From: Hyphomicrobiales bacterium
GTDB taxonomy: Bacteria > Pseudomonadota > Alphaproteobacteria > Rhizobiales > Xanthobacteraceae
Reading direction: 5' to 3'
Length of the DNA: 64,000 nucleotides
Assembly (NCBI GenBank): GCA_009377695.1
Contig: WHTP01000010.1
Span: forward strand, 1 to 64,000
The position numbers and the translations under genes are program-made. Shown piece by piece: positions 1 through 64,000 of the stretch. The notes beneath the pieces were generated by a model. It was not told where the DNA came from, made no database searches, and was given only the letters and a program-made list of their open reading frames with translations. Numbering within the stretch: the first letter of the stretch is position 1; every line of letters begins with the position of its first letter.

Positions 1-46
1 ACGACCAGTCCGCGCCAAAACAAAATGCGCGTTCTTCAACAGCCTG

Positions 47-125
47 CTAGTGGAGTTTTGGATTTGACATTCGCTTTGGGCGTCTGCGGTCAACGGGGTA
101 GCGAATGTCAAATCCACTCCACTAG
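47..125. repeat. CTAG-bounded palindrome, family A (copy A1)
   Basis: The element starts and ends with CTAG. The outer stem is CTAGTGGAG, followed by a TTTT bulge in the left arm only, then the 16 bp inner stem GGATTTGACATTCGCT and a loop of about 25 nt. Other family A copies are at 1816 and 22605. The right CTAG (122-125) is shared with the next element, of family B. Confidence 0.85.
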
Positions 126-205
126 TGTCCTTCGATTCCGAAGTTCGTATAAGAGGCCGCCGCGAAATGGTACGAACTTCGGAATCGAACTGGATTCGGG
201 ACGAG
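122..205. repeat. CTAG-bounded palindrome, family B (copy B1a)
   Basis: The outer arm is CTAGTGTCC and the inner stem is CGATTCCGAAGTTCGTA with its complement at 170-186. The right end is disturbed by about ten extra bases and closes with CGAG (202-205) instead of CTAG. Both inner arms carry a GANTC site (GATTC and GAATC). It shares its ends with A1 on the left and B1b on the right. Confidence 0.75.
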
Positions 206-277
206 TGTCCCTTTGAATTCCGAGTTCGCAGGAACATTTGCAGCACGGCCATGCGAACTTTGGATTCGGGACACTAG
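202..277. repeat. CTAG-bounded palindrome, family B (copy B1b, degenerate)
   Basis: It begins CGAGTGTCCCTTTGAATTCC and ends GGATTCGGGACACTAG. The inner arms pair with a few mismatches. The terminal CTAG at 274-277 lies one base before the ATG of the next gene, so this element occupies the place where that gene's ribosome-binding site would be. Confidence 0.7.
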
Positions 278-278
278 C

Positions 279-545
279 ATGATCCGCCCCATCGCCACGG
301 AATTGGCATTATTCGTTGCCCCGTTCGTGCTCTATGCGCTGTTCCTGTGGGCGATCAAGCGCGGGGGCGTGCTCGATCGTGCCAATTGGCCGCTTAAGCA
401 CGTATTCTGGCTGCTGGTCGCTGCATTCCTTTTGGTGATCGGCAGCTTCATCGTCCTGGCCGAATGGGGCGGGGCACCGCCCGGTTCGACCTACGTTCCG
501 GCGCGCATTGAAGATGGAAAATTCATCCCGGGACGGACGAAATAG
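279..545 (+). CDS. DUF6111 family small membrane protein
   Basis: This 88-residue protein has two predicted membrane segments (about residues 7-25 and 38-58) and a short hydrophilic C-terminus. It matches my memory of the DUF6111 family, which sits before the CCA-adding enzyme in Hyphomicrobiales; its function is unknown. I chose the ATG at 279 because the hydrophobic sequence begins there. A longer frame from 213 would translate repeat sequence. No Shine-Dalgarno is visible because a palindrome ends one base upstream. The stop is 4 bp before the next start, which suggests translational coupling. Confidence 0.7.
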   Translation: MIRPIATELALFVAPFVLYALFLWAIKRGGVLDRANWPLKHVFWLLVAAFLLVIGSFIVLAEWGGAPPGSTYVPARIEDGKFIPGRTK

Positions 546-549
546 CCGC

Positions 550-1797
550 ATGAATTCGTCCCGTCGCATCGATGCTTCTTGGCTGCGCGAGGGTGGGCTC
601 CCGCGGCTACTCGGCGTGCTCGACCGCGGCAGCGAAGAGGCGCGCGTGGTCGGCGGCGCGGTGCGTAACGCGCTGCTCGGCGAGCTGGTCGGCGACATCG
701 ATGTCGCCACAACCGCTCTGCCCGATGAGGTGATCCGCCGCGCCGCCGCGGCCGGCTTCAAGCCGGTCCCGACCGGTGTTGAGCATGGCACCGTCACGGT
801 CATAGTTGACGGCACGCCATTCGAAGTGACCACGCTGCGCGAGGACGTCGAGACCTTCGGACGCCATGCCCGGGTCGCATTCGGACGCGACTGGCGGCGC
901 GACGCCGAGCGGCGCGACTTCACGATAAACGCGCTCTATGCGGGGCGCGACGGCACCGTCCACGATCATGTCGGCGGCCTCGCCGATCTTGCGGACCGGC
1001 GAGTGCGCTTCATCGGCGATCCGGCGAAGCGGATCGCGGAGGACTATCTGCGCATCCTGCGGTTCTTTCGTTTCCACGCGGCCTACGGCGACGCGGAGCC
1101 GCCCGATCCCGCCGGCCTGTCCGCCTGCATCGCAGCGCGCGCGGGATTGGAGACGCTGTCACGCGAGCGCGTGCGCATGGAGGTCTTCAAGCTGTTGGTC
1201 GCCAGGCATGCGGTGCCGGCGCTGGTGAGCATGAGCGAGGCGGGCTTGCTGGTGAGCGTGCTCGGAGGTGTGCCGTCGCTCGCGAGCTTCGCCAATATGA
1301 TCAAGCTCGAGCGCGAACTGTCGATGACGCCCGATCCGGTGCGGCGGCTGGGCGCGCTTGGCGTCAACACCACCGAGGACGCGGATCGGCTGCGCGAGCG
1401 GCTGCGCCTGGCCAATGCCGAATACGGCCGGCTCGTGTCGATGGCGGACGATTGGTGGCGCATCACCGTCGCGACCGGCATGCACGACGCGCGCGTGCTC
1501 ATCTATCGACTCGGCGCGCAAAAATTCCTCGGCCGCGCGCTGTTGGCGTGGTCACGGTCCTGGGACGAAGGCGCCGCCGACCAGCGTTGGCACGATCTGA
1601 TCCTGCTGGGCGATCGCTGGACGGCGCCGGTCTTTCCTTTGAGGGCCGCGGATTTCATCGCGCGCGGCTTGACGAAGGGGCCGGCCTTGGGCGCCGCTCT
1701 GCGCGCAGCCGAAGAGGCATGGATCGCGCAGGACTTTCCGATGGATGCGGGGACGATCGCAAACATCGCAGAGGCAGCGCGGGCCTCGTCAAAATGA
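550..1797 (+). CDS. CCA tRNA nucleotidyltransferase / poly(A) polymerase family
   Basis: A 415-residue class II nucleotidyltransferase, expected to add or repair the 3' CCA of tRNAs in the cytoplasm. The fold signature is plain: GGAVRNALLG at about 35-44, the metal-binding pair in GDIDVAT (D49, D51), and the neck motif RRDFTINALY near residue 125, followed by the helical tRNA-binding part. ATG 550 is used, although the frame is open from 508. The length suits alphaproteobacterial members. The stop at 1795-1797 runs directly into a repeat remnant, so there is no free 3' region. Confidence 0.9.
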   Translation: MNSSRRIDASWLREGGLPRLLGVLDRGSEEARVVGGAVRNALLGELVGDIDVATTALPDEVIRRAAAAGFKPVPTGVEHGTVTVIVDGTPFEVTTLREDVETFGRHARVAFGRDWRRDAERRDFTINALYAGRDGTVHDHVGGLADLADRRVRFIGDPAKRIAEDYLRILRFFRFHAAYGDAEPPDPAGLSACIAARAGLETLSRERVRMEVFKLLVARHAVPALVSMSEAGLLVSVLGGVPSLASFANMIKLERELSMTPDPVRRLGALGVNTTEDADRLRERLRLANAEYGRLVSMADDWWRITVATGMHDARVLIYRLGAQKFLGRALLAWSRSWDEGAADQRWHDLILLGDRWTAPVFPLRAADFIARGLTKGPALGAALRAAEEAWIAQDFPMDAGTIANIAEAARASSK

Positions 1798-1800
1798 GAT

Positions 1801-1819
1801 GCTTCTGAACCGCCACTAG
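1801..1819. repeat. Family C palindrome, right-arm remnant
   Basis: The bases GCTTCTGAACCGCCACTAG correspond to the right arm of family C (ACTTCTGAACC, then GCCACACTAG), with two bases missing near the end. The left arm and loop are absent. It abuts A2, giving the order C-A-D, which is the inverse of the D-A-C order at 22516-22757. Confidence 0.65.
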
Positions 1820-1893
1820 TGGAGTGGATTTGACATTCGCCATCTCGTTGACCGCAGACTCCCAAAGCGCATGTCAAATCCAAACTCTACTAG
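1816..1893. repeat. CTAG-bounded palindrome, family A (copy A2, inverted)
   Basis: CTAG at both ends, inner stem GGATTTGACATTCGC, and a T-rich bulge in the opposite arm compared with A1, so this copy is inverted. Its loop, read on the other strand, retains the family A core TCTGCGGTCAACG. A 13 bp linker (CAGCTTATATTTG) joins it to D1. Confidence 0.85.
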
Positions 1894-1906
1894 CAGCTTA
1901 TATTTG

Positions 1907-1982
1907 CTAGTGGTCCTTTGATTCTAACATTCGCAAAGTCGCCCGCTGAGAAGGGATGCGAATGTTAGAATCGGACCACTAG
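1907..1982. repeat. CTAG-bounded palindrome, family D (copy D1)
   Basis: Outer stem CTAGTGGTCC, bulge TTT, inner stem GATTCTAACATTCGC, and a loop of about 24 nt. By reading, it is the exact reverse complement of the copy at 22516-22591. Each inner arm contains a GANTC site. The right CTAG (1979-1982) supplies the TAG stop of the minus-strand glycosyltransferase. Confidence 0.88.
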
Positions 1983-3118
1983 GCTGGCTTCGCCTGGTCG
2001 CCTTCGTCGACGCTCATGGCATTGCCGCGCCAGACGAAGCCGGCTTCGCGCCAGCCTTCGAGCCACAGGACCGGCAGCATCGCGTCGCGCAGCATCGCAT
2101 GCAGCGGATAGAGCAGAGGAAGGTGCCATCCGGCGCTGGCGGCGAGCAGCATTTCCGCGCCATACCAGATGACGAGGAACGCGCCCGCTGCGACAATGAC
2201 GGAATAGCCGGTGGCAATGGCGATGAAGATCGCGGCGAGGAATGGCAGCAGCGCGCCGGAGCCCGCTTCGAGACAATAGAAAGAGGGGAAGCTGTCCCGG
2301 CGCAGCCTCGCCCAACGCACCTGCCGGTCCCATACATCGCCGCGCCGGCGCTCGCCGAGCGGTTGCGGGAATGGCGCATCGACCAGCCGCACCCGGCGTC
2401 CGGTCGCTCGCATGATTTTCGTGGAGGCGGCGTCCTCGGCCGCTTCGGTGGCGAGCGCGCGCAGCCCGCCGGCCGCTTCGATGTCGCCGCGGTGGTAGAA
2501 CAAGGTCTTGCCCTGCGCGAAGCCAAGTCCGATCGTGTCGGCCACGTACTGCCAGCGCGCCTGATAGGTATTGAGGAAGACGCATTCGAGCTGCGCCCAC
2601 AGTCCGGACGGATGGCTGCCGATCGGCGGCGCCGACACCATGCCGGTATCGAACGTCCAGGCTGCCAGCAGCCGCTGCAGGTAGTCGCGCGGCAGCAGCA
2701 CGTTGCTGTCGACCATCACGATGCGGTCGTGCGCGGCCGCGCGCCAGCCCTTGAGCACGTTGTTAAGCTTTGGATTGGCGCTGATGCGTTCGTCGCCGAC
2801 GAGGACTTTGGCGGGAACGTGCGGGTGTTCGGCGATCAGGCTCTGCACCAGCGCCACGACCGGATCGCGTGCCGATGCCGCGCAGAACAGGATCTCGCAG
2901 CGCGGATAGTCGAGGAGAAACGTCGACCGCAGCGTCGCTTCGACGAAATTGTCGATGCCGCAGACCGGGCGGATGATCGTGATCGGCGGTGCGTCGTCCG
3001 GCGGGGGAACCTCGCGCGCGGGCATCCGGCAGCGGACAATAGCGATGGCGATGCTGGCGAGCTGGAAGGCAATGGCTAGTCCGCAGAACGCGGAGGCTGC
3101 CCAGATTGCGACTGTCAT
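1979..3118 (-). CDS. Ceramide-glucosyltransferase-like GT (GT21 type)
   Basis: A membrane glycosyltransferase of about 379 residues. It has an N-terminal membrane anchor, then a GT2-fold domain with the opening ITIIRPVCGIDN, an acidic site in VMVDSNVLLP, and a QxxRW-type motif (DRQVRWARLRRD). Two or three C-terminal hydrophobic helices follow. This pattern fits UGCG / GT21 enzymes, which put glucose on ceramide-like lipids; bacterial members may act on sphingolipids or other lipids. I chose the ATG at 3118; an in-frame TTG at 3151 adds 11 residues. The stop TAG lies inside a palindrome's terminal CTAG. It is divergent from the LpxH-like gene. Confidence 0.75.
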   Translation of the reverse strand: MTVAIWAASAFCGLAIAFQLASIAIAIVRCRMPAREVPPPDDAPPITIIRPVCGIDNFVEATLRSTFLLDYPRCEILFCAASARDPVVALVQSLIAEHPHVPAKVLVGDERISANPKLNNVLKGWRAAAHDRIVMVDSNVLLPRDYLQRLLAAWTFDTGMVSAPPIGSHPSGLWAQLECVFLNTYQARWQYVADTIGLGFAQGKTLFYHRGDIEAAGGLRALATEAAEDAASTKIMRATGRRVRLVDAPFPQPLGERRRGDVWDRQVRWARLRRDSFPSFYCLEAGSGALLPFLAAIFIAIATGYSVIVAAGAFLVIWYGAEMLLAASAGWHLPLLYPLHAMLRDAMLPVLWLEGWREAGFVWRGNAMSVDEGDQAKPA

Positions 3119-3254
3119 CCCCAAACGGTAATGCGGATCGATGACGTGCAAATGACGTCAACGACGCCAAGCCATTGAATCGCTTGTCATAAAACCGCAA
3201 GACAAATCAGGCACTGGCTAGCGCATGGGGATGAACGAAAAAGCGTGAGCCGAC

Positions 3255-4058
3255 GTGAGGGCACCTCTCGAGAACCGCCGTTTCCGCTCGCTGTTTATTT
3301 CCGACGTGCATCTCGGTGCCCGCGGCTCCCAGGCCGAAAAGCTCCTCGATTTCCTGCGCTGGCACGAGGCTGACACGATCTATCTCGTTGGCGATATCGT
3401 CGACGGCTGGGCGCTCCGCTCAGGATGGTTCTGGCCGCAGTCCCACAATGACGTGGTGCAGAAGCTGTTGCGGCAGGCGCGCAAGGGCGTGCCAATCATC
3501 TACGTGCCCGGCAACCATGACGAATTCATGCGCGACTACTACGGCACCCATTTCGGCGGCATCGTGGTGTCGGAGACCGCAATCCACGTAGGCGCCGACG
3601 GACGCCGCTATCTCGTGATCCACGGCGATCACTTCGACCTGGTGGTGACGCAGGCGCGCTGGCTGGCGCTGCTCGGCGGCAAGGCTTACGACTGGGCGAT
3701 CGTCGCCAACCGCGTCTTCAATGCGCTTCGGCGCCGATTCGGTTTTCCCTACTGGTCGCTGTCGCAGTGGCTGAAGCTCAAGGTCAAGAACGCCGTCAAT
3801 TACATTGGCGATTTCGAGAAGGCGCTGGTCGCCGAAGCCCAGCGCCATGACGTACAAGGCGTCATTTGCGGGCACATCCACCATGCCGCGATTCATGAAG
3901 AGTTCGGCGTCCGCTATCTCAACTGCGGCGACTGGGTCGAAAGCTGCACCGCGATCGCGGAGCACCATGACGGCCGCTTCGAGATCCTGACATGGGCCGA
4001 CGACAAGCGGGGCACGCTCGTGCCGGCGGCTGCAGCGCTCAATCGCCGCGCGGCCTGA
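3255..4058 (+). CDS. LpxH-like metallophosphoesterase (UDP-2,3-diacylglucosamine diphosphatase family)
   Basis: A 267-residue calcineurin-like phosphoesterase. The metal-binding motifs are complete and in order: SDVHLG (about 14-19), GDIVDGW, GNHDE, HGDHFD and GHIHHA. The spacing resembles LpxH and its relatives, which cleave UDP-2,3-diacylglucosamine to lipid X in lipid A synthesis. Related paralogues of unproven substrate exist, so the exact reaction is inferred. The start is a GTG, with no strong Shine-Dalgarno. It is divergent from the GT21-like gene, so both may act on envelope lipids. Confidence 0.72.
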   Translation: MRAPLENRRFRSLFISDVHLGARGSQAEKLLDFLRWHEADTIYLVGDIVDGWALRSGWFWPQSHNDVVQKLLRQARKGVPIIYVPGNHDEFMRDYYGTHFGGIVVSETAIHVGADGRRYLVIHGDHFDLVVTQARWLALLGGKAYDWAIVANRVFNALRRRFGFPYWSLSQWLKLKVKNAVNYIGDFEKALVAEAQRHDVQGVICGHIHHAAIHEEFGVRYLNCGDWVESCTAIAEHHDGRFEILTWADDKRGTLVPAAAALNRRAA

Positions 4059-4231
4059 TCGTGCGAAGGTAGCGGCCGACCTAGAAAATTCGATCGTACA
4101 AGGCAAAAGAACGGAAAAGAGAATCGGTAAAATCATTCCGACCCGATAGACACCGCCAGTAGCCGCTCGGTAAGATTTCTCGGCCAAGATCGGGAAAAGA
4201 TCAACCGCCAAAGCTCGTCGAGGAGGAGCCC

Positions 4232-4489
4232 ATGATCCGCATCATCACCGCAGTGGTTGCAACGGTTGCGCTTACGTCAGTCTACGCCACTAGTCCGTCG
4301 TTCGCACAGTCCTGCAAGGACGAGGCGCAAGCCAAGAAGCTTGCCGGCGCTGCGCTGAAGAGCTTCATGACCAAATGCGAGCGTGAGGCGCAGACCAGTT
4401 GCGACACGAAGGCAGGAGCGAAAAAGCTCGCCGGCGCGGCCAAGAACAGCTTCACCAAGAAGTGCCTGACCGAGGCCGTCGGCGGCTGA
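4232..4489 (+). CDS. PsiF-repeat small exported protein
   Basis: An 85-residue protein with a signal peptide (residues 1-25, cleavage after SFA). Two copies of a motif follow, each Cys, a lysine-rich KKLAGAA, then SF, T and KC, at about 28-49 and 57-79. This is the PsiF repeat, first described in an Escherichia coli phosphate-starvation-inducible gene; its biochemical role is unknown. Each repeat has a cysteine at both ends, so periplasmic disulfides are likely. A good Shine-Dalgarno (GAGGAGGAG) lies 6-8 bp before the ATG. The gene is convergent with the DUF1194 gene. Confidence 0.8.
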   Translation: MIRIITAVVATVALTSVYATSPSFAQSCKDEAQAKKLAGAALKSFMTKCEREAQTSCDTKAGAKKLAGAAKNSFTKKCLTEAVGG

Positions 4490-4530
4490 CACGGTCGATT
4501 CTGCTGGCACCGGTCGTGTCTGACGTATTG

Positions 4531-4548
4531 AAGGCGACCGGCCGCCTT
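4531..4548. terminator. Possible small bidirectional terminator
   Basis: The hairpin AAGGCG-ACCGGC-CGCCTT lies in the 70 bp between the two convergent genes and is followed by TTGCTTG. The stem is only 6 bp and the T-run is weak, so this is a candidate only. Confidence 0.3.
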
Positions 4549-4559
4549 TGCTTGCGGGT

Positions 4560-5339
4560 TTACCTTCTGGTCCCCGCGCCGACGCTGACCGTGCCGACAG
4601 CATGGGAGAGGCGATGTTGTGGAGGAAGATCGGCGATCTCGATGATCAGTTTCATCAGGATCGCTTCCGCAAATGTCTCGAAGCTCTTGGCCGCAAGCAT
4701 GAAAGCGCCAGGCCCGCCGATCACGTAGTCTTTATAATATTGGTCGAGGTGCGGCTCGAAAGCGAGGATCGGCAGGCCATTGATGACGATGCCGGCGTTG
4801 ACCGCTTCGTCACGCGCGAGCGTCACTGAGCGCCCGCGGTTGTTGGAGCCGTCGCCCGACACGTCGATGATGCGGCGTTCGGCTTTCGACGGGGCTTGCG
4901 GGAACAGCGTCACGGCATGATCGATCGCTCCTGAGATCGAGGTGCCGCCGCCATACATCATGCGCGGGGCCGATTCGATGGCGCCGGCGAGCGCCTTCAC
5001 CGACATCCCATCCTTGAGCACGGTCCACGGCAGCACCTGCGCCTGCAGGAACGGCCCCGACCACTGCATCATGGTGACCGCGATCGACTGGTTGCGCCCG
5101 CCGAGGATGGCGCTCAAGACGCGTGGGTTCTGGAACGCGGCAACGTAGCCCATCTTCTGGAGTTCGAAGCGCTGGGGGCTGACGCTGCCCGACACGTCGA
5201 CGGCGAGGACGAGCTGCAGGTCGACGGCGTCCTGAGCGTTAGCGCCCTCGCGCGTGACGGCGGCAAACAGCAGCATTGCGGCAAAGCGGACCGCACGCCG
5301 TGTCGGCGTCGATCGGGGCCGGTGATAAGTCGAGCGCAT
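4560..5339 (-). CDS. DUF1194 exported protein with von Willebrand A-like domain
   Basis: A 259-residue protein with an N-terminal export signal (hydrophobic stretch about 18-30, cleavage near ANAQ). A VWA-like domain follows, with the metal-ion-dependent adhesion site DVSGSVS at about 48-54, a GGGTSISGAI segment and a DVSGDGSNN segment. DUF1194 proteins are common in Hyphomicrobiales and their partners are unknown. An extracytoplasmic metal-dependent protein-protein contact is the most that can be inferred. The arginine-rich N-region before the hydrophobic core means the start could lie further in. Confidence 0.75.
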   Translation of the reverse strand: MRSTYHRPRSTPTRRAVRFAAMLLFAAVTREGANAQDAVDLQLVLAVDVSGSVSPQRFELQKMGYVAAFQNPRVLSAILGGRNQSIAVTMMQWSGPFLQAQVLPWTVLKDGMSVKALAGAIESAPRMMYGGGTSISGAIDHAVTLFPQAPSKAERRIIDVSGDGSNNRGRSVTLARDEAVNAGIVINGLPILAFEPHLDQYYKDYVIGGPGAFMLAAKSFETFAEAILMKLIIEIADLPPQHRLSHAVGTVSVGAGTRR

Positions 5340-5438
5340 CGGACGACCTCCGTCGCCCTCCCAGGCCCCAGCATAGCGGCATTTTCAGCGACTCGCACCA
5401 AGTCATCTCAGCAGCTACATTAGGGTCTAAGGCATGCC

Positions 5439-5687
5439 ATGACCCCGATCCGACGGCCAGCCGACCTCGCTCGCAGCACCGCCCGACGGTTCGCGGAGCG
5501 CAAAGCCACGCGCGAGGCCTTCCGGCGCGACACCTTCGCGCTGCCGCGTGCGCAGGCGCGCGCGAAGGCGAGGGAGCTGTTCAAGCGCTTTCCCAAGGCC
5601 GCCTATCAGACCGAGATCGAGAGCTGGCGCGAGCTGCCCGGCGATTGCATCGAATTCACCATGCGGCGCCTGCCCAGCGCGGACTAG
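5439..5687 (+). CDS. Small basic hypothetical protein
   Basis: An 82-residue, strongly basic, alanine- and arginine-rich protein. It contains predicted amphipathic helix (about 8-50), no cysteine, no membrane segment and no recognised domain. Codon use is like the neighbouring genes, and the frame is free of repeats until its last codon, which supports it being real. The stop TAG at 5685-5687 lies inside the terminal CTAG of palindrome B2. I do not recognise a family. The C-terminus (about 50-78) has a compact, more ordered composition. Confidence 0.5.
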   Translation: MTPIRRPADLARSTARRFAERKATREAFRRDTFALPRAQARAKARELFKRFPKAAYQTEIESWRELPGDCIEFTMRRLPSAD

Positions 5688-5758
5688 TGTCCCGATTCCG
5701 AAGTTCGTACCATTTCGCAGCGCCCTCCTATGCGAACTTCGGAATCGAAGGACACTAG
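5684..5758. repeat. CTAG-bounded palindrome, family B (copy B2)
   Basis: CTAG at both ends, outer stem TGTCC/GGACA, two extra bases in the right arm, inner stem CGATTCCGAAGTTCG, and a loop containing CATTTCGCAGCGC. Both arms carry a GANTC site. It is followed by the 13 bp linker CAACTCTTTGAAT, the same linker as after B4 at 22503-22515. Confidence 0.88.
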
Positions 5759-5771
5759 CAACTCTTTGAAT

Positions 5772-5849
5772 CGAGTGTGGCTTTGGTTCAGAAGTCCGCA
5801 TGTCGGACTCGCCGCAAGAATGATGCGGACTTCTGAACCGCCACACTAG
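5772..5849. repeat. CTAG-bounded palindrome, family C (copy C1)
   Basis: The left end is CGAG (one change from CTAG) and the right end is CTAG. Outer stem TGTGGC, bulge TTT, inner stem GGTTCAGAAGTCCGCAT, loop about 21 nt. It is nearly identical to C3 at 22680-22757. No GANTC site lies in its arms. Confidence 0.87.
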
Positions 5850-5993
5850 GCCGGCGAAGGCCCGGTTGACGCGTCTGTGATGATGCCTGTGCTTTCCCTG
5901 ACTTAAAATTGTGGTTCCAGTATAATCTTGATGTCGGGATGGGAGTACTGTCCTGTAACCGGGCCATCCATCGTGCCCTCGGGAGCTTGATTC

Positions 5994-6485
5994 ATGCGCA
6001 GGCTGTTGCGCGATATCGTGATGTTCGTGTTCGGAGGGCTCGTCGGCGCGGTCTTCGGCGTTGCGCTCGGCTTCTTTCTCTTTCCATACGTCTTCCCGCC
6101 GCCGCCCGCGACGGAGACGCTAAGTGAGGCCGACCGCTCGCGGCTCGTCGCCACCGGCACCTTCATCCACGCCAACCCCTCCGACCCGATCCATTACGGC
6201 AAGGGCAAGGTCAGTGTGTATGAGCGCACGGTGTTCCTGGAGCCGGATTTCGAGGTCGGGCCGGGACCCGCGTACCACGTCTACCTGGTGCCGAAGGCGT
6301 CGATCCGAACGTCGTCCGATATCAAGGACGTGATGTTCGTCGATCTCGGGCGGCTGCGCTCGTTCAAGGGCAGCCAGCGCTACTCCATTCCCGCCGGCGT
6401 CGACCTCGCGAAATATCCGAGCGTGATCATCTGGTGCGAGCGATTCGGCGTGCTGATTTCGCCCGCGGATCTCGCTGCTAAATAG
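5994..6485 (+). CDS. DM13-domain membrane-anchored protein
   Basis: A 163-residue protein with one N-terminal membrane helix (about 8-35, rich in Gly, Val and Phe), then a DM13-like domain (about 48-160). Typical DM13 features are the TGTFIHANPSDPIHYGKGKVSV stretch (quoted only in part here: TGTFIH and HYGKGKV), the glycine-proline turn GPGPAYHVYLVP, and the closing VIIWCERFGVLIS with a single cysteine. DM13 domains are proposed redox or electron-transfer modules, often attached to the cell surface. The domain should face the periplasm. It is followed by a terminator shared with the convergent barrel gene. Confidence 0.8.
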   Translation: MRRLLRDIVMFVFGGLVGAVFGVALGFFLFPYVFPPPPATETLSEADRSRLVATGTFIHANPSDPIHYGKGKVSVYERTVFLEPDFEVGPGPAYHVYLVPKASIRTSSDIKDVMFVDLGRLRSFKGSQRYSIPAGVDLAKYPSVIIWCERFGVLISPADLAAK

Positions 6486-6504
6486 CGTCCCCTCAAATAA
6501 AAAA

Positions 6505-6534
6505 AGGGCTCCCCGGCCATGGCCGAGGAGCCCT
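6505..6534 (-). terminator. Rho-independent terminator for the outer-membrane barrel gene
   Basis: The hairpin AGGGCTCC ... GGAGCCCT (8 bp outer stem, with an inner GGCC/GGCC pairing) is preceded on the plus strand by a run of A's. On the minus strand the stem is therefore followed by a T-run, as expected for a terminator of the 6559-7314 gene. It may also stop the convergent DM13 transcript less efficiently. Confidence 0.8.
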
Positions 6535-6558
6535 GCACGTCTGTTTGTGTTTGGTCGA

Positions 6559-7314
6559 TCAGTAACGCGCGACGTCGTAGCCGCCGAACCGATAGTTCAC
6601 GCCGAACTTCACAGCATGGATGCTGGTAGTCGTATCGACGTCGATGGTTCCGCCAGGGCCAGCTGGAACGGAAAACCCGAGCGAGTTGGTCCCGAAGTCC
6701 ATGTAGTTGTATTCGAGCTTTGCGGACCAGTTTCCGGTGATCGCGTATTCGACACCGGTGCCGACCGTCCAGCCCCAGATCGTCTTATCGGCACTGAGCG
6801 TGAAACCGGGCCCGCCGCCCAAGAATGTCGCGTTATGTTCGACGTGGGCCCAGGCGCCACCGCCCTTGACATAGATCAGCGCGCGGTCGGCGGTGAAGCC
6901 AAGCCGGCCGGTGATGGTGCCGAGGAAGTCGACTTCGCGGTTGCAGCTCAGGGCGCCGAAAAGGCAGGGCGTCGTGCCCTCGAGATTGCTCCAGCTCGCA
7001 TCGGCCTCGATGCCGAACACGACAATGCCGCTCTGGAAGTTGTAGCCGATCTGGCCGCCGCCAAGGAACCCATTGACCGTGCCCGATGCGATCGGGAAAG
7101 CACCACCGCCACCGAAGCCGGCGAACTCGCTCTCGATCGTGCCCCAGGCGCCGCCGACGTGGGCGCCGATGTAAAGGCCAGTCCAGGACCAGACCGGTGC
7201 AGCGGCGACCGGGAGCGGGCGTGCCTTGGTCGGAAGATCCGCAGCTTGGGCCGCTTGTGAGCCAGCCGTGAAAACAGCTGCTCCTGCCAGCAGCAACGCA
7301 GTAAGAAAACGCAT
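6559..7314 (-). CDS. Outer-membrane beta-barrel protein (Omp25/RopB-like)
   Basis: A 251-residue porin-like protein with a signal peptide ending AQAA (about residue 24). Alternating aromatic/polar strands follow: WSWTGLYIGAHVGGAWG near 42, GGGQIGYNFQSG, LGTITGRLGFT, GWTVGTGVEYAI, WSAKLEYNYMDFG, and the closing strand VKFGVNYRF. This is the eight-stranded barrel pattern of rhizobial Omp25/RopB surface proteins. Two cysteines in an external loop (CLFGALSC) may form a disulfide. The role is inferred to be outer-membrane stability. A strong terminator follows it. Confidence 0.88.
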   Translation of the reverse strand: MRFLTALLLAGAAVFTAGSQAAQAADLPTKARPLPVAAAPVWSWTGLYIGAHVGGAWGTIESEFAGFGGGGAFPIASGTVNGFLGGGQIGYNFQSGIVVFGIEADASWSNLEGTTPCLFGALSCNREVDFLGTITGRLGFTADRALIYVKGGGAWAHVEHNATFLGGGPGFTLSADKTIWGWTVGTGVEYAITGNWSAKLEYNYMDFGTNSLGFSVPAGPGGTIDVDTTTSIHAVKFGVNYRFGGYDVARY

Positions 7315-7604
7315 TTTTTAACCCCTCCAATTTGCGCGCATGTCAAATCTGCGCGTCGGTAGCCGCCTACTGCGGTTCCGCGCCATGGGTGGAATCTTTT
7401 CAGGTTTGGGTCGAGTCTAAATCACGTCGGCTTTTCGGAATCGGAACGGATGTTGCCCATGTGCAACATGATGGTCCATCATCTCAGCGAATGAGGCCTA
7501 AAACGTGTAAGCCGCTGAGATTCGCGCCATTAGATTTGGTTCTGCTGCGTTCTTGCAGGTCCGGCTGATCGCCTGAGCGGCATGTCCGCTCTATTGTCCG
7601 TACG
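7315..7604. other. Intergenic region between divergent barrel and TauE/SafE genes
   Basis: This region of about 290 bp should hold both promoters. Short palindromes are visible at about 7452-7470 (GTTGC ... GCAAC) and 7471-7483 (GATGGTCCATC), which could be operator sites. No convincing small gene or repeat of the window's families is seen. Confidence 0.4.
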
Positions 7605-8372
7605 ATGCTCGAATCGGTCCTCGCCTCCTTCGCCTCCATCTCCCTTGCCGAACTCCTTCTGATCGCCGCGATGGCGCTGTTCGCGTCGATCGTCGGTGGC
7701 GTCGCCGGCTATGGTACCGGCGCGCTGATGCCTTTGGTGCTGGTTCCGGTGCTGGGGCCGGAGCCGGTGGTGCCGATCATCGCGATCTCGGCGTTGTTCA
7801 ATAATACCTGGCGCGCGCTCGCTTTCCGGCGCCTGATCGACTGGCGGCGCGGCATGCTGGTTGCGGCTTTCGCCACGCCGACCTGCATCCTCAGCGCCTA
7901 CGGCTATACGCACCTGACCGGCAAGGGCGCGGCGATCGTGATCGGCACGATGCTGATGCTGACGGTGCCGCTGCGTTATCTGTTCAAACGTTATGTGATG
8001 GCGCTCGACAGCAAGGGGCTGGCGCTCGGCGCCGTGATCTACGGTGGAGCGGTCGGCGGCACCGTCGGCGCCGGCGTGATCCTGCTCTCCATCCTGATGG
8101 CCGCGGGGTTGCAGGGCGCGGCGGTGATCGCGACCGACGCCGTCATCTCGATCGTAGTCACCGCGGTGCGGATGGCAGTGTTCGGCTTCTCCGGCGTGAT
8201 CGACGCGCGCGTCATCGCGTTCGCGCTGCTGATCGGTGCGGTCGCGCTGCCCGGCGCATTCGTCGCCAAGGCCATGGTCGCGCGCATGTCGCTCAACGTC
8301 CACACCGCGCTGCTCGATCTGGTGGTGCTAATCGGCGGCGCGATGATGATCTACGGCGCTTTGATAGGCTAG
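7605..8372 (+). CDS. TauE/SafE family membrane transporter
   Basis: A 255-residue integral membrane protein with about eight hydrophobic helices. It carries the family's paired glycine-rich motifs: GGVAGYGTGALMPLVL in the first half and GGAVGGTVGAGVILLSIL in the second. TauE/SafE proteins export sulfite, sulfoacetate or related anions across the inner membrane, but many members have no known substrate. No sulfur-metabolism gene is nearby to narrow this. The ATG at 7605 has no strong Shine-Dalgarno. Confidence 0.82.
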   Translation: MLESVLASFASISLAELLLIAAMALFASIVGGVAGYGTGALMPLVLVPVLGPEPVVPIIAISALFNNTWRALAFRRLIDWRRGMLVAAFATPTCILSAYGYTHLTGKGAAIVIGTMLMLTVPLRYLFKRYVMALDSKGLALGAVIYGGAVGGTVGAGVILLSILMAAGLQGAAVIATDAVISIVVTAVRMAVFGFSGVIDARVIAFALLIGAVALPGAFVAKAMVARMSLNVHTALLDLVVLIGGAMMIYGALIG

Positions 8373-8402
8373 ACTAGACCATCATCGCTCCAGGAAGCCA
8401 GG

Positions 8403-8636
8403 TCAGGCCGTCGCGGGCTCTTCTTCCTCTTCTTCTTCTTCGTCTTCCTCTTCGTCATCTTCGTCGTCCGCAACGTCCTCGGCTGAGGTCAGCGCGATGG
8501 CCGGTATCGCCTGCCGAAACAGGTCACCTTCCTCGCCAAGCCAGATGCATTCGACGTTTTCGTCAGTTACTGCGGCCACGGTCATCGACTGGCCGCCGGA
8601 TTTCAGGAATACGACATCGCCAGGCTTGAACGTCAT
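8403..8636 (-). CDS. DUF2158 (YodC-like) protein with poly-acidic tail
   Basis: A 77-residue protein. Residues 1-45 (MTFKPGDVVFLKSGG onwards, then VECIWL) match the small DUF2158 / YodC beta-barrel domain of unknown function. The C-terminus from about residue 52 is almost all Asp and Glu, a run that probably stays unfolded. I chose the ATG at 8634-8636; a longer frame would translate palindrome C2. A purine-rich ACGAAAGGACAG lies just before the start. The acidic tail is unusual for the family. A DNA-mimic or chaperone-like role is only a guess. Confidence 0.75.
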   Translation of the reverse strand: MTFKPGDVVFLKSGGQSMTVAAVTDENVECIWLGEEGDLFRQAIPAIALTSAEDVADDEDDEEEDEEEEEEEEPATA

Positions 8637-8655
8637 GAGCTGTCCTTTCGTTGTG

Positions 8656-8731
8656 CCAGTGTGGCGGTTCAGAAGTTCGCCATCCTTTGCGGCTGGATCG
8701 CGAGCGAACTTCTGAACCAAAGCCACACTGG
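8656..8731. repeat. CTAG-like palindrome, family C (copy C2)
   Basis: Inner stem GGTTCAGAAGTTCGC with its complement GCGAACTTCTGAACC; outer stem GTGTGGC/GCCACAC; bulge AAA in the right arm, so the copy is inverted. The ends are CCAG and CTGG rather than CTAG, and the arm has GTTCGC where other C copies have GTCCGC, changed on both sides. It lies in the leader of the DUF2158 gene. Confidence 0.83.
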
Positions 8732-8745
8732 CAACTCATTAAGCG

Positions 8746-8814
8746 CTAGTTTGAATCCGAAGTTCGCTAACGAACGTCCTGCAAATCAAGCGAACTTCGG
8801 AATCGGGACACTAG
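8746..8814. repeat. CTAG-bounded palindrome, family B (copy B3)
   Basis: Outer end CTAGTTTGAATCCGAAGTTCGC (only part of the outer stem kept) and right arm GCGAACTTCGGAATC followed by GGGACACTAG. GANTC sites lie in both arms. A 14 bp linker starting CAACTC joins it to C2. Confidence 0.8.
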
Positions 8815-8865
8815 CCCGGCAACCTAGCCGCGATCGATGACAGATCGATCACGACCCCGCGCGGA

Positions 8866-10041
8866 TCAGTCCTCATCGTCGGTTCGGAATTCGCCGCCGA
8901 GGTTGAGGCCCTCGATCCAGGTCTCGCCGTTGCGCTTGATCACGGTGTGGGGGCGGGCCTTGCCGTATGCGTCGAACGCCGCGGCCAGCCGTTCCGAGTG
9001 GGTCACGACCCAGATCTGCGTCCGTTCGGCCGCCCGCACGATCATGCGGGCCAGCGGTTCGAGCAGATCGGGGTGGAGGCTGGTCTCGGGCTCGTTGAGG
9101 GCGATGAAGGCCGGCAATCGGTAGCCGAGGAGGGCGCCGGCCAGTGCCAGATAGCGTAGCGTTCCGTCCGACAATTCGCCGGCGTCGAACACACGCTTCG
9201 GGTACTCGGGAAACACCAGTCCGAAGCTTGCGGTTCGTTCCGGCACCGGCATGATCAGGGTCGCGCCGGGGAAGGCGTCGTCGATGGCCCGGTCGAGCTC
9301 GACCGTGTCTTCGCGAATATGTGCGAGGGTGGCGAAGACGGCGGCGAGGTCCGATCCGTCCGAAGCAAGCGTCGGCGTCGTGACCGCCAGGCAGGGCTGG
9401 CGCAGCGGCGCGGCGCGATCGCTGCGGAAGTCGTGATAGAATTTCCAATCGAGCATCGCTCTGCGGACGACGTCGATATCCGGAAAGCGCGCGGGATCCT
9501 GCAGCGCTCCCAGTGCGGGCTCGGAGGCGAGCAAATCCGACCCAATGGGCTGCTTGCGGCCATCGTCGTCGGTCGCGGTGGCACGTGGGCCGCGGCGTTC
9601 GAGAAGTGTGAGCGGGCGTCGTCCCTTGTGAAAGAGCAGCGTCTCTTCTTTCACTTGCGGCTCAAGTGCAAACGCCGCCGCGGTCGGCATCCGCACGCCG
9701 ACGTCGACCTCATAGGAGTAGGCGATGCCGGCCTGCACCTCGGCGCTGAACTCGGCCTGGGATTGTCCGCTATCGGCGCCGCCGAGGCCGACCGAGAGTT
9801 TCATCCGCGCAGGCTGGTTCGTCCGTCGCTTGCCGGCCCAGAGCACGGACTGCATGCCGCCTTCGGATGCGAGTTCGCGCGACAGCGTTCCCGCGGCCGA
9901 CGCCTGCAACAGTTGCAACGCGCGGTAGAGATTGGTCTTGCCGACGCCATTGGCGCCAACGAAAGCGGTCAGCCCGCCGACCGGAAACCGAATCGCACGC
10001 AGCGAGCGGTAGCCTGCAATGCTGACTTCGCAGATGCGCAT
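8866..10041 (-). CDS. AAA family ATPase (RecF/OLD-like, no TOPRIM)
   Basis: A 391-residue ABC/SMC-type ATPase without a coiled coil. Walker A is GANGVGKT (29-36), the signature-like segment is ELSDGTLRYLALA, Walker B is FIALNEPETSLHPDLL, and the switch histidine is in VVTHSE. This is the AAA_15/AAA_21 type seen in stand-alone ATPases and in phage-defence ATPases. There is no TOPRIM nuclease domain and no partner nuclease next door, so a defence role is not supported. The ATG is 3 bp from a palindrome, leaving no room for a normal Shine-Dalgarno. Confidence 0.8.
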   Translation of the reverse strand: MRICEVSIAGYRSLRAIRFPVGGLTAFVGANGVGKTNLYRALQLLQASAAGTLSRELASEGGMQSVLWAGKRRTNQPARMKLSVGLGGADSGQSQAEFSAEVQAGIAYSYEVDVGVRMPTAAAFALEPQVKEETLLFHKGRRPLTLLERRGPRATATDDDGRKQPIGSDLLASEPALGALQDPARFPDIDVVRRAMLDWKFYHDFRSDRAAPLRQPCLAVTTPTLASDGSDLAAVFATLAHIREDTVELDRAIDDAFPGATLIMPVPERTASFGLVFPEYPKRVFDAGELSDGTLRYLALAGALLGYRLPAFIALNEPETSLHPDLLEPLARMIVRAAERTQIWVVTHSERLAAAFDAYGKARPHTVIKRNGETWIEGLNLGGEFRTDDED

Positions 10042-10043
10042 GG

Positions 10044-10117
10044 CTAGTGTCCCGATTCCGAAGTTCGTACCATTTCGCAGCGGCCGCTTGATGCGGACTT
10101 CTGAACCGCCACACGAG
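10044..10117. repeat. Chimeric palindrome, left half family B, right half family C
   Basis: The left half (CTAGTGTCCCGATTCCGAAG, then TTCGTACCATTTCGCAGCG) is family B. From about 10091 the sequence is the right arm of family C (ATGCGGACTTCTGAACC, then GCCACACGAG). The inner arms no longer fully pair. It fits a deletion between neighbouring B and C elements such as those at 5684-5849. It fills the whole space between the ATPase and hemF. Confidence 0.8.
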
Positions 10118-10119
10118 CG

Positions 10120-11013
10120 TCACGGCCACTTCACCAGCGGTGGCAGCGAGGACAGAATCGACTCCACATTGCCGCCGGTGCGCAGGCCGAAGATGGTGCC
10201 GCGGTCGTAAAGCAGGTTGAACTCGACATAGCGACCGCGGCGAACGAGCTGCTCGTCGCGCTCGGCCTCGTCCCAGGGCCTCGCGAAATTCCGCCGCACC
10301 AGCTCGGGATAGATTGACAGAAATGCGCGGCCAACCGCCTGGGTGAAGGCAAAGTCGGCCTCCCAGTCGCCCGTGTCGAGATAGTCATAGAAGATGCCGC
10401 CGATGCCGCGCATCTCGTTGCGGTGTTTCAGGAAGAAATAGTCGTCGCACCATTTCTTGTATTTTTCGTAGGGCGCGACGGAAGCATGCGCGTGGCAGGC
10501 GGACTTCATTGCAGCGTGGAACGCAACGGAGTCGGGATCGGTTTGCGTGCGCCGCCGGTCGAGCACCGGGGTGAGATCCGCGCCGCCGCCGAACCAGCCT
10601 TTGGTCGTCACCACAAAGCGGGTGTTCATGTGCACTGCCGGCACATGCGGATTGTGCAAGTGCGCGATCAGCGAAATGCCCGACGCCCAGAAGCGGGGAT
10701 CGTCGGCCGCGCCGGGAATCTCCTTGCGGAATTCCGGCGCGAACTCGCCGTGAACAGTCGAGCAATGCACACCGACCTTCTCGAACACGCGGCCGTGCAT
10801 GATCGACATCACGCCGCCGCCACCTGCTTCGCCGGTGTGGTCGGTGCGGCTCCAGGGCTTGCGTGCGAACCGCCCCGCCGGACGATCGGCGTAAGGTGCA
10901 TCCGAGGGAAGCGCATCCTCGATCGTCTCGAATGCCGCACAAATCTCATCGCGCAGGCTTTCGAACCAGCCGCGTGCACGGGCCTTGCGGGCTTCGATCT
11001 GGCCGACAGCCAT
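10120..11013 (-). CDS. hemF: Oxygen-dependent coproporphyrinogen III oxidase
   Basis: A 297-residue HemF, which oxidatively decarboxylates coproporphyrinogen III to protoporphyrinogen IX with O2 in heme synthesis. Family landmarks are clear: [20 protein letters not shown], the histidine-rich [22 protein letters not shown], the [15 protein letters not shown] segment, and the closing [14 protein letters not shown] with [14 protein letters not shown]. The ATG at 11013 is preceded by GGAGA at a good distance. The open frame upstream is REP sequence and is rejected. Heme supply suits the cytochrome bc1 genes 3 kb away. Confidence 0.95.
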
Positions 11014-11033
11014 TTGAGTTCTCCGAACGCTGA

Positions 11034-11105
11034 GTAGGGTGGGCAAAGGCGCGGGCCAAGCGTGCGCGCCTCTCTGCGCGGGCGGCGGCAGCGCCGTGCC
11101 CACGC
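11034..11105. repeat. REP element next to the transposase (R1)
   Basis: It starts GTAGGGTGGGCAAAGGCGC and ends GCGCCGTGCCCACGC, an imperfect palindrome beginning with the GTAG tetranucleotide typical of REP sequences served by RAYT transposases. R2 at 11666-11735 is its inverted counterpart on the other side of the transposase gene. Confidence 0.85.
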
Positions 11106-11109
11106 ACGG

Positions 11110-11640
11110 TCACTCGCCGAACTGGCCGGCGATCTCACGCATATCGCCACCCCAGTCGAGGGGCAGAATGCCATCCGCTACATAGCGATGGAAGCTGCTG
11201 TGCGGCCAGTCGCGCACCCGAGACACGTATCCATGCTTGACGGGGTTGAAGTGAATGTAGTCCACATAACGCGCGAGATCCGTATTGTCGCGGATCGCGT
11301 GCTCCCAATAGCGTCGCTGCCATATTCCCTTTTCGCGCTTTGCGATCTTGCTTCGAGTGCGCGAGCTCTCATGCACAAGGCCGCGCGAAAACGCACTCTT
11401 GATCAGACTCCATCGCACTGGAAAGGCCGCGTCTCCTACCGGCAGCGACCAGATCGCATGCATGTGATCAGGCAGAACGCAGATTGCGATCGTTTCGAAC
11501 GGGTGGCTTGTCTGAACGGACTGATACATGCGCCGAAGACGATCGACATGGCGCACCAGCAGATCGCCGGTTCGGTCGGCCAACGCCACGGTGAAGAAGA
11601 AGGCGCCGCCATCGATATTCGCTCGACGGTAACGGGACAT
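11110..11640 (-). CDS. REP-associated tyrosine transposase (RAYT)
   Basis: A 176-residue Y1 transposase of the IS200/IS605-related TnpA_REP group. The HUH motif is H59-M60-H61 in LPDHMHAIW. The C-terminal block GIWQRRYWEHAIRD, then YVDYIHFNPVKHG, is the group's hallmark and contains the likely catalytic tyrosine helix. RAYTs are usually single-copy domesticated enzymes that cut and rejoin REP palindromes as single strands. Here the gene lies between two inverted REPs (R1, R2), with further REP copies at 13191 and 19055. The protein appears intact and full length. Confidence 0.92.
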   Translation of the reverse strand: MSRYRRANIDGGAFFFTVALADRTGDLLVRHVDRLRRMYQSVQTSHPFETIAICVLPDHMHAIWSLPVGDAAFPVRWSLIKSAFSRGLVHESSRTRSKIAKREKGIWQRRYWEHAIRDNTDLARYVDYIHFNPVKHGYVSRVRDWPHSSFHRYVADGILPLDWGGDMREIAGQFGE

Positions 11641-11665
11641 GATTGCATCTTATCTCGCGAAACGC

Positions 11666-11735
11666 GCGTGGGCACGGCGCTCCGCCGGTGCGGTGGGGAG
11701 CCTGCGCATGTGGCTTGCGCCTTTGCCCACCCTAC
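11666..11735. repeat. REP element next to the transposase (R2, inverted)
   Basis: On the minus strand it reads GTAGGGTGGGCAAAGGCGC at one end and GCGCCGTGCCCACGC at the other, the same termini as R1 with a different middle. Together R1 and R2 bracket the RAYT gene as inverted copies, the usual arrangement for these elements. Confidence 0.85.
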
Positions 11736-12047
11736 AGGCTGCCTCCGGAAGCTGGCACGGGCACGTGCGATCTCGTGGCGCGGACAGATACGTACCGCAT
11801 CGGCCCCAGCCGGATCGCTGCATTTCAACTAAATTCAAACGATCGCGCATTCGTGTTGTGCGTTGGTCGCAGAAGAGGTCTTCGATGAGCCGGTCGTAGC
11901 GCGATAGGCATGAACCGGCGCGTCCGTCATGCGTCGCTTGATGTTCACGAACCCGAGGGCATTCTGAGGGTATCCGGCAAAAAGCAATGTATTCGTAACC
12001 ATTGCCTGCAAGCGTCACAAGAGCTGACGATCAACAATGGCTTTCCG

Positions 12048-13166
12048 ATGGACTATCGCATGGACGCCCGCTCATCGCGTTGGATGGGATGCCTATTCTT
12101 TCTGGTTGCGTTGTTGTCCTGCCTTCTCGCAGTCGGCAGAGCCGACGCGCAGTCCATGCAATCCACCCCGCAGGTCATCAAGGTCGGCGTGTATGTGAGC
12201 CCGCCGTTCGTCGTGAAGGAGGGCGGCGGCTACTCCGGCATGGCTATCGAGCTTTGGCAGAAAGTCGCCGCCGAACTGGCCATCGTTTCGAAGTACGAAG
12301 AGTTTCAGAACGATGCTGAGCTTGTCGAGGCCGTCGCAAACGGCACGGTCCACGCCGCTGTGACCAATCTCAGCGTCACGAAAAGCCGGGCACAAAACAT
12401 CGATTTCACGCAGCCGTGGTTCGATGCCGGCCTGAGGGTGATGGTCCATTCCGATACTCGCATAAGCTTAATGGACATCATCAGCGACCTGAGGGATGCC
12501 GGCCACCTCAGGAACTTCGCGTGGATTGCCGTCGCCATCCTGGTGGCGACGGTGCTGATGACCGCCTTCGATCGAAAATTCGACCCCGAGTTTCATCAAC
12601 GATGGCGTGATGGGCTTGCCGACAACTTCTTCCACGTGACGTCTCTGGCCACCAAGGGCGAAGCCGAGCGTAAGAACCTGTTCGGTTGGGTCGGCCGTAT
12701 CGGGCAAGGCTTGTGGCTTCTTGGCAGCCTTGCCGTGATCGCCTACGTCGCTTCTGCAATCACCAGCGTGATGACGGCATCTCACATCGCAAACCAGATC
12801 AACAGCGTGGCGGATCTCCAGCGCAAGATCGTAGGCGTGCTGAGCGGCAGTGCCGCCGAAGATTATATGAAAGCGTCCAAGATCAGGACGATGCCTTTCA
12901 ATCACATCGCGGAGGCTGCTGACGCGCTCGTGCGTCGCGAGGTTTCGGCGATCGTGGGCGATAATCCGGTCTTGGAATATTTCTCCCATATTCGACCGCA
13001 TCTGCCGCTCGACGTGGTGGGCAGCACTTTTCATCCCCAGAAATACGGGTTTGCTTTTACGGCTGGCAGTCCGCTTACCAAGCCTGCTTCATTGAGCATC
13101 ATCGGACTGCAGGAAAGCGGCGAAATCGAAAAGCTGAGAATCAGGTATTTCGGCTTCAAACCTTAA
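12048..13166 (+). CDS. Prokaryotic ionotropic-glutamate-receptor-like channel
   Basis: About 372 residues: a signal peptide (cleavage near ADAQ, about residue 35); ligand-binding lobe 1 of the SBP_bac_3 type (about 42-145, VIKVGVYVSPPFV ... DFTQPWFDAGLRV); membrane helix 1 (157-174); a pore-loop region (about 188-210); membrane helix 2 (222-242); then lobe 2 (about 245-372). A binding protein split by two helices is the GluR0 layout, a ligand-gated ion channel. The potassium-filter TVGYG is absent; the loop reads VTSLATKGEAERKNLFGW. The start is uncertain: ATG 12048 or 12060, with no clear Shine-Dalgarno. Confidence 0.75.
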   Translation: MDYRMDARSSRWMGCLFFLVALLSCLLAVGRADAQSMQSTPQVIKVGVYVSPPFVVKEGGGYSGMAIELWQKVAAELAIVSKYEEFQNDAELVEAVANGTVHAAVTNLSVTKSRAQNIDFTQPWFDAGLRVMVHSDTRISLMDIISDLRDAGHLRNFAWIAVAILVATVLMTAFDRKFDPEFHQRWRDGLADNFFHVTSLATKGEAERKNLFGWVGRIGQGLWLLGSLAVIAYVASAITSVMTASHIANQINSVADLQRKIVGVLSGSAAEDYMKASKIRTMPFNHIAEAADALVRREVSAIVGDNPVLEYFSHIRPHLPLDVVGSTFHPQKYGFAFTAGSPLTKPASLSIIGLQESGEIEKLRIRYFGFKP

Positions 13167-13190
13167 GACCGTCAATTATCTCAACAAATG

Positions 13191-13229
13191 CCTGGGCACG
13201 GCGCTTCGTCGGTGCGCACGCTTATGGAG
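13191..13229. repeat. Partial REP element (R3)
   Basis: CCTGGGCACGGCGCTTCGTC followed by GGTGCGCACGCTTATGGAG resembles one end of R2 (GCGTGGGCACGGCGCTCCGC, then CGGTGCGG). Only one half-site is present. It overlaps the end of trmL by a few bases. Confidence 0.55.
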
Positions 13230-13704
13230 ATGCTGCAATTCTAGCGCGCGTCTGCCGCATTGCTTCGCCAAGCGCCATTGCACAGGCGACCGCCACGTTG
13301 AGCGAACGTAACCCGGGCCGGATCGGGATGATGAGCCGCGCGTCGGCGGCTTCGTGCACATAGTCGGGCACACCGGCCGACTCGCGGCCGAACAGCAACA
13401 CGTCGTCGCGGCGGAACGCGTGATCAAGATAAGAGACGCTACCACGGGTGGTGAACAGGATCAGCCGCGCGCGGTCGCCAAGATCTTGCATTTTCTTGCG
13501 CCAGCCTTCGAAGTCATCGAAGCTGCGATGACGCACGATCGTCACCTGGTCGAGATAGTCCATCCCGGCACGGCGGAAGGCGCGATCCGTCACCGGGAAA
13601 CCGGCCGGCTCGATGATGTGAGCCTCGGCGCCAAGGCAGGCGGCGAGGCGGAGAATCGTACCGGCATTCTGGGGAATGTCGGGCTCGTAAAGCGCGATCC
13701 GCAT
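13222..13704 (-). CDS. trmL: tRNA (cytidine(34)-2'-O)-methyltransferase
   Basis: A 160-residue SPOUT methyltransferase that methylates the wobble 2'-hydroxyl of certain tRNA(Leu) species. It shows the N-terminal MRIALYEPDIPQNAGTILRLAACLG block, the FGRESAGVPDYV segment and the knotted SAM-binding end IPIRPGLRSLNVAVACAMALGEA (given in part). The ATG at 13704 starts at the conserved core; a longer frame to 13764 adds a non-conserved tail. It is divergent from petA, an arrangement common in this group. Confidence 0.93.
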   Translation of the reverse strand: MRIALYEPDIPQNAGTILRLAACLGAEAHIIEPAGFPVTDRAFRRAGMDYLDQVTIVRHRSFDDFEGWRKKMQDLGDRARLILFTTRGSVSYLDHAFRRDDVLLFGRESAGVPDYVHEAADARLIIPIRPGLRSLNVAVACAMALGEAMRQTRARIAASP

Positions 13705-13961
13705 CGGCCCTAAATAGCGCATTTCTGGCCCTCCAGAAGGCCGGAACGGCCTGACTAAGGCCACCTGTTAGCGGTTGCCTCAGTGTGGCCATGCTGCACT
13801 TGCGCTCACCTTACAAGGGTGCCAATAACACCGCGCCGGTTCGTGCCGTCCCGCCTTGCCCGGGACCGGCTGCGACCGGACCGCCCGCCGCCTCCGGAAG
13901 CATGTTTCCGATGGTCCCCCGCGCGGGCCGGCCGCCCTCGCATCAGGGAGAGGATTTAGAC

Positions 13962-14489
13962 GTGGCAACGATTTCTTCGACCGGACACACGCGCCGCGAT
14001 TTTCTTTATATCGCGACCGGCGCCATGGGTGCGGTCGGCGCGGCTGCGGCTTTGGTGCCGCTGGTCACGCAAATGAACCCGGACGCCTCGACCATCGCGG
14101 CCGGTGCCCCGATCGAGGTCGACCTCACGCCGATTCAGGAAGGCCAGGTCATCAAGGTGTTCTGGCGCGGCAAGCCGATCTTCATCAATCACCGCACCAA
14201 GAAGCAGATCGAAGAGGCGCAGAACGTCAATGTGGCCAGCCTGCCCGATCCGCAGCCGGATTCGGCGCGCGTCAAGCCGAAGCACGACGAATGGCAGGTG
14301 CTGATCGCCATCTGCACTCATCTCGGCTGCATTCCGATCGCGCACCAGGGCCCCTACGACGGCTACTTCTGTCCCTGCCACGGCTCGGTCTACGACACCT
14401 CCGGCCGCATCCGGAGCGGCCCGGCGCCCCTCAACCTGGCGCTACCGCCCTACGAGTTCGTTTCCGACACCCGCATCCGGATCGGCTGA
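13962..14489 (+). CDS. petA: Ubiquinol-cytochrome c reductase iron-sulfur (Rieske) subunit
   Basis: A 175-residue Rieske protein of the bc1 complex. It has a Tat-type N-terminus (TRRDFLYIATG) that serves as the membrane anchor, then the 2Fe-2S domain with CTHLGC (C118, H120, C123) and CPCHG (C137, C139, H140). I chose the GTG at 13962 because GGGAGAGGA lies 7-8 bp upstream and the protein then has family length; the ATG at 13785 would add 59 odd residues. fbcH follows after 34 bp in the same operon. Confidence 0.95.
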   Translation: MATISSTGHTRRDFLYIATGAMGAVGAAAALVPLVTQMNPDASTIAAGAPIEVDLTPIQEGQVIKVFWRGKPIFINHRTKKQIEEAQNVNVASLPDPQPDSARVKPKHDEWQVLIAICTHLGCIPIAHQGPYDGYFCPCHGSVYDTSGRIRSGPAPLNLALPPYEFVSDTRIRIG

Positions 14490-14523
14490 CCGCCGGCGCG
14501 ACCCATCTCTGCAAGGCTAGATC

Positions 14524-16581
14524 ATGAGCGGACATCCGACCTACCAGCCGCAAAACGCCGTCATGAAATGGATGGAGGCGCGGCTTCCGATTGCTGGGCT
14601 GATCCACTCCTCCTTCGTCGCTTACCCGACCCCGCGGAATCTCAACTACTGGTGGACCTTCGGCGGCGTCCTCGCCTTCATGCTGGCGTCGCAGATCGTG
14701 ACCGGCGTCGTGCTGGCGATGCACTACACGCCGCACGTCGACTTCGCCTTCAATTCCGTCGAGCACATCATGCGCGACGTGAACTACGGCTGGCTGCTGC
14801 GCTACGTGCATTCCAACGGCGCGTCGATGTTCTTCCTTGCCGCCTACATCCACATGTTTCGCGGGATGTATTACGGGTCCTACAAGGACCCGCGCGAGGT
14901 GCTGTGGATCCTCGGCGTGATCCTGCTGCTGCTCATGATCATTACCGGGTTCATGGGCTATGTGCTGCCCTGGGGTCAGATGAGCTTCTGGGCCGCGACC
15001 GTCATCACCAATCTGTTCTCGGCCATTCCGATCGTCGGCGAGCCGATCGTCACCTGGCTGTGGGGCGGCTTCGCGGTCGGAAACCCGACGCTCAACCGCT
15101 TCTATTCGCTGCACTACCTGCTGCCGTTCGTGATCGCCGGCGTGGTCGTGCTGCATATCTGGGCGCTGCACGTGGCCGGACAGAACAACCCGGACGGCGT
15201 CGAACCGCGGCAGGATAGCGACACCGTCGCGTTCACGCCCTATGCCACTATCAAGGATGGCTTCTTTCTGGTGGTGTTCCTGGCCCTGTTCGCCTGGTTC
15301 GTGTTCTACATGCCGAACTATCTCGGGCACCCCGACAACTATATTCCCGCCAATCCTTCGGTGACGCCGATGCACATCGTGCCGGAATGGTATTACCTGC
15401 CGTTCTACGCGATCCTCCGCGCGGTGCCGGACAAGCTCGGCGGCGTCTTGCTGCTCGGCGCGGCGATTGTGATCCTCGCCTTCCTGCCGTGGCTCGACCG
15501 TTCGAAAGTGCGTTCGGCGCGCTACCGCCCGCGCTACCGCTTCTTCTTCTGGCTGTTCTTCCTGACCTGTGTCGCACTCGGCTGGCTCGGCTCGAAGCCG
15601 GCGGAAGGCGTCTACGTCTATGCCGCGCGCGTGGCGACGATCTACTACTTCGCCCACTTCCTGGTGATCCTGCCGCTGCTCGGCCGCTACGAGAAGCCGC
15701 TGCCGCTACCGTCGTCGATCACGGCATCCGTGCTCAAGCGCTCGGGCGCGGTCGCCGTCGTCGCATTCGCTGTCATGCTGACCGGCCTCATCGGACTGTC
15801 CTCGCCCTCAGTGGCGGCGGAAGTCGAAACGCCGCCAAAGCAGAATTGGTCGTTCGCCGGCCCGTTCGGCAAGTTCGATCGGGGACAACTTCAACGCGGG
15901 TTCAAGGTCTATCGGGAGGTGTGCCAGACGTGTCATGGCCTCTCGCTGTTGGCGTTCCGCAATCTCGCCGAACCTGGCGGCCCGGGGTTCTCATCCGCGC
16001 AGGCCGCCGCCATAGCAGCCGAATATCAGGTGCCCGCCGAACCCGATGATCAGGGCGAGGTCAAGGACCGGCCCGCCCGGCTGGCCGACCGCTTCCCGCC
16101 GCCGTTCCAGAACGACAACCAGGCGCGCGCGCGCTACAACGCCGTGCCGCCCGATCTCTCGTTGATCGTGAAGGCGCGCGGCTATGACCGCGGCTTCCCC
16201 TGGTTCGTCTTCGACCTGTTCACGCAGTACCAGGAGCAGGGCGCCGATTACGTGCATGCGTTGCTCACCGGCTATGCCGACCCGCCGAAAGGCGTGGAGG
16301 CGCCGTCGGCCGGCACGTTCTACAACAAGTATTACCCGGGCCATTTCCTGGCGATGCCTCCGCCGCTGTCGGACGGCCGCATCGAATACACCGACGGCAC
16401 CAAGCCGACCGCGGACCAGCTTGCCCTCGACGTCACAGCATTCCTCGCGTGGGCGGCCGAGCCGCACATGGAGGCGCGCAAGCGGCTCGGCTTTCAGGTG
16501 ATCATCTTTCTTCTCGTATTCGCTGGCTTGCTCTATTTCACCAAAAAGAAGGTGTGGAAGTCGGTCGAGGCGCACGGCTGA
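14524..16581 (+). CDS. fbcH: Cytochrome b/c1 fusion protein
   Basis: A 685-residue polyprotein. The first part is cytochrome b, with paired heme histidines in the [17 protein letters not shown] region and in LHYLL...VVLHIW, and the quinol-site PEWY at 287-290. The second part is cytochrome c1, starting after an internal signal-like helix (about 405-435), with heme-binding CQTCHG (C467, C470, H471), the axial methionine in LAMPPPL, and a C-terminal membrane anchor ending FTKKKVW. In Bradyrhizobium the single chain is cut into b and c1 after export. The fusion is a useful taxonomic marker. Confidence 0.97.
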
Positions 16582-16615
16582 TTCCGGGCGCCCCCGGCGC
16601 AACCGAAGTCGCTCC

Positions 16616-17143
16616 ATGCGTGGACCGCTCGCATTGCTGTTGCTGATGCCGACACTTGTGCCGTCCTTTGCCGCCGCCATCGGCGAGGCTCGCGCGCAGG
16701 GCGGCGGCAAGGTCGATCGCATCGAGATCATCGAGGCCGGGATCTATCGCGCGGAAACCGCGTCGATCAAGCTGGCACCCGGCACCGCGACCCGCCAGCG
16801 CAACATCCTGAGCGAGACCAAGCTTCTCGCCTTGACGACGCGCGTCGAGGCGAAGATCGGCCTGCATTTCGGCATCCGTTACCGACTCGTGGGCCGTCCG
16901 AGCGGGGCTACCATCAAGCTGATCTCGGTCACGCAATATCCTGCGCCCGGACTGAAGAACCCCAAGGCCGACGGCAGTCAGTTGCGCGGCGAGCATTCGC
17001 TGTTCGCGACCATCGGTCAGGTGAATTATCGCGGCTACGTCTTCGAGCAAGACTGGGAGATCGTGCCGGGCAGCTGGACCCTCGAGCTCTGGGACGGCAA
17101 GCGCAAGCTCATCAGCCAGACGTTCGACGTGATCAAGCCGTAG
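16616..17143 (+). CDS. DUF3859 exported protein
   Basis: A 175-residue protein with a signal peptide (cleavage near ARAQ, about residue 28). One beta-rich domain follows, matching DUF3859: it opens RIEIIEAGIYRAE and closes GSWTLELWDGKRKLISQTFDV. The family's function is unknown. It starts 34 bp after fbcH and 23 bp before mtnP, in the same direction, so it may be cotranscribed with the bc1 genes. A link to the complex is not established. Confidence 0.78.
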   Translation: MRGPLALLLLMPTLVPSFAAAIGEARAQGGGKVDRIEIIEAGIYRAETASIKLAPGTATRQRNILSETKLLALTTRVEAKIGLHFGIRYRLVGRPSGATIKLISVTQYPAPGLKNPKADGSQLRGEHSLFATIGQVNYRGYVFEQDWEIVPGSWTLELWDGKRKLISQTFDVIKP

Positions 17144-17166
17144 TTTTTGGCAGGACGGGGAATGCG

Positions 17167-18042
17167 ATGACAAAAGCGGTGCTCGGTATCGTCGGGGGGT
17201 CCGGCATCTACGACCTGCCGAGTCTCGAGAAGGTCCGCTCGAGGAAGACCAGGAGTCCCTGGGGCGAGCCCTCGGCACCGCTGCGAGTGGGCGAGATCGC
17301 TGGTCTGCCGATCGTGTTCCTGTCGCGTCACGATAAAGGCCATCGGCTTTCGCCTTCGGACATCAACTATCGCGCCAATATCGACGTGCTCAAGCGTGCC
17401 GGCGTTACCGATCTTGTGTCGCTGTCTGCGTGTGGCTCGTTCAAGGAGGAGCTTGCGCCCGGCACCTTCGTGCTCATCGACCAGTTCATCGACCGCACCC
17501 ACAGGCGCGAGTCCTCCTTCTTCGGCAAGGGCTGCGTCGCGCACGTGTCGATGGCGCATCCAGTGTCGCCGCGCCTGCGCATTGATCTCGCCAGCGCCGC
17601 GGAGGCGGAAGGCATTCGCGTCGTACGCGACGGGACCTACGTGTGCATGGAGGGCCCGCAGTTCTCCACCTATGCGGAGAGCATGACCTACAAGAATCTC
17701 GGCTATTCGGTGATCGGCATGACCAACATGCCGGAGGCGAAGCTGGCCCGCGAGGCCGAGATCTGCTACGCGACCGTCGCCATGGTCACCGACTACGATT
17801 GCTGGCATCCCGACCACGACGCGGTGACGGTGCAGGATATCATCAAGGTGCTGATGGCGAATGCCGACAAGGCGAAGAAGCTTGTCGCTCGTTTGGCCAA
17901 GGACTTTCCGCGCGAGCATGAGCCGTGCCCGATCGGTTCCGACCGCGCGCTCGACGCTGCGCTGATCACGGAGCCGAAGGCGCGCGACAAGAGGCTTTTG
18001 AAGAAGCTCGACGCTGTGGCGGGGAGGGTGCTGCGGGAATGA
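17167..18042 (+). CDS. mtnP: S-methyl-5'-thioadenosine phosphorylase
   Basis: A 291-residue purine nucleoside phosphorylase family enzyme. It splits methylthioadenosine with phosphate into adenine and methylthioribose-1-phosphate. Landmarks are GIVGGSGIYDLP (residues 7-18), LSRHDKGHRLSPSDINYRAN (phosphate-binding His), the CMEGPQFSTYAES segment (purine and ribose site), IGMTNMPEAKLAREAE, and the proton-donor region TDYDCWH. The adenine it makes can be used by apt, two genes downstream. The stop overlaps the next start (ATGA). Confidence 0.95.
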   Translation: MTKAVLGIVGGSGIYDLPSLEKVRSRKTRSPWGEPSAPLRVGEIAGLPIVFLSRHDKGHRLSPSDINYRANIDVLKRAGVTDLVSLSACGSFKEELAPGTFVLIDQFIDRTHRRESSFFGKGCVAHVSMAHPVSPRLRIDLASAAEAEGIRVVRDGTYVCMEGPQFSTYAESMTYKNLGYSVIGMTNMPEAKLAREAEICYATVAMVTDYDCWHPDHDAVTVQDIIKVLMANADKAKKLVARLAKDFPREHEPCPIGSDRALDAALITEPKARDKRLLKKLDAVAGRVLRE

Positions 18043-18428
18043 CCTTGAAGATCGTCGATCTCGAACAGCAGCCACGCGAGGAATGGCGTGCGGGTGTCCT
18101 GACGCGGATGCGAACCTCCGCCATCAATGGCGCGGCGCAGCTCTGCACGTTCGAACAATGGTGCGAGCCAGGCCACGGCGCTCCGACCCATCTGCACGCG
18201 GTCGAGGAAGTGCTGCACGTGATTGAAGGGCAGGCCGACGTCTGGATCGATGACCAGCATGCGACGTTGACCGGCGGCCAGTTGACGATCGTGCCGGCCG
18301 GTCGCAAGCACGGCTTCTTGAACAATGGCGCCGGGACGTTGCACATCCAGTCAACGTTGGGGTCGCCAGTGTTCGAGGCGGCATACGACGACAAGCGGGA
18401 GACGCCTCGCCGCTGGTTGCCGGGATGA
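18039..18428 (+). CDS. Cupin-domain small protein
   Basis: A 129-residue single-domain cupin. Cupin motif 1 is visible as GHGAPTHLHAVEEVLHVIEG, with the metal ligands H-H-E, and motif 2 as GQLTIVPAGRKHGF with the last histidine. It overlaps the mtnP stop by 4 bp (ATGA) and lies before apt, so it is probably cotranscribed and translationally coupled. The position suggests a role near methylthioadenosine or adenine salvage, but the reaction is unknown. It is shorter than acireductone dioxygenase and should not be called one. Confidence 0.8.
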   Translation: MTLKIVDLEQQPREEWRAGVLTRMRTSAINGAAQLCTFEQWCEPGHGAPTHLHAVEEVLHVIEGQADVWIDDQHATLTGGQLTIVPAGRKHGFLNNGAGTLHIQSTLGSPVFEAAYDDKRETPRRWLPG

Positions 18429-18490
18429 CCGCGTGACAGTGTGGTTATCCGCAAAATCAATTACTCTCCAGGCGAATTGATGAGAAAGCC

Positions 18491-19039
18491 ATGACAGACC
18501 TCCAGTTCGAGCACGATCTCAAGGCCGCGATCCGCACTATCCCGAACTATCCCAAGCCCGGAATCATGTTTCGCGACATCACGACGTTGCTCGGCAACGC
18601 GCGCGCATTTCGCCGCACGGTGGATGAGTTGGTGCAGCCTTGGGCCGGCGGCAAGATCGACAAGGTGGCCGGCATCGAGGCACGCGGCTTTATTCTCGGC
18701 GGCGCAGTGGCCCATCAGGTCTCGGCCGGCTTCGTGCCGATCCGCAAGAAAGGCAAGTTGCCCCATCAGACTGTGCGCATGGCCTATGCGCTGGAATACG
18801 GCACCGACGAGATGGAAATTCACGCCGACGCCATCGGCAAGGGCGAGCGCGTCGTGCTGGTCGATGACCTGATTGCGACCGGCGGGACCGCCGAAGGTGC
18901 GGTCAAGCTCTTGCGCCAGATCGGCGCCGAGGTGCTCGCCGCCTGCTTCATCATCGACCTGCCGGAGCTCGGCGGCGCCGACGCGTTGCGTAAGCTCGGC
19001 GTCCCGGTGCGAACGCTGGTGTCGTTCGAGGGACACTGA
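18491..19039 (+). CDS. apt: Adenine phosphoribosyltransferase
   Basis: A 182-residue type I phosphoribosyltransferase that makes AMP from adenine and PRPP. The PRPP loop [14 protein letters not shown] (about 119-132), the start [16 protein letters not shown] and the flexible loop [11 protein letters not shown] are all typical. It follows mtnP and the cupin gene, forming an adenine salvage set with MtnP. A REP element follows 15 bp after its stop. Confidence 0.96.
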
Positions 19040-19054
19040 CGGATTCGTTGGCTT

Positions 19055-19160
19055 GTAGGGTGGGCACGGCGCGACGACGTGCGCGTCGATCGGCATACAT
19101 ATGGTGTTCGCGCCCATAGCCGTCGAAGACGGGCGTAAACGTCCTTATCGTCCACCCTAC
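19055..19160. repeat. REP element (R4)
   Basis: Starts GTAGGGTGGGCACGGCGC and ends TCGTCCACCCTAC, so the termini form an inverted repeat of the REP type seen around the transposase (R1, R2). The middle is divergent, with a GACGTGCGCGTC palindrome. It fills the space between apt and the convergent ATPase gene. Confidence 0.7.
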
Positions 19161-19165
19161 GACGC

Positions 19166-19951
19166 TCACATCTTCAGCGACGCCCTGACCTTCTCCATCA
19201 AGAGCCGCAGCTCGAATTCCCGCAGTTCGAGGAAGGTGCGCCTGGTCCATGAGCGCAGTTCGAATTCCGGTCCGATCGGAACCGGCGTCAGGCGCAGGAA
19301 CTCGGCGAATGACTGCCCCCACCGATCCACGCACATCTTCAGCGCCGGCGGCAGCAGCGGAATTTGCAGCGGTACGGCCGCAGCGCGCGTGAACGGATAC
19401 TGGTCGCGCAGCTTCTTGCCCTTGAGGATGCCCTCGTTGAACACCGGCACCAGCACCAGCGAGGGAAGCCGTCGCTGCAGGATTTCGTAAGCTTTCACCG
19501 AAATCGGATGCGCGTCGGCGGCATAGAGCACGATGACTTCCATTCCGCGGCGCCGCGCCTCGTCGACAAATCCGATTTCTTCCATCAGTCCGAAGAAGCG
19601 CCGGAACGACGCGTGACCGACGTCGACCACCTTGGCCACGCCGTCCGGCAGGATCAGCCGGTCGAACAGCCGCATCTGCGCCTGGGTGCTGTCGAGATCG
19701 GACTGCGCCGTCAGATCGGGCAGTTGATCAGCGAGGGCGACGTCGCCGGGGCTGAGCTCGAACGCTTCCACCTTGCCGCCGTCCTTGCGCAGGAAATCGG
19801 CGACAAGCCGGGCGAGGAACGTCTTGCCGGTCGCGGGACGCGGCGAGGCCACGATGAAGACCGCAGTCCATGGCCGCATGTCGGGACCGGCCTCGTAATC
19901 GAGCCGCTCGTCGACGATGGTTGCAAGCACGGACTCGCTGTGACTCGCCAC
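19166..19951 (-). CDS. ParA-like P-loop ATPase with degenerate Walker A
   Basis: A 261-residue protein related to ParA/MinD-type ATPases. The phosphate loop reads ASPRPATGKT (35-44), keeping GKT but losing the first glycine and the ParA-type lysine. LILPDGVAKVVDVGHAS may be the Walker B region. It follows another ParA-like ATPase gene after 100 bp on the same strand. I do not recognise a named family. A two-ATPase system for positioning or surface polysaccharide control is possible but unproven. Confidence 0.6.
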   Translation of the reverse strand: MASHSESVLATIVDERLDYEAGPDMRPWTAVFIVASPRPATGKTFLARLVADFLRKDGGKVEAFELSPGDVALADQLPDLTAQSDLDSTQAQMRLFDRLILPDGVAKVVDVGHASFRRFFGLMEEIGFVDEARRRGMEVIVLYAADAHPISVKAYEILQRRLPSLVLVPVFNEGILKGKKLRDQYPFTRAAAVPLQIPLLPPALKMCVDRWGQSFAEFLRLTPVPIGPEFELRSWTRRTFLELREFELRLLMEKVRASLKM

Positions 19952-19992
19952 GGTCGTGATTTCCTTGCAGGCCGCTGCCCTGCAATAGACTC

Positions 19993-20011
19993 CGGCCGCA
20001 CGATGCGGCCG
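19993..20011. other. Perfect hairpin between the two ParA-like genes
   Basis: CGGCCGCA-CGA-TGCGGCCG is an 8 bp perfect stem with a 3 nt loop in the 100 bp spacer between the two ATPase genes. No T-run follows on either strand. It may tune the mRNA of the downstream gene or be a partial terminator. Confidence 0.45.
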
Positions 20012-20051
20012 AAGCTCCGACGATGATTACAGTGCGAATACGAAGATGGTG

Positions 20052-20840
20052 CTACGCGTGCGCTTCGGCCTTCGCCCGCTGCTGCACCGGCTTGGGTTGC
20101 TCGTCGGCCTGCGGCATCGAGGCAACAATCTCGGTCAGCTTGATGCGGTCGTATTCGGCCCAGACATTGCCGAGCCAGTGCTTTACATAACCGCGAAGCA
20201 CGAACGAATAGGCTGCGGTCTCGCCATTCGGCTTCTTGTTGGCGATGAAGTTGAGGAACGGCACCGACGCAAGGTCGACCTGCTCGGCCGCCATCTCATT
20301 CAGCTTCGGGACCGTCACCTCGACCGCGCCCTTGATGCGGTTGAAATAAGCCTTATGGGTGGCCTCGTCCCACTCGAAGAAGTGCGTGCTGTTGATGAAG
20401 TTCTTGACCAGGAAGTAGTGCGCGTCGCCGAGATAGGCGGCGGTGTCAGCGATCTCGTCGAGCGACGCAATGGTCGGTCCGAGAATGTGGAACAGCGCGA
20501 AGGTGATTTGACCTTTCTTCGCGGCGTCGATGAAGCCGAAGTCGTTCAACGCTTGCAGGGTCGGGGACATCAGGCCGGCGCGCACGTCGATCAGGGTGAC
20601 CGGAGCTTCCGCCGAATTCAGCGTATCGAAAATCTTCATCTGATCCGGCACCTTGTTGATGTCGACGACATCGGTCAGGTCCGGATGGAAGCGCTTCAGC
20701 GTGCCTTTGGGCGCTTCGGTATCGAATGCACGGAAGCGGACTTTATTCGCCGAGAAGTAGTCAGCAAGTGTACGCGAGACTGTGGTCTTGCCGACTCCAC
20801 CTTTGTCGGCGCCGACAAGAATGACTGCTGGCTTTGCCAT
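20052..20840 (-). CDS. ParA/MinD-type ATPase
   Basis: A 262-residue ATPase with the deviant Walker A KGGVGKTT (13-20) at the N-terminus, including the signature lysine K13, and VTLIDVRAG as the likely Walker A' / Walker B strand. The C-terminal tail is rich in Gln, Lys and Ala. No DNA-binding domain or parB/parS is nearby, so it is not a normal chromosome partition gene. ATG 20840 is used; the open frame up to 21338 translates intergenic sequence. The downstream gene is a second, degenerate ATPase. Confidence 0.72.
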   Translation of the reverse strand: MAKPAVILVGADKGGVGKTTVSRTLADYFSANKVRFRAFDTEAPKGTLKRFHPDLTDVVDINKVPDQMKIFDTLNSAEAPVTLIDVRAGLMSPTLQALNDFGFIDAAKKGQITFALFHILGPTIASLDEIADTAAYLGDAHYFLVKNFINSTHFFEWDEATHKAYFNRIKGAVEVTVPKLNEMAAEQVDLASVPFLNFIANKKPNGETAAYSFVLRGYVKHWLGNVWAEYDRIKLTEIVASMPQADEQPKPVQQRAKAEAHA

Positions 20841-21090
20841 GGAGTGCCCCCGAATGGACGTTACGCGGTTACAACGCCTCCTGAGCGTCGGGCAGAAGGA
20901 TGACGGAATAGCGGCAAGCTCAAGCGATTTCTGAGGCAGCGCCAACTGGCTTGTTGCCACGGCGCGGTTGTGAGGATCTCTGTGAACCCGCGCGATCCTA
21001 TTGGCACGCCACAGAAATCTGGCTGCAAAGCGGTGCGCAAGGCCCACTGCGCGGCCATCGCGTCGCAGAATTAATTCCGACACGGCATCC

Positions 21091-22293
21091 TTAATTCCGA
21101 TGCGGTCCCCACGGGCCAGGCTGGCTCGCATCGGGCACCGATGGACCGCCGATCTCGACCGGCGGCTGCGGGGGCAGGAACGGCTTGTCGCCGCCGGCGC
21201 CGAACGGCGAGGGCGTGCCGGACTGTGATACCTCCGGGCCGGTGGGCGACAACCGCTCGGCGTCCTCTTCGACGGTGTCTCCCTGCGGTGCGTCCGGCTG
21301 CGGCAGCGCGATCGGTCCCGGGTCGCGACCACCGGCAAATCGGATGATCGCCGCGATCCGGTGTTCGATCGATGGATGGGTGGCGAACAGGTCGGCGATG
21401 CCCGACCGCGGATTGTCGACGCACATCTCCATCACTGCGGACGTTGCGCCTTCGAGCTCGCCGCGGTTCTCGATCTTGCGCAGCGCCATAATCATGGCGT
21501 CGGGGTTCTTGGTGAGCTCGACCGCGCCGGCATCGGCGAGATACTCGCGCTGGCGCGATAGCGCGAAGCGGATCACGATTGAAAGGAGCCACGCCAGTGC
21601 GATCAGGACAAGCGCGATGACGATGGCGATGACCACGCCGCCGGCACCCTTGCTCTCGCTGCGGCTTGAGCCGCCGCGCCCGAAGCGGAAGCCGCCCTGG
21701 AACAGCACGCGGAAGACCATCTCGGCGGCGAACGAGAGGACGCCGGCGATGATGACGGCGATGACAAGCATGCGCACGTCGCCGTTGCGGATGTGGGTCA
21801 GCTCGTGTCCGAGCACGGCTTCGAGCTCGGCGTCGTTGAGCCGGTCGATCAGCGCCGACGTCACTGTGATCGAGTACTGCTTCTCATTGAGTCCGGTGGC
21901 GAAGGCGTTGAGCGCGGGGCTCTCCATCACCTTGAGCTTCGGCATGGTGACGCCGCGCGAGATGCACAGGTTCTCGATCAGGTTGTAGATGCGCGGCTGC
22001 TGCTGGCGCGTGATCTCGTGCCCGCCGGTCAGCGCATCGATCATCGTCTGGTGGAATTTATAGGCGATCCACATCCAGATCAGCGTGCCACCGGTCACCC
22101 ACGGCAGCGCCGCGATCAGATCGCGGAACGCCGCTCGCATGAGCCAGTCGAGGGAGGCGTCGCCGGCGAGGATCGCCTCGGCCATGAGCGCACCCGCGAA
22201 CGTCATCACATAGACGAGGAAGAACAGCCCGATCAGCAGCGCGATCGAACGGCGCTTGTTCGACTGGATGTGGGTGTAGAGGCCGTAGGCCAT
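21091..22293 (-). CDS. M48 family membrane metalloprotease (HtpX-like)
   Basis: A 400-residue inner-membrane zinc protease. Two N-terminal helices (about 17-40 and 61-78) precede the catalytic HELTH (H163-H167). Two more helices follow (about 176-195 and 225-245), then the third ligand region with REYLADAGAVELT. From about residue 310 the tail is Pro- and Gly-rich and likely disordered, longer than in classic HtpX. The lemA gene lies upstream on the same strand, a pairing common in bacteria, although a 460 bp repeat mosaic separates them here. It probably handles membrane protein quality control. Confidence 0.88.
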   Translation of the reverse strand: MAYGLYTHIQSNKRRSIALLIGLFFLVYVMTFAGALMAEAILAGDASLDWLMRAAFRDLIAALPWVTGGTLIWMWIAYKFHQTMIDALTGGHEITRQQQPRIYNLIENLCISRGVTMPKLKVMESPALNAFATGLNEKQYSITVTSALIDRLNDAELEAVLGHELTHIRNGDVRMLVIAVIIAGVLSFAAEMVFRVLFQGGFRFGRGGSSRSESKGAGGVVIAIVIALVLIALAWLLSIVIRFALSRQREYLADAGAVELTKNPDAMIMALRKIENRGELEGATSAVMEMCVDNPRSGIADLFATHPSIEHRIAAIIRFAGGRDPGPIALPQPDAPQGDTVEEDAERLSPTGPEVSQSGTPSPFGAGGDKPFLPPQPPVEIGGPSVPDASQPGPWGPHRN

Positions 22294-22315
22294 GGCGTGA
22301 TTTGAACCCGATGTT

Positions 22316-22420
22316 CGTCATCCCGGGGCGCGCCGAAAGGCGCGAACCCGGAATCCATAATCACAAACCGGGCGTATGGATTCCGGGCTCGCGGGCAATT
22401 GCCCGCGCCCCGGAATGACC
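22316..22420. repeat. Bradyrhizobium-type 105 bp inverted repeat
   Basis: The ends are GTCATCCCGGGGCGC and GCGCCCCGGAATGAC, and the middle arms are CCGGAATCCATA and TATGGATTCCGG. From memory, this two-hairpin repeat with GGAATCCAT is very common between genes in Bradyrhizobium and relatives. It lies just upstream of the M48 protease gene. Confidence 0.75.
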
Positions 22421-22427
22421 GCCGCCG

Positions 22428-22502
22428 CTAGTGTCCCGATTCCGAAGTTCGTATCATCTTGCGGCGCGTTCGTTTACGAACTTTGGAATCGAAGGACACT
22501 AG
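22428..22502. repeat. CTAG-bounded palindrome, family B (copy B4)
   Basis: CTAG at both ends; inner arms CGATTCCGAAGTTCGTA and TACGAACTTTGGAATCG with one mismatch; GANTC in both arms. It is the first unit of a four-element mosaic (B-D-A-C) that fills 22428-22757. The linker to D2 is CAACTCTTTGAAT. Confidence 0.88.
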
Positions 22503-22515
22503 CAACTCTTTGAAT

Positions 22516-22591
22516 CTAGTGGTCCGATTCTAACATTCGCATCCCTTCTCAGCGGGCGACTTTGCGAATGTTAGAATCAAAGGACCACTAG
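22516..22591. repeat. CTAG-bounded palindrome, family D (copy D2)
   Basis: Outer stem CTAGTGGTCC, inner stem GATTCTAACATTCGCA, bulge AAA in the right arm. By reading, it is the exact reverse complement of D1 (1907-1982) over all 76 bp. The 13 bp linker CAAATATAAGCTG joins it to A3, as in the inverted D1/A2 pair. Confidence 0.9.
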
Positions 22592-22604
22592 CAAATATAA
22601 GCTG

Positions 22605-22683
22605 CTAGTGGAGTTTTGGATTTGACATTCGCTTTGCGAATCTGCGGTCAGCAGGGTAGCGAATGTCAAATCCACTCCACTAG
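22605..22683. repeat. CTAG-bounded palindrome, family A (copy A3)
   Basis: Same orientation and almost the same sequence as A1 (47-125), with changes only in the loop. Its right CTAG (22680-22683) is at the same time the left CTAG of C3. Confidence 0.9.
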
Positions 22684-22757
22684 TGTGGCTTTGGTTCAGA
22701 AGTCCGCATTTCGGACTCGCCGCAAGAATGATGCGGACTTCTGAACCGCCACACTAG
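22680..22757. repeat. CTAG-bounded palindrome, family C (copy C3)
   Basis: Inner stem GGTTCAGAAGTCCGCAT, bulge TTT in the left arm, loop about 21 nt, CTAG at both ends. It differs from C1 at only a few positions. The right CTAG (22754-22757) supplies the TAG stop codon of lemA. Confidence 0.9.
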
Positions 22758-23317
22758 AACTTCACTTGCGGCGCCTGGCCGGCCACCGCGCGCTCGTCGC
22801 CGAGATCGAAGAATTCCTTCTGCGTGAATCCGGTCGGGCCGGCGATCAGCACCGCCGGGAATTGCTGGATGCCGGTGTTGTACTCCTGCACTGCATTGTT
22901 GAAGAAGCGCCGCGCCGCGGCGATCTTGTTCTCGAGGTCCGACAGCTCCACCTGCAACTGCTGGAAGTTTTGGTTTGCCTTGAGGTCCGGATAGGCTTCG
23001 GACAGCGCAAACAACTGCCGCAATGCACCCGTGAGCATGTTTTCGGCCTGCGCCATTTGCGCCGGGCCTTGCGCCGTCACCGCGGCGTTGCGCGCCTGCA
23101 CCACCGCTTCGAGCGTGCCGCGCTCGTGGGATGCATAGCCCTTCACCGTCTCGACCAGGTTGGGGACAAGGTCGTGCCGCTGTTTGAGTTGCACGTCGAC
23201 GTCGGCGAACGCCTGATTAACCCGCTGCCGCATGGCGACGAGGCCGTTGTAGAGGACGATCACCCAGACCAGCAGGAGGGCAAGGGCGCCGAGGACAATC
23301 CAGGTAGAGATCGACAT
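22754..23317 (-). CDS. lemA: LemA family protein
   Basis: A 187-residue protein with an N-terminal membrane helix (about 4-24) and a long helical LemA domain. The conserved core reads VNQAFADVDVQLKQRHDLVPNLV, then YASHE and the end motif EFFDL. LemA proteins sit in the inner membrane and often accompany M48 proteases. I chose the ATG at 23317 because it gives the usual MSI start; an in-frame start at 23353 would add 12 residues. GGAG is present but 11 bp away. The stop codon lies in the terminal CTAG of palindrome C3. Confidence 0.9.
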   Translation of the reverse strand: MSISTWIVLGALALLLVWVIVLYNGLVAMRQRVNQAFADVDVQLKQRHDLVPNLVETVKGYASHERGTLEAVVQARNAAVTAQGPAQMAQAENMLTGALRQLFALSEAYPDLKANQNFQQLQVELSDLENKIAAARRFFNNAVQEYNTGIQQFPAVLIAGPTGFTQKEFFDLGDERAVAGQAPQVKF

Positions 23318-23473
23318 GACGAACGGGCTCCGGAGGGGTGCTTTGCCGTCCAAAGGTACCGCAAAGCCCTATTGGCTGCGATAGGCGCTGGAAACGCGGC
23401 AAGATTGGATACAAGATTGACAGCAGGGCTCGATCATAACGGACGGGACATACAGCATTGGTGTCTGGATTCG

Positions 23474-23507
23474 GCGCTCAGGTTCGAACCGGACCGCCCC
23501 TGAGCGC
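23474..23507. other. Hairpin upstream of the MFS gene
   Basis: GCGCTCAGG and CCTGAGCGC are a 9 bp inverted repeat separated by 16 bases, about 50 bp before the MFS start codon, and T-rich sequence follows. It may be a leader hairpin or an operator. It has no CTAG ends and is not one of the repeat families. Confidence 0.4.
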
Positions 23508-23558
23508 GTTTATGCTTTTGGACTGCCTTCCCCCTGGTCCCATCGCCGGCGAAATTTC

Positions 23559-25010
23559 ATGACAAAACCGCAAGCTGGCGCTGGGCCGGCGATTGTTGAC
23601 ACCGACATTCCCGCCCGGCTCGACCGGTTGCCCTGGGGCAGCTTCCACACGCTGGTCGTCGCCGCGCTTGGCGTGACTTGGATTCTCGATGGGCTGGAAG
23701 TGACGCTCGCCGGCGCGGTCTCAGGTGCGCTTAAGGAAAGCCCGGTCCTGCAATTCGGCAACACCGACGTTGGCATTGCCGCCAGCGCCTATGTCGCCGG
23801 TGCGGTGCTGGGCGCGATGCTGTTCGGATGGATGACCGACCGGCTCGGACGCAAGAAGCTGTTCTTCATCACGCTTGCGGTCTATCTCGTCGCCACCGCC
23901 GCGACGGCGTTCACCTGGAATTTGTGGACCTTCGTCGTCTGCCGTTTCGTCACCGGCGCCGGCATCGGCGGCGAATACACCGCCATCAATTCCACCATTC
24001 AGGAGCTGATCCCGGCGCGCTATCGCGGCTGGACCGATCTCGTCATCAACGGCAGCTTCTGGATCGGTGCCGCGATCGGCGCGATCGGCTCAATCGTGCT
24101 GCTCGATCCGGCGGTACTCGGCGGCGACCTCGGCTGGCGCGCCGCCTTCCTGATCGGGGCGGTGCTGGGCCTCGTGGTCTTCCTGATGCGGATGTGGATC
24201 CCGGAATCGCCGCGCTGGCTGATGACGCACGGCCGCATCGCCGAAGCCGAGGCGACCGTCGCCGGCATCGAGAGCGACTTCCGCCGCCGCAACAGCGTCA
24301 TTCCGGCCGGCGATCTGCCGCGCATCCGATTGCGCGCGCGCTCGCACACGCCGCTCTCCGAGGTCGCGCGCACGCTGTTCCGAGATCAGCGCCAGCGCAC
24401 GGTGGTCGGCCTGACGCTGATGGCGTCGCAGGCGTTCTTCTACAACGCGATCTTCTTTACCTATGCGCTGGTGCTGACCGACTTCTACGGCATCCGCCCC
24501 GATCACGTCGGCTGGTACCTTCTTCCGTTTGCCGCCGGCAATTTCCTCGGGCCCGTTTTCCTCGGCCGCTTCTTCGACACTATCGGCCGGCGCCCGATGA
24601 TCTCCGCGACCTATGCGATCTCCGGCATCCTGCTGGCCGTGTGCGGTTATCTGTTCGCGATCGGTATCTTGAGTGCCGCACAGCAGACCGTCGCCTGGAT
24701 GGTGATCTTCTTCGTCGCCTCGGCCGCAGCAAGCTCGGCCTATCTCACCGTAAGCGAGACCTTTCCGCTCGAAGTGCGCGCGCTCGCGATCGCATTCTTC
24801 TATGCCATCGGCACCGGTATTGGCGGCGTGGCCGGTCCGTTGCTGTTCGGTCACCTCATCGACACCGGCTCACGCTGGAGCGTCTACGGCGGCTATCTGT
24901 TCGGCGCCGTGCTGATGCTTGCGGCTGCGGTCGTGGCGTTCCGCTACTGCGTGCCGGCGGAAAGAAAGTCGCTCGAGGCGGTGAGCCGGCCGTTGGCGGC
25001 GGTCGATTGA
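23559..25010 (+). CDS. MFS transporter (sugar / aromatic-acid porter type)
   Basis: A 483-residue major facilitator with 12 expected membrane helices. The loop 2-3 motif GWMTDRLGRKKLF (about 90-102), the helix 4 GAGIGGEYTAINSTIQELIPARYRG block (in part), and the loop 8-9 copy GRFFDTIGRRP are clear. The sequence is closest in style to the sugar-porter and aromatic acid:H+ symporter families. The cytoplasmic central loop (about 215-270) is long and basic. No catabolic genes lie next to it, so the substrate cannot be told. It is convergent with smc. Confidence 0.85.
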   Translation: MTKPQAGAGPAIVDTDIPARLDRLPWGSFHTLVVAALGVTWILDGLEVTLAGAVSGALKESPVLQFGNTDVGIAASAYVAGAVLGAMLFGWMTDRLGRKKLFFITLAVYLVATAATAFTWNLWTFVVCRFVTGAGIGGEYTAINSTIQELIPARYRGWTDLVINGSFWIGAAIGAIGSIVLLDPAVLGGDLGWRAAFLIGAVLGLVVFLMRMWIPESPRWLMTHGRIAEAEATVAGIESDFRRRNSVIPAGDLPRIRLRARSHTPLSEVARTLFRDQRQRTVVGLTLMASQAFFYNAIFFTYALVLTDFYGIRPDHVGWYLLPFAAGNFLGPVFLGRFFDTIGRRPMISATYAISGILLAVCGYLFAIGILSAAQQTVAWMVIFFVASAAASSAYLTVSETFPLEVRALAIAFFYAIGTGIGGVAGPLLFGHLIDTGSRWSVYGGYLFGAVLMLAAAVVAFRYCVPAERKSLEAVSRPLAAVD

Positions 25011-25070
25011 GCGCACCTGCGGCGCTCTTGCTTGTTGCCGGCATCCGCGCCTTGACAGCCGGGATTTATT

Positions 25071-28000
25071 TTAACTCGCCTCGCGCAGTTTCACGGCGCC
25101 TTCGAGGTCGACCGACACGAGCTGCGACACGCCGCGCTCGGCCATGGTCACGCCGAACAACCGGTTCATGCGCGCCATGGTGATCGGATTGTGGGTGATG
25201 ATCACGAAGCGCGTGTCGGTCGAGCGGGTCATCTCGTCCAGCAGGTCGCAGAAGCGCTCGATGTTGTGGTCGTCGAGCGGCGCGTCGACCTCGTCCAGCA
25301 CGCAGATCGGCGCCGGATTGGTGAGGAACACCGCGAAGATCAGCGCCATCGCGGTCAGCGCCTGCTCGCCGCCGGAGAGGAGCGAGAGCGTCGCCGGCTT
25401 CTTCCCGGGCGGCTTCGCCACGATCTCGAGGCCGGCCTCCAGCGGATCGTCGGCCTCGACCAGTTGCAGCTCAGCGGTGCCGCCGCCGAACAGCTCGCTG
25501 AACAGCTTCTTGAAATGCGTGTTGACCACCTCGAAGGAGGCGAGCAGCCGCTCGCGCGCTTCGCGGTTGAGGTTCTGGATGCCCTGGCGGAAGCGCTTGA
25601 TCGCCTCGACTAGGTCGTCGCGCTCCTTGGTGAGATTGCCATGCTGCGCCTCGACCTCCTGCAGTTCCTCCTCGGCGCGCAGGTTGACGGCGCCGAGCCG
25701 CTCGCGCTCGCGGCGGATGCGGTCGAGCTTGGCCTCGACATCCGCGACATTGGGCAGCGCGTTGCCGGGTTTGATCTCGGCGAGCTCGGCGACAGCGGCC
25801 GGTTCGATCTCGAGCATTTCGCGGATTTCGTGCTCGACATCGGCGAGGCGGCGGTTGGCCCCGGTGAAGCGCTCCTCCGCGCGAGCGGCCTCTTCCCGCG
25901 CGGCGCTCACTGTTTCGAGCGCGGCGCGGGCGTCGCGGTCGGCGGCGGCGAGCGCATTCTCGGCTTCGGCCAACTGATCGGCGGCGCCGCGACGTGTCGC
26001 TTCGGCGGCTTCGATCTCGCTGATCAGCGCGGCGCGCTTGTCGGCGAAGGCTGCGGGCGCGTCATTGAGGCTCGCGCGCTCGGACGTTGCTTCCACGACG
26101 CGCTGCTCGAGCGTCGCAAGCTGCGAGGCAGAACTGGCCTGGCGCGACGTCCAGCCCTCGCGTTCCGAGCCGATTTGCGCAAGACGCCGCGCTGCCATCT
26201 CCGCCTCACGCGCCAGCGCCTGCGCCTCGGCGCGTACCTCGGCGAGATGCACGCGGTGCTTTTCGATATCGCCACGCACCGTGCCGAGCTGCATTTCGAT
26301 GTCGGCGGCCGGCGCTAGCTCGGCCAAGCCGTGCTCGGCTTCGCCGCGCGCTGCGGCCGTTTCCTCGCAGCTTGCGACCAGGCGGTTCTTTGCCTCGCTC
26401 AACGCCGACAGGCGCGCAGCCTCGCGGCTCGCTTCGCGTTCGGCATTGGCGTGCTGCTCGCGCGCGGCCGCCGCCGTGCGCTGCTGTTCGCGCCACTTGT
26501 CGCGTGCTTCGGTTTCAGCTTCCGCCGCCGTGCGTACATCTGCCTCTGCGGCCGAGACCGCCTTGCGCTTGACATCGACGTCGGCGCGCACCGTTTGCAG
26601 CTCCGCCTCGATATCGGCGAGGCGGTTCTTGCCGGCGAGCCGCCGGGCGGCGCCGGTCGGCGCATTGGCGGCAACCGAGAATCCGTCCCACCGCCAGAGA
26701 TCGCCGTCGCGCGAGACCAGCCGCTGTCCCGGCTTGAGCAGCGGAACGAAGCGCGGCGCATCGGCGCGGTCGATCACACCGATCTGCATGACACGGCGCG
26801 AGAGTTCGTTCGGCGCATGGACGTGCTGCCGCAGCGGCTCGACGCCTTCCGGCAGTTGCGGATCGTCGGCCTCGATGGCGGCGCCGGCCCAGCGCATCGG
26901 CGAGGACGGATCGACGGGCGCTTCGAGGTCGTCGCCGAGCGCCGCGCCGAGCGCGGCTTCGTAGCCCTTCGTCACCGTGATGTCTTCGATCACCGATGGC
27001 CACAGGCTCTTGGTGTCGACATGGAGGAGCTTCGCGAGCGTCTTCGCTTCGGTGTCGAGCCGTTGCACGCGGCGCTCGGCTTCGGCGAGCGGACCGCGCG
27101 CCACGTCGAGCGCCTGCCGCGCGCCGGAATGCGCCGCCTCAGCGCGCATTGCGGCGGCTTCCGCCTCGGTGACGGCGGCCTGCTCGGCGTCGGCGACTTG
27201 CGCCAGCGCGACGAGGTCGGGACGTCCTGCCGTGCTTGCTTCGAGTTGCGTGAGCTCAGCCTCCACGCCGGACAGCTCCTCGTCGAGGCGCTTCCTGCGC
27301 TCGCCGTGTGCATCGTATGCAGCCAACAACTGGTTGCGCCGCGCCGTGAGGTCGGCAAGCGTTCCGGTCAGTTCGCTGAACGTCTTCTCGGCGGCCGCCA
27401 GCACCGCGTCGGCATCGACCACCCGCTGGTCTGCGCCGGTGCGCTTCTCGGCATTGACGTTGGCGTCGCGCTTCAGCGTCTCCTCTTCCTCGACAAAACG
27501 CGCCAGCGCCGCCTCGGCGTCGGCGGCTTGCCGGCGCTCGCGCTCGATGTCGGCGGCAAGCTGGATGAGCCGTTGGTCGAGCTCGGCCATGCGGTTCTTG
27601 GCGCGGGCTTCTTCCTGCTCGAGCGTTTCGCGCGCGATCACGAGCCGTTGCAAAGCGGCGGCGGCTTTGGCCTCGGCCTCGCGCAGCGGCGGCATCGCGG
27701 ACGACGCTGCCTCCTGACGCGTGGAGGCCTGCGCCTGCTCCCCGGTCCGCTCGCCGACCACGCGGACGGCGAGGTTGCGGGCCTGTTCGGCCTCGGCCAG
27801 CTCGGCATTGGCGCCGATCCAGCGCAGATGGAACAGCGTGGCCTCGGCGGTGCGGACCTGCGCCGCGATGTTGCGGTAGCGCACCGCCTGGCGCGCCTGC
27901 TTCTTCAGAGAATCGACCTGGCCGGCGAGCTGGTTGATGACGTCCTCGATGCGCGCGAGGTTCTGCTCCGCGGCGCGCAGGCGCAGCTCTGCCTCGTGGC

Positions 28001-28529
28001 GCCTCGCATGCAGGCCGGAAATGCCGGCCGCCTCTTCGAGCACCCGCCGGCGCTGCTCGGGCTTCGCCTGGATGATCTCGCCGATACGGCCCTGGTGCAC
28101 GAGTGCAGGCGACCGCGAGCCGGTCGAGGCGTCGGCAAACAGGATATGGACGTCGCGGGCGCGCACCTCGCGGCCGTTGATGCGATAGGTCGACCCCTTG
28201 TCGCGCTCGATCCGGCGCGTGATGTCGAGCGCCTCGTGCTCGTTGAACTGCGCCGGTGCCTTGCGCTGGCTGTTGTCGATATGCATCGCGACTTCGGCAT
28301 TGTTGCGCGACGGCCGGCTATTGGTCCCGGAGAAGATCACGTCGTCCATGTCGGCGGCGCGCAGCGACTTGTGCGAGGTCTCGCCCATCACCCAGCGCAG
28401 CGCTTCGACCAGGTTTGACTTGCCGCAACCGTTTGGCCCGACCACGCCGGTCAGTCCCGGTTCGATCAGGAAATCGGTAGGTTCGACAAAGGACTTGAAG
28501 CCAAGTAGCCGCAGTCGCGTGAGTTTCAT
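25071..28529 (-). CDS. smc: Chromosome segregation SMC protein
   Basis: A 1152-residue SMC ATPase that compacts and resolves chromosomes. Head 1 has Walker A GPNGCGKS (31-38). Two long coiled-coil arms, rich in Ala, Glu and Arg, flank a hinge near 510-640 (around ALGAALGDDLEAP). Head 2 has the signature LSGGEQALTA, Walker B CVLDEVDAPLDDHN and the D/H-loop end FVIITHN. The length matches alphaproteobacterial SMC. Upstream are a chimeric palindrome and a cluster of GANTC sites. The strongly biased codons make long antisense open frames across it; these are shadows. Confidence 0.97.
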   Translation of the reverse strand: MKLTRLRLLGFKSFVEPTDFLIEPGLTGVVGPNGCGKSNLVEALRWVMGETSHKSLRAADMDDVIFSGTNSRPSRNNAEVAMHIDNSQRKAPAQFNEHEALDITRRIERDKGSTYRINGREVRARDVHILFADASTGSRSPALVHQGRIGEIIQAKPEQRRRVLEEAAGISGLHARRHEAELRLRAAEQNLARIEDVINQLAGQVDSLKKQARQAVRYRNIAAQVRTAEATLFHLRWIGANAELAEAEQARNLAVRVVGERTGEQAQASTRQEAASSAMPPLREAEAKAAAALQRLVIARETLEQEEARAKNRMAELDQRLIQLAADIERERRQAADAEAALARFVEEEETLKRDANVNAEKRTGADQRVVDADAVLAAAEKTFSELTGTLADLTARRNQLLAAYDAHGERRKRLDEELSGVEAELTQLEASTAGRPDLVALAQVADAEQAAVTEAEAAAMRAEAAHSGARQALDVARGPLAEAERRVQRLDTEAKTLAKLLHVDTKSLWPSVIEDITVTKGYEAALGAALGDDLEAPVDPSSPMRWAGAAIEADDPQLPEGVEPLRQHVHAPNELSRRVMQIGVIDRADAPRFVPLLKPGQRLVSRDGDLWRWDGFSVAANAPTGAARRLAGKNRLADIEAELQTVRADVDVKRKAVSAAEADVRTAAEAETEARDKWREQQRTAAAAREQHANAEREASREAARLSALSEAKNRLVASCEETAAARGEAEHGLAELAPAADIEMQLGTVRGDIEKHRVHLAEVRAEAQALAREAEMAARRLAQIGSEREGWTSRQASSASQLATLEQRVVEATSERASLNDAPAAFADKRAALISEIEAAEATRRGAADQLAEAENALAAADRDARAALETVSAAREEAARAEERFTGANRRLADVEHEIREMLEIEPAAVAELAEIKPGNALPNVADVEAKLDRIRRERERLGAVNLRAEEELQEVEAQHGNLTKERDDLVEAIKRFRQGIQNLNREARERLLASFEVVNTHFKKLFSELFGGGTAELQLVEADDPLEAGLEIVAKPPGKKPATLSLLSGGEQALTAMALIFAVFLTNPAPICVLDEVDAPLDDHNIERFCDLLDEMTRSTDTRFVIITHNPITMARMNRLFGVTMAERGVSQLVSVDLEGAVKLREAS

Positions 28530-28607
28530 GTGGCGGTCATTCCAAGGTCACGACGTGGTCGATCGACTGGATCGGTAAATCCTTGCGGTCGATAGCAGCA
28601 CGCGGCA

Positions 28608-28694
28608 CTAGTGTCCCGATTCCGAAGTTCGCACAACCGCTCTGCGACGTCCTCCAATGCGAACTTTGGAAGGACTTCTGAACCGCCACACCAG
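28608..28694. repeat. Chimeric palindrome, family B joined to a family C right end
   Basis: CTAGTGTCCCGATTCCGAAG with the right arm GCGAACTTTGGA is family B. At about 28680 it switches to AGGACTTCTGAACC then GCCACACCAG, the family C right end. The junction differs from that of the chimera at 10044, so it arose separately. It lies about 80 bp upstream of smc. Confidence 0.78.
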
Positions 28695-28932
28695 GACGCG
28701 AACCAATTCCGGCTCTGTCCCCATCGCATTGCGCAGCAACACGAATCTCGCGGACCGACGCGAATCCAATCACGGCTCGCGCCCAGAGTGTGGGTCGAGG
28801 AGGGGTGCCGCATCGCGCGGGAGAATGAATCGGACGCTTTGATTCCGCAACAAAAAGTAGACGGAATCCTCCGCTCCCCGCGGATGCGCATTTAGGGCGC
28901 TAATCTTGCTGGTTCAAGGGCAAAAACCCTTA
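28695..28932. promoter_or_regulatory. smc upstream region with five GANTC sites
   Basis: GAATC or GATTC occurs at 28743, 28762, 28827, 28841 and 28864, five possible CcrM sites in 126 bp, where about one per 256 bp is expected by chance. One more lies in the adjacent palindrome arm (28618). Otherwise there is no gene or terminator here. The region separates smc from the dsbA-like gene on the same strand. Confidence 0.45.
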
Positions 28933-29574
28933 TCAACCCTTGAGATACGGGGCCATCGCCTTCTCAAAATCCTCAATCGTGAAGGCGCCCTTCAAAAGCG
29001 TGCCGTTGACGAAGAAGGAGGGCGTGGACTGGACATTGAGCTTCATCGCCCGCTGCCGGACCTCCTCCAGCCCGTCGATCAGCTTCTGGTTCTGCAGGCA
29101 TTCATTGAAGGCCTGCTCGCTCATGCCGGCCTGCTTGGCGATGGCCAGCAGCGGTCCCAAGGGCCGCTGCACGATCCATTCCTTCTGCTGTTGGAACAGG
29201 GTGTCGATCATCGCGAAATATCTATCCGGGCCTGAGCAGCGCGCCAGCAGGAAAGCCGCGAGCGCGAGCTGGTCGAGCGGGAACTCGCGGAAGATGAAGC
29301 GCACCTTGCCGGTATCGATGTAGCGCTTTTTCAGCTCCGGATAGGTGGTCGCGTGGAACGCCGCGCAATGGGGGCAGGTCATCGAGGCATATTCGACGAT
29401 GGTCACCGGCGCCTTTTCGTCACCCTGCGCCATGTCGCCGAGGGGGCCGGGCTGCATCAGCAGCGCCTGCGCCTGAGCCGGCGCGACGAGCGCGGTGTTG
29501 GCGAGGCCGCCGAGCGCGATGGTCAAGGCCAGCGCGCTGGCGCCCATGGCGAAGTCGCGGCGGGTGATTTTCAC
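28933..29574 (-). CDS. DsbA-like thiol:disulfide oxidoreductase
   Basis: A 213-residue exported thioredoxin-fold protein. The N-terminus (TRRDFAMGASALALT) looks like a Tat signal, with cleavage near AQAQA (about 36). The active site is CPHC in SMTCPHCAAFH, followed by the DsbA-type helical insert with a second, non-catalytic cysteine pair (at CSGPD and CLQNQK). The cis-proline loop is VQSTPSFFVNGTLL. It forms or shuffles disulfides in the periplasm. It lies between the dciA-like gene and smc, an order common in this group. Confidence 0.9.
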   Translation of the reverse strand: MKITRRDFAMGASALALTIALGGLANTALVAPAQAQALLMQPGPLGDMAQGDEKAPVTIVEYASMTCPHCAAFHATTYPELKKRYIDTGKVRFIFREFPLDQLALAAFLLARCSGPDRYFAMIDTLFQQQKEWIVQRPLGPLLAIAKQAGMSEQAFNECLQNQKLIDGLEEVRQRAMKLNVQSTPSFFVNGTLLKGAFTIEDFEKAMAPYLKG

Positions 29575-29733
29575 TGGAAACTCCGTAGGTTGCTGCGGAT
29601 CGTGCCAATGGACTGCGAACCGCCCGACACCGCTATCCTGATCCCATCATTGTGGCAATGACAGACCGTCCGGCAAGGGCTTTTCGGGCGGTCACGCCGC
29701 TTTGATAGGCCCGTTACGGTGCGCGGGAACCCA

Positions 29734-30228
29734 TCAAGGCTTCTCGACAGCAGCGCCAAGGCGCGCCAGCGCCTGTCTGAGCTTCTCGTCGCTGATCTCG
29801 GTGAGAGATGACGCGATGCGTTCCGCCATCGCGTGATCGACGACAGGCGGCGCGGGTTTCTCGCGGCGGCCGAGCGGTGCTTGCCGCAACCGCAGGTCCG
29901 TCACCGCCTGCCAGCCGAAGAAGCGGTTGACGCGTTCAAGGATGATCCGCGACAGGTGCTGGATCTCGATCGCGGTCGGCCCTTCGACCCGCAGCACCAA
30001 TGTGCCGGGCTGCTGGTCCTCGCTGCCGTACGGCCTTGGCCACTGGATCTTCTCAGGCTCGCAATGGGTGGCGATATCAGTGCCGACGATCTCCGGCCAG
30101 CGGGTAACGAGCTCGGTCGCCGCGAAGCCCTGCTTCGCGAAGGCGTCCTTGATCGTCTTGCGCAGCACGTCGGCGAGCGGCCGCGCTTGCGTTTTCCAGG
30201 GCTTGTCCATGGGCCGCCGCTCTGTCAT
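29734..30228 (-). CDS. DciA-like protein (DUF721)
   Basis: A 164-residue protein with a DUF721/DciA domain (about 15-105; landmark segments LVTRWPEIVGTDIATHCEPEKI and GTLVLRVEGPTAIEIQHLS, given in part). DciA proteins help load the replicative helicase in bacteria that lack DnaC or DnaI. The C-terminal part is variable and basic. I chose the ATG at 30228; an upstream frame would overlap mutY. It is divergent from mutY, with start codons only 11 bp apart, so their promoters must lie inside each other's gene or overlap. Confidence 0.82.
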   Translation of the reverse strand: MTERRPMDKPWKTQARPLADVLRKTIKDAFAKQGFAATELVTRWPEIVGTDIATHCEPEKIQWPRPYGSEDQQPGTLVLRVEGPTAIEIQHLSRIILERVNRFFGWQAVTDLRLRQAPLGRREKPAPPVVDHAMAERIASSLTEISDEKLRQALARLGAAVEKP

Positions 30229-30239
30229 GTCGGATCGCC

Positions 30240-31379
30240 ATGACGGTAGCAGCAACCACATCAACGCGGAAGCGTGGCGCGCCGGCGAACGAGCCGCAGC
30301 CGGGCGATCTGCTCGCCTGGTACGATCGTCATCGCCGCGTGCTGCCCTGGCGCGCCAAGCCGGGCGAGGCGATCGATCCCTATCGCGTCTGGCTCTCCGA
30401 GATCATGCTGCAGCAGACGACCGTGAAGGCGGTTGGACCCTATTTCGTGCGCTTCCTCGCGCGCTGGCCGGACGTCCAAGCGCTCGCGGCAGCGCCGCTC
30501 GATGACGTGCTGCGGCTGTGGGCCGGGCTCGGCTACTACGCGCGGGCGCGCAACCTGCATGCCTGCGCGCAGGCCGTGGTGGAGCGCGGCGGTTTTCCGC
30601 ACACCGAGCTTGAGCTCACCACGTTGCCGGGGGTCGGGCGCTATACCGCGGCGGCGATCGCGTCGATCGCGTTCGATGCATGCACGGTGCCGGTCGACGG
30701 CAACGTCGAGCGGGTGGTGACGCGGCTGTTCGCCATCGAAGAGGAGTTGCCCACCGCTAAGCCGGAGATCCATCGCCACGCGCAGACGCTTGCGCCCGAT
30801 GCGCGCGCTGGCGACTTCGCACAGGCGATGATGGATCTCGGCGCCACCATCTGCACGCCGGTGAAACCCGCCTGTGTATTGTGCCCGTGGACGGAGACTT
30901 GCGCGGCGCGCAAGCGTGGCGATGCGGAAACATTTCCACGCAAGCCGCCGAAGGTCACGGGCCTGCTGCGCCGCGGCGCAGCTTTCGTCGCGCTGCGTGC
31001 GGACGGCCGCGTGCTTCTACGCAGCCGTCCGCCGAAGGGATTGCTGGGCGGCATGACCGAAGTGCCGACCACGGAGTGGTCGCACGATTTCGACGAGGAG
31101 CAGGCGCTCGACGCCGCGCCGCGCCTGTCGGGCGCCGCGCCGACATGGCAGCGCCTACCCGGCATCGTGACGCACGTGTTCACGCACTTTCCGCTGGAGC
31201 TCGTGGTCTATGCGTCGGACGTGCCGGGAAACGCAACCGGGCCCGACGGCGCGCGCTGGGTGTCGATCGAGATGCTTCCGAACGAAGCGCTGCCCAACGT
31301 CATGCGCAAAGTGCTCGCGCATGCGCTCGACGCGACACCTGTGCTCCGCTCGTCCCCACGCGTGTCCCGGGCGCCATAA
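30240..31379 (+). CDS. mutY: A/G-specific adenine glycosylase
   Basis: A 379-residue base-excision repair enzyme that removes adenine opposite 8-oxoguanine. It has the EIMLQQTTV segment with the catalytic Glu, the helix-hairpin-helix LPGVGRYTAAAI, and the catalytic Asp in VPVDGNVERV. The 4Fe-4S cluster cysteines are C-x6-C-x2-C-x5-C in CTPVKPACVLCPWTETC. The C-terminal NUDIX-like domain (about 240-360) recognises oxoG, and FTHFPLEL is present. It is divergent from the dciA-like gene. Confidence 0.96.
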   Translation: MTVAATTSTRKRGAPANEPQPGDLLAWYDRHRRVLPWRAKPGEAIDPYRVWLSEIMLQQTTVKAVGPYFVRFLARWPDVQALAAAPLDDVLRLWAGLGYYARARNLHACAQAVVERGGFPHTELELTTLPGVGRYTAAAIASIAFDACTVPVDGNVERVVTRLFAIEEELPTAKPEIHRHAQTLAPDARAGDFAQAMMDLGATICTPVKPACVLCPWTETCAARKRGDAETFPRKPPKVTGLLRRGAAFVALRADGRVLLRSRPPKGLLGGMTEVPTTEWSHDFDEEQALDAAPRLSGAAPTWQRLPGIVTHVFTHFPLELVVYASDVPGNATGPDGARWVSIEMLPNEALPNVMRKVLAHALDATPVLRSSPRVSRAP

Positions 31380-31486
31380 CCTTACTCAGCAAGAATAGGC
31401 GCGTTCACGCTGCTGACCCGGGACCCCGGTTTCTTTCAGTGCCAAGTACCGGTCGCGGGATTTGCGTACGAACGACGCGCCTTCGC

Positions 31487-32470
31487 TCACTTCGCCTTAA
31501 TGCCCGCTGCCTTGATCACTTTCGCCCACCGCTCGCCTTCGGTGCGCATGACGCCTGCGAAGTCCTTGGGTGTACCGCCGATCGGGTCGAGGCCGAGCCC
31601 GACGAGTTTCTCCTTCACCTCAGGTACCGCCATGATCTCGTTGATCTGCTTGTTGAGCAGCGCGACGATCTCCTTTGACGTTCCCGCCGGTGCCAGTGCG
31701 CCGACCCAGCCGTCGCCGTCCATGCCCGGGAAGCCGGCTTCTGCGATGGTTGGCACCTCCGGCAGCGACGACGCCCTTTTCTTGCTGAGGATGGCAAGGA
31801 CACGCAGCTTGCCGTCTTGTGCCTGCGGCGCCGCCGTCGTCGTCGAGGCAAAGCAGATCGGTGTGTGACCCGAGATCGTTGCGGTGATCGCGGGGCCGCT
31901 GCCGGGATAGGGCACGTGCACGATGTCGAGATTGTGGGCGACGCGGAACTGCTCGCCGAGCAGATGCGACGGCGTGCCGAGGCCGGGCGACGCATAGCTG
32001 TATTTGCCCGGGCTGGCCTTGATGACCTCGATCAGCTCCTTGACGCTCTTCGCAGGCACCGACGGGTGCACTGAGAACGCGGACGAGAAGCCGACCGCGA
32101 GCGCGATCGGGTCGAAATCCTTATACGGGTCGAACGCAACCTTCTCGAACAGCGACGGGTTGATGACGAGATTGTTGACAGTGACCAGGATGGTGTAGCC
32201 GTCGGGTGCAGCCTTGGCGGCCTGCGCGGTGCCGATGTTGCTTGAGGCGCCAACCACGTTCTCGACCACGAAATTCCGGCCAAGGGTCTCCGATAGCCGT
32301 TGCGCAATGATTCGCGCAGGAAGATCGGTCGGGCCGCCAGGCCCGAACGGCACGATCATGCGCACCGGCCGCGTCGGATAGGATTGCGCCCAGGCTTTCG
32401 ACAGGCCCGCCGCCGCGGGGGTCGCAAGTGCGGCCGCCGCCGAAAGCTTCAGGAATTGACGTCGTTTCAT
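31487..32470 (-). CDS. Bug-family tripartite tricarboxylate transporter receptor (TctC-like)
   Basis: A 327-residue periplasmic binding protein. A Tat-type signal (MKRRQFLKLSAAAA) ends near AWAQ; the Bug landmarks VRMIVPFGPGGPTD, ENVVGASSNIGT and APDGYTIL follow, and the end is IKAAGIKAK. Bug receptors bind carboxylates or other small organic acids. No tctA/tctB membrane genes are nearby, as is usual for these orphan receptors. The ATG at 32470 is preceded by AGGTGAG. It is divergent from a RidA gene, so both may serve one catabolic route. Confidence 0.9.
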   Translation of the reverse strand: MKRRQFLKLSAAAALATPAAAGLSKAWAQSYPTRPVRMIVPFGPGGPTDLPARIIAQRLSETLGRNFVVENVVGASSNIGTAQAAKAAPDGYTILVTVNNLVINPSLFEKVAFDPYKDFDPIALAVGFSSAFSVHPSVPAKSVKELIEVIKASPGKYSYASPGLGTPSHLLGEQFRVAHNLDIVHVPYPGSGPAITATISGHTPICFASTTTAAPQAQDGKLRVLAILSKKRASSLPEVPTIAEAGFPGMDGDGWVGALAPAGTSKEIVALLNKQINEIMAVPEVKEKLVGLGLDPIGGTPKDFAGVMRTEGERWAKVIKAAGIKAK

Positions 32471-32575
32471 GACACTCACCTTTGTAGGACCCCCGCTTTT
32501 GCAAATCCGGCTGCCCAATATACAACGCCGCCAGGATATAGACTGCACACCTTATTGGCACAGACGGAGGATAAA

Positions 32576-32926
32576 TTGGCCATTCAGCGTTTCGAAACCG
32601 GCGCCCGCCTCAGCAAGCTGGTCGTGCACGGTGACACAGTCTATTTGGCGGGGCTCACCGCGGATAAGACCACTGGGCAAAGCGTCGCGGCACAGACGCA
32701 GGAAATCCTCGACGCGGTCGATGCGCTCTTGGCCAAGGCCGGCACCGACAAGTCGAAGCTCGTGCAAGCGACGATCTGGCTGCAGGACATCCGCACCGTC
32801 GACGAGATGAACAAGGTGTGGGACGCGTGGATGCCGCAGGGCTGCGCACCGGCACGCGCCTGCATCGAAGCGCGGCTGCAGTCGCCGGCGAAGATGGTCG
32901 AGATCCGGGTGACGGCGGCGAAGTAG
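32576..32926 (+). CDS. RidA family protein
   Basis: A 116-residue trimeric RidA/YjgF/UK114-type protein. Typical parts are the VVHGDTVYLAGLTAD opening, the AQTQEILDAVDALLAKAG helix and the closing ARACIEARLQSPAKMVEIRVTA (in part), with an arginine in the position that binds carboxylates (PARACIEA). Classic RidA proteins hydrolyse reactive enamine/imine intermediates; other subgroups sit in degradation pathways. The start is a TTG at 32576, chosen because GGAGG lies 6 bp upstream and the protein then has family length. It is divergent from the Bug receptor gene. Confidence 0.85.
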   Translation: MAIQRFETGARLSKLVVHGDTVYLAGLTADKTTGQSVAAQTQEILDAVDALLAKAGTDKSKLVQATIWLQDIRTVDEMNKVWDAWMPQGCAPARACIEARLQSPAKMVEIRVTAAK

Positions 32927-32954
32927 CGGTCGCACACAAGTCCGGTGTTCAGCC

Positions 32955-33060
32955 CTACCGGCGAAAGACCGCGCCATAGTGGTCCGGCGGAATCTCAACA
33001 ACCTCCACCAAATCCATCCCCGATGGGCGCACTGCGGCGACCGTGGCCTCAGGCGTCATC
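32955..33060 (-). pseudogene. Possible methyltransferase C-terminal remnant
   Basis: The last 34 codons of a minus-strand frame read MTPEATVAAVRPSGMDL..., then VVEIPPDHYGAVFRR, which resembles the C-terminal strand pair of class I SAM methyltransferases (a PPxHYG-type end). The rest of the frame (up to 33194) has no such character, and no full gene is present. The 32927-33306 interval otherwise holds only the leader of the PQQ dehydrogenase. Treat as a weak remnant. Confidence 0.25.
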
Positions 33061-33306
33061 CGTAGTTCGGTGGCTTGGCCTCTGGGTTCCCCTAGCACTG
33101 GGGTTTTCCATGTGTTGAGCCAGTAACGTGTCAGAGATGTAGAATTTTCATCTGCCTTCCCAAAACGGTCATTGCACTTTCGCGCGACCGTCATCGGATT
33201 GATGAATTGTATTGGCTCGCAGCCTGTGATGCGAGCTTCATCGATTCACCGTTCGACATGAAAGCGGTTGTCGCTGGGCGTCACAAAACACTCTGGGAGG
33301 AGTCAG

Positions 33307-35073
33307 ATGCTACGTAGGTCCATGACATGGATGATGACGTGGATGATGGCGGTTATGGCTTTGGCGCTGTGGCCCTTTAGTTCGCTCGCAGAGCAACCGT
33401 TGGTGAAGCGGTTCACGCCGATCACTGACCACATCGCTCAGAATCCAAATCCCAATGATTGGCTGATGTGGCGGCGCACTTACAACAGCTGGGGTTACAG
33501 TCCGCTCAAACAAATCAACAAGGATAACGTCAGGCAGCTGCAACTCGCATGGGCGTGGACGCAGGAGCCCGGCAATCAGGAAGCCGCGCCGCTTGTTCGC
33601 GACGGCATCATGTACCTGTCCCAGTCCAACAACGTTGTGCATGCACTCGATGCTACCAACGGAAACCTGATTTGGGAGTATCGGCATCCGCAGCCGAATT
33701 TGAAGGGCAGCTACGTGCGGAGGCAGTTGACCCGTGCGCGGAACAGCATCGCTCTCTATGGCGATCGGGTTTTCCTGGCCACTGGCGACGCGCGGCTCGT
33801 CGCGTTGGACGCCCGCACGGGAAAGATCATCTGGAACGTCCAGGTCGCCGACTACAATGTCGGTTTCAACTATACGGCGGGCCCACTGGTGGTTCGGGGC
33901 AAAGTCATCGCCGGCATTTCCGGATGCACCACGCCTGATACCGGCGGCGGCTGCTTCCTCACCGCGCATGACGCCGACACCGGCAAGGAACTCTGGCGCA
34001 CTTACACGATTGCACGCTCAAGCGATCCTGCCGATGCCACCTGGAACGGCATCCCCGAACATCAACGCAAGGGTGGCTCGTTGTGGGGAACTGGCAGCTA
34101 TGACCCTGAGCTCAATCTGATCTTCTGGGGCACCGCGCCGCCGATCCCGCACTCGGAGCTTGCACGAGGAACGGGACCCGGAGCGCACCTCTACACAAAT
34201 TCGACGCTCGCCATCGATCCCGATACCGGCAAGATTGTCTGGCACTTCCAACACTTGCCGGGCGACAACTGGAATCTGGATCATGCGTTTGAACGCGTCC
34301 TTGTCGATGTCGAAAGGGGAGGTGAAGTAAGACCGGTTCTGTTAACCGCCGGCAAGACCGCCATCGTGTGGGCGCTCGATCGCAAGACTGGAAAGTACCT
34401 GTGGCACCGGGAGACCGCGTACCAGAACGTCATCTCCAAGATCAACCCCGAGACCGGTAAGGTGACATTGAATCGTGACGTCGTGCCAACCAAACTCGGC
34501 CAGGACCTGTTCGTCTGCCCTTCACTCTATGGCGGGCGAATTTGGCAAGCGAGCGCTTACAGTCCCGACGTCAAAGCAATCGTGATGCCGCTCGCAAACA
34601 TGTGCAACGAGTACAAGGTTGTCGAGCAACCACCGACGCCAGGTGAGGACTATGGACGAGGGCGCTTCACGCCGCGCCATGCACCGAATAACAACGGCAT
34701 GGTTGGCCGTGTTGAAGCCATTGATGTAACAACCGGGAAGCCTCTCTGGAAACACGAGCGTCGCGCGATCATCAGCGGTAGCCTTCTTACCACCGGCGGC
34801 GGTCTCGTGATTGGCGGCGATGGAAATCGTCGCGCATTCGCGCTCGACGCCCAAACCGGCTCAGTGCTGTGGGAGCTTCCGCTGAACTCATCCATCGGAG
34901 GTTTTCCGATGACCTACATGGTCGATGGGACGCAATATCTCGCGATCCCGACCGGGTCCAGCATCTTGCCACAGTTTTCCGCGCCTCTCACGCCCGAGAG
35001 CATTGCTCCGGCCGATCGCAAGCGGGGCAACGGGTCGATGCTGCTGGTCTTCAAACTGCCGCCGGCCGAATAG
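33307..35073 (+). CDS. PQQ-dependent dehydrogenase (methanol/ethanol family, eight-bladed propeller)
   Basis: A 588-residue periplasmic quinoprotein. A signal peptide (about 1-28, ending SLAEQ) precedes WLMWRRTYNSWGYSPL, repeated tryptophan-docking motifs (for example LDATNGNLIWEY, LDARTGKIIWNV, AIDPDTGKIVWHF), and a GCTTPDTGGGCF loop. At the usual catalytic site WDxD the sequence is WNLD (N323, D325), so the base Asp is Asn while the Asp linked to lanthanide use is kept. No cytochrome c domain is fused. ATG 33307 has GGGAGG 6 bp upstream. The substrate is unknown. Confidence 0.88.
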   Translation: MLRRSMTWMMTWMMAVMALALWPFSSLAEQPLVKRFTPITDHIAQNPNPNDWLMWRRTYNSWGYSPLKQINKDNVRQLQLAWAWTQEPGNQEAAPLVRDGIMYLSQSNNVVHALDATNGNLIWEYRHPQPNLKGSYVRRQLTRARNSIALYGDRVFLATGDARLVALDARTGKIIWNVQVADYNVGFNYTAGPLVVRGKVIAGISGCTTPDTGGGCFLTAHDADTGKELWRTYTIARSSDPADATWNGIPEHQRKGGSLWGTGSYDPELNLIFWGTAPPIPHSELARGTGPGAHLYTNSTLAIDPDTGKIVWHFQHLPGDNWNLDHAFERVLVDVERGGEVRPVLLTAGKTAIVWALDRKTGKYLWHRETAYQNVISKINPETGKVTLNRDVVPTKLGQDLFVCPSLYGGRIWQASAYSPDVKAIVMPLANMCNEYKVVEQPPTPGEDYGRGRFTPRHAPNNNGMVGRVEAIDVTTGKPLWKHERRAIISGSLLTTGGGLVIGGDGNRRAFALDAQTGSVLWELPLNSSIGGFPMTYMVDGTQYLAIPTGSSILPQFSAPLTPESIAPADRKRGNGSMLLVFKLPPAE

Positions 35074-35160
35074 GCGTCAGCTTACACCGGCGTGTGGGTG
35101 ACCATTGCGCCGATCTGCTTACCAATCCGACCGCCGAATTTGCGGTCGGGCTCGCGATGC

Positions 35161-35199
35161 CGAGTTGAGTGCTTGCTAGGCGAGTTGAGTGCTTGCTAA
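35161..35199. repeat. Tandem 20 bp duplication
   Basis: CGAGTTGAGTGCTTGCTA occurs at 35161 and again at 35181. The second copy provides the TAG stop codon of the DUF4126 gene and the first repeats it just downstream. It probably arose by slippage. Confidence 0.75.
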
Positions 35200-35777
35200 T
35201 CGCTCGACCGGTGCGCACTTGGAAGCTTCCGTCGACGCAGGCGCATCGCAAGCCATAAGAATAAGATAACCAGGGCGAGGGCCACGAACGGCACCGCCAG
35301 GGCCAGCAGCGACACCAGGGCCGAGCCAACGAGCTCTGCCGTTGCGATGAACGGGTTGCCAAGGCCGCCGGTCAGGACGGTGGAGTTTGCCCTCACCATC
35401 GCCGTGATGCCTTGCGTGACGCCCGCCACGCCGCCCCCCGCAATGACGGCCGCCGTCCATTTCACCATCGGCGGCAGGTCGGTCATGACCGCCGCTGAAA
35501 CGACCGTTCCCGCGACGAATGCGCCAGGTGTCGCCAAGGTGTCGAGCAGGTTGTCGACACCGGGAACGTAATAGGCGACGACTTCGGCCAGTGCCGCCGT
35601 GCCGAGCATGAGCAGCGCTGCCGGCGTCCCGAGCCATGCGAAGCTGTCGTCCAATGGGAGATGCCCGGTATAAGCCGCGCCGCTGACGACCAGCAGCGGC
35701 AGGAACACCCGAAAGCCGGTCGCGGCCGCCAGCCCCATGCCGAGCACGACTGATAGTGCGAGATCGAAGTCCGACAT
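35196..35777 (-). CDS. DUF4126 membrane protein
   Basis: A 193-residue protein with about five hydrophobic helices. Characteristic features are LGMGLAAATGFRVFLPLL near the start, the long small-residue helix GTPAALLMLGTAALAEVVAYYVPGVDN (in part), and GGVAGVTQGITAMVRANST. This matches DUF4126, a widespread inner-membrane family without known function. The basic C-terminus (MRLRRRKLP) should be cytoplasmic. ATG 35777 is used; the frame is open nine codons further. It ends in a tandem duplication. Confidence 0.8.
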   Translation of the reverse strand: MSDFDLALSVVLGMGLAAATGFRVFLPLLVVSGAAYTGHLPLDDSFAWLGTPAALLMLGTAALAEVVAYYVPGVDNLLDTLATPGAFVAGTVVSAAVMTDLPPMVKWTAAVIAGGGVAGVTQGITAMVRANSTVLTGGLGNPFIATAELVGSALVSLLALAVPFVALALVILFLWLAMRLRRRKLPSAHRSSD

Positions 35778-35881
35778 GAAGCCCTCACGGCCGAGATCAT
35801 GCAAACTGGTCCGGAGCGCGCGTTATGGCCCAGTATCTCCAAATGGTGGTGGGCGTGCTCGGATTCCAGTTACTGATCCGG

Positions 35882-36307
35882 TCAGTCGATCACCGCCACC
35901 GCGTTAATTTCGACCAGGCAGCGCGGGTCAGTGGCAAGCCGCACGACCTGTACGGTCGTCGTCGCCGGCTTGGTATCGCGGAAGTATTCCGCCCAAACCC
36001 GATTGAGCGCGTCCTGGTCGGACAGGTCGGTGCAGAAGCGGTCGGCAGTCACCACGTCGGCAAAGGTCGCGCCCACGGCCTCGAGCCCGCGCTTCAGGTT
36101 CTCGAGCGCCGCGCGTGCCTGACCTTCCATGGTTGGCGGCATCGCATCGAACTCCTCCGGCCGATGCGGGTGGTGGTGATAGACCGGAGCCGCGGTGACG
36201 CCGGCAAGATACACCGTCGTGCCACCTCTGACCTTGATCGCCGGTGCGTATGGCATCCACATGTCCGGCGCATCAGGCCAATGGATGTGCTCGACGGTCT
36301 TTGCCAC
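35882..36307 (-). CDS. RidA family protein (second copy)
   Basis: A 141-residue RidA-like protein, longer than the copy at 32576. It contains GGTTVYLAGVTAAPVYHHHPH, an unusual histidine-rich insert, then EGQARAALENLKRGLEAVGATFADVV and the closing PRCLVEINAVAVID. The usual arginine is present in DPRCLVEI. The start is a GTG at 36307 with TAGGAGA 8 bp upstream; the longer frame is not conserved in style. It lies just downstream of the VOC dioxygenase-like gene on the same strand, 20 bp away, so the two are probably one operon in a catabolic route. Confidence 0.82.
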   Translation of the reverse strand: MAKTVEHIHWPDAPDMWMPYAPAIKVRGGTTVYLAGVTAAPVYHHHPHRPEEFDAMPPTMEGQARAALENLKRGLEAVGATFADVVTADRFCTDLSDQDALNRVWAEYFRDTKPATTTVQVVRLATDPRCLVEINAVAVID

Positions 36308-36327
36308 GTCTGGTCTCCTAACAGGAC

Positions 36328-37233
36328 CTACATCGCCCGCTGCGGCTGGTCGTCGAAATGCTCCGGCTCCATTGCCCATGATATGGCGTCGTGGCCCATG
36401 GAGTAATTGCGGGCGGTCTGTGCCGGATTGCGGTTGACCAGCGGGCGCAGGAACATCGGATGGGTGAGGCTGCGCACCTCGTGCTCGATCGTGAACAGGT
36501 GCTTGCCGCTGTCGAGATCGACGATGTCGCGGAAGCGGTATTGGTACTGGTTGTCCTCGCGGTTGACGAGCTTGCGCTCGTTCAACCGGCGATGCGGTCC
36601 TGAAAAATCTGCGACGTAGATCTGGATATGATGCTCGTCGAAGTCGGGCAGCGGGCGGTCGGTCTCGCGGAACAGGAGATGCTGGTCCTTGCCGACACTG
36701 ACGCGCGCGACGGTGCCGTCCCCGTTCTTAACCTCCGCGGGCGTGCCGATCATCTCGCGATAGAACTTCGCGACGCCGTTCGCGGTGCCGGTCGGCACAT
36801 CGAACTCGACGTATGGAAAGCCAAGCGCCACGCGCCCAAACCGCGCTGCGTCGGGCTCATAGCAGCGCATGCGGTTGCCCCAGGGACAGGTCACTTCGAT
36901 ATGATCGTTATGCTCGGCGAACGCAAAGCGCGTGCCGTCGAGCCGCTTGCGCACGCTCGCAAGCCGCTCCAGCAAAGCTTCGCGCCCTTCCATCACGATG
37001 CCGGTGTGGCCGCGCAGCACCTGCGGATTGCCGGTCGGCAGGTGGAACTGGCTGCGCCCGACATTGATCCACATATTATTATCGGCAACGTTGAGATAGG
37101 GGTCGCGCGTGAGCCCGAGCCCGACCACATAGAACAGGTTCGCGATCCGCTGGTCCGGGATCTGCACGTTGACGTGCTCGAGATGGACTGAATTGCCGAG
37201 ATCTTCAGCCGCGCGGTCGTAAGTCTGCTGCAT
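36328..37233 (-). CDS. VOC superfamily protein, extradiol-dioxygenase-like
   Basis: A 301-residue protein with two vicinal-oxygen-chelate modules. Landmarks are VHLEHVNVQIPD with a likely metal His near 20, LPTGNPQVLRGHTGIVM, and the second module PYVEFDVPTGTANGVAKFY, ending with DEHHIQIYVADF. The size and two-module form fit ring-cleaving dioxygenases or glyoxalase-like enzymes, but the full His-His-Glu metal site cannot be assigned with certainty. ATG 37233 was chosen; the longer frame reads through a Bug remnant. It precedes the RidA gene in the same operon. Confidence 0.7.
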   Translation of the reverse strand: MQQTYDRAAEDLGNSVHLEHVNVQIPDQRIANLFYVVGLGLTRDPYLNVADNNMWINVGRSQFHLPTGNPQVLRGHTGIVMEGREALLERLASVRKRLDGTRFAFAEHNDHIEVTCPWGNRMRCYEPDAARFGRVALGFPYVEFDVPTGTANGVAKFYREMIGTPAEVKNGDGTVARVSVGKDQHLLFRETDRPLPDFDEHHIQIYVADFSGPHRRLNERKLVNREDNQYQYRFRDIVDLDSGKHLFTIEHEVRSLTHPMFLRPLVNRNPAQTARNYSMGHDAISWAMEPEHFDDQPQRAM

Positions 37234-37238
37234 GTTGA

Positions 37239-37345
37239 TTACCCCGCTTTGATTCCCGCCGCCTTGATGATGGGCCACCACTCTCGATCTCGGTCTTGTG
37301 GAACGCGCCGCGGGAAGATGTCTTGGCCGGCATCGATCAGCCCGA
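37239..37345 (-). pseudogene. Bug receptor (TctC-like) C-terminal remnant
   Basis: Read on the minus strand, about 35 codons give DAGQDIFPRRVPQDRDREWW, then PIIKAAGIKAG and a TAA stop. This is the normal end of Bug receptors (a FPRE-type stretch, then KWWPIIKxxxIKA) with roughly ten codons missing inside. Nothing of the rest of the gene remains; upstream it meets a family C palindrome fragment at 37343. It shows that a receptor gene once stood ahead of the VOC-RidA pair. Confidence 0.7.
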
Positions 37346-37365
37346 CTTCTGGACCGCCACACTGG
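37343..37365. repeat. Family C palindrome, right-arm fragment
   Basis: CGACTTCTGGACC followed by GCCACACTGG matches the family C right arm (ACTTCTGAACC then GCCACACTAG) with two or three changes. No left arm is seen. It lies exactly where the Bug remnant stops, so the element may mark the deletion point. Confidence 0.55.
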
Positions 37366-37443
37366 AGACCGTGCGGAAGTGTAGCTTATATTCGGCTATC
37401 TCTGCAGCATGTTCCAGCGGAACCGAACAGGACACGCCTGCCC

Positions 37444-39120
37444 ATGAAGAAGACCGCCCGTTCCAAGACCCGATCCGCGAAGGCCGGCAAGGGCTCCCGC
37501 AACGCAAAGGCCCGGAATGCGAAAGCCCGGAGTGCCAAACCGCATGCACGCGCGCTCGTGGCCGAGGCGCCGGCCGCCAAACGCGGGCGCGACCGGCGCT
37601 CCGCCGAGGACAGTCTTGCCGAACTCGAGCGGCGGCTGCGCGAGATCAACGATCTAGGTGCAGTCGGCTCGGTGCTGGGGTGGGACGAAGCCACCTACAT
37701 GCCGAAGGGCGGCGCGATCGCGCGGGGCCGCCAGAGCGCGATGGTGTCGCGCATGCGGCACGAGCGCTCGATCGCTCCCGCGCTCGGCCGGCTGATCGAC
37801 GGGCTCTCATCTTATGCCGACAGCCTACCGGCCGATTCCGACGGTGCTGCGCTGATCCGTGTCGCGCGGCGCGACTTCGAGAAAGCGATCAAGGTGCCGG
37901 CCGAGTGGGTCGAACGGTCGAACCAGCACGGCTCCGCTTCGTACGATGCCTGGACGCGGGCGCGACCCTCCAACGACTTCGCGGCGATGCGGCCCTATCT
38001 CGAAAAGACGCTCGAACTTACCCGCGAATATGCCGGCTTCTTCGCGCCTTACGACCGCATCACCGATCCGCTGATCGACGATGCCGATCCCGGCATGACC
38101 ACGGCGCTCATCCAGAAGCTATTTGCGGAGTTGCGGCGCGAGCTGGTGCCGATCGTGCGCGCTATCACAGCGGAGCCGGCGGCCGACGACCGCTGCCTGC
38201 GCGGCGCCTTCGGGGAGCCCGCGCAGCTTGCGTTCAGCCTCGATGTCGCGTCGCATCTCGGCTACGACCTCGATCGCGGCCGCCTCGACAAGACGCATCA
38301 TCCGTTCTGCACAAGATTCGGCGCCGGCGATGTTCGCATCACCACGCGCGTGCGCGAGGACGATCTCGGCGACGCTCTGTTCTCGACCGTGCACGAAGCC
38401 GGCCACGCCATGTACGAGCAGGGCGTCAGTCCCACTCTCGACGGCACGCCGTTGGGATCTGGCATCTCCGCCGGCGCGCACGAGAGCCAGTCGCGGCTGT
38501 GGGAGAATGTGGTCGGTCGCGGCCGTTCGTTCTGGCAGCATTTCTATCCGGCGCTGCAGCGCGTATTCCCCGACCAGTTCAAAGGCGTGCCGCTCGACAC
38601 GTTCTATCGCGCGATCAACAAGGTCGAGCGCTCGCTGATCCGCACCGATGCCGACGAGGTGACCTATAATCTCCATGTCATGATGCGCTTCGATCTAGAG
38701 CTCGATCTGCTCGAAGGGCGGTTGCGCGTGGAGGACATTCCGGAGGCCTGGCGGGCGCGCATGACGGCCGATCTCGGCGTGGAGCCTCCGGACGACCGCA
38801 ACGGCTGCCTGCAGGATGTGCATTGGTATGGTGGCGGCATCGGCGGCGCATTCCAGGGCTACACCATCGGCAACATCCTCAGCGCGCAATTTTATGCTGC
38901 GGCGGTCAAAGCACATCCCGCCATTCCCTCCGAGATCGCAGCCGGCGAATTCCGCACGCTGCACCGCTGGCTCACCGAAAATCTCTACCGACACGGCCGC
39001 AAGTTCGCACCAAACGACCTGATCAAGCGCGCGACCGGCGAACCGATGAGCATGCGGCCTTATCTCGCTTACTTGCGCAACAAATACGGCGAGCTCTATC
39101 GGTTGCCCGCCGCGGCGTGA
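37444..39120 (+). CDS. Metallocarboxypeptidase, M32 family
   Basis: A 558-residue zinc carboxypeptidase. The catalytic HEAGH is at 317-321 (in STVHEAGHAMYEQG); the M32 motifs HESQSRLWEN and the later IRTDADEVTYNLHVMMRF are clear, as is DVHWYGGGIGGAFQGY. M32 enzymes remove C-terminal residues and are usually about 500 long. Here the first 45 or so residues are an added Lys/Arg/Ala-rich tail built on KAR and AKA repeats, like histone H1 tails. ATG 37444 is preceded by a poor Shine-Dalgarno. The tail is in the same codon style as the rest. Confidence 0.9.
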   Translation: MKKTARSKTRSAKAGKGSRNAKARNAKARSAKPHARALVAEAPAAKRGRDRRSAEDSLAELERRLREINDLGAVGSVLGWDEATYMPKGGAIARGRQSAMVSRMRHERSIAPALGRLIDGLSSYADSLPADSDGAALIRVARRDFEKAIKVPAEWVERSNQHGSASYDAWTRARPSNDFAAMRPYLEKTLELTREYAGFFAPYDRITDPLIDDADPGMTTALIQKLFAELRRELVPIVRAITAEPAADDRCLRGAFGEPAQLAFSLDVASHLGYDLDRGRLDKTHHPFCTRFGAGDVRITTRVREDDLGDALFSTVHEAGHAMYEQGVSPTLDGTPLGSGISAGAHESQSRLWENVVGRGRSFWQHFYPALQRVFPDQFKGVPLDTFYRAINKVERSLIRTDADEVTYNLHVMMRFDLELDLLEGRLRVEDIPEAWRARMTADLGVEPPDDRNGCLQDVHWYGGGIGGAFQGYTIGNILSAQFYAAAVKAHPAIPSEIAAGEFRTLHRWLTENLYRHGRKFAPNDLIKRATGEPMSMRPYLAYLRNKYGELYRLPAAA

Positions 39121-39667
39121 GTGATCTCGATCCGCGAGCGCGACCAGTTCAAGGAGGCGACCCGCACCATGCTGGTGATGGAGGGTGCGGGCGAAGCTAG
39201 CCATTGTCGTGGGCGGGGTTAAGCCCCGTATCGAACATGAATGTTGGGCGCCCGCAGTTTAACAGCCGCTTAGCCCAGTTCGCGCAACGCAACGACAGCG
39301 AAATGTCTCTTTCGCATCAAGTTTGAATCGACTGGCATTCCCGCCGTAAGAATTGCGATCGAAGACTCCAGCGCAAACGACTTCGCCACGACCGACCCGC
39401 GGCGCTTTCAGGCTGCACGTTCCGCGTCCGTCCGTTCTATTTGAAAAGTCATACAATCGTCGCGCCGAATTTTTTCATTTCTTAAGGTCAGCACGAGCTC
39501 ATTTTGATTTTCGATTGCGATCCAGCGTGAACGTTGAAACAACCGAATCGTCGTTGTCGCAATTGTCATCCTCGCTTCGCACACCAAAAGGGGATTCTCG
39601 CCAGGTGCATCATGGGAACAAATAGAATTTTATTTGCCTCTAACACTGCGCAATCGACGGCTTTCCC
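39121..39667. other. 547 bp gene-free region before the penicillin-binding protein
   Basis: The first 80 bp retain coding character (a frame reading ISIRERDQFKEATRTMLVME), which may be the remnant of a gene. A small hairpin, CGGGG-TTAAG-CCCCG, lies at 39214-39228. From about 39440 the sequence becomes AT-rich and probably holds the promoter and leader of the next gene. None of the CTAG or REP repeats is present. Confidence 0.4.
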
Positions 39668-42523
39668 ATGGATCTAGTGCTCGCCAAGATCTTTGCGACC
39701 GCGTTGGTGTTCAGCCAAGTCGCAACCGAACCCTCCAAGCTCACAACGAAATTTGATGAAACGCGCGATGTCGCAGTTGTCAGCAAATTACTGCGTGCCG
39801 GATGCGCTCATATGCGCAAGGCTTTCGACGTCGAAGACCTCAATCTCGACGACCTGATCGCAACCGCGATGGCGGATGTCGACGCATTGACGGCCGACCA
39901 AGCCGTGCTCCGCGGCATCAACATCAAAGATATGCATGTTGCCTATCGACAATTCTGCAAAAACGAGAACGTCCGCAATTCGCCGATCAACCTCGCTGAA
40001 GTCATCCGCTTCTATAACGAGACGCTGGCCGACCTGCCGTCGTCGGTCGATCTCGCCAGCTTGAAGCCGCCGGGGGTGAGTACAGTCCTTGACGCGACCG
40101 GTGAGCGCGTTCGTCAACGTCGCGCCTGGGTGCCGATCGACCGAATACCGCTACTGGTGCAGCAGGCGTTCATCGCCGCCGAGGACAAGCGCTTCTACGA
40201 GCACAAGGGCGTCGATGAACGCGCGCTCGTGCGAGCCTTCATCGCAAACTTTGCGCGGGCGGGACGGCTGCAGGGCGGCTCGACGATCACCCAGCAGGTG
40301 GTGAAGAACCTGCTGGTGGGTTCGGAGGTTGCCTACGAGCGCAAGATGCGGGAAATGGTGCTCGCGTCGCGACTGGAAAGCAGCGTGGAAAAATCCAAGA
40401 TCCTGGAGCTCTATCTGAACTCCATTTATCTTGGCCGTGGTTCGCGGGGCATCGAGATGGCGTCCCAAAGCTATTTCGGTATGCCCGCCACCGAATTGGA
40501 CGTGACGGAGGCTGCGCTGCTGGCGAGCCTTGCCAAAGGTCCGAGCTTCTACAATCCGGCCCGGCATCCGACGCGCAGCCGCGATCGCATCTCATACGTG
40601 CTGGGCCGGTTGCATGAGGACGGTGTTATCGATGCGGAAGGCCTGAAGCGCGGACTGGCGAGCCTTCCACCCAAACTCTCTGCCTACGAAGGTCTGCCGC
40701 AGGGATCGCATTTTTCCGATTACATCGCGCGGGAAGGCAAGGCAGTCGCGAACCTCGACCTCTCCGTCAGCGACACCTATACGGTCCAGGCAACCCTGCA
40801 TCCAAAGCTGCAGCGGGCGGCCGAGTCCGCCCTGCAGGAGGGGCTGTCCCGGTACGAGCGGAGCGCCGGCCGCGCCGATTTCGAAGGCCCGGAACTGAGC
40901 CTGGCCGCGGCGGTCGCGCGGATTGCGGCGGAGCCTGCAGGCGATAAGAGCAAGCCCGCATGGCAGAGGGCGCTCGAAGGCGCCCGCCTGCCGCTTCAGG
41001 ATGTTCATTGGCCGGCGGCCATCGTCATCGAGACCGGCAACCGCTCAGGCGTGCGCGTCGGTCTCGCCAATGGACGGGTGGTACCGCTGTCGCTCGGGCG
41101 CGTGCGCAGCTCCAAGCTCAAGCTTTACGATGTCGTGCGGGTGCAACTGGTTGAAAGGAAAGGCAAGGCTGTGCGCGCCGATCTGCGCAGCCGCCCGATC
41201 ATTCAGGGATCGGTCGTGGTGCTGGACAACCAGACCGGCCGCATCCTGGCGATGGCGGGGGGCTTCTCGTATTCATTGAGCCAGCTGAACCGAGCCTCGC
41301 AGTCGCAGCGGCAGCCGGGATCGTCGATCAAGCCGCTGGTGTATCTGGCCGCGCTGCAAGGTGGCCTGCAGCCGAACACGCTTGTTCGTAACGATGCAGT
41401 CACGTATCAGCCCATCGGCGGTTCCGCGAGATCACGGCCCGAGGATTTCTGGACGCCGAAGAATTACGACGGCAGCGAAGGCGGCATCCTCACCATGCGC
41501 CAGGCGCTCGAAGCGTCAAAGAACCTGCCGACGGCAAGGCTCTTGGACGGGATTGACGCGACACCACCGCAGAGTCTCGACCAAATCTGCAAGCTTGCGC
41601 TAGAGGTCAAGCTCTACAAGGATTGCATGCGCTACTATCCTTTCGTCCTTGGCGCTCAACCGGTGCGCCCGATCGATATGGCGACGTTCTACGCCACGAT
41701 CGCCAACGAAGGCTTGCGCCCGACACCTCATTCGATTGAGACGATCAGCCGGAATGATGATGAGGTGGTCTATCGGCATGAAAAGTCGCCCGAGGAGGTG
41801 ACCTCGGCGGATCGGGCGTCGTTCTACCAGCTCAAGGCGATGCTGCAGGGAGTGTTGGCGCGCGGGACCGCCAACGGGCTCTCGCATATGGCCCCGTACG
41901 TTGCCGGAAAGACCGGAACGACGACCGAGGAAAATGATGCGTGGTTCGTCGGCTTCAGCAACGAGGTGACGGTAGCGGTCTGGGTCGGCTACGACAACGC
42001 CGACGGACGGCGCCGAACCCTGGGGGCCGGTCGCACTGGCGGCAATGTCGCGATCCCCATCTTTGCGCCTGTCATGCAAGCGGTCTGGGCGCATTACGCA
42101 CCAAAGACGGTGCTGAAACCGGCATCGCCGGAAGCCAGGCGTCATCTTGCCGTGCCCCGCCGCGAGAAGCCCTCGCGCAGGGCCGGGTTACTTCCGGAAT
42201 ATCTCCGTAAGGACGACAGGGGCCGGACCGTCGATGCCCGCTACCGCCTGTTGTCCCGTAAGGACCGTGACGCCTATGCGGCGACCACGACCGTGACCAC
42301 AACGACAACGACCCAGCCTTCGAGGCGCAGAAGCCGGGCGGTCCAGTCGACGGAAACGCGCGCGCGCGAAATGCGCCCAACGTATATCCCCCGTCGCGAG
42401 AATCCGCGGTCGGCGGGGCAGGGATTCGGCTGGGGTTGGCAAGGCGGCGGCTGGGGCCAGCAGAACTGGACGAACCACCACGACGACACCAGCCGATCGC
42501 CGGGCGGCCGCGGATTTTGGTGA
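39668..42523 (+). CDS. Class A penicillin-binding protein (PBP1A-like)
   Basis: A 951-residue bifunctional peptidoglycan synthase. After a weakly hydrophobic N-terminus (1-22) and a distinctive helical block (about 27-120) comes the GT51 transglycosylase, with EDKRFYEHKGVD (catalytic Glu near 174) and GGSTITQQVVKNL. The transpeptidase follows, with SxxK in PGSSIKPLVY, SKN in EASKNLPT and GKTGTT. The C-terminus (about 870-951) is basic and then Gly/Trp/Asn-rich. It lacks the usual strong N-terminal membrane helix, so anchoring is unclear. No Shine-Dalgarno is seen before ATG 39668. Confidence 0.9.
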   Translation: MDLVLAKIFATALVFSQVATEPSKLTTKFDETRDVAVVSKLLRAGCAHMRKAFDVEDLNLDDLIATAMADVDALTADQAVLRGINIKDMHVAYRQFCKNENVRNSPINLAEVIRFYNETLADLPSSVDLASLKPPGVSTVLDATGERVRQRRAWVPIDRIPLLVQQAFIAAEDKRFYEHKGVDERALVRAFIANFARAGRLQGGSTITQQVVKNLLVGSEVAYERKMREMVLASRLESSVEKSKILELYLNSIYLGRGSRGIEMASQSYFGMPATELDVTEAALLASLAKGPSFYNPARHPTRSRDRISYVLGRLHEDGVIDAEGLKRGLASLPPKLSAYEGLPQGSHFSDYIAREGKAVANLDLSVSDTYTVQATLHPKLQRAAESALQEGLSRYERSAGRADFEGPELSLAAAVARIAAEPAGDKSKPAWQRALEGARLPLQDVHWPAAIVIETGNRSGVRVGLANGRVVPLSLGRVRSSKLKLYDVVRVQLVERKGKAVRADLRSRPIIQGSVVVLDNQTGRILAMAGGFSYSLSQLNRASQSQRQPGSSIKPLVYLAALQGGLQPNTLVRNDAVTYQPIGGSARSRPEDFWTPKNYDGSEGGILTMRQALEASKNLPTARLLDGIDATPPQSLDQICKLALEVKLYKDCMRYYPFVLGAQPVRPIDMATFYATIANEGLRPTPHSIETISRNDDEVVYRHEKSPEEVTSADRASFYQLKAMLQGVLARGTANGLSHMAPYVAGKTGTTTEENDAWFVGFSNEVTVAVWVGYDNADGRRRTLGAGRTGGNVAIPIFAPVMQAVWAHYAPKTVLKPASPEARRHLAVPRREKPSRRAGLLPEYLRKDDRGRTVDARYRLLSRKDRDAYAATTTVTTTTTTQPSRRRSRAVQSTETRAREMRPTYIPRRENPRSAGQGFGWGWQGGGWGQQNWTNHHDDTSRSPGGRGFW

Positions 42524-42559
42524 TCTTCTGGGCCTCTTTCGAAGAATGCGACCGCCGGC

Positions 42560-43716
<1,157 letters not shown>

Positions 43717-43993
43717 AGGCGACGCTGTCGGCGACGCGGGACCTACAAACCGACAGTCAGGATCATGCCGTCTCAAGGTAAAAATCGGCTTAACTAAAGC
43801 GGACGTTGCGCGAGGAACGTGGACATTGCGCTAGGCAAGAATTGCCGAGGCACTATATTGGATTGGAATATTGAGCCAGAGTACGAAGTCTTAGCTCCGA
43901 AGTGGTAACGGCGGATAGGAAGTCACTGCAAGCGCGAGCGCATGTGCGAGCCACGCTCCGGTGCTAGCGCCGCGACAGCAAGGAATCTCAATC

Positions 43994-44905
43994 ATGCGCT
44001 GGGAAGATCTGCCGGAAAGTCAGAACGTCGAAGATCGCCGTGGCCAAGAGAGCGGAGGTCGTGGCGGTTTCCCAGGCGGCGCCGGCGGCCTGTCGATTGG
44101 CACGATTGTCGTGCTCGGACTGATTGGATACGCAACCGGTATAGACCCGAGTCTGCTCATCGGCGTTGCCGACCAGTTCTCACGCTCGCAGCCGAGCGTC
44201 GAGCAGACGCGGCCCACCCAGCCTGGCCAATTGCCCCCCGATCAGACCGGTCAATTCGTGACCCGTATCCTCGGCAGCACCGAGGCGACCTGGAAAGATA
44301 TCTTCGCGCGGAGCGGCCTGACCTATCGGCCGCCGGCGCTCGTGATCTATTCGGGCATGACCCGAACCAGTTGCGGTGGTACGGCGATGGCGGCGATGGG
44401 ACCGTTCTACTGCCCCGTCGACAAGAAGGTCTATCTCGACACATCGTTCTTCAAGATGATCGAGACGCGGTTCCGCGGCTGCGACGTCGGCAGCCAGTCC
44501 TGCCGCTTTGCGCAAGCCTATGTCATCGCACACGAAGTCGGCCATCACGTGCAGAACGAGCTCGGTATCCTCGCCAACGCGACGAGAGCGCAGCAGCAGG
44601 CGGGAAGGCAGTCGCCCGAAGCCAACCGCATCCAGGTACGAGTCGAGCTGCAGGCGGATTGTCTTGCCGGCGTCTGGGCAAGTCGAGGACTCGAGGGGCG
44701 GTTGGCACCCGGCGACGTCGAGGCGGCGCTGCGTACCGCGAGCGCGATCGGCGACGACACGCTGCAACGGCGCTCGCAGGGCTATGTGGTGCCCGATTCA
44801 TTCACGCACGGCTCGTCTGAGCAGCGCCAGCGCTGGTTCTATACCGGCTTCAAGCAAGGCACGGTCGATAGCTGCAACACCTTCTCGCCGACCGCGCAAC
44901 TCTGA
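43994..44905 (+). CDS. Neutral zinc metallopeptidase (YpfJ family)
   Basis: A 303-residue protein. A glycine-rich hydrophilic start, with MRWEDLPESQNVEDRRG typical of the family, precedes one membrane helix (about 35-55). The peptidase domain contains HEVGHH (180-185) and a downstream ELQADCLAGVWA segment that supplies the third ligand. The family (Zn_peptidase, YpfJ) is widespread but has no known substrate. The active site should lie outside the inner membrane. ATG 43994 has AAGGA upstream. It is divergent from ccrM. Confidence 0.88.
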   Translation: MRWEDLPESQNVEDRRGQESGGRGGFPGGAGGLSIGTIVVLGLIGYATGIDPSLLIGVADQFSRSQPSVEQTRPTQPGQLPPDQTGQFVTRILGSTEATWKDIFARSGLTYRPPALVIYSGMTRTSCGGTAMAAMGPFYCPVDKKVYLDTSFFKMIETRFRGCDVGSQSCRFAQAYVIAHEVGHHVQNELGILANATRAQQQAGRQSPEANRIQVRVELQADCLAGVWASRGLEGRLAPGDVEAALRTASAIGDDTLQRRSQGYVVPDSFTHGSSEQRQRWFYTGFKQGTVDSCNTFSPTAQL

Positions 44906-45325
44906 ATGCAGCCTAGTACCTGGAATCACAGGACGCTGATACGCGAATGAACCGGTCATGTGACTCCGTGACGATGCAGCGAGCTCATCGCACCAATATA
45001 CGATTCACGCTTCAATGATCGTGAGCACTAGGGGCCGGGACTCGAGCCTGGACCTGCCGCTTTAGAGAAACGGCCTTTTGAAAAGGTGGGCGGGCTCTGA
45101 TGCGGAAAGTATCGGGCCAGGAAACCTTTTCCTGTGGCCGCTGCTTCCTGTGACCGCTGCGAAATCTGCAGAGGCCGCAAGGCGTGCCCCGCGCCCCGGG
45201 AGCGCCCACCGTTGCACAATTCGCCCAAATGACAAACGAACGCCGCCAAAATAGCAAAATTCGGTCACATCGCAGCGGCGAAAAGTCCCCTCCGCAACAT
45301 CGAGCGCCGTTTCACAACATCTGGG
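44906..45325. other. 420 bp gene-free region before mscS-like gene
   Basis: No coding frame here is convincing. On the minus strand around 45040-45115 there is tRNA-like sequence (an anticodon-arm-like hairpin and a CTCGAGT loop), but the D-arm and acceptor do not pair, so it is at most a tRNA remnant. Small inverted repeats (CCTTTT ... AAAAGG, GGAAAC) are present. It may be a remnant of an old insertion. Confidence 0.35.
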
Positions 45326-47662
45326 GTGGCCGTGGCTCCAAGATCCTTGCTTGTTGTCCTAGCTGCCTATTGTCTGACCCTCCATCCGGCGTTGGCACAG
45401 GCGCCCGACCAGGCGCCTAACAAGCCGGCCACAGTGACCATGTCTCCAGCGGTGGCCAATACGTTGACGCCGGACGAAGCCCGGCGAGCGCTCGAGACGT
45501 TGCAGGACGACACCAAGCGCGCGGAAATCATCAACACTTTGCGCGCAGTCGCCAATGCGCAGCAACCGCAAGCCGCCCCCGCTACCCAAACTCGGGCTGC
45601 GGATGCGGCACAGGGCGTGCCGCTGACTGCGGACAGCCTCGGCGCCCAGCTCCTGCTGCAAGTGTCGGAGCAATTCGCAACCATTTCGAGTCAGATCGCC
45701 GCCGCGGCCGATGCAGTGACGCGCTTTCCGTTGCTGTGGCACTGGCTCAAGCGCTCCGCGACCGATCCGGCAAGCTACGACCTGCTGTTCGATATCGCCT
45801 GGAAACTTGCCCTGATCCTCGGCTGCGCCCTCGCGGTGGAGTGGCTTGTACGCCGCGCACTGCGCCGGCCGATTGCACTGCTGGTGGCGTGGATGCCGAA
45901 GCCCGCACGGGCGCCCACGCCCTTAATCGCTCAAGGTACGGCGATCGATAGCGCGTCCTCCTCGTTCGACGAACAAGCCCGCGGGGATGCGCAGGTGCGG
46001 CAGCGGCACGTCAGGCTGACGCAGACCTGGAACACCGTGATACGGCTGCCGTTCGTGCTCGCCCGGTTCGTTCTTGAATTGCTGCCGATCATCGCCTTTG
46101 CTGCCGTCGGCAATCTGCTTCTTGGCTCCGGGATGGGAGACAACACAATCTCGAAGCTGGCGATCCTTGCGATCGTCAACGCTTATGTCCTGCGCGGCGT
46201 CATCATTTGCCTGGCACGGATGCTGGTATCCGCCGAGCCGCTGAGCGTGTTCACGGTTCGTGGCGAGACGGCGGCGTATATCCACATCTGGACCAATCGA
46301 ATCGCCACCGTCGGCGTCTTCGGCGTCACACTGGCCAATGTCGCGCTGCTGCTGGGCCTCTATCGGCCGGGGTATTTTGCGCTGCTGCGGCTCGTCATGC
46401 TGCTGGTCCATCTTTTGGTGGTGGTTGTGATTCTGCAGTCCCGGCGTGCGATCGCCGAATTGATCCGGGCGGACGCCCGTAACGGCGCGATGGCGGCGAT
46501 GCGCAACCGGCTGGCCAACGTCTGGCACTACATTGCCATTGCGTTGGTGCTTGGGCTGTGGGCGGTGTGGGCGCTCAACATCAGGAATGGCTATGCGCTG
46601 CTGTTCCAATATGTCGTCGGAACGGTTGCCGTTCTTCTGATTTCTCGGCTGTTGTTGATCGTCATCGTCGGCGTCATCGATCGGATCTTTCGGGTCCCGC
46701 CTGAAGTCGTTGAGCGCTTCCCCGGCATTGAGAGGCGGGCCAATCACTACCTGCCGATGGCGCGAAGGATCGTATCCTACTTCGTTGCGTTCGTCGGATT
46801 CGTTGCGCTGCTTGAGGTGTGGGGCGTCGATGCCATCGGCTGGTTTGCCGCGGGGCAGATCGGAAGCCGCCTGCTCTCCGCCATCGTCACCGTCGGCATC
46901 GCGGTCCTGATCGCGACGGTGGTTTGGGAAGTCAGCAATGCGTTTCTTGATCGCCAACTCGCGCGGCTCTCGCAGGAGGGGCATTTCGCGCGCGCGGCGC
47001 GGCTGAGGACTTTTCTGCCGATGCTCCGAACCACGTTGCTTTGCGTGATCGGCGCCGTCGTTGCGCTGACAGCGCTCAGCGAAATCGGCGTCAATGTGGC
47101 TCCGCTGCTGGCGGGCGCCGGAATCATCGGCATCGCGATCGGCTTCGGATCGCAGAAGCTGGTGCAGGACGTCATCACCGGACTTTTCCTGCTGCTGGAG
47201 AACGTCGTTCACGTCGGCGATTTCGTCACGGTCTCCGGTCTCTCCGGGACCGTCGAGAACGTATCGATCCGGACGATCCGGCTGCGGGCGATCGACGGCG
47301 CGGTGCACATCGTTCCGTTCAGTGCGGTCACCAGCGTTACCAATAACAGCCGCGGCATCGGCAATGCTTCGGTCAATGTCACCGTGCCCTATGGCGAGGA
47401 TATTGATCGTGTTGAGCAAATCCTGAAAGAGATCACCGCTGAGATGCGGGAAGATCCGAACCATAGCCATCTCATCCGCGGCGATCTGGATCTGTGGGGC
47501 ATCGACAAGGTCAATGGCTTGATGATTACGATGATCGGCCAGATCCGGTGCACGGACGCCGGGCGATGGCGGGTGCAGCGTGAATTCAACCGCCGGATGA
47601 TGCGCAAGTTCAAGGAATGCGGCGTGGAAATCGCCAAGCCGATCTATGCGGTTCCCAGTTGA
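45326..47662 (+). CDS. Large MscS-family mechanosensitive channel
   Basis: A 778-residue membrane protein. A signal peptide (about 1-24, PALAQ) leads to a Gln/Ala-rich periplasmic stretch (25-125), then about ten membrane helices. The last (around 590-620, LLAGAGIIGIAIGFGSQKLVQDVITG in part) is the glycine/alanine-packed MscS pore helix. A beta-domain (FVTVSGLSGTVENVSIRTIRLR) and a C-terminal domain follow. Such large channels release solutes on osmotic downshock. The start is a GTG, and a GTG two codons later is also possible. Confidence 0.9.
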   Translation: MAVAPRSLLVVLAAYCLTLHPALAQAPDQAPNKPATVTMSPAVANTLTPDEARRALETLQDDTKRAEIINTLRAVANAQQPQAAPATQTRAADAAQGVPLTADSLGAQLLLQVSEQFATISSQIAAAADAVTRFPLLWHWLKRSATDPASYDLLFDIAWKLALILGCALAVEWLVRRALRRPIALLVAWMPKPARAPTPLIAQGTAIDSASSSFDEQARGDAQVRQRHVRLTQTWNTVIRLPFVLARFVLELLPIIAFAAVGNLLLGSGMGDNTISKLAILAIVNAYVLRGVIICLARMLVSAEPLSVFTVRGETAAYIHIWTNRIATVGVFGVTLANVALLLGLYRPGYFALLRLVMLLVHLLVVVVILQSRRAIAELIRADARNGAMAAMRNRLANVWHYIAIALVLGLWAVWALNIRNGYALLFQYVVGTVAVLLISRLLLIVIVGVIDRIFRVPPEVVERFPGIERRANHYLPMARRIVSYFVAFVGFVALLEVWGVDAIGWFAAGQIGSRLLSAIVTVGIAVLIATVVWEVSNAFLDRQLARLSQEGHFARAARLRTFLPMLRTTLLCVIGAVVALTALSEIGVNVAPLLAGAGIIGIAIGFGSQKLVQDVITGLFLLLENVVHVGDFVTVSGLSGTVENVSIRTIRLRAIDGAVHIVPFSAVTSVTNNSRGIGNASVNVTVPYGEDIDRVEQILKEITAEMREDPNHSHLIRGDLDLWGIDKVNGLMITMIGQIRCTDAGRWRVQREFNRRMMRKFKECGVEIAKPIYAVPS

Positions 47663-47878
47663 GTCCGTCTCTCCGCTCGGCGCGATCGAACCTGCGCTGC
47701 TATGTGCCTTGCCCCGGTCGACTGGTCGGCGTTTCGCGTAGCAGCAGACATCACAACGTCATGGCCGGGCTCTTGTCCCAGCCATCCGCGTCTTATTTAG
47801 TGGGGACAAGACAAGGCGTGGTCGCCCGCGCAGGTCAGTTTATGCGGCCTGCAAGCCGGGCGTGACGGAGTTGATGGA

Positions 47879-48442
47879 ATGCCCGGTATCGACGAGACCC
47901 GACAATTCGTCCCGCTTAAAATCGCAGTGCTCACCGTGTCCGACACGCGTGAGATGGCCGACGACAAGTCCGGCGCGACGCTTGCCGATCGCATCAAGGC
48001 GGCCGGCCACACCGTGCACGAACGCGCGATCGTTCCCGACGACGTCGCCGCGATCCGCGCGCGTGTGAAGACGTGGATCGACATGCCCGATGTCGACGTG
48101 ATCATCACGACAGGTGGCACCGGCTTCACCGGCCGCGACGTCACGCCGGAAGCGGTCGAGCCGCTGTTCGAGAAGAAGATGGACGGCTTTGCGACCCTGT
48201 TCCTGATCGTGAGCCACGCCAAGATCGGCACGTCCGCGATCCAGACCCGCGCCACTGCCGGCGTCGCCGGCGCGACCTACATCTTCTGCCTGCCGGGCTC
48301 GCCCGGTGCCTGCCGCGACGCGTGGGACGAGATCCTGCTGCATCAGCTCGATTACCGCTATCGGCCGTGCAACTTCGTCGAGATCATGCCGCGACTCGAC
48401 GAACATCTGCGCCGCCCCAAGGCCAAAGGTGCAACGGTGTAG
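47879..48442 (+). CDS. moaB: Molybdenum cofactor biosynthesis protein B
   Basis: A 187-residue MogA/MoaB-fold protein that adenylylates molybdopterin. The fold's signature TVSDTR (about 19-24), TTGGTGFTGRDVTPEA (76-91, with the Asp that binds the metal) and FCLPGSPGACRDAW are clear. No other moa/moe gene lies nearby. The ATG at 47879 starts within a coding context unlike the preceding 200 bp, which hold nothing recognisable. A common dispersed palindrome follows 40 bp after the stop. Confidence 0.93.
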   Translation: MPGIDETRQFVPLKIAVLTVSDTREMADDKSGATLADRIKAAGHTVHERAIVPDDVAAIRARVKTWIDMPDVDVIITTGGTGFTGRDVTPEAVEPLFEKKMDGFATLFLIVSHAKIGTSAIQTRATAGVAGATYIFCLPGSPGACRDAWDEILLHQLDYRYRPCNFVEIMPRLDEHLRRPKAKGATV

Positions 48443-48482
48443 TCGGGCGATACGCTTCGACGCCGCAAGCTCAATCTGCACC

Positions 48483-48601
48483 CGTCACCCTGAGGCGCCC
48501 TCGCGTAGCGAGGGCCTCGAAGGGCGACGGCCCGGCTGTTGCAGCACTCGGGCCGTGCATCCTTCGAGGCTCGCGCTGCGCGCTCGCACCTCAGGATGAC
48601 G
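48483..48601. repeat. Bradyrhizobium-type dispersed inverted repeat
   Basis: Ends CGTCACCCTGAGG and CCTCAGGATGACG with inner arms GGGCCTCGAAGG and CCTTCGAGGC. This CCTGAGG...CCTTCGAGG palindrome is, from memory, widely scattered between genes in Bradyrhizobium and relatives. It sits between the 3' ends of two convergent genes. Confidence 0.75.
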
Positions 48602-48633
48602 GGTTGAGATCGTGCCAATGCGATAAGGCTCGC

Positions 48634-49584
48634 TCAATCCAGCATCAAATCCCAATGTTCGCTGATAACATCCTGGCCCCAGCTTTTGCGCGGCTCGCTC
48701 GAGGTGAGGCGAAAGCCGGCGCGCTCGTAAATGTGCCGTGCCGCGGTGAGCACGCTGTGGGTCCAGAGCGTAATGCGGCGATAGCCGCACTGGCGCGCAA
48801 AGCTGATGCATTCGTCGGTCAGGCGCTTGCCGATGCCGAGTCCGCGCGCTGAGGGTTCGACCAGCAGAAGGCGCAGCCGCGCGACCTCGGGCGTGTCCTT
48901 CGCCAGCAGCACCGAGCCGACCGGCTCGCCGTTTCGCTCGGCAATCCAGCCGCGCTCGCAAGTCAGATCGAAGTTGTTGATGAAGTCGGCGACGATCTGC
49001 GCGCACAGCGCTTCGAACTTTTCGTCCCATTGGTATTCCTGCGCGTAGAGGATGGCATGGCGCGCGACGATCCAGCCGAAGTCACCTGCGCGCGGCTCGC
49101 GCAAGACCACGTCAAGCGTCGGCGCGCCGGCGAGCAGCGTCTCGACGGCGCCCATCGCCGACACCAGCCGATCCTGGTCGTGCGGGCCAAGACGCGCGAG
49201 CATGGCGCCGACCTGTTGCCGCGCATGCGTTTCCAGGGGAGCAAAGGCCTTGCGGCCTTGCGCGGTCATCGACAAGAGCGTCTGTCGCGCGTCGTCCGGG
49301 GATATCTGTTTGCGGATCAGTCCGTCCTTGTGGAAGCGGCGCAGCATTCGGCTCAGATAGCCGGCATCGAGGCCAAGCTCGGCGCCTATCTCACTCGCAG
49401 TCGTGCCGGCGCGCTGCCCGACCTCGTAGAGCACGCGCGCCTCCGTGAGTGAGAACGGGCTGTCGAGCCACGCTTCGCGCAGGACGCCGATGCGTTGGGT
49501 ATAGAAGCGGTTGAAGCGGCGCACCGATGCGATGCGGTCTGGCGCGGCGCATTCTTGCGGGTCATGGCGGGCCGAGGCGGACAT
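48634..49584 (-). CDS. MarR-GNAT fusion protein
   Basis: A 316-residue two-domain protein. The first half is a MarR-type winged helix (about 20-150; SLTEARVLYEVGQ, LGLDAGYLSRMLRRFHKDGLI and the wing SPDDARQTLLSMT, in part). The second half is a GNAT acetyltransferase (about 160-316) with the acetyl-CoA loop in VEPSARGLGIGKRL and VEPxxRGxGxG-type spacing. Such fusions are common in proteobacteria and mostly unstudied. The regulator may sense and acetylate the same small molecule. No operator is obvious. It is convergent with moaB. Confidence 0.88.
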   Translation of the reverse strand: MSASARHDPQECAAPDRIASVRRFNRFYTQRIGVLREAWLDSPFSLTEARVLYEVGQRAGTTASEIGAELGLDAGYLSRMLRRFHKDGLIRKQISPDDARQTLLSMTAQGRKAFAPLETHARQQVGAMLARLGPHDQDRLVSAMGAVETLLAGAPTLDVVLREPRAGDFGWIVARHAILYAQEYQWDEKFEALCAQIVADFINNFDLTCERGWIAERNGEPVGSVLLAKDTPEVARLRLLLVEPSARGLGIGKRLTDECISFARQCGYRRITLWTHSVLTAARHIYERAGFRLTSSEPRKSWGQDVISEHWDLMLD

Positions 49585-49610
49585 GAGGCAAGCCTAGCCA
49601 ATTAGTTGAC

Positions 49611-50192
49611 TTAGTCAAGCATTGGCGAGGTCATGGCGACGTCGAGCGTCACGATCCGCCGGCGCCCAAGCCGGCGCAGCAGATCCGTCTCCGGGTCGGC
49701 AGCGTCCGTCTTGTAGCCGCCCGCCGTTCGATAGAGCGGCTTCGGGATCAACAGTCCTTGCGATGGGTTTGGTCGCGCCCCGAGCGCCTCGCGCAGCAGG
49801 GCCAACACCTCCGATCGTGCTGAGCGGTCGTGCACTGGCCGCGCGCGAAAGACCGCGGCCCGCTCGTTGTCGGATGCCAAGTCGCATTCGCGAATGAAGC
49901 GTCCCAGTTCCTCGATCCAATTGGTGCCCGGAATGCTGCCGGGCCGAACGAACCACAGCCACTCGGCGCGCGCCGTCGCCGCCGCAGCCGCAAGCCGCGC
50001 GCCACGTTCGCCCGGAAGCACGAGGAAGCGGCAGCCGGCCACGTCCGCGACCATGGCGGTCCCGTCGGTCGAACCGGCGTCCGCGACAATGACTTCTCGC
50101 AAGATGCCATCAAGGGCGCCGGCGACGAGCGCCGCCAGGGTGTGCGCCAACGCCCGCTCCGATTCGTGCGTGGGGATGACCACGCTGATCAT
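49611..50192 (-). CDS. Family 2 glycosyltransferase (short)
   Basis: A 193-residue GT-A fold protein. The opening ISVVIPTHESERAL, the nucleotide-binding ADAGSTDGT (about 45-53) and a compact core are typical of GT2; the usual DxD is not obvious (the position reads WFVRPGSIPGT). It is shorter than most GT2 enzymes and has no membrane helix. ATG 50192 was chosen because the family core starts there. In this group it often stands next to the radical SAM gene, as here, where it is divergent. Substrate unknown. Confidence 0.75.
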   Translation of the reverse strand: MISVVIPTHESERALAHTLAALVAGALDGILREVIVADAGSTDGTAMVADVAGCRFLVLPGERGARLAAAAATARAEWLWFVRPGSIPGTNWIEELGRFIRECDLASDNERAAVFRARPVHDRSARSEVLALLREALGARPNPSQGLLIPKPLYRTAGGYKTDAADPETDLLRRLGRRRIVTLDVAMTSPMLD

Positions 50193-50326
50193 GAACCTGC
50201 CCCCAAGTGCCTTGGACTTCCACCATATCATGTACCCAGGCAGGCAGCGGCCACGAGATACCGCGCTTACCAACAGGCCATAAGTATGTTCTTGTTTTGT
50301 TCACAATCGCGGATTAGATCATCGCC

Positions 50327-51526
50327 ATGGCTCGTTCTTCGACAGCCCTGAAACGCCCGCCGGCGCACCTCCAACTGCCCTCCTTGCCAGCGCCGGCGGG
50401 CGGCTTCGCCCGGCGCGCCCCGGCGGTCGATCTCGATCAGCCGGCAGACGCGGCCGTGGCGGTCGAGGCCGACCGGCGGCGCGGCCGTGGTGCGCAGTCG
50501 AACGCATCAGGCCGTTACGAACCGGTCGCGCGGGTCACCTTCGATGATGGCTGGCAGGCGCTCGAAGAGCCGCCGTCGTTCAAAACGACGGTGACCGTCG
50601 ACGCCACGCGCAAGATCATCACCCGCAACGATTCGCCTGACATCTCGTTCGACCGCTCGATTAATCCCTATCGCGGCTGCGAGCACGGCTGCATCTATTG
50701 CTTCGCGCGGCCCACGCACGCCTATCTCGGCCTGTCGCCCGGGCTCGACTTCGAGTCGAAGCTGTTCATGAAGCCCGAGGCGGCGAAGCTGCTGGAGCGC
50801 GAGCTCTCCGATTCGAAATATTCGCCGCGCACCATTGCGATCGGCACCAATACCGATCCCTACCAGCCAATCGAGAAGCAGTATCAGATCATGCGACGGA
50901 TCCTCGAGGTGCTGGACCATTTTGGCCATCCGGTCGGCATCGTGACGAAGTCGAACCTGGTATTGCGCGACCTCGACATCCTGTCCCGGATGGCCAAGCG
51001 TAACATCGCCAAGGTCGCGCTGTCGGTGACGACGCTCGATCCGAAGCTCGCGCGGGTGATGGAGCCGCGCGCGGCGACGCCGGCCCGCCGGCTCGATGCC
51101 TTGCAACAGCTTGCCGCGGCGGGCGTGCCGACGACGGTCATGGTCGCTCCGGTGATTCCGGCGATCAACGACGCCGAGATCGAGCGCATCCTTGATTCTG
51201 CCGCCGCCGTTGGCGTGAAGGAGGCAGGCTACGTATTGCTGCGTCTCCCGCTCGAGGTGCGCGACCTGTTCCGCGAGTGGTTGATGGCAAACTTTCCGGA
51301 CCGCTATCGCCACGTATTCAAGCTCGTGCGCGACATGCGCGGCGGCAAGGACTACGATTCCAAGTGGGGCGAGCGGCAGACCGGTACCGGCCCGATCGCC
51401 TGGATGATCGGCCGCCGCTTCGAGGCAACTTGTGAGAAGCTCGGCCTTAACAAGGGTCGTGCCCGGCTGACGACCGAGCATTTTTCTCCGCCCAAGCAGG
51501 AACCGCCGCAACTGACTTTGTTTTGA
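50327..51526 (+). CDS. PA0069-family radical SAM protein
   Basis: A 399-residue SplB-like radical SAM protein. The 4Fe-4S cluster motif is CEHGCIYC, with the CxxxCxxC spacing, in NPYRGCEHGCIYCFARPTHAY (in part). Other family segments are IAIGTNTDPYQPIEK and VALSVTTLDPKLARVMEPRAATP (in part). The N-terminal 90 residues are basic and variable. Members are widespread but of unknown reaction; spore photoproduct lyase is only a distant relative. It lies two genes before rnhB, with a short VOC gene between, all on the plus strand. Confidence 0.88.
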   Translation: MARSSTALKRPPAHLQLPSLPAPAGGFARRAPAVDLDQPADAAVAVEADRRRGRGAQSNASGRYEPVARVTFDDGWQALEEPPSFKTTVTVDATRKIITRNDSPDISFDRSINPYRGCEHGCIYCFARPTHAYLGLSPGLDFESKLFMKPEAAKLLERELSDSKYSPRTIAIGTNTDPYQPIEKQYQIMRRILEVLDHFGHPVGIVTKSNLVLRDLDILSRMAKRNIAKVALSVTTLDPKLARVMEPRAATPARRLDALQQLAAAGVPTTVMVAPVIPAINDAEIERILDSAAAVGVKEAGYVLLRLPLEVRDLFREWLMANFPDRYRHVFKLVRDMRGGKDYDSKWGERQTGTGPIAWMIGRRFEATCEKLGLNKGRARLTTEHFSPPKQEPPQLTLF

Positions 51527-51543
51527 TACCGGGGGTCATTGAG

Positions 51544-51981
51544 ATGGAAAATCCGGCCGCGCGCCTGACGCTGCTGACCATCTGCGTCGCGGACATCGCC
51601 CGCAGCGCTGCGTTCTATGAAGCGCTTGGATTTCGGCGCAAGGCCCACAAGGCCGAGGGCGTTGCGTTCTTCGACGCGGGCGGCGTCATCCTCTCGCTCT
51701 GGTCGGCGAGCGAAATGGCAAAGGATGCCGGCATCGCGGTGGAGGCGAAGAGCGGCTTTCGCGATGTGTCGCTGGCGTGGAACGTCGCATCGCCCGAAGA
51801 GGTCGACCGCGCCGTGGCGCGGGCGAGCGCCGCCGGCGCCCGAACGCTGAAAAAGCCGACGACCGTCTTCTGGGGCGGCTACACCGCCTATTTCGCCGAT
51901 CCCGACGACCATATCTGGGAGGTCGCGTATAATCCGACCTTCCCGCTGTCCGATGACGGTCGGCTGATGCTGCCGGATTGA
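51544..51981 (+). CDS. Single-domain VOC protein
   Basis: A 145-residue glyoxalase/bleomycin-resistance-fold protein. The N-terminal module ARLTLLTICVADIARSAAFYEALGF (in part) and the C-terminal FWGGYTAYFADPDDHIWEVAYNP carry the family's typical strand pattern, with a likely metal Glu in WEVAY and His in DDHIW. Such proteins may be isomerases, dioxygenases or drug-binding proteins. ATG 51544 is used; the in-frame TTG at 51523 overlaps the radical SAM stop. It starts 17 bp after that gene and so probably shares its transcript. Confidence 0.85.
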   Translation: MENPAARLTLLTICVADIARSAAFYEALGFRRKAHKAEGVAFFDAGGVILSLWSASEMAKDAGIAVEAKSGFRDVSLAWNVASPEEVDRAVARASAAGARTLKKPTTVFWGGYTAYFADPDDHIWEVAYNPTFPLSDDGRLMLPD

Positions 51982-52056
51982 GCGGTTCCTCCCCGATCTT
52001 CACACGTCCCATTTTCGAACATTGACTTGCCGGCTGCGCTGCGCACCATCGCAGGC

Positions 52057-52776
52057 ATGAGTCGTGCCAGTAGTCGTGCCGCCGCCGTCAAAGCTCCGCG
52101 CCTGCCGCTGAACGAGGAGCCCATCCGCCCGACGTTCCGGCGCGAGCGCGCGGCGCTGAAGCGCGGCGTGTGGCCGGTTGCGGGATGCGACGAGGCGGGC
52201 AGGGGGCCGCTGGCGGGTCCGGTGGTGGCCGCCGCCGTGATCCTCGACCCTGACCGGGTTCCACGCGGGCTCAACGACTCCAAGAAGCTCGACCGCGAGG
52301 AGCGCGAGAAGCTCTACGCGAAGATCTGCGCCAGCGCGGAGGTCGCGGTCGCCGTCGCGCCGCCGTCGCGCATCGATCGCGATAACATCCTGCGCGCGTC
52401 ATTGTGGGCGCTCGCGCGTGCGGTCATGGCGCTGCCGGTCAAGCCGCAACTTGTTTTCGTCGACGGGCGCGACCGCATCGACGCCGGCTGCGACTGTCAG
52501 GCGGTGATTTCGGGCGACGCCATCGTTTCCTCGATCGCCGCGGCGTCGATCGTCGCCAAGGTGACCCGCGACCGCCTGATGGTTCGGCTGGCGCTCGCCC
52601 ATCCCGGCTATGGCTTCGAGCGCCACATGGGCTACAGCGTGCCGGAACACCAGGAAGCGCTGGCGCGACTCGGACCGACCATCCATCACCGCCGCTCGTT
52701 CTCCCCGGTCGCCGCGCGCTATCTTCTTGAAAGCGATGATCCCGATGAGATCGCGCCCGCCGTGCTGCCGCTTTAG
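52057..52776 (+). CDS. rnhB: Ribonuclease HII
   Basis: A 239-residue type 2 RNase H, which removes RNA from RNA-DNA hybrids and single ribonucleotides from DNA. The catalytic acids are in [14 protein letters not shown] (the first Asp-Glu pair) and in QLVFVDGRD; the final Asp lies in AKVTRDRLM. The C-terminal [15 protein letters not shown] is intact. ATG 52057 was chosen over the TTG at 52027. A second, inverted 3' fragment of an rnhB gene lies at 61852-62118, at the far end of the catabolic island that starts 30 bp downstream. Confidence 0.94.
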
Positions 52777-52805
52777 CCGCGCTGACTGTTTGCCCTGCAT
52801 ACCGC

Positions 52806-54080
52806 CTATTTGAGCAACGCCAGCGGCACGAGCGTGATTGCAGGCACGTAGGTGATCAGCAGAAGCATCGCCAGGTAGATCGCGAGGAATGGCAGGACGC
52901 CGCGGTAGAGCTCCTGCAGCGGCGTTTTGAACAGGGCGTGGGCGGCGAACAGATTTAATCCGAACGGCGGCATGAACATTCCGATCGCGAGATTGACCGT
53001 GACGATGATGCCGAAATGGATCGGATCGACGCCGGCCGCATAGACGATCGGGGTGATCAATGGCGTCAGCAGCAGGATCGCCGCCGGCGGCTCAAGGACC
53101 GAGCCGACGAACAAGAGGATAACATTGATGAACAGCAACAGCATCCAGGTCTGGAGCTGCAGGCCTTGCACGGAGGCGACGAGTTGCTGCGGATAGCCGC
53201 TGGTGGTGATGAGCCAGGCGAAGCCCCCTGCGGCTGAGACGATGATGAGGATCTGCCCGCTCAGCAGCGCGGAATCGGTGGTGATGCTCCACAGCTCCCG
53301 CCAGGTCAGCTCGCGGTGGATGAACACGGACACGATGATGGCATAGACGCAGGCGACGCCGGCGGCCTCGGTCGGCGTGAACAGGCCGCCATAGATGCCG
53401 CCAAAGATCACGACCGGTGCGAACAGCGACCATGTCGCTTCCTTGAGTGCAACGCGGACGCCTTTGCGTTCGGTGGGGGCCACAACCGGGATCTTTTTCT
53501 TGCGTGCATACCAGACCACATAGACGGCAAGCGCCAGGCCGATCAGGATGCCGGCCGGAAACCCCGCGAGGAACAGGTGCGGGACCGACTGCTGCGCCAC
53601 GATCCCGTAGATGATCATGGTGATCGAGGGCGGGGTGATGATGTCGATGACGCCGGTCGCGGTGACGAGGCTGACCGGAAAGTGTTCCCCATAGCCGTTC
53701 TTGCGCAGCGACGGGATCATGGTCTTGCCGATCGCCGCCACGCAGGCGATGCTCGACCCGGACATCACGCTGAACACCTCGCACGCCGCGATGGTCGCGA
53801 TGCCGAGCGCGCCCCGGATCGCGCCGATCATCGACAGGATGAGATCAACCAGCCGCCGCGCGATCCCGCCGCGAGACATGATGTCGCCGGCGTAAACGAA
53901 CAGCGGCACCGCAAGCAGCGGGAAGATGTCCAGGCTGCCGAACATGGCGGAATGGATCGCCTGGACTGGATTGACGCTGAGCAAGATGCCGGCGAGCGTG
54001 GCGACGATCAGCACCGCAAAGATCGGCACCCCCATCACCAAAAGGGCCATCGGCAGGACGACGAGCGCCAGGAAGGTCAT
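52806..54080 (-). CDS. dctM: TRAP transporter large permease
   Basis: A 424-residue membrane protein of the DctM family with 12 or so helices. Typical segments are the start MALLVMGVPIFAVL, PLLAVPLFVYAGDIMSRGG, GVIDIITPPSITMIIYGI, and the later IVTVNLAIGMFMPPFGLNLF. TRAP systems use a sodium gradient to import carboxylates or similar acids delivered by a DctP receptor. Its start overlaps the dctQ stop by 4 bp. The 3' end lies 30 bp from rnhB, so it marks one edge of the island. Confidence 0.94.
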   Translation of the reverse strand: MTFLALVVLPMALLVMGVPIFAVLIVATLAGILLSVNPVQAIHSAMFGSLDIFPLLAVPLFVYAGDIMSRGGIARRLVDLILSMIGAIRGALGIATIAACEVFSVMSGSSIACVAAIGKTMIPSLRKNGYGEHFPVSLVTATGVIDIITPPSITMIIYGIVAQQSVPHLFLAGFPAGILIGLALAVYVVWYARKKKIPVVAPTERKGVRVALKEATWSLFAPVVIFGGIYGGLFTPTEAAGVACVYAIIVSVFIHRELTWRELWSITTDSALLSGQILIIVSAAGGFAWLITTSGYPQQLVASVQGLQLQTWMLLLFINVILLFVGSVLEPPAAILLLTPLITPIVYAAGVDPIHFGIIVTVNLAIGMFMPPFGLNLFAAHALFKTPLQELYRGVLPFLAIYLAMLLLITYVPAITLVPLALLK

Positions 54081-54613
54081 CTGGAATCCTTAGGCGCGGC
54101 GCGTTGCGCTTCAGCCAGCGCAAGCACAAGCTTGACCGCCATGATCAGGGCGATCGTGCCGAGGCCAATCGGAACGAAGGACTGCGGAATCCATGAAGGG
54201 ACATCGAGCGCGTCGCTGCGCTGGTCGAATTCATAGAGCAGGGCGACGACCCTGAAGCTGACGACAACCACCGTCATGATCGCCGCGATCGCGATCATCG
54301 TGCCGACCACGAGCGCAACGCGCCGCACCGCCGGCGAGGCACGCTCGATGAAGGTGTCGATGCGGATGTGCAGGTTGCGCCAGGTCACCGCAATCGCCGC
54401 GGCGAACACGGCGAGAATCATCAAGAACAACATCAGCTCCTCGGCCCAAGGGAACGGGGAGCGGAACAGATAGCGCGCGACGACATTGGCGCCGTTGATC
54501 GCGACGATGCTCAACAGTGACACCGCCGCGATGGCAAGGACGAATTGCGTCAGCGCGTCGCCAACGCGATTGATGAGGCCGGGCAGCCGCCCGGTGCCGG
54601 ATGCATCGCTCAT
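54077..54613 (-). CDS. dctQ: TRAP transporter small permease
   Basis: A 178-residue four-helix membrane protein. The DctQ signature is present as NVVARYLFRSPFPWAEELMLFLMI, with the conserved WxEE-like WAEE, then HIRIDTF. It pairs with DctM in the TRAP permease. ATG 54613 gives the usual family length; the frame continues ten codons further up. Its ATGA overlap with dctM shows translational coupling. About 125 bp separate it from dctP. Confidence 0.92.
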   Translation of the reverse strand: MSDASGTGRLPGLINRVGDALTQFVLAIAAVSLLSIVAINGANVVARYLFRSPFPWAEELMLFLMILAVFAAAIAVTWRNLHIRIDTFIERASPAVRRVALVVGTMIAIAAIMTVVVVSFRVVALLYEFDQRSDALDVPSWIPQSFVPIGLGTIALIMAVKLVLALAEAQRAAPKDSR

Positions 54614-54738
54614 GGCTGATCGGTCAGACCCCTTCGTTGCCAAAGGTTACAACAGCGGATGACGCCGGGCGGCGCGGCCCTTGGCCGCGTCGATGTACTG
54701 CCGCCGCTCGGCATGCTGTTCTGCACGGAAGCGCAACG

Positions 54739-55755
54739 TCAATTCACCTTGGAGGCGACGTCTCGGAGCTGCTCATAGAGCGCTTTCAGTCGCGCGTTCT
54801 TCGCGAGCACCGCCTGCACGGAGCTCTGCACGCGTTTCTCCGCCTCCTGCTGTTCCGCGGGAGACAGCTTGGTGAAGCGGCCGCCTTTGTCTGTCCAGGC
54901 CTTGCGGTCCTCGGCGATGCGCGCGACCTGCCACTTGTAATTGTCGGTTTCAAGCTTGGCGCCGGTCTCGACGATGGCTTTCTGCAGATCGGCGGGCAAC
55001 CGATTGAACCACACCTTGCTCACCATCTTGATCGGAATCAGGTGCCACAACCCGGTATCGAGGATGTAGGGGGCGGCGTCGTAATAGCGGAACGCAACGA
55101 ACACGCCGAGCACCGAACTGACGCCGTCGATCGCGCCCTGCTGCAGCGCGGGTAGCACCTCAGGGAGCGACATCGGCACCGGTGCAGCGCCGAGCGAGGC
55201 GATCCCGGCCTGCTCGCTTGCGGACGCAAGCACGCGCAAGCGCCGGCCCGACAGGTCGCCGATTTTGCTGGCCGGCGCCTTGAGGGCGATGAGCTGATGG
55301 TCGTAGACGGTCAGCCCGATATTGATCATGCCGCGGCTGGCGGTGAAGTTTTCCCAGATCTTGCGGAAGGCCGGCACGTTCAAGACGCGCCGGGCGTGGT
55401 CGTTGCTCTTGAACAGACCGGCCATTGCCAGCACCTGAAAGCGCTGGTCGGCGCCAACGAACAACTCGGCCGGGCCGCTTGCGGCCTCGATGGTGCCAAG
55501 CCGCAGGCCCTCGGCCTGCCGCGGTGCGCCGCCGAGCTGGGCGGCGGGATAGATTTCGACCTTGATGCGGTTGTTGGTGGCCTTCTCGAGCTCGGTCTTG
55601 AAGTTCTTCATGTACTCGTGCTGCACGTCGTTGATCGTCAACGTCGCAAACTTCATCACGATCGGCTGCTGTGCATTCGACGGACCGGCGGTCGGTATCA
55701 TGGCTGCCGCTGCTCCGGCAGCGATGGCCAGACGCCAAAATCGGAAGTGGATCAT
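54739..55755 (-). CDS. dctP: TRAP transporter substrate-binding protein
   Basis: A 338-residue periplasmic receptor with a signal peptide (about 1-28, SNAQ). The DctP fold landmarks are FKTELEKATNNRIKVEIYPAAQLG near 48-70, the GLRLGTIEAASGP region, SGRRLRVLAS, and VPMSLPEVLPALQQGAIDGVSS, where substrate carboxylates are bound by the conserved Arg (GRRLRV). The start ATG 55755 has AAGGAGG 7-8 bp upstream. A 204 bp repeat, 24 bp further up, separates it from the ThDP enzyme gene. It is the first gene of the TRAP set. Confidence 0.93.
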   Translation of the reverse strand: MIHFRFWRLAIAAGAAAAMIPTAGPSNAQQPIVMKFATLTINDVQHEYMKNFKTELEKATNNRIKVEIYPAAQLGGAPRQAEGLRLGTIEAASGPAELFVGADQRFQVLAMAGLFKSNDHARRVLNVPAFRKIWENFTASRGMINIGLTVYDHQLIALKAPASKIGDLSGRRLRVLASASEQAGIASLGAAPVPMSLPEVLPALQQGAIDGVSSVLGVFVAFRYYDAAPYILDTGLWHLIPIKMVSKVWFNRLPADLQKAIVETGAKLETDNYKWQVARIAEDRKAWTDKGGRFTKLSPAEQQEAEKRVQSSVQAVLAKNARLKALYEQLRDVASKVN

Positions 55756-55779
55756 CGGATATTCCTCCTTCGATCGAAG

Positions 55780-55983
55780 TCGGCAGCCAAACACTTGCCG
55801 GCAGCACTCTCGACCACTTTGCACACGTTCAGTTCCTCAGCTCTGCTTGCGATCGCCTGCTCGCATGTTGAAGCGCAGACTGATCGCGAGAAGCCATTTT
55901 CATGCCAAATCTTCACGCGTTGTGCTTGACCTTGTTCGAAAACCGGTCCCCACCTCTGTGGATCATATACTGTTGGTGCATGA
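55780..55983. repeat. 204 bp direct repeat, first copy
   Basis: Starts TCGGCAGCCAAACACTTGCC and ends CTGTTGGTGCATGA. The second copy at 62121-62325 matches it over its whole length with about 10 differences and one extra base. Both are on the same strand and each ends near the palindromic GGTGCATGA region. No open frame of note lies inside. It may be a small non-autonomous element. The rest of the 55756-56101 space has no gene. Confidence 0.85.
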
Positions 55984-56101
55984 TTTTGTCCGAAACGAAC
56001 TGAAAGCCAGTCGAAACCGCCCTGCCCATACACAGCCAGCCTGCTTTCGACAAGAACGCACCTGGCAAGCAACATGCGCAGGCCCAGTCGGAGCCCCGCG
56101 C

Positions 56102-57889
56102 CTATTCACCCCGTGCAAGCGGCGGCGTGGCGTACCCGGGAACGACATGAGCGTCGATCAGGTACGGCCGGCCATGCCCGACGATCTCAAGTCCGCGACG
56201 GATCGCCGCTTCGAGCTCTGGCACGTTTCGGACCGGGCCTTCGGCCTCCACACCTTGCGCGCGTGCCAGCCCAGCAAAGTCGAGCCCGGGCTCGTCGATA
56301 CGTTGGCCGATCCAGCGGTTCTCGACTGGGCGCGATCGCGTCTTCGCCACGGCCTCCTGATGCAGTTCATCGTTGAAGTTCGAGCGGTTGTTGGAAACGA
56401 TATAGAGCGCCGGAAGCTGATAGTGCGCAGCGGTCCATAGGGCCGAGACACCTTGCATGAAATCGCCGTCGCCGAGCACGGACACTACCGGCCGGCCGCT
56501 ATCCTTCATGGCGAGCGATACGCCCACTGTGATCCCTGGACCGGCCGCAAGCCCCGCGCCGCCATCGTGACCAAGGAAATCGAGCGGATCGCGGAAGGCG
56601 TAGACATCCCCCGCCCATCCAATGGTGGTATGCGCCATGCTGAACTTGCGGCTTCCCCTGATGCGTTCCAACGCCACCTCAACGTCGCGTGGCTGGATCT
56701 CCCGCACATGGTTCGCCGAGTACTCAGCGGGCGCGAGCGTGCTTTTGCCATTGCTGCGGCTGGCCACGCGCTTGCTGAAGCGCTTTTGCAGCACTGGCAG
56801 CAGTTGCGCGATCAGCACATCCGGATCGGCGGTCACCGGCAGGTCGATCGGTGGCAGGCTGAAGTGGTCCATGCTCCAGCCGTTATGCAGCGCTTGATCA
56901 AGCGAGATGTGCGCAATCTTCGCCGCCGTGTCTGCAGGATTCTTCGATAACTGCAACAGGAAGCCGTTCAGATCGACCCAATCGAAGCTGACGATGAGGT
57001 CGGACCCCTTGACCAGTTCCTTCGCCTTCGGACTGAGCCAATAGGATGGCGGCACAGCGTGTTGCGGGTGGTCGGTCGGAAACACCGACCGCTCGCGGAT
57101 CGAGGTCAGAACCGACGCGCCGGTATGCTCGACCAGCGCGACGCGATGTCCCCAGTCCTCCTGGCGCCGCGAGCCGCGCCCAAACAGGAACAGCGGGTTC
57201 GTCGCAGTCGCGATCAGGTCGGCAAGTTCGGCGATCTGCGCTTCGGAGGCCGAAGGCGCCACCGGCGCACGGAACCGGCTCGGATCGGGGATAGCGACAG
57301 AACGATCAAGCTTGCTCTCCTGCAAGCCGGCGTCGAGGCAGACATAAACCGGTCCGAACGGCGGCGTCGTCGCCATCTGATAAGCCTTCAGCATGCCTTC
57401 GACGATCGACTCCGCCGAGCGCGGTTCATCGTCCCATTTAGTGAAGTTGCGCAGCAGCGCGCCTTGGTCCTTGGCGGTGTGAATCCAATCGATCCACGGC
57501 CGACGCTTGTCGGCCGCACCCGGTCCGGTCGCTCCCAGCGACAGAATCGGCATTCGATCGCACCAGGCGTTGAAGACGCCCATGAGCCCGTGCATCAGTC
57601 CGACATTGCTGTGCAGCACACACGCCATCGGCCGATCGGTCACCTTGGCATAGCCGTGCGCGATCGACACGACGTGATCCTCATGCAGGCAAAGCAGCAT
57701 CTGCGGCGCGCTATTGCCGAGATAGTTCACCAGACTGTCGTGAAAGCCGCGATAGCTCGCGCCCGGATTGAGCGAGATGTATTTGATATCGAGCCGCCGC
57801 AACATTTCCGCAGCGATATCGCTAGCCCAGCCCATTTCATTGGGCGCCGACTTGTTTACGGGCCTTTCCAGCTCTTTCATGCTCACCAC
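56102..57889 (-). CDS. Thiamine-diphosphate-dependent enzyme (acetolactate synthase / decarboxylase type)
   Basis: A 595-residue ThDP enzyme with the usual three domains. The catalytic Glu is in CLHEDHVVSIAHGYAK (about residue 70). The central domain follows (about 215-350), then the cofactor domain with GDGDFMQGVSALWTAAHYQL...IVSNNRS, the GDG-to-NN motif, around 468-495. It is not a typical acetolactate synthase, as no small subunit is present. A decarboxylase or lyase acting on a 2-keto acid fits the catabolic operon. It lies between the Bug receptor and dctP genes on one strand. Confidence 0.85.
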   Translation of the reverse strand: MVSMKELERPVNKSAPNEMGWASDIAAEMLRRLDIKYISLNPGASYRGFHDSLVNYLGNSAPQMLLCLHEDHVVSIAHGYAKVTDRPMACVLHSNVGLMHGLMGVFNAWCDRMPILSLGATGPGAADKRRPWIDWIHTAKDQGALLRNFTKWDDEPRSAESIVEGMLKAYQMATTPPFGPVYVCLDAGLQESKLDRSVAIPDPSRFRAPVAPSASEAQIAELADLIATATNPLFLFGRGSRRQEDWGHRVALVEHTGASVLTSIRERSVFPTDHPQHAVPPSYWLSPKAKELVKGSDLIVSFDWVDLNGFLLQLSKNPADTAAKIAHISLDQALHNGWSMDHFSLPPIDLPVTADPDVLIAQLLPVLQKRFSKRVASRSNGKSTLAPAEYSANHVREIQPRDVEVALERIRGSRKFSMAHTTIGWAGDVYAFRDPLDFLGHDGGAGLAAGPGITVGVSLAMKDSGRPVVSVLGDGDFMQGVSALWTAAHYQLPALYIVSNNRSNFNDELHQEAVAKTRSRPVENRWIGQRIDEPGLDFAGLARAQGVEAEGPVRNVPELEAAIRRGLEIVGHGRPYLIDAHVVPGYATPPLARGE

Positions 57890-57976
57890 TCGACTTTCAG
57901 GTTTGATGATTGCAGCGCGGCAGAGCCCATGCCTATGCCACGCCCGTCGATGAACGACGAGCCAATCAAGAACTCG

Positions 57977-58936
57977 CTAGTTTTCCGGCTTGATGCCACT
58001 CGCCGTCACTAGCGGCCCCCAAAGGTTGTCCTCCTTTATCAGGAAGGCTTGGGCGGCGGCAGGTGCCGCGCCAACGAACTCGGCGCCTTGCTGCTCCATT
58101 TTGGAACGAAAACCCGGATCCTTGATGATGGTTGCGATGTCCGTGCTGATCCTGTCGATGATCGACTGCGGCGTCTTGGCCGGGACCACGACGGTCGACC
58201 AAGATGTCGCGACGTACTTTCCGTAGCCCTGCTCACCGGACGTCGAGACGTTCGGCAGTTGCTTGGTCCGAGCCTCGGAAAGTACCGCGATCGGCCGAAC
58301 CGTGCCGGCGCGTATGTGCGGAAGAACTTCTGTCGTCGGGCCCGAGTAGAATGCCAGCCGGCCGCCGATCAGATCGTTGATGCCTTGGCCGCCGCTGCGA
58401 TAGGGCACATGCACGAACTCGAGCTTCTCCTCCCGCGCCATGTATTCGGAGATGAGGTGCGGCGACGTGCCCGGCCCCGGTGAAGGGTACGCGGTGCCGG
58501 GCTTCGAGCGCGCGTACTCGATCAGCTCTTTCAGATTATTCACAGGCAGCGATGGATGTACGACCGTTACCAGCGGGTAGTACGCGATCAGCGACACCGC
58601 GCGAAAGTCCCGCAATGCCACATAGCTCAAGTTCGAATAGACGTGCGGCATGATGACGAACGGCGGCGGAGCAAGCAGGATCGTGTAGCCGTCTGCCGGC
58701 TGCCGCGCGGCATGGGCCGTACCAATGGTCGTAGTGCCGCCCGGGCGGTTATCGATAACGACCGGCTGCTTCCACACTTCCGATAGCTTTTGACCCAGGG
58801 CACGTGCCATGAGATCGGAGGAGCCGCCCGCGCCGAATGGCACAACAATGGTCACTGTCTTGATCGGAAAATTCTGCGCATATGCAGGCGACTGCAGAAT
58901 CAAGAAAAGGCCCAGCAAAGCAACGCGAATGCACAT
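57977..58936 (-). CDS. Bug-family receptor (TctC-like)
   Basis: A 319-residue periplasmic binding protein. A short signal peptide (about 1-21, AYAQ) precedes VTIVVPFGAGGSSDLMARALGQKL, IDNRPGGTTTIGTAHAARQPADGYTILL (in part), and HVPYRSGGQGINDLIGGRLAFYSG (in part), the standard Bug landmarks. The binding loop residues DxM around SSDLMA contact carboxylates in this family. It is probably the second uptake receptor of the island, besides DctP. It follows the monooxygenase by 36 bp and precedes the ThDP enzyme by 87 bp. Confidence 0.92.
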   Translation of the reverse strand: MCIRVALLGLFLILQSPAYAQNFPIKTVTIVVPFGAGGSSDLMARALGQKLSEVWKQPVVIDNRPGGTTTIGTAHAARQPADGYTILLAPPPFVIMPHVYSNLSYVALRDFRAVSLIAYYPLVTVVHPSLPVNNLKELIEYARSKPGTAYPSPGPGTSPHLISEYMAREEKLEFVHVPYRSGGQGINDLIGGRLAFYSGPTTEVLPHIRAGTVRPIAVLSEARTKQLPNVSTSGEQGYGKYVATSWSTVVVPAKTPQSIIDRISTDIATIIKDPGFRSKMEQQGAEFVGAAPAAAQAFLIKEDNLWGPLVTASGIKPEN

Positions 58937-58972
58937 TGGTCACTCCTGTTCATTTCGACGCCACATGTCGCT

Positions 58973-60529
58973 TTAAGCTCCGCGACGGGACTCTGCTTGC
59001 AATGATCGTTCCAAGTCCGGTGAAGCAGAGAATTCAACATCCGGCAGACGGAGCGCATCGTCCACCAAGGCCGTGGCACGTTTGAAGTCAAAATTGTGGA
59101 AGAGGTTCATTTTCAGCAGAAACGACGCGCCACCGTAGAACTTCTCGTACTGCTGATGACGATTGCCGAACTCGCTTCCGATGAAATCCCATGCAAGGCG
59201 CATCAGCGCGAGGCGATCTTTTGCATCGGACGAAGCCGACCGCATGTACTTTTCGATGTCCGACATCATCTGCGGATTGTCGAAGTCGCGCGCCGACGAC
59301 GGCAGGCTGATCATCGCGGCACCGGTGAGCTCGCGGATGGTGTCTATCATCCGGGCATTCAGCTCAGATTGGAGCGCCATTACGCCATAAAGCGTTGTTC
59401 TGGAGGGCCACAGGACCCCGTTCCCGTCGATCTTTGCGAGGTATTCCTGAGACAGCAGCATTGACTCCACGACCGACACCAGCGCTGCGAGTTCTCCCAT
59501 TTGCGTCTGGACGGCGGGATTGGAGTCGTTGCCAGTCATCTCGTTCATGCGCTTAGCCAGACCGATCATGAACCGCAATTTGGTCGCGTAACGGGTTTGC
59601 GCCTGATGGTTCCCGTAAAGATGCGCGGGTGTTTTCCACCACTGATCGCGACATACTTCGATATTCCGATAGATGAAGACGCGCTCCCAAGGAACGAAGA
59701 CGTTGTCGAGCACGACGAAGCAGTCGGATTCGTCGAATCGGCTGGTGAGCGGATAGTCGAATGAATTGGTCGCAAGCGCGGCAAAGGGCCGGCGTGGATA
59801 CAACTTCAGTCCCGGAGCGTTTGCCGGAATAGCGACGGCATTGGCATAGTTCTCGTCGCCGGGCTGAAGCGGATGGATGCAGCTCAGATAGATGTAATCG
59901 GAGAATACCCCACCAGTAGCAAGCTGCTGCGCTCCAGATAGGACGATTCCGTCATCCCCTTCCTTGACGACGCCCGCATACAGTGCCGGGTCGGTTTGCT
60001 TGTGCGCGGGCTTGCTGCGATCAATCTGCGGCGGGACGATCGCATAACTTGCATAAAGATGATTATCCCGAAGATGTTCGTAGAACGCGAGCATATTCTC
60101 GGAGAAATTCCTGCCGCCGGCCGCGAAGACGCTTGGCACAGCAGCGAAACCGCAGAAGAAGCTAGCGACATGATCGAGCGTCCGCCCCATCAGACCAAAG
60201 GTGGCCTCTGCCCATTTTTCAGAGGCCAATCGCCGAGCACGCAGGTCCTCATGGGTGCGAGGAATCTGATATGCGCGCAAAACCGGGTGCCCGAGCTTTG
60301 GCGACGTGAAGGTCATAAGCTCACGGGTACCTGCATCGGCGGCGATGTCGTAGAGCCGGGCAATCGACCGCGCGGCCTCGGCGAAGCCCTTGTGTCGTCG
60401 AATATCGCGGATCTTCTCGCCATCGACAAAGATCGCTCTTCCGTCGTCAACGGACCGCAGATACTCGTCACCCGTTCGCAGAGCCGGCCCGCGTGCGGCT
60501 TGTTTCATTTCAACCTTTTGTAGATTCAC
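58973..60529 (-). CDS. HpaB-family flavin-dependent aromatic monooxygenase
   Basis: A 518-residue protein of the 4-hydroxyphenylacetate 3-monooxygenase (HpaB) family, two-component FADH2-using enzymes that hydroxylate phenols. The family body is clear: SFFCGFAAVPSVF, ASYAIVPPQIDRSKP, the flavin region SGAQQLATGGVFSDYIYLS (in part) and VFVPWERVFIYRN. A flavin reductase gene overlaps its start, as with hpaC. The substrate is not defined by sequence. The start may be residue 1 or the Met at residue 8. It is long enough to be complete. Confidence 0.9.
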   Translation of the reverse strand: MNLQKVEMKQAARGPALRTGDEYLRSVDDGRAIFVDGEKIRDIRRHKGFAEAARSIARLYDIAADAGTRELMTFTSPKLGHPVLRAYQIPRTHEDLRARRLASEKWAEATFGLMGRTLDHVASFFCGFAAVPSVFAAGGRNFSENMLAFYEHLRDNHLYASYAIVPPQIDRSKPAHKQTDPALYAGVVKEGDDGIVLSGAQQLATGGVFSDYIYLSCIHPLQPGDENYANAVAIPANAPGLKLYPRRPFAALATNSFDYPLTSRFDESDCFVVLDNVFVPWERVFIYRNIEVCRDQWWKTPAHLYGNHQAQTRYATKLRFMIGLAKRMNEMTGNDSNPAVQTQMGELAALVSVVESMLLSQEYLAKIDGNGVLWPSRTTLYGVMALQSELNARMIDTIRELTGAAMISLPSSARDFDNPQMMSDIEKYMRSASSDAKDRLALMRLAWDFIGSEFGNRHQQYEKFYGGASFLLKMNLFHNFDFKRATALVDDALRLPDVEFSASPDLERSLQAESRRGA

Positions 60530-61026
60530 GACGACCTCAGAGGTTCACCCGGATGCAAGTAGCGTCCACGGAAAAACAACAATGGATTTCGATTAATGTC
60601 CGCTTCACAACAGAGGACGCGGCAAACGAAGATTAGATGGTCGCCTCCATCCACGGTGGCATGCAGCTCGCATTCGAACTTGGCCAACGCTCGGTCGATG
60701 AGGGGCGCGCAGCGATCGCCACAGTCCAGCGACGTCCCGCTCCACTTGTCCGCTCCGCTCGTTGCAAAGCGCACGGACAGGTCATGCTGGTCTGCTGCCA
60801 GGATGCTGATGCCGAAATGCTCTGATTCCAGGAAGGTCTTGAAGCTGTTCAGGCTGCGCGCCAAGCTGAACAGGACGAGTGGCGGTTCCAGCGAAACCGA
60901 CGCAAAGGAATTGATGGTCGCGCCTGCGCGACTGCCGCGGCGATCCTGGGCCGTGACGATAGCGACTCCGGTCGCGAATTGCCCGAGAATACGTCGAAAT
61001 TCAACCGCGCTTGATGTCATAGCCAA
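60526..61026 (-). CDS. Flavin reductase (HpaC-like small component)
   Basis: A 166-residue flavin reductase-like FMN/FAD-binding protein. Typical are FRRILGQFATGVAIVTAQD, GATINSFASVSLEPPLVLFSL and the closing LLFFRGRYL. It supplies reduced flavin to the HpaB-family oxygenase; the two genes overlap by 4 bp (ATGA), so they are translated together. It is the first gene of the island operon. The promoter should lie in the 170 bp before it, where a MarR-type operator candidate is found. Confidence 0.92.
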   Translation of the reverse strand: MAMTSSAVEFRRILGQFATGVAIVTAQDRRGSRAGATINSFASVSLEPPLVLFSLARSLNSFKTFLESEHFGISILAADQHDLSVRFATSGADKWSGTSLDCGDRCAPLIDRALAKFECELHATVDGGDHLIFVCRVLCCEADINRNPLLFFRGRYLHPGEPLRSS

Positions 61027-61050
61027 GCTCTCGCTGAACGATTAGCTACA

Positions 61051-61094
61051 ATATGTACATTTATGCTGGACGTCAAATAGATACAGAATGTATC
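61051..61094. promoter_or_regulatory. Candidate MarR operator region
   Basis: Two palindromes are present: ATGTACAT at 61053-61060, and GATACA-GAA-TGTATC at 61080-61094. They lie in the AT-rich space between the divergent flavin reductase and marR genes. The second has the size and symmetry of a MarR-dimer site. No other clear site is seen. Confidence 0.5.
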
Positions 61095-61197
61095 TTTTGC
61101 TGTGTTCAAATTCTCGCAATGCGGTAATCGGTCGACTCGACGGCGCCGCTCATGCTGGTAACTAATAGAAGGGGAATCATGCCGCTTAGCGCGGCAG

Positions 61198-61818
61198 ATG
61201 GGTGACTGGAATTTGCGTACGATGAAGAAACGGCGAGCAGATCGGCGCCAGAATGTGAAGGCGCGGCAAGAAAAGCGCCAAGGTTTTCAGCCTCCGCTGA
61301 CGGTCTCGCACGAAGCTCTGCTGACTCGCGGGCGCGACGATGCCTTTCGGCAAACCATTTACGCGATGGTTCAGGCGTTCGGGCGGTTGCAGAACTGTCG
61401 GGAGGCCTTTGGTCGCGCGCTCGGCCTTACCGGTTCGCAGTTTGCCGTACTGATGAGCGCAGCTTACCAGCGACATTCGGACGGCGTATCAATCCGAGCG
61501 CTCGCCGACCATGCCCACCTTGCACCAACGCACGTCACAACAGAGGTTAACCGCCTGATCACCAAGGGACTGCTTCTGAAGCGGACCAATAAGTTCGACC
61601 GCCGCAGCGTCCTGGTCCGACTATCGCCCAAGGCTGAAGCCGACTTGGTCCGGCTCGCTCCGTTCGTGCGAAGCGTGAACGACCTACTTTTTCAGGGCAT
61701 ATCGAAGCAGGAATTCGAAACGGTTTCGAGGTTTCTACAAGCATTTATTCTCAACACCGAGAACGCGCTGGGCGAGATACGCCGTTTCCAGAAACAACAA
61801 GACGCGCTCCGAACCTGA
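61198..61818 (+). CDS. MarR family transcriptional regulator
   Basis: A 206-residue MarR protein with an unusually long basic N-terminus (about 1-32, rich in Arg and Lys). The winged helix is at about 75-160: LTGSQFAVLMSAAYQ, VSIRALADHAHLAPTHVTTEVNRLITKGLL (in part) and the wing RSVLVRLSP. Helix 3 should recognise the palindromes in the divergent promoter. It most likely represses the island operon until an aromatic effector binds. The start may be 61198 or 61222. The island ends a few bases after it. Confidence 0.9.
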   Translation: MGDWNLRTMKKRRADRRQNVKARQEKRQGFQPPLTVSHEALLTRGRDDAFRQTIYAMVQAFGRLQNCREAFGRALGLTGSQFAVLMSAAYQRHSDGVSIRALADHAHLAPTHVTTEVNRLITKGLLLKRTNKFDRRSVLVRLSPKAEADLVRLAPFVRSVNDLLFQGISKQEFETVSRFLQAFILNTENALGEIRRFQKQQDALRT

Positions 61819-61851
61819 GTGACTCCGCCACGAGCGCAGATGGGAGATGCG

Positions 61852-62118
61852 TTACAGTGGCAGCACCGCCGGAATGATCTCATCGGGATCATCGCTTTCA
61901 AGAAGATTGCGGGCGGTGACCGGTGAGAACGGGCGGTGGTGGATGGTCGGCCCGAGCCGCGCCAGCGCCTCCTGGCGTCCCGGCACGCTGTAGCCTATGT
62001 GGCGCTCGAAGCCATAGCGGGGATGGGCGAGCGCGAGGCGGGTCATCAGGCGGTTGCGGGTGACTTTGGCGACGATCGACGCCGCGGCGATGGAGGAGAC
62101 GATGGCGCCGCCCGACAT
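61852..62118 (-). pseudogene. rnhB 3' fragment (inverted)
   Basis: About 88 codons match the C-terminal third of RNase [23 protein letters not shown] and [15 protein letters not shown], with one codon lost in the HHRxFSPV segment. The catalytic Asp-Glu region is absent, so it cannot be active. It lies on the opposite strand from the intact rnhB at 52057-52776 and differs from it at many bases, so it is not a fresh copy. It abuts the second 204 bp repeat at 62121. Confidence 0.9.
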
Positions 62119-62120
62119 AA

Positions 62121-62325
62121 TCGGCAGCCGAACACTTGCCGGCAGCACTCGGGACCACTTTGCACACGTTCAGTTCCTCAGCTCTGCTTGCGATCGCCTG
62201 CTCGCATGTTGAAGCGCAGGACTGATGGCGAGAAGCCATTTTCATGCCAAATCTTCACGCACTGTGCTTGACCTTGTTCGAAAACCGGTCCCCACCTCTG
62301 TGGATCTTATACTGTTGGTGCATGA
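62121..62325. repeat. 204 bp direct repeat, second copy
   Basis: Matches 55780-55983 along its length, in the same orientation (one extra base near 62219). Its left edge is three bases from the end of the rnhB fragment, which suggests this edge is a true element boundary. Its right edge runs into a palindrome. Confidence 0.85.
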
Positions 62326-62361
62326 TCCCGAAAACCGGTTCCCACTTTTTCGGGATCATGC
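62320..62361. repeat. Rhizobiales-type palindrome (RIME-like)
   Basis: GCATGATCCCGAAAA and TTTTCGGGATCATGC are perfect 15 bp arms around a 12 nt loop (CCGGTTCCCACT). The sequence, from memory, is a common intergenic palindrome in Rhizobiales. Its left end overlaps the last bases of the 204 bp repeat. Confidence 0.8.
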
Positions 62362-62400
62362 ACTAATCTCAGTTTAGGCAGCGTCGGGTCTGCGGGGGCC

Positions 62401-63951
62401 ATGCTTTACGTTTCCATTTTCGTCGAGGTCTTGCGCTCGCGTCCAGCGCTGGCGGTGTGGATTGCCGCGCTCGCGCAGGCGGCGCTGTGGACGCTGGTCC
62501 CGACCTTGTTCTACGCCGGGCCGCCCGGCGACGTGCCGTTCGTGCTGGCGATCGGCCACGAGTGGCAGCTCGGCACTTATCTCGGACCGCCGCTGGCGTT
62601 CTGGCTCGCGGAAGGCGCCTTCGTGCTCGCCGGCAACAGCCTGCTCGGCGTCTACCTGCTCTCGCAAATCTGCGTCGTGGTGACCTACTGGTCGGTGTTC
62701 GCGCTCGGTCGCTCGATCGTCGGCGCGCAGCATGCGGCGCTGGCGGTGCTGCTGATGGTCGGCATCTCGTCGTTCACGGTGCCGACGCCGGATTTCGGGC
62801 CGGTCATGCTGACCATGGCGCTGTGGGCGCTCATCTTACTGCACTACTGGCGCGCAGTGAGCGAGGGTAAGCGCGGTTATTGGGTCGCGCTCGCGGTCGA
62901 GATCGGCTTCCTGTTCCTTACCACCTACGCAGGGTTGCTGTTGCTCGGCGTGCTCGCGTTGTTCACCGCCTTGAACAAGCACGCCCGCGCGGCGATGCAC
63001 TCGACCGATCCGTGGCTTGCCAGCATTGTCGCCCTGATCGTCTTGTTTCCGCATCTGCTCTGGCTGGTGGAGACCGGCGACGGCCTCATGCCGCGGTTGA
63101 TGCGGCTGCGCACGCCTGAGTCAGTGATCGATAATTTCAATGCCTGGTTGCGTCAGATCGCGTTGATCCTGGCTGCCCATGCCGGGCTCGCGGTGCTGGT
63201 CTCCGCGGTGATCGGCTGGCCCTGGACCAAGCGCGAGCCGTCGCCAGTCATTGTGCGCGAGCCAGTCGACGCATTTGCCCGCCAGTTCGTTGTGTATTTC
63301 GCAGCGGTACCGGCGCTCGCCGCGACGATCGTTGCGGTGCTCGCCGGCTGGCCGATGCCGGTCGGCGGGATCGCGCCGCTGGTCGTGCTGTCGGGCCTGG
63401 CGGTCGTACTCCTCGCCGGCAATGGCATCGAGCTCAATTACCAGCACATCGTGATATCGGCCTGGTTCGGGCTGCTTTTGGTGCCGCCGCTGCTCGCTGT
63501 GATCGCCGTGTTCGCGGCGCCGTGGCTCGGCGTCGACCTCAACGTCAACAAGCCGGCGCCCCAGATCGCCCAATTCTTCTCGGAGAGCTTCCAGCGCCGC
63601 ACCGGGGCACCGCTGGCAGTGGTCGCGGGCGCCCCGCGCACCGCCGCGCTGATCTCGCTCGGATCGCCGAGCCGGCCGAGCCTCTTTCTTGACGCGACGC
63701 CGGAGCGCACGCCCTGGGTGACCTTTGACGACGTGCGCCGCAAGGGCGCGGTCATTGTCTGGCCCACCACCGATCCCACGGGCGCGCCGCCGCCGGAGAT
63801 CAAACAGCGCTTCCCCGATATCGCGCCCGACGTGACACGGGTATTCGAGCGTCTGGTGGCGGGACGGCTGCCGGTACTGCGCTACGGCTGGGCGCTGATC
63901 CGCCCGCAGGCGGAGGAGAAGCCGTCGAAGAAAGAAGAGGGGAAGAAGTAG
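62401..63951 (+). CDS. GT39-like polyprenyl-linked glycosyltransferase
   Basis: A 516-residue membrane protein with about ten hydrophobic helices. After the first helix comes a loop with GPPGDVPFVLAIGHEWQLGTYLGPPLAFWLAE (in part), matching the PMT_2 / ArnT-like layout, where the acidic residue is catalytic. A soluble C-terminal domain (about 395-500) and a Lys/Glu tail follow. These enzymes move a sugar from a lipid carrier to lipids or proteins on the outer face of the inner membrane. It may be the original neighbour of rnhB before the island came in. Confidence 0.8.
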   Translation: MLYVSIFVEVLRSRPALAVWIAALAQAALWTLVPTLFYAGPPGDVPFVLAIGHEWQLGTYLGPPLAFWLAEGAFVLAGNSLLGVYLLSQICVVVTYWSVFALGRSIVGAQHAALAVLLMVGISSFTVPTPDFGPVMLTMALWALILLHYWRAVSEGKRGYWVALAVEIGFLFLTTYAGLLLLGVLALFTALNKHARAAMHSTDPWLASIVALIVLFPHLLWLVETGDGLMPRLMRLRTPESVIDNFNAWLRQIALILAAHAGLAVLVSAVIGWPWTKREPSPVIVREPVDAFARQFVVYFAAVPALAATIVAVLAGWPMPVGGIAPLVVLSGLAVVLLAGNGIELNYQHIVISAWFGLLLVPPLLAVIAVFAAPWLGVDLNVNKPAPQIAQFFSESFQRRTGAPLAVVAGAPRTAALISLGSPSRPSLFLDATPERTPWVTFDDVRRKGAVIVWPTTDPTGAPPPEIKQRFPDIAPDVTRVFERLVAGRLPVLRYGWALIRPQAEEKPSKKEEGKK

Positions 63952-64000
63952 CGTGGCGCACCGCACATCCAGGCGCGCCCCGGACGCGGTGCAACGTGGA

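What the first reader, a model, noticed from the sequence alone, without database searches (positions are those of the whole stretch)
47..28694. A modular family of CTAG-bounded palindromes with four covarying stem sequences
Ten elements, two chimeras and two fragments share one design: CTAG, outer stem of 5-6 bp, a 2-4 nt T-rich bulge in only one arm, a 14-16 bp inner stem and a loop of about 20-30 nt. Four families differ in stem sequence: A GGATTTGACATTCGC, B CGATTCCGAAGTTCG, C GGTTCAGAAGTCCGC, D GATTCTAACATTCGC. The substitutions between families are matched in both arms. CTAG is usually rare in proteobacterial DNA, so its use at nearly every end is notable. Constrained structure with free sequence suggests a selected hairpin or a transposase substrate rather than decaying DNA.
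Basis: partly seen in the sequence, partly recalled or inferred. Interest (0 to 1): 0.85.

Follow-up and report, generated by a model that had tools for sequence, protein, structure and literature searches.

The report
Double-hairpin jumping DNA of alphaproteobacteria
The hairpins are halves of a 166-letter piece of parasitic DNA that has no genes of its own and very probably moves with the help of transposons of a known bacterial family (IS630); it is scattered in many copies through many soil and water bacteria and is built in an unusually rigid way.

Summary
CTAG-bounded hairpins come in pairs: two different hairpins, head to head, their T-rich bulges facing a linker of about 13 nt, form one unit of about 166 bp (108 of 124 linked neighbours; the 16 exceptions are nested, mosaic or decayed). 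Insertion is seen twice: removing the inner unit from the composite at 22428-22757 restores, without gaps, the unit seen at 5684-5849; and a unit of genome G339 is absent from four relatives with 93-96% identical flanks. IS630-family transposons of related genomes have ends that match the outer, bulge-free arms (up to 17 of 19 positions; outer arm closer than inner arm in 302 of 308 hairpins). Best reading: non-autonomous elements (MITEs) of CTAG-targeting IS630 transposons, whose inner ends are misspaced by the bulge. They resemble the published two-armed CIR repeats, whose mobility was unexplained. No cognate transposase was found in this genome, and no movement was tested experimentally.

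The parts
47..125 (+). A hairpin (bulge of 3 nt in the 5' arm), CTAG at both ends; shares its right CTAG with the next element
122..277 (+). two degenerate B-type hairpins in tandem (122-193, 202-277)
1816..1982 (+). A-D unit, 167 bp: A hairpin 1816-1893 (bulge in right arm), linker, D hairpin 1907-1982 (bulge in left arm)
   Evidence: further copies of the whole unit in the own genome and relatives
1890..1910 (+). linker of the A-D unit, CTAG + 13 nt + CTAG
5684..5849 (+). B-C unit, 166 bp: B hairpin 5684-5758, linker, C hairpin 5772-5849; its left CTAG overlaps a TAG that corresponds to a TAG at the same place in relative G005
5755..5775 (+). linker of the B-C unit, CTAG + 13 nt + CGAG (changed CTAG)
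8656..8814 (+). decayed C-B unit: C hairpin 8656-8731 (ends CCAG/CTGG), B hairpin 8746-8814
10044..10117 (+). chimera: outer arm of B joined to outer arm of C, inner arms and linker missing
22428..22757 (+). composite: B-C unit (22428-22515 plus 22680-22757) interrupted by a D-A unit
22516..22683 (-). D-A unit nested at the linker CTAG of the B-C unit; CTAG on both sides, one (there CGAG) in the intact paralogue
28608..28694 (+). chimera of a B hairpin and the right end of C

Best explanation
The elements are non-autonomous transposable elements (MITEs) of about 166 bp that are moved in trans by IS630-family (Tc1/mariner-type) transposases which insert at TA within CTAG. Each unit is palindrome(end 1) - CTAG - 13 nt - CTAG - palindrome(end 2). 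The outer arm of each palindrome is a working terminal repeat (CTA|GTG + about 19 nt) bound by the transposase. The inner arm is an inverted copy in which 2-5 mostly T-rich nt are inserted, nearly always after position 6 or 7. That shifts the recognition sequence away from the cleavage site, so the inner ends should not be cut and the pair should move as one body. SHOWN by sequence: the unit, its orientation rule, presence/absence at CTAG (nested unit, orthologous site), IS630 transposons with matching ends in related genomes. INFERRED: that these or sister transposases move the units, that the duplication is TA, that the bulge disables the inner end, and that pairing is kept because both arms answer to one transposase.
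For: Unit: 108 of 124 linked neighbours in 9 genomes have both bulges facing the linker; linker 13 nt in 85 of these 108; the two outer arms are never nearly identical (0 of 108 with 2 or fewer differences). In 80 of the 100 loci chosen by one end sequence, 58 of 58 linked pairs obey the rule, linker 12-14 nt in 57; in 20 loci of the order search 18 of 18, linker 13 nt in 16. Insertion: composite minus inner unit aligns without gaps to the intact unit; the G339 unit is absent from G365, G487, G386 and G492, and from the more distant G489 and G486. Cognate ends: of 11 IS630 elements, 7 match some outer arm of the 9 genomes better than shuffles at p <= 0.004 (up to 17 of 19 positions; shuffled mean maximum 8.3-9.0), G147 at 0.009, G100 at 0.020; four other IS630s used as controls reach 7-10, p 0.23-0.96; the outer arm is closer to these ends than the inner arm in 302 of 308 hairpins, 1 tie, 5 opposite. 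G061's IS ends GTGTCCCGAGTCATAAGTTCGC / GTGTCCTGAACCAGAAGTTCGC stand beside unit ends GTGTCCCGATTCCGAAGTTCGC / GTGCCCTGAACCTGAAGTTCGC. IS ends beginning GTGGTC and GTGGAG (G168) mirror D and A. The G049 transposase (254 bits) and 9 of 9 others (251-288 bits) are IS630 family (NF033545, cut-off 100). Many copies of two further IS630 groups in G049 sit exactly in hairpin-border CTAGs.
Against: The own genome has no DDE_3 (IS630) hit and no match to the G049 transposase at E <= 1e-20; G006 and G070 are not among the 34 positive genomes either, although rich in hairpins (many assemblies are drafts, and MITEs may outlive their transposon). G047 (p 0.066) and G075 (p 0.713) ends do not differ from shuffles, and matches are to arms of any of 9 genomes, not only the same one. 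The same-genus IS630 of G004 matches its own genome's unit ends at 14 of 19; the own genome's A and D arms reach only 12 of 19. No hairpin was found at the ends of 28 of 30 IS630 loci: the autonomous elements lack it, and the hits in L171 and L181 lie beside the element. At the orthologous site the relatives read CAYTGAGC, not CTAG, so the target must have become CTAG first or insertion was not exact, and G339 differs there by a further 14 nt. 34 of 292 well-formed hairpins have no neighbour.
Confidence: 0.85

Rival explanations
1. They are REP-type palindromes (BIME/REPIN-like doublets) moved by a RAYT (Y1 tyrosine transposase) acting on single-stranded hairpins with a bulge.
For: Inverted hairpin doublets with linkers resemble BIMEs; a RAYT gene lies in the window at 11110-11640 (NF047646, 182.5 bits, cut-off 80), the only PF01797 match of the own genome at E <= 0.001.
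Against: That RAYT is framed by GTAG-type repeats GTAGGGTGGGCAAA (11034) and TTTGCCCACCCTAC (11722), not by CTAG hairpins. PF01797 matches occur in 46 of 198 family genomes, hairpins in 107 of 198; G002, G003 and G004 are rich in hairpins and have no match (all three are incomplete drafts). IS630 ends match the arms.
Confidence: 0.05
2. The hairpins are kept for a host function (RNA processing, 3'-end protection, nucleoid or CcrM-related signalling) and dispersal is incidental.
For: Very regular architecture over many genera; stems vary far less than loops within the own genome (0.012-0.037 against 0.076-0.224 mean difference); GANTC in one outer arm of most units.
Against: Insertion sites resemble CTAG sites in general: site inside a long frame in 23 of 50, other CTAG 34 of 92, random points 745 of 860; junction at a stop codon 18 of 52 against 38 of 100 other CTAGs. 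Patchy within the genus (no hits in G001 and G007 with strict filters). Nested insertions. No Rfam family at gathering threshold in the window.
Confidence: 0.08
3. The CTAG is a 4-bp target duplication made by another CTAG-targeting family such as IS481, and similarity to IS630 ends is convergence.
For: TG...CA ends and CTAG on both sides would fit such elements (recalled, not tested against their ends); TA and 4-bp duplication cannot be told apart here.
Against: No IS481 match over its cut-off in G000, G006, G049 or G070; IS630 ends of several genomes match beyond shuffles.
Confidence: 0.03

Closest known systems
CIR elements (CcrM-associated intergenic repeats; Chen and Shapiro 2003, not held; seen only through section 7 of review PMC2229807 and passages of PMC10969869)
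   Same: Alphaproteobacteria, intergenic, two long inverted repeats as two arms joined by a linker, conserved GANTC; the review says more information is needed on the mechanism of mobility
   Different: about 110 bp there, about 166 bp here; GANTC at or near a terminal loop there, in the stem here. Sequences could not be compared
RUP of Streptococcus pneumoniae with IS630-Spn1 (passages of PMC2229807)
   Same: short non-autonomous element whose ends match an IS630-type transposon, TA target
   Different: 107 bp; nothing like paired palindromes with bulged inner arms is described in those passages
REP/BIME with RAYT (passages of PMC3733652)
   Same: palindromes in doublets, high copy number
   Different: GTAG or CGTC tags; here CTAG, a long stem and IS630-like ends
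RIMEs, Sm-repeats and AB, C palindromes of Sinorhizobium and Bru-RS of Brucella (passages of PMC2573895 and PMC2266754)
   Same: intergenic (partly palindromic) repeats of the order; Bru-RS is a proposed hot spot for IS711, which duplicates TA in YTAR
   Different: sequence relation not tested

Membership tests
MITE of an IS630-family (Tc1/mariner-type) transposon | short, many copies | tested here: met
MITE of an IS630-family (Tc1/mariner-type) transposon | ends match terminal repeats of an autonomous member | tested here: met
   up to 17 of 19 positions; weaker for the own genome's A and D arms (12 of 19)
MITE of an IS630-family (Tc1/mariner-type) transposon | insertion at TA with TA duplication | tested here: inconclusive
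   CTAG on both sides, single in the intact paralogue; TA and CTAG duplication cannot be told apart because the element would start with G and end with C; relatives of G339 read CAYTGAGC
MITE of an IS630-family (Tc1/mariner-type) transposon | autonomous element in the same genome (usual, not necessary) | tested here: not met
   none found in G000; IS630 relatives with hairpins in the same genome in G004, G022, G037, G049, G061, G118, G147
REP/BIME with RAYT | RAYT gene flanked by the same palindromes | tested here: not met
   flanked by GTAG repeats
REP/BIME with RAYT | GTAG or CGTC tag | tested here: not met
   tag is CTAG
CIR elements | two palindromic arms joined by a linker | tested here: met
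CIR elements | GANTC in the repeat | tested here: met
   75 of 108 units have it in exactly one outer arm, none in both, 33 in neither, 27 of these in G049
CIR elements | about 110 bp; GANTC at a terminal loop | tested here: not met
   mostly 165-168 bp; GANTC in the stem
CIR elements | sequence similarity to CIR1-4 | not testable with these tools
   original paper not held; no CIR sequence seen

The most novel reading that the evidence does not exclude
Alphaproteobacterial IS630 transposons and their double-hairpin MITEs carry a CcrM methylation site (GANTC) at a fixed place, positions 8-12 of the terminal repeat, usually in only one end, so that transposition is tied to the cell cycle (hemimethylated DNA after the fork), as Dam sites do for IS10 (recalled). 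Together with misspaced inner ends this would be a self-limiting element whose palindromes are parts of a cell-cycle-gated transposition switch.
Probability: 0.2. Interest if true: 0.8.

Novelty: new variant of a known kind. Interest (0 to 1): 0.6.

Why it matters
Two-armed palindromic repeats of alphaproteobacteria have an open question of origin: the review section that I read says that more information is needed on how CIR repeats move (PMC2229807). A transposon family with matching ends, a strict building rule (outer ends clean, inner ends misspaced, linker of about 13 nt) and an orthologous site without the unit make the question testable at the bench. The units are also landing sites for other IS630 elements (G049), which bears on genome plasticity. 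They may also break draft assemblies: 10 of 69 A-arm matches lie within 200 bases of a contig start.

Tried and rejected
RAYT as the mover: set aside because the only RAYT of the genome is framed by GTAG repeats and hairpin-rich relatives show none. IS481: no match over cut-off in four genomes. RNA family: nothing at gathering threshold in the window; with a lax threshold 9 matches over 14 loci, 7 to plant or animal miRNA models and 2 to Brucella sRNAs, all far below cut-off. Scan for an autonomous copy with the exact B end: 75 of 82 matches lie in complete hairpins; of the other 7, two (L263, L289) are cut by the locus end, and ten long frames behind the other five show no transposase match in NCBIfam (80 of the 100 loci used). 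Placement at stop codons looked special by eye but is what CTAG sites in general show. An in-frame test without removing the element is biased by stops inside the element and was replaced. Plasmid collection: no match for the B-C unit.

Rows dropped: one search used 11 of the 13 IS630 loci with a repeat found (L195 served as control, L193 was left out); one search used 21 elements and left out L194 and L200, which also listed a CTAG pair (15 of 30 loci did). Several of the 21 are close relatives and G8 and C12 are fixed in nearly all ends, so the shuffles overstate the GANTC excess. One search covered 48 chosen loci. Hairpin statistics come from a scan that requires pairing.
Full report
Observation. 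They do not arise in simulated windows (0 in 40 simulations, 9 observed with exact CTAG at both ends), four tested copies fold strongly, and 11 window copies show paired changes beyond shuffles in four of five measures. CTAG as such is not enriched (49 found, 76 expected).

Unit. A 12-kb DNA search showed that what is repeated is a pair: about 166 bp of B + linker + C (5684-5849) and about 167 bp of A + linker + D (1816-1982), each with many copies in the own genome and in relatives. A scan of fetched loci of 9 genomes gave 308 distinct hairpins. Of 124 neighbours separated by a linker, 108 have both bulges facing the linker. Of the 16 exceptions five are nested units by the order of their hairpins (window 22428, L001, L035, L155, L158); the others pair hairpins of different families or are decayed and were not examined one by one. 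Among the 108, the linker is 13 nt in 85, the unit is 165-168 bp long in 98, and the two outer arms always differ clearly; in the own genome the pairs are B-C 23, A-D 22, A-B 2. A third pair with other stems occurs in L155 and L158. Of 292 well-formed hairpins away from locus ends, 34 have no neighbour found by the scan.

Distribution. With the model built from 11 window copies, the own genome gives 150 hits, which is the number scored. 107 of 198 genomes of the family in 32 of 47 genera are positive, and 49 of 297 genomes of the order, some of the family included, in 28 of 123 genera. The exact B end occurs in at least 100 stretches of named records (the scan stopped at its limit), among them Nitrobacter winogradskyi, Hyphomicrobium sp. 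CS1BSMeth3, Caulobacter ginsengisoli, and many metagenome-assembled genomes, for example of Pseudorhodoplanes, Bradyrhizobium and Phenylobacterium. In 80 of those loci 58 of 58 linked pairs follow the orientation rule, linker 12-14 nt in 57. In 20 loci from genomes of other families of the order 18 of 18 linked pairs do, with further stem sequences that still pair.

Movement. (1) Cutting the inner A-D unit out of the composite 22428-22757 leaves 166 bases that align without a gap to the intact B-C unit at 5684-5849. A B-C unit inside an A-D unit is seen in L001 and L035. (2) A unit of G339 is missing from G365, G487, G386 and G492, whose flanks are 93-96% identical; G339 reads GCACTAG[unit]CTAGCC, the relatives CAYTGAGC. 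The relatives thus lack the CTAG itself, so the target arose in G339's line or insertion was not exact; G339 also has 14 further nt to the right. More distant G489 and G486 lack the unit too. (3) In the window one unit begins at a TAG that is also present at that place in G005. Junctions at stop codons are no more frequent than for other CTAGs (18 of 52 against 38 of 100), and sites fall in long frames as other CTAGs do (23 of 50, 34 of 92; random points 745 of 860).

The mover. Of four genomes searched, G000 and G070 have no DDE_3 (IS630) match, G006 has 2 and G049 has 34. In G049 many copies of two IS630 groups sit exactly in CTAGs at hairpin borders, with ends of their own; the ends of a third group resemble the ends of hairpin units of that genome (14 of 19 positions). 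Its transposase (IS630 family, 254 bits) has matches at E <= 1e-20 in 34 of 198 family genomes, itself and G004 of the same genus included. Terminal repeats were found at 13 of 30 fetched loci by a TA-based scan, and 15 of 30 list a CTAG pair. Of the 11 elements compared, 7 match an outer arm of some of the 9 genomes at p <= 0.004 (up to 17 of 19 positions; shuffled mean maximum 8.3-9.0), G147 at 0.009, G100 at 0.020; G047 and G075 do not differ from shuffles, nor do four other IS630s used as controls. Outer arms are closer to these ends than bulged inner arms in 302 of 308 hairpins, 1 tie, 5 opposite. G061 shows both ends of a unit next to both ends of its IS630; G168 and G121 have IS630 ends that begin GTGGTC or GTGGTT and GTGGAG, as D and A do. 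Nine further transposases tested are IS630 family. The IS630 elements themselves do not carry the hairpin.

Mechanism. [quoted passage not shown] In the units the outer arms keep the spacing found in the autonomous ends; the inner arms carry 2-5 extra nt, nearly always after position 6 or 7. I infer that this disables inner ends, so that the pair moves as one body. This step is not tested. Stems are far more uniform than loops within the own genome, as expected if stems are transposase sites; why the inner arm is retained at all is not explained by this (a second binding site or a hairpin step are possible).

GANTC. 75 of 108 units have GANTC in exactly one outer arm and none in both; 27 of the 33 without it are from G049. 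Of 21 IS630 elements 15 have GANTC at positions 8-12 of at least one end (12 in one end, 3 in both), with all four bases at N (shuffles: mean 0.20, maximum 3); two of the four elements that served as controls are among them. The ends are related to each other and G8 and C12 are nearly fixed, so this may be plain transposase recognition; a CcrM link is a hypothesis.

Known relatives. The published CIR repeats share the two-armed plan, GANTC and host range, and their mobility was called in need of more information (PMC2229807, section 7); length and place of GANTC differ and I could not see the sequences. The listings of searches (41 and 106 shown in part: 20 of 256 and 8 of 67 papers) showed no title or abstract start that describes these units or an IS630 partner for them; full texts were seen only in the passages named. 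The library holds open-licence papers only, so this is weak evidence of absence.

Noticed in passing
window 11034-11735: RAYT gene (11110-11640, minus strand, NF047646 182.5 bits) framed by inverted GTAG-type repeats GTAGGGTGGGCAAA / TTTGCCCACCCTAC; the only PF01797 match of the genome at E <= 0.001
   Followed up: partly
IS630 ends, e.g. L177, L188, L183, L175, L171: GANTC at positions 8-12 of a terminal repeat in 15 of 21 IS630 elements, with N free
   Followed up: partly
L092-L115 (G049): other IS630 groups repeatedly inserted in CTAGs that border hairpins
   Followed up: partly
L009, L021, L030: junction CACTAATTTAGTG or CACTAAATTAGTG between neighbouring elements, perhaps an excision footprint
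   Followed up: no
L155 2105-2252, L158 2102-2250: a third hairpin pair (one outer arm GTGTCCCGGTTCCGACGCTTGT) nested in A-D units
   Followed up: partly
window 22341-22393: palindrome CGCGAACCCGGAATCCATA, by eye like the Br-REP2 repeat of Bradyrhizobium (PMC5082802 passage)
   Followed up: no
window 62315-62366: 20-bp palindrome TTGGTGCATGATCCCGAAAA, another possible repeat family
   Followed up: no
window 48469-48615: 55-nt imperfect inverted repeat with 37-nt spacer
   Followed up: no
linkers of B-containing units: linker sequence partly conserved across genera: by eye AATCATAnnnTTG between the two CTAGs, B on the right
   Followed up: partly
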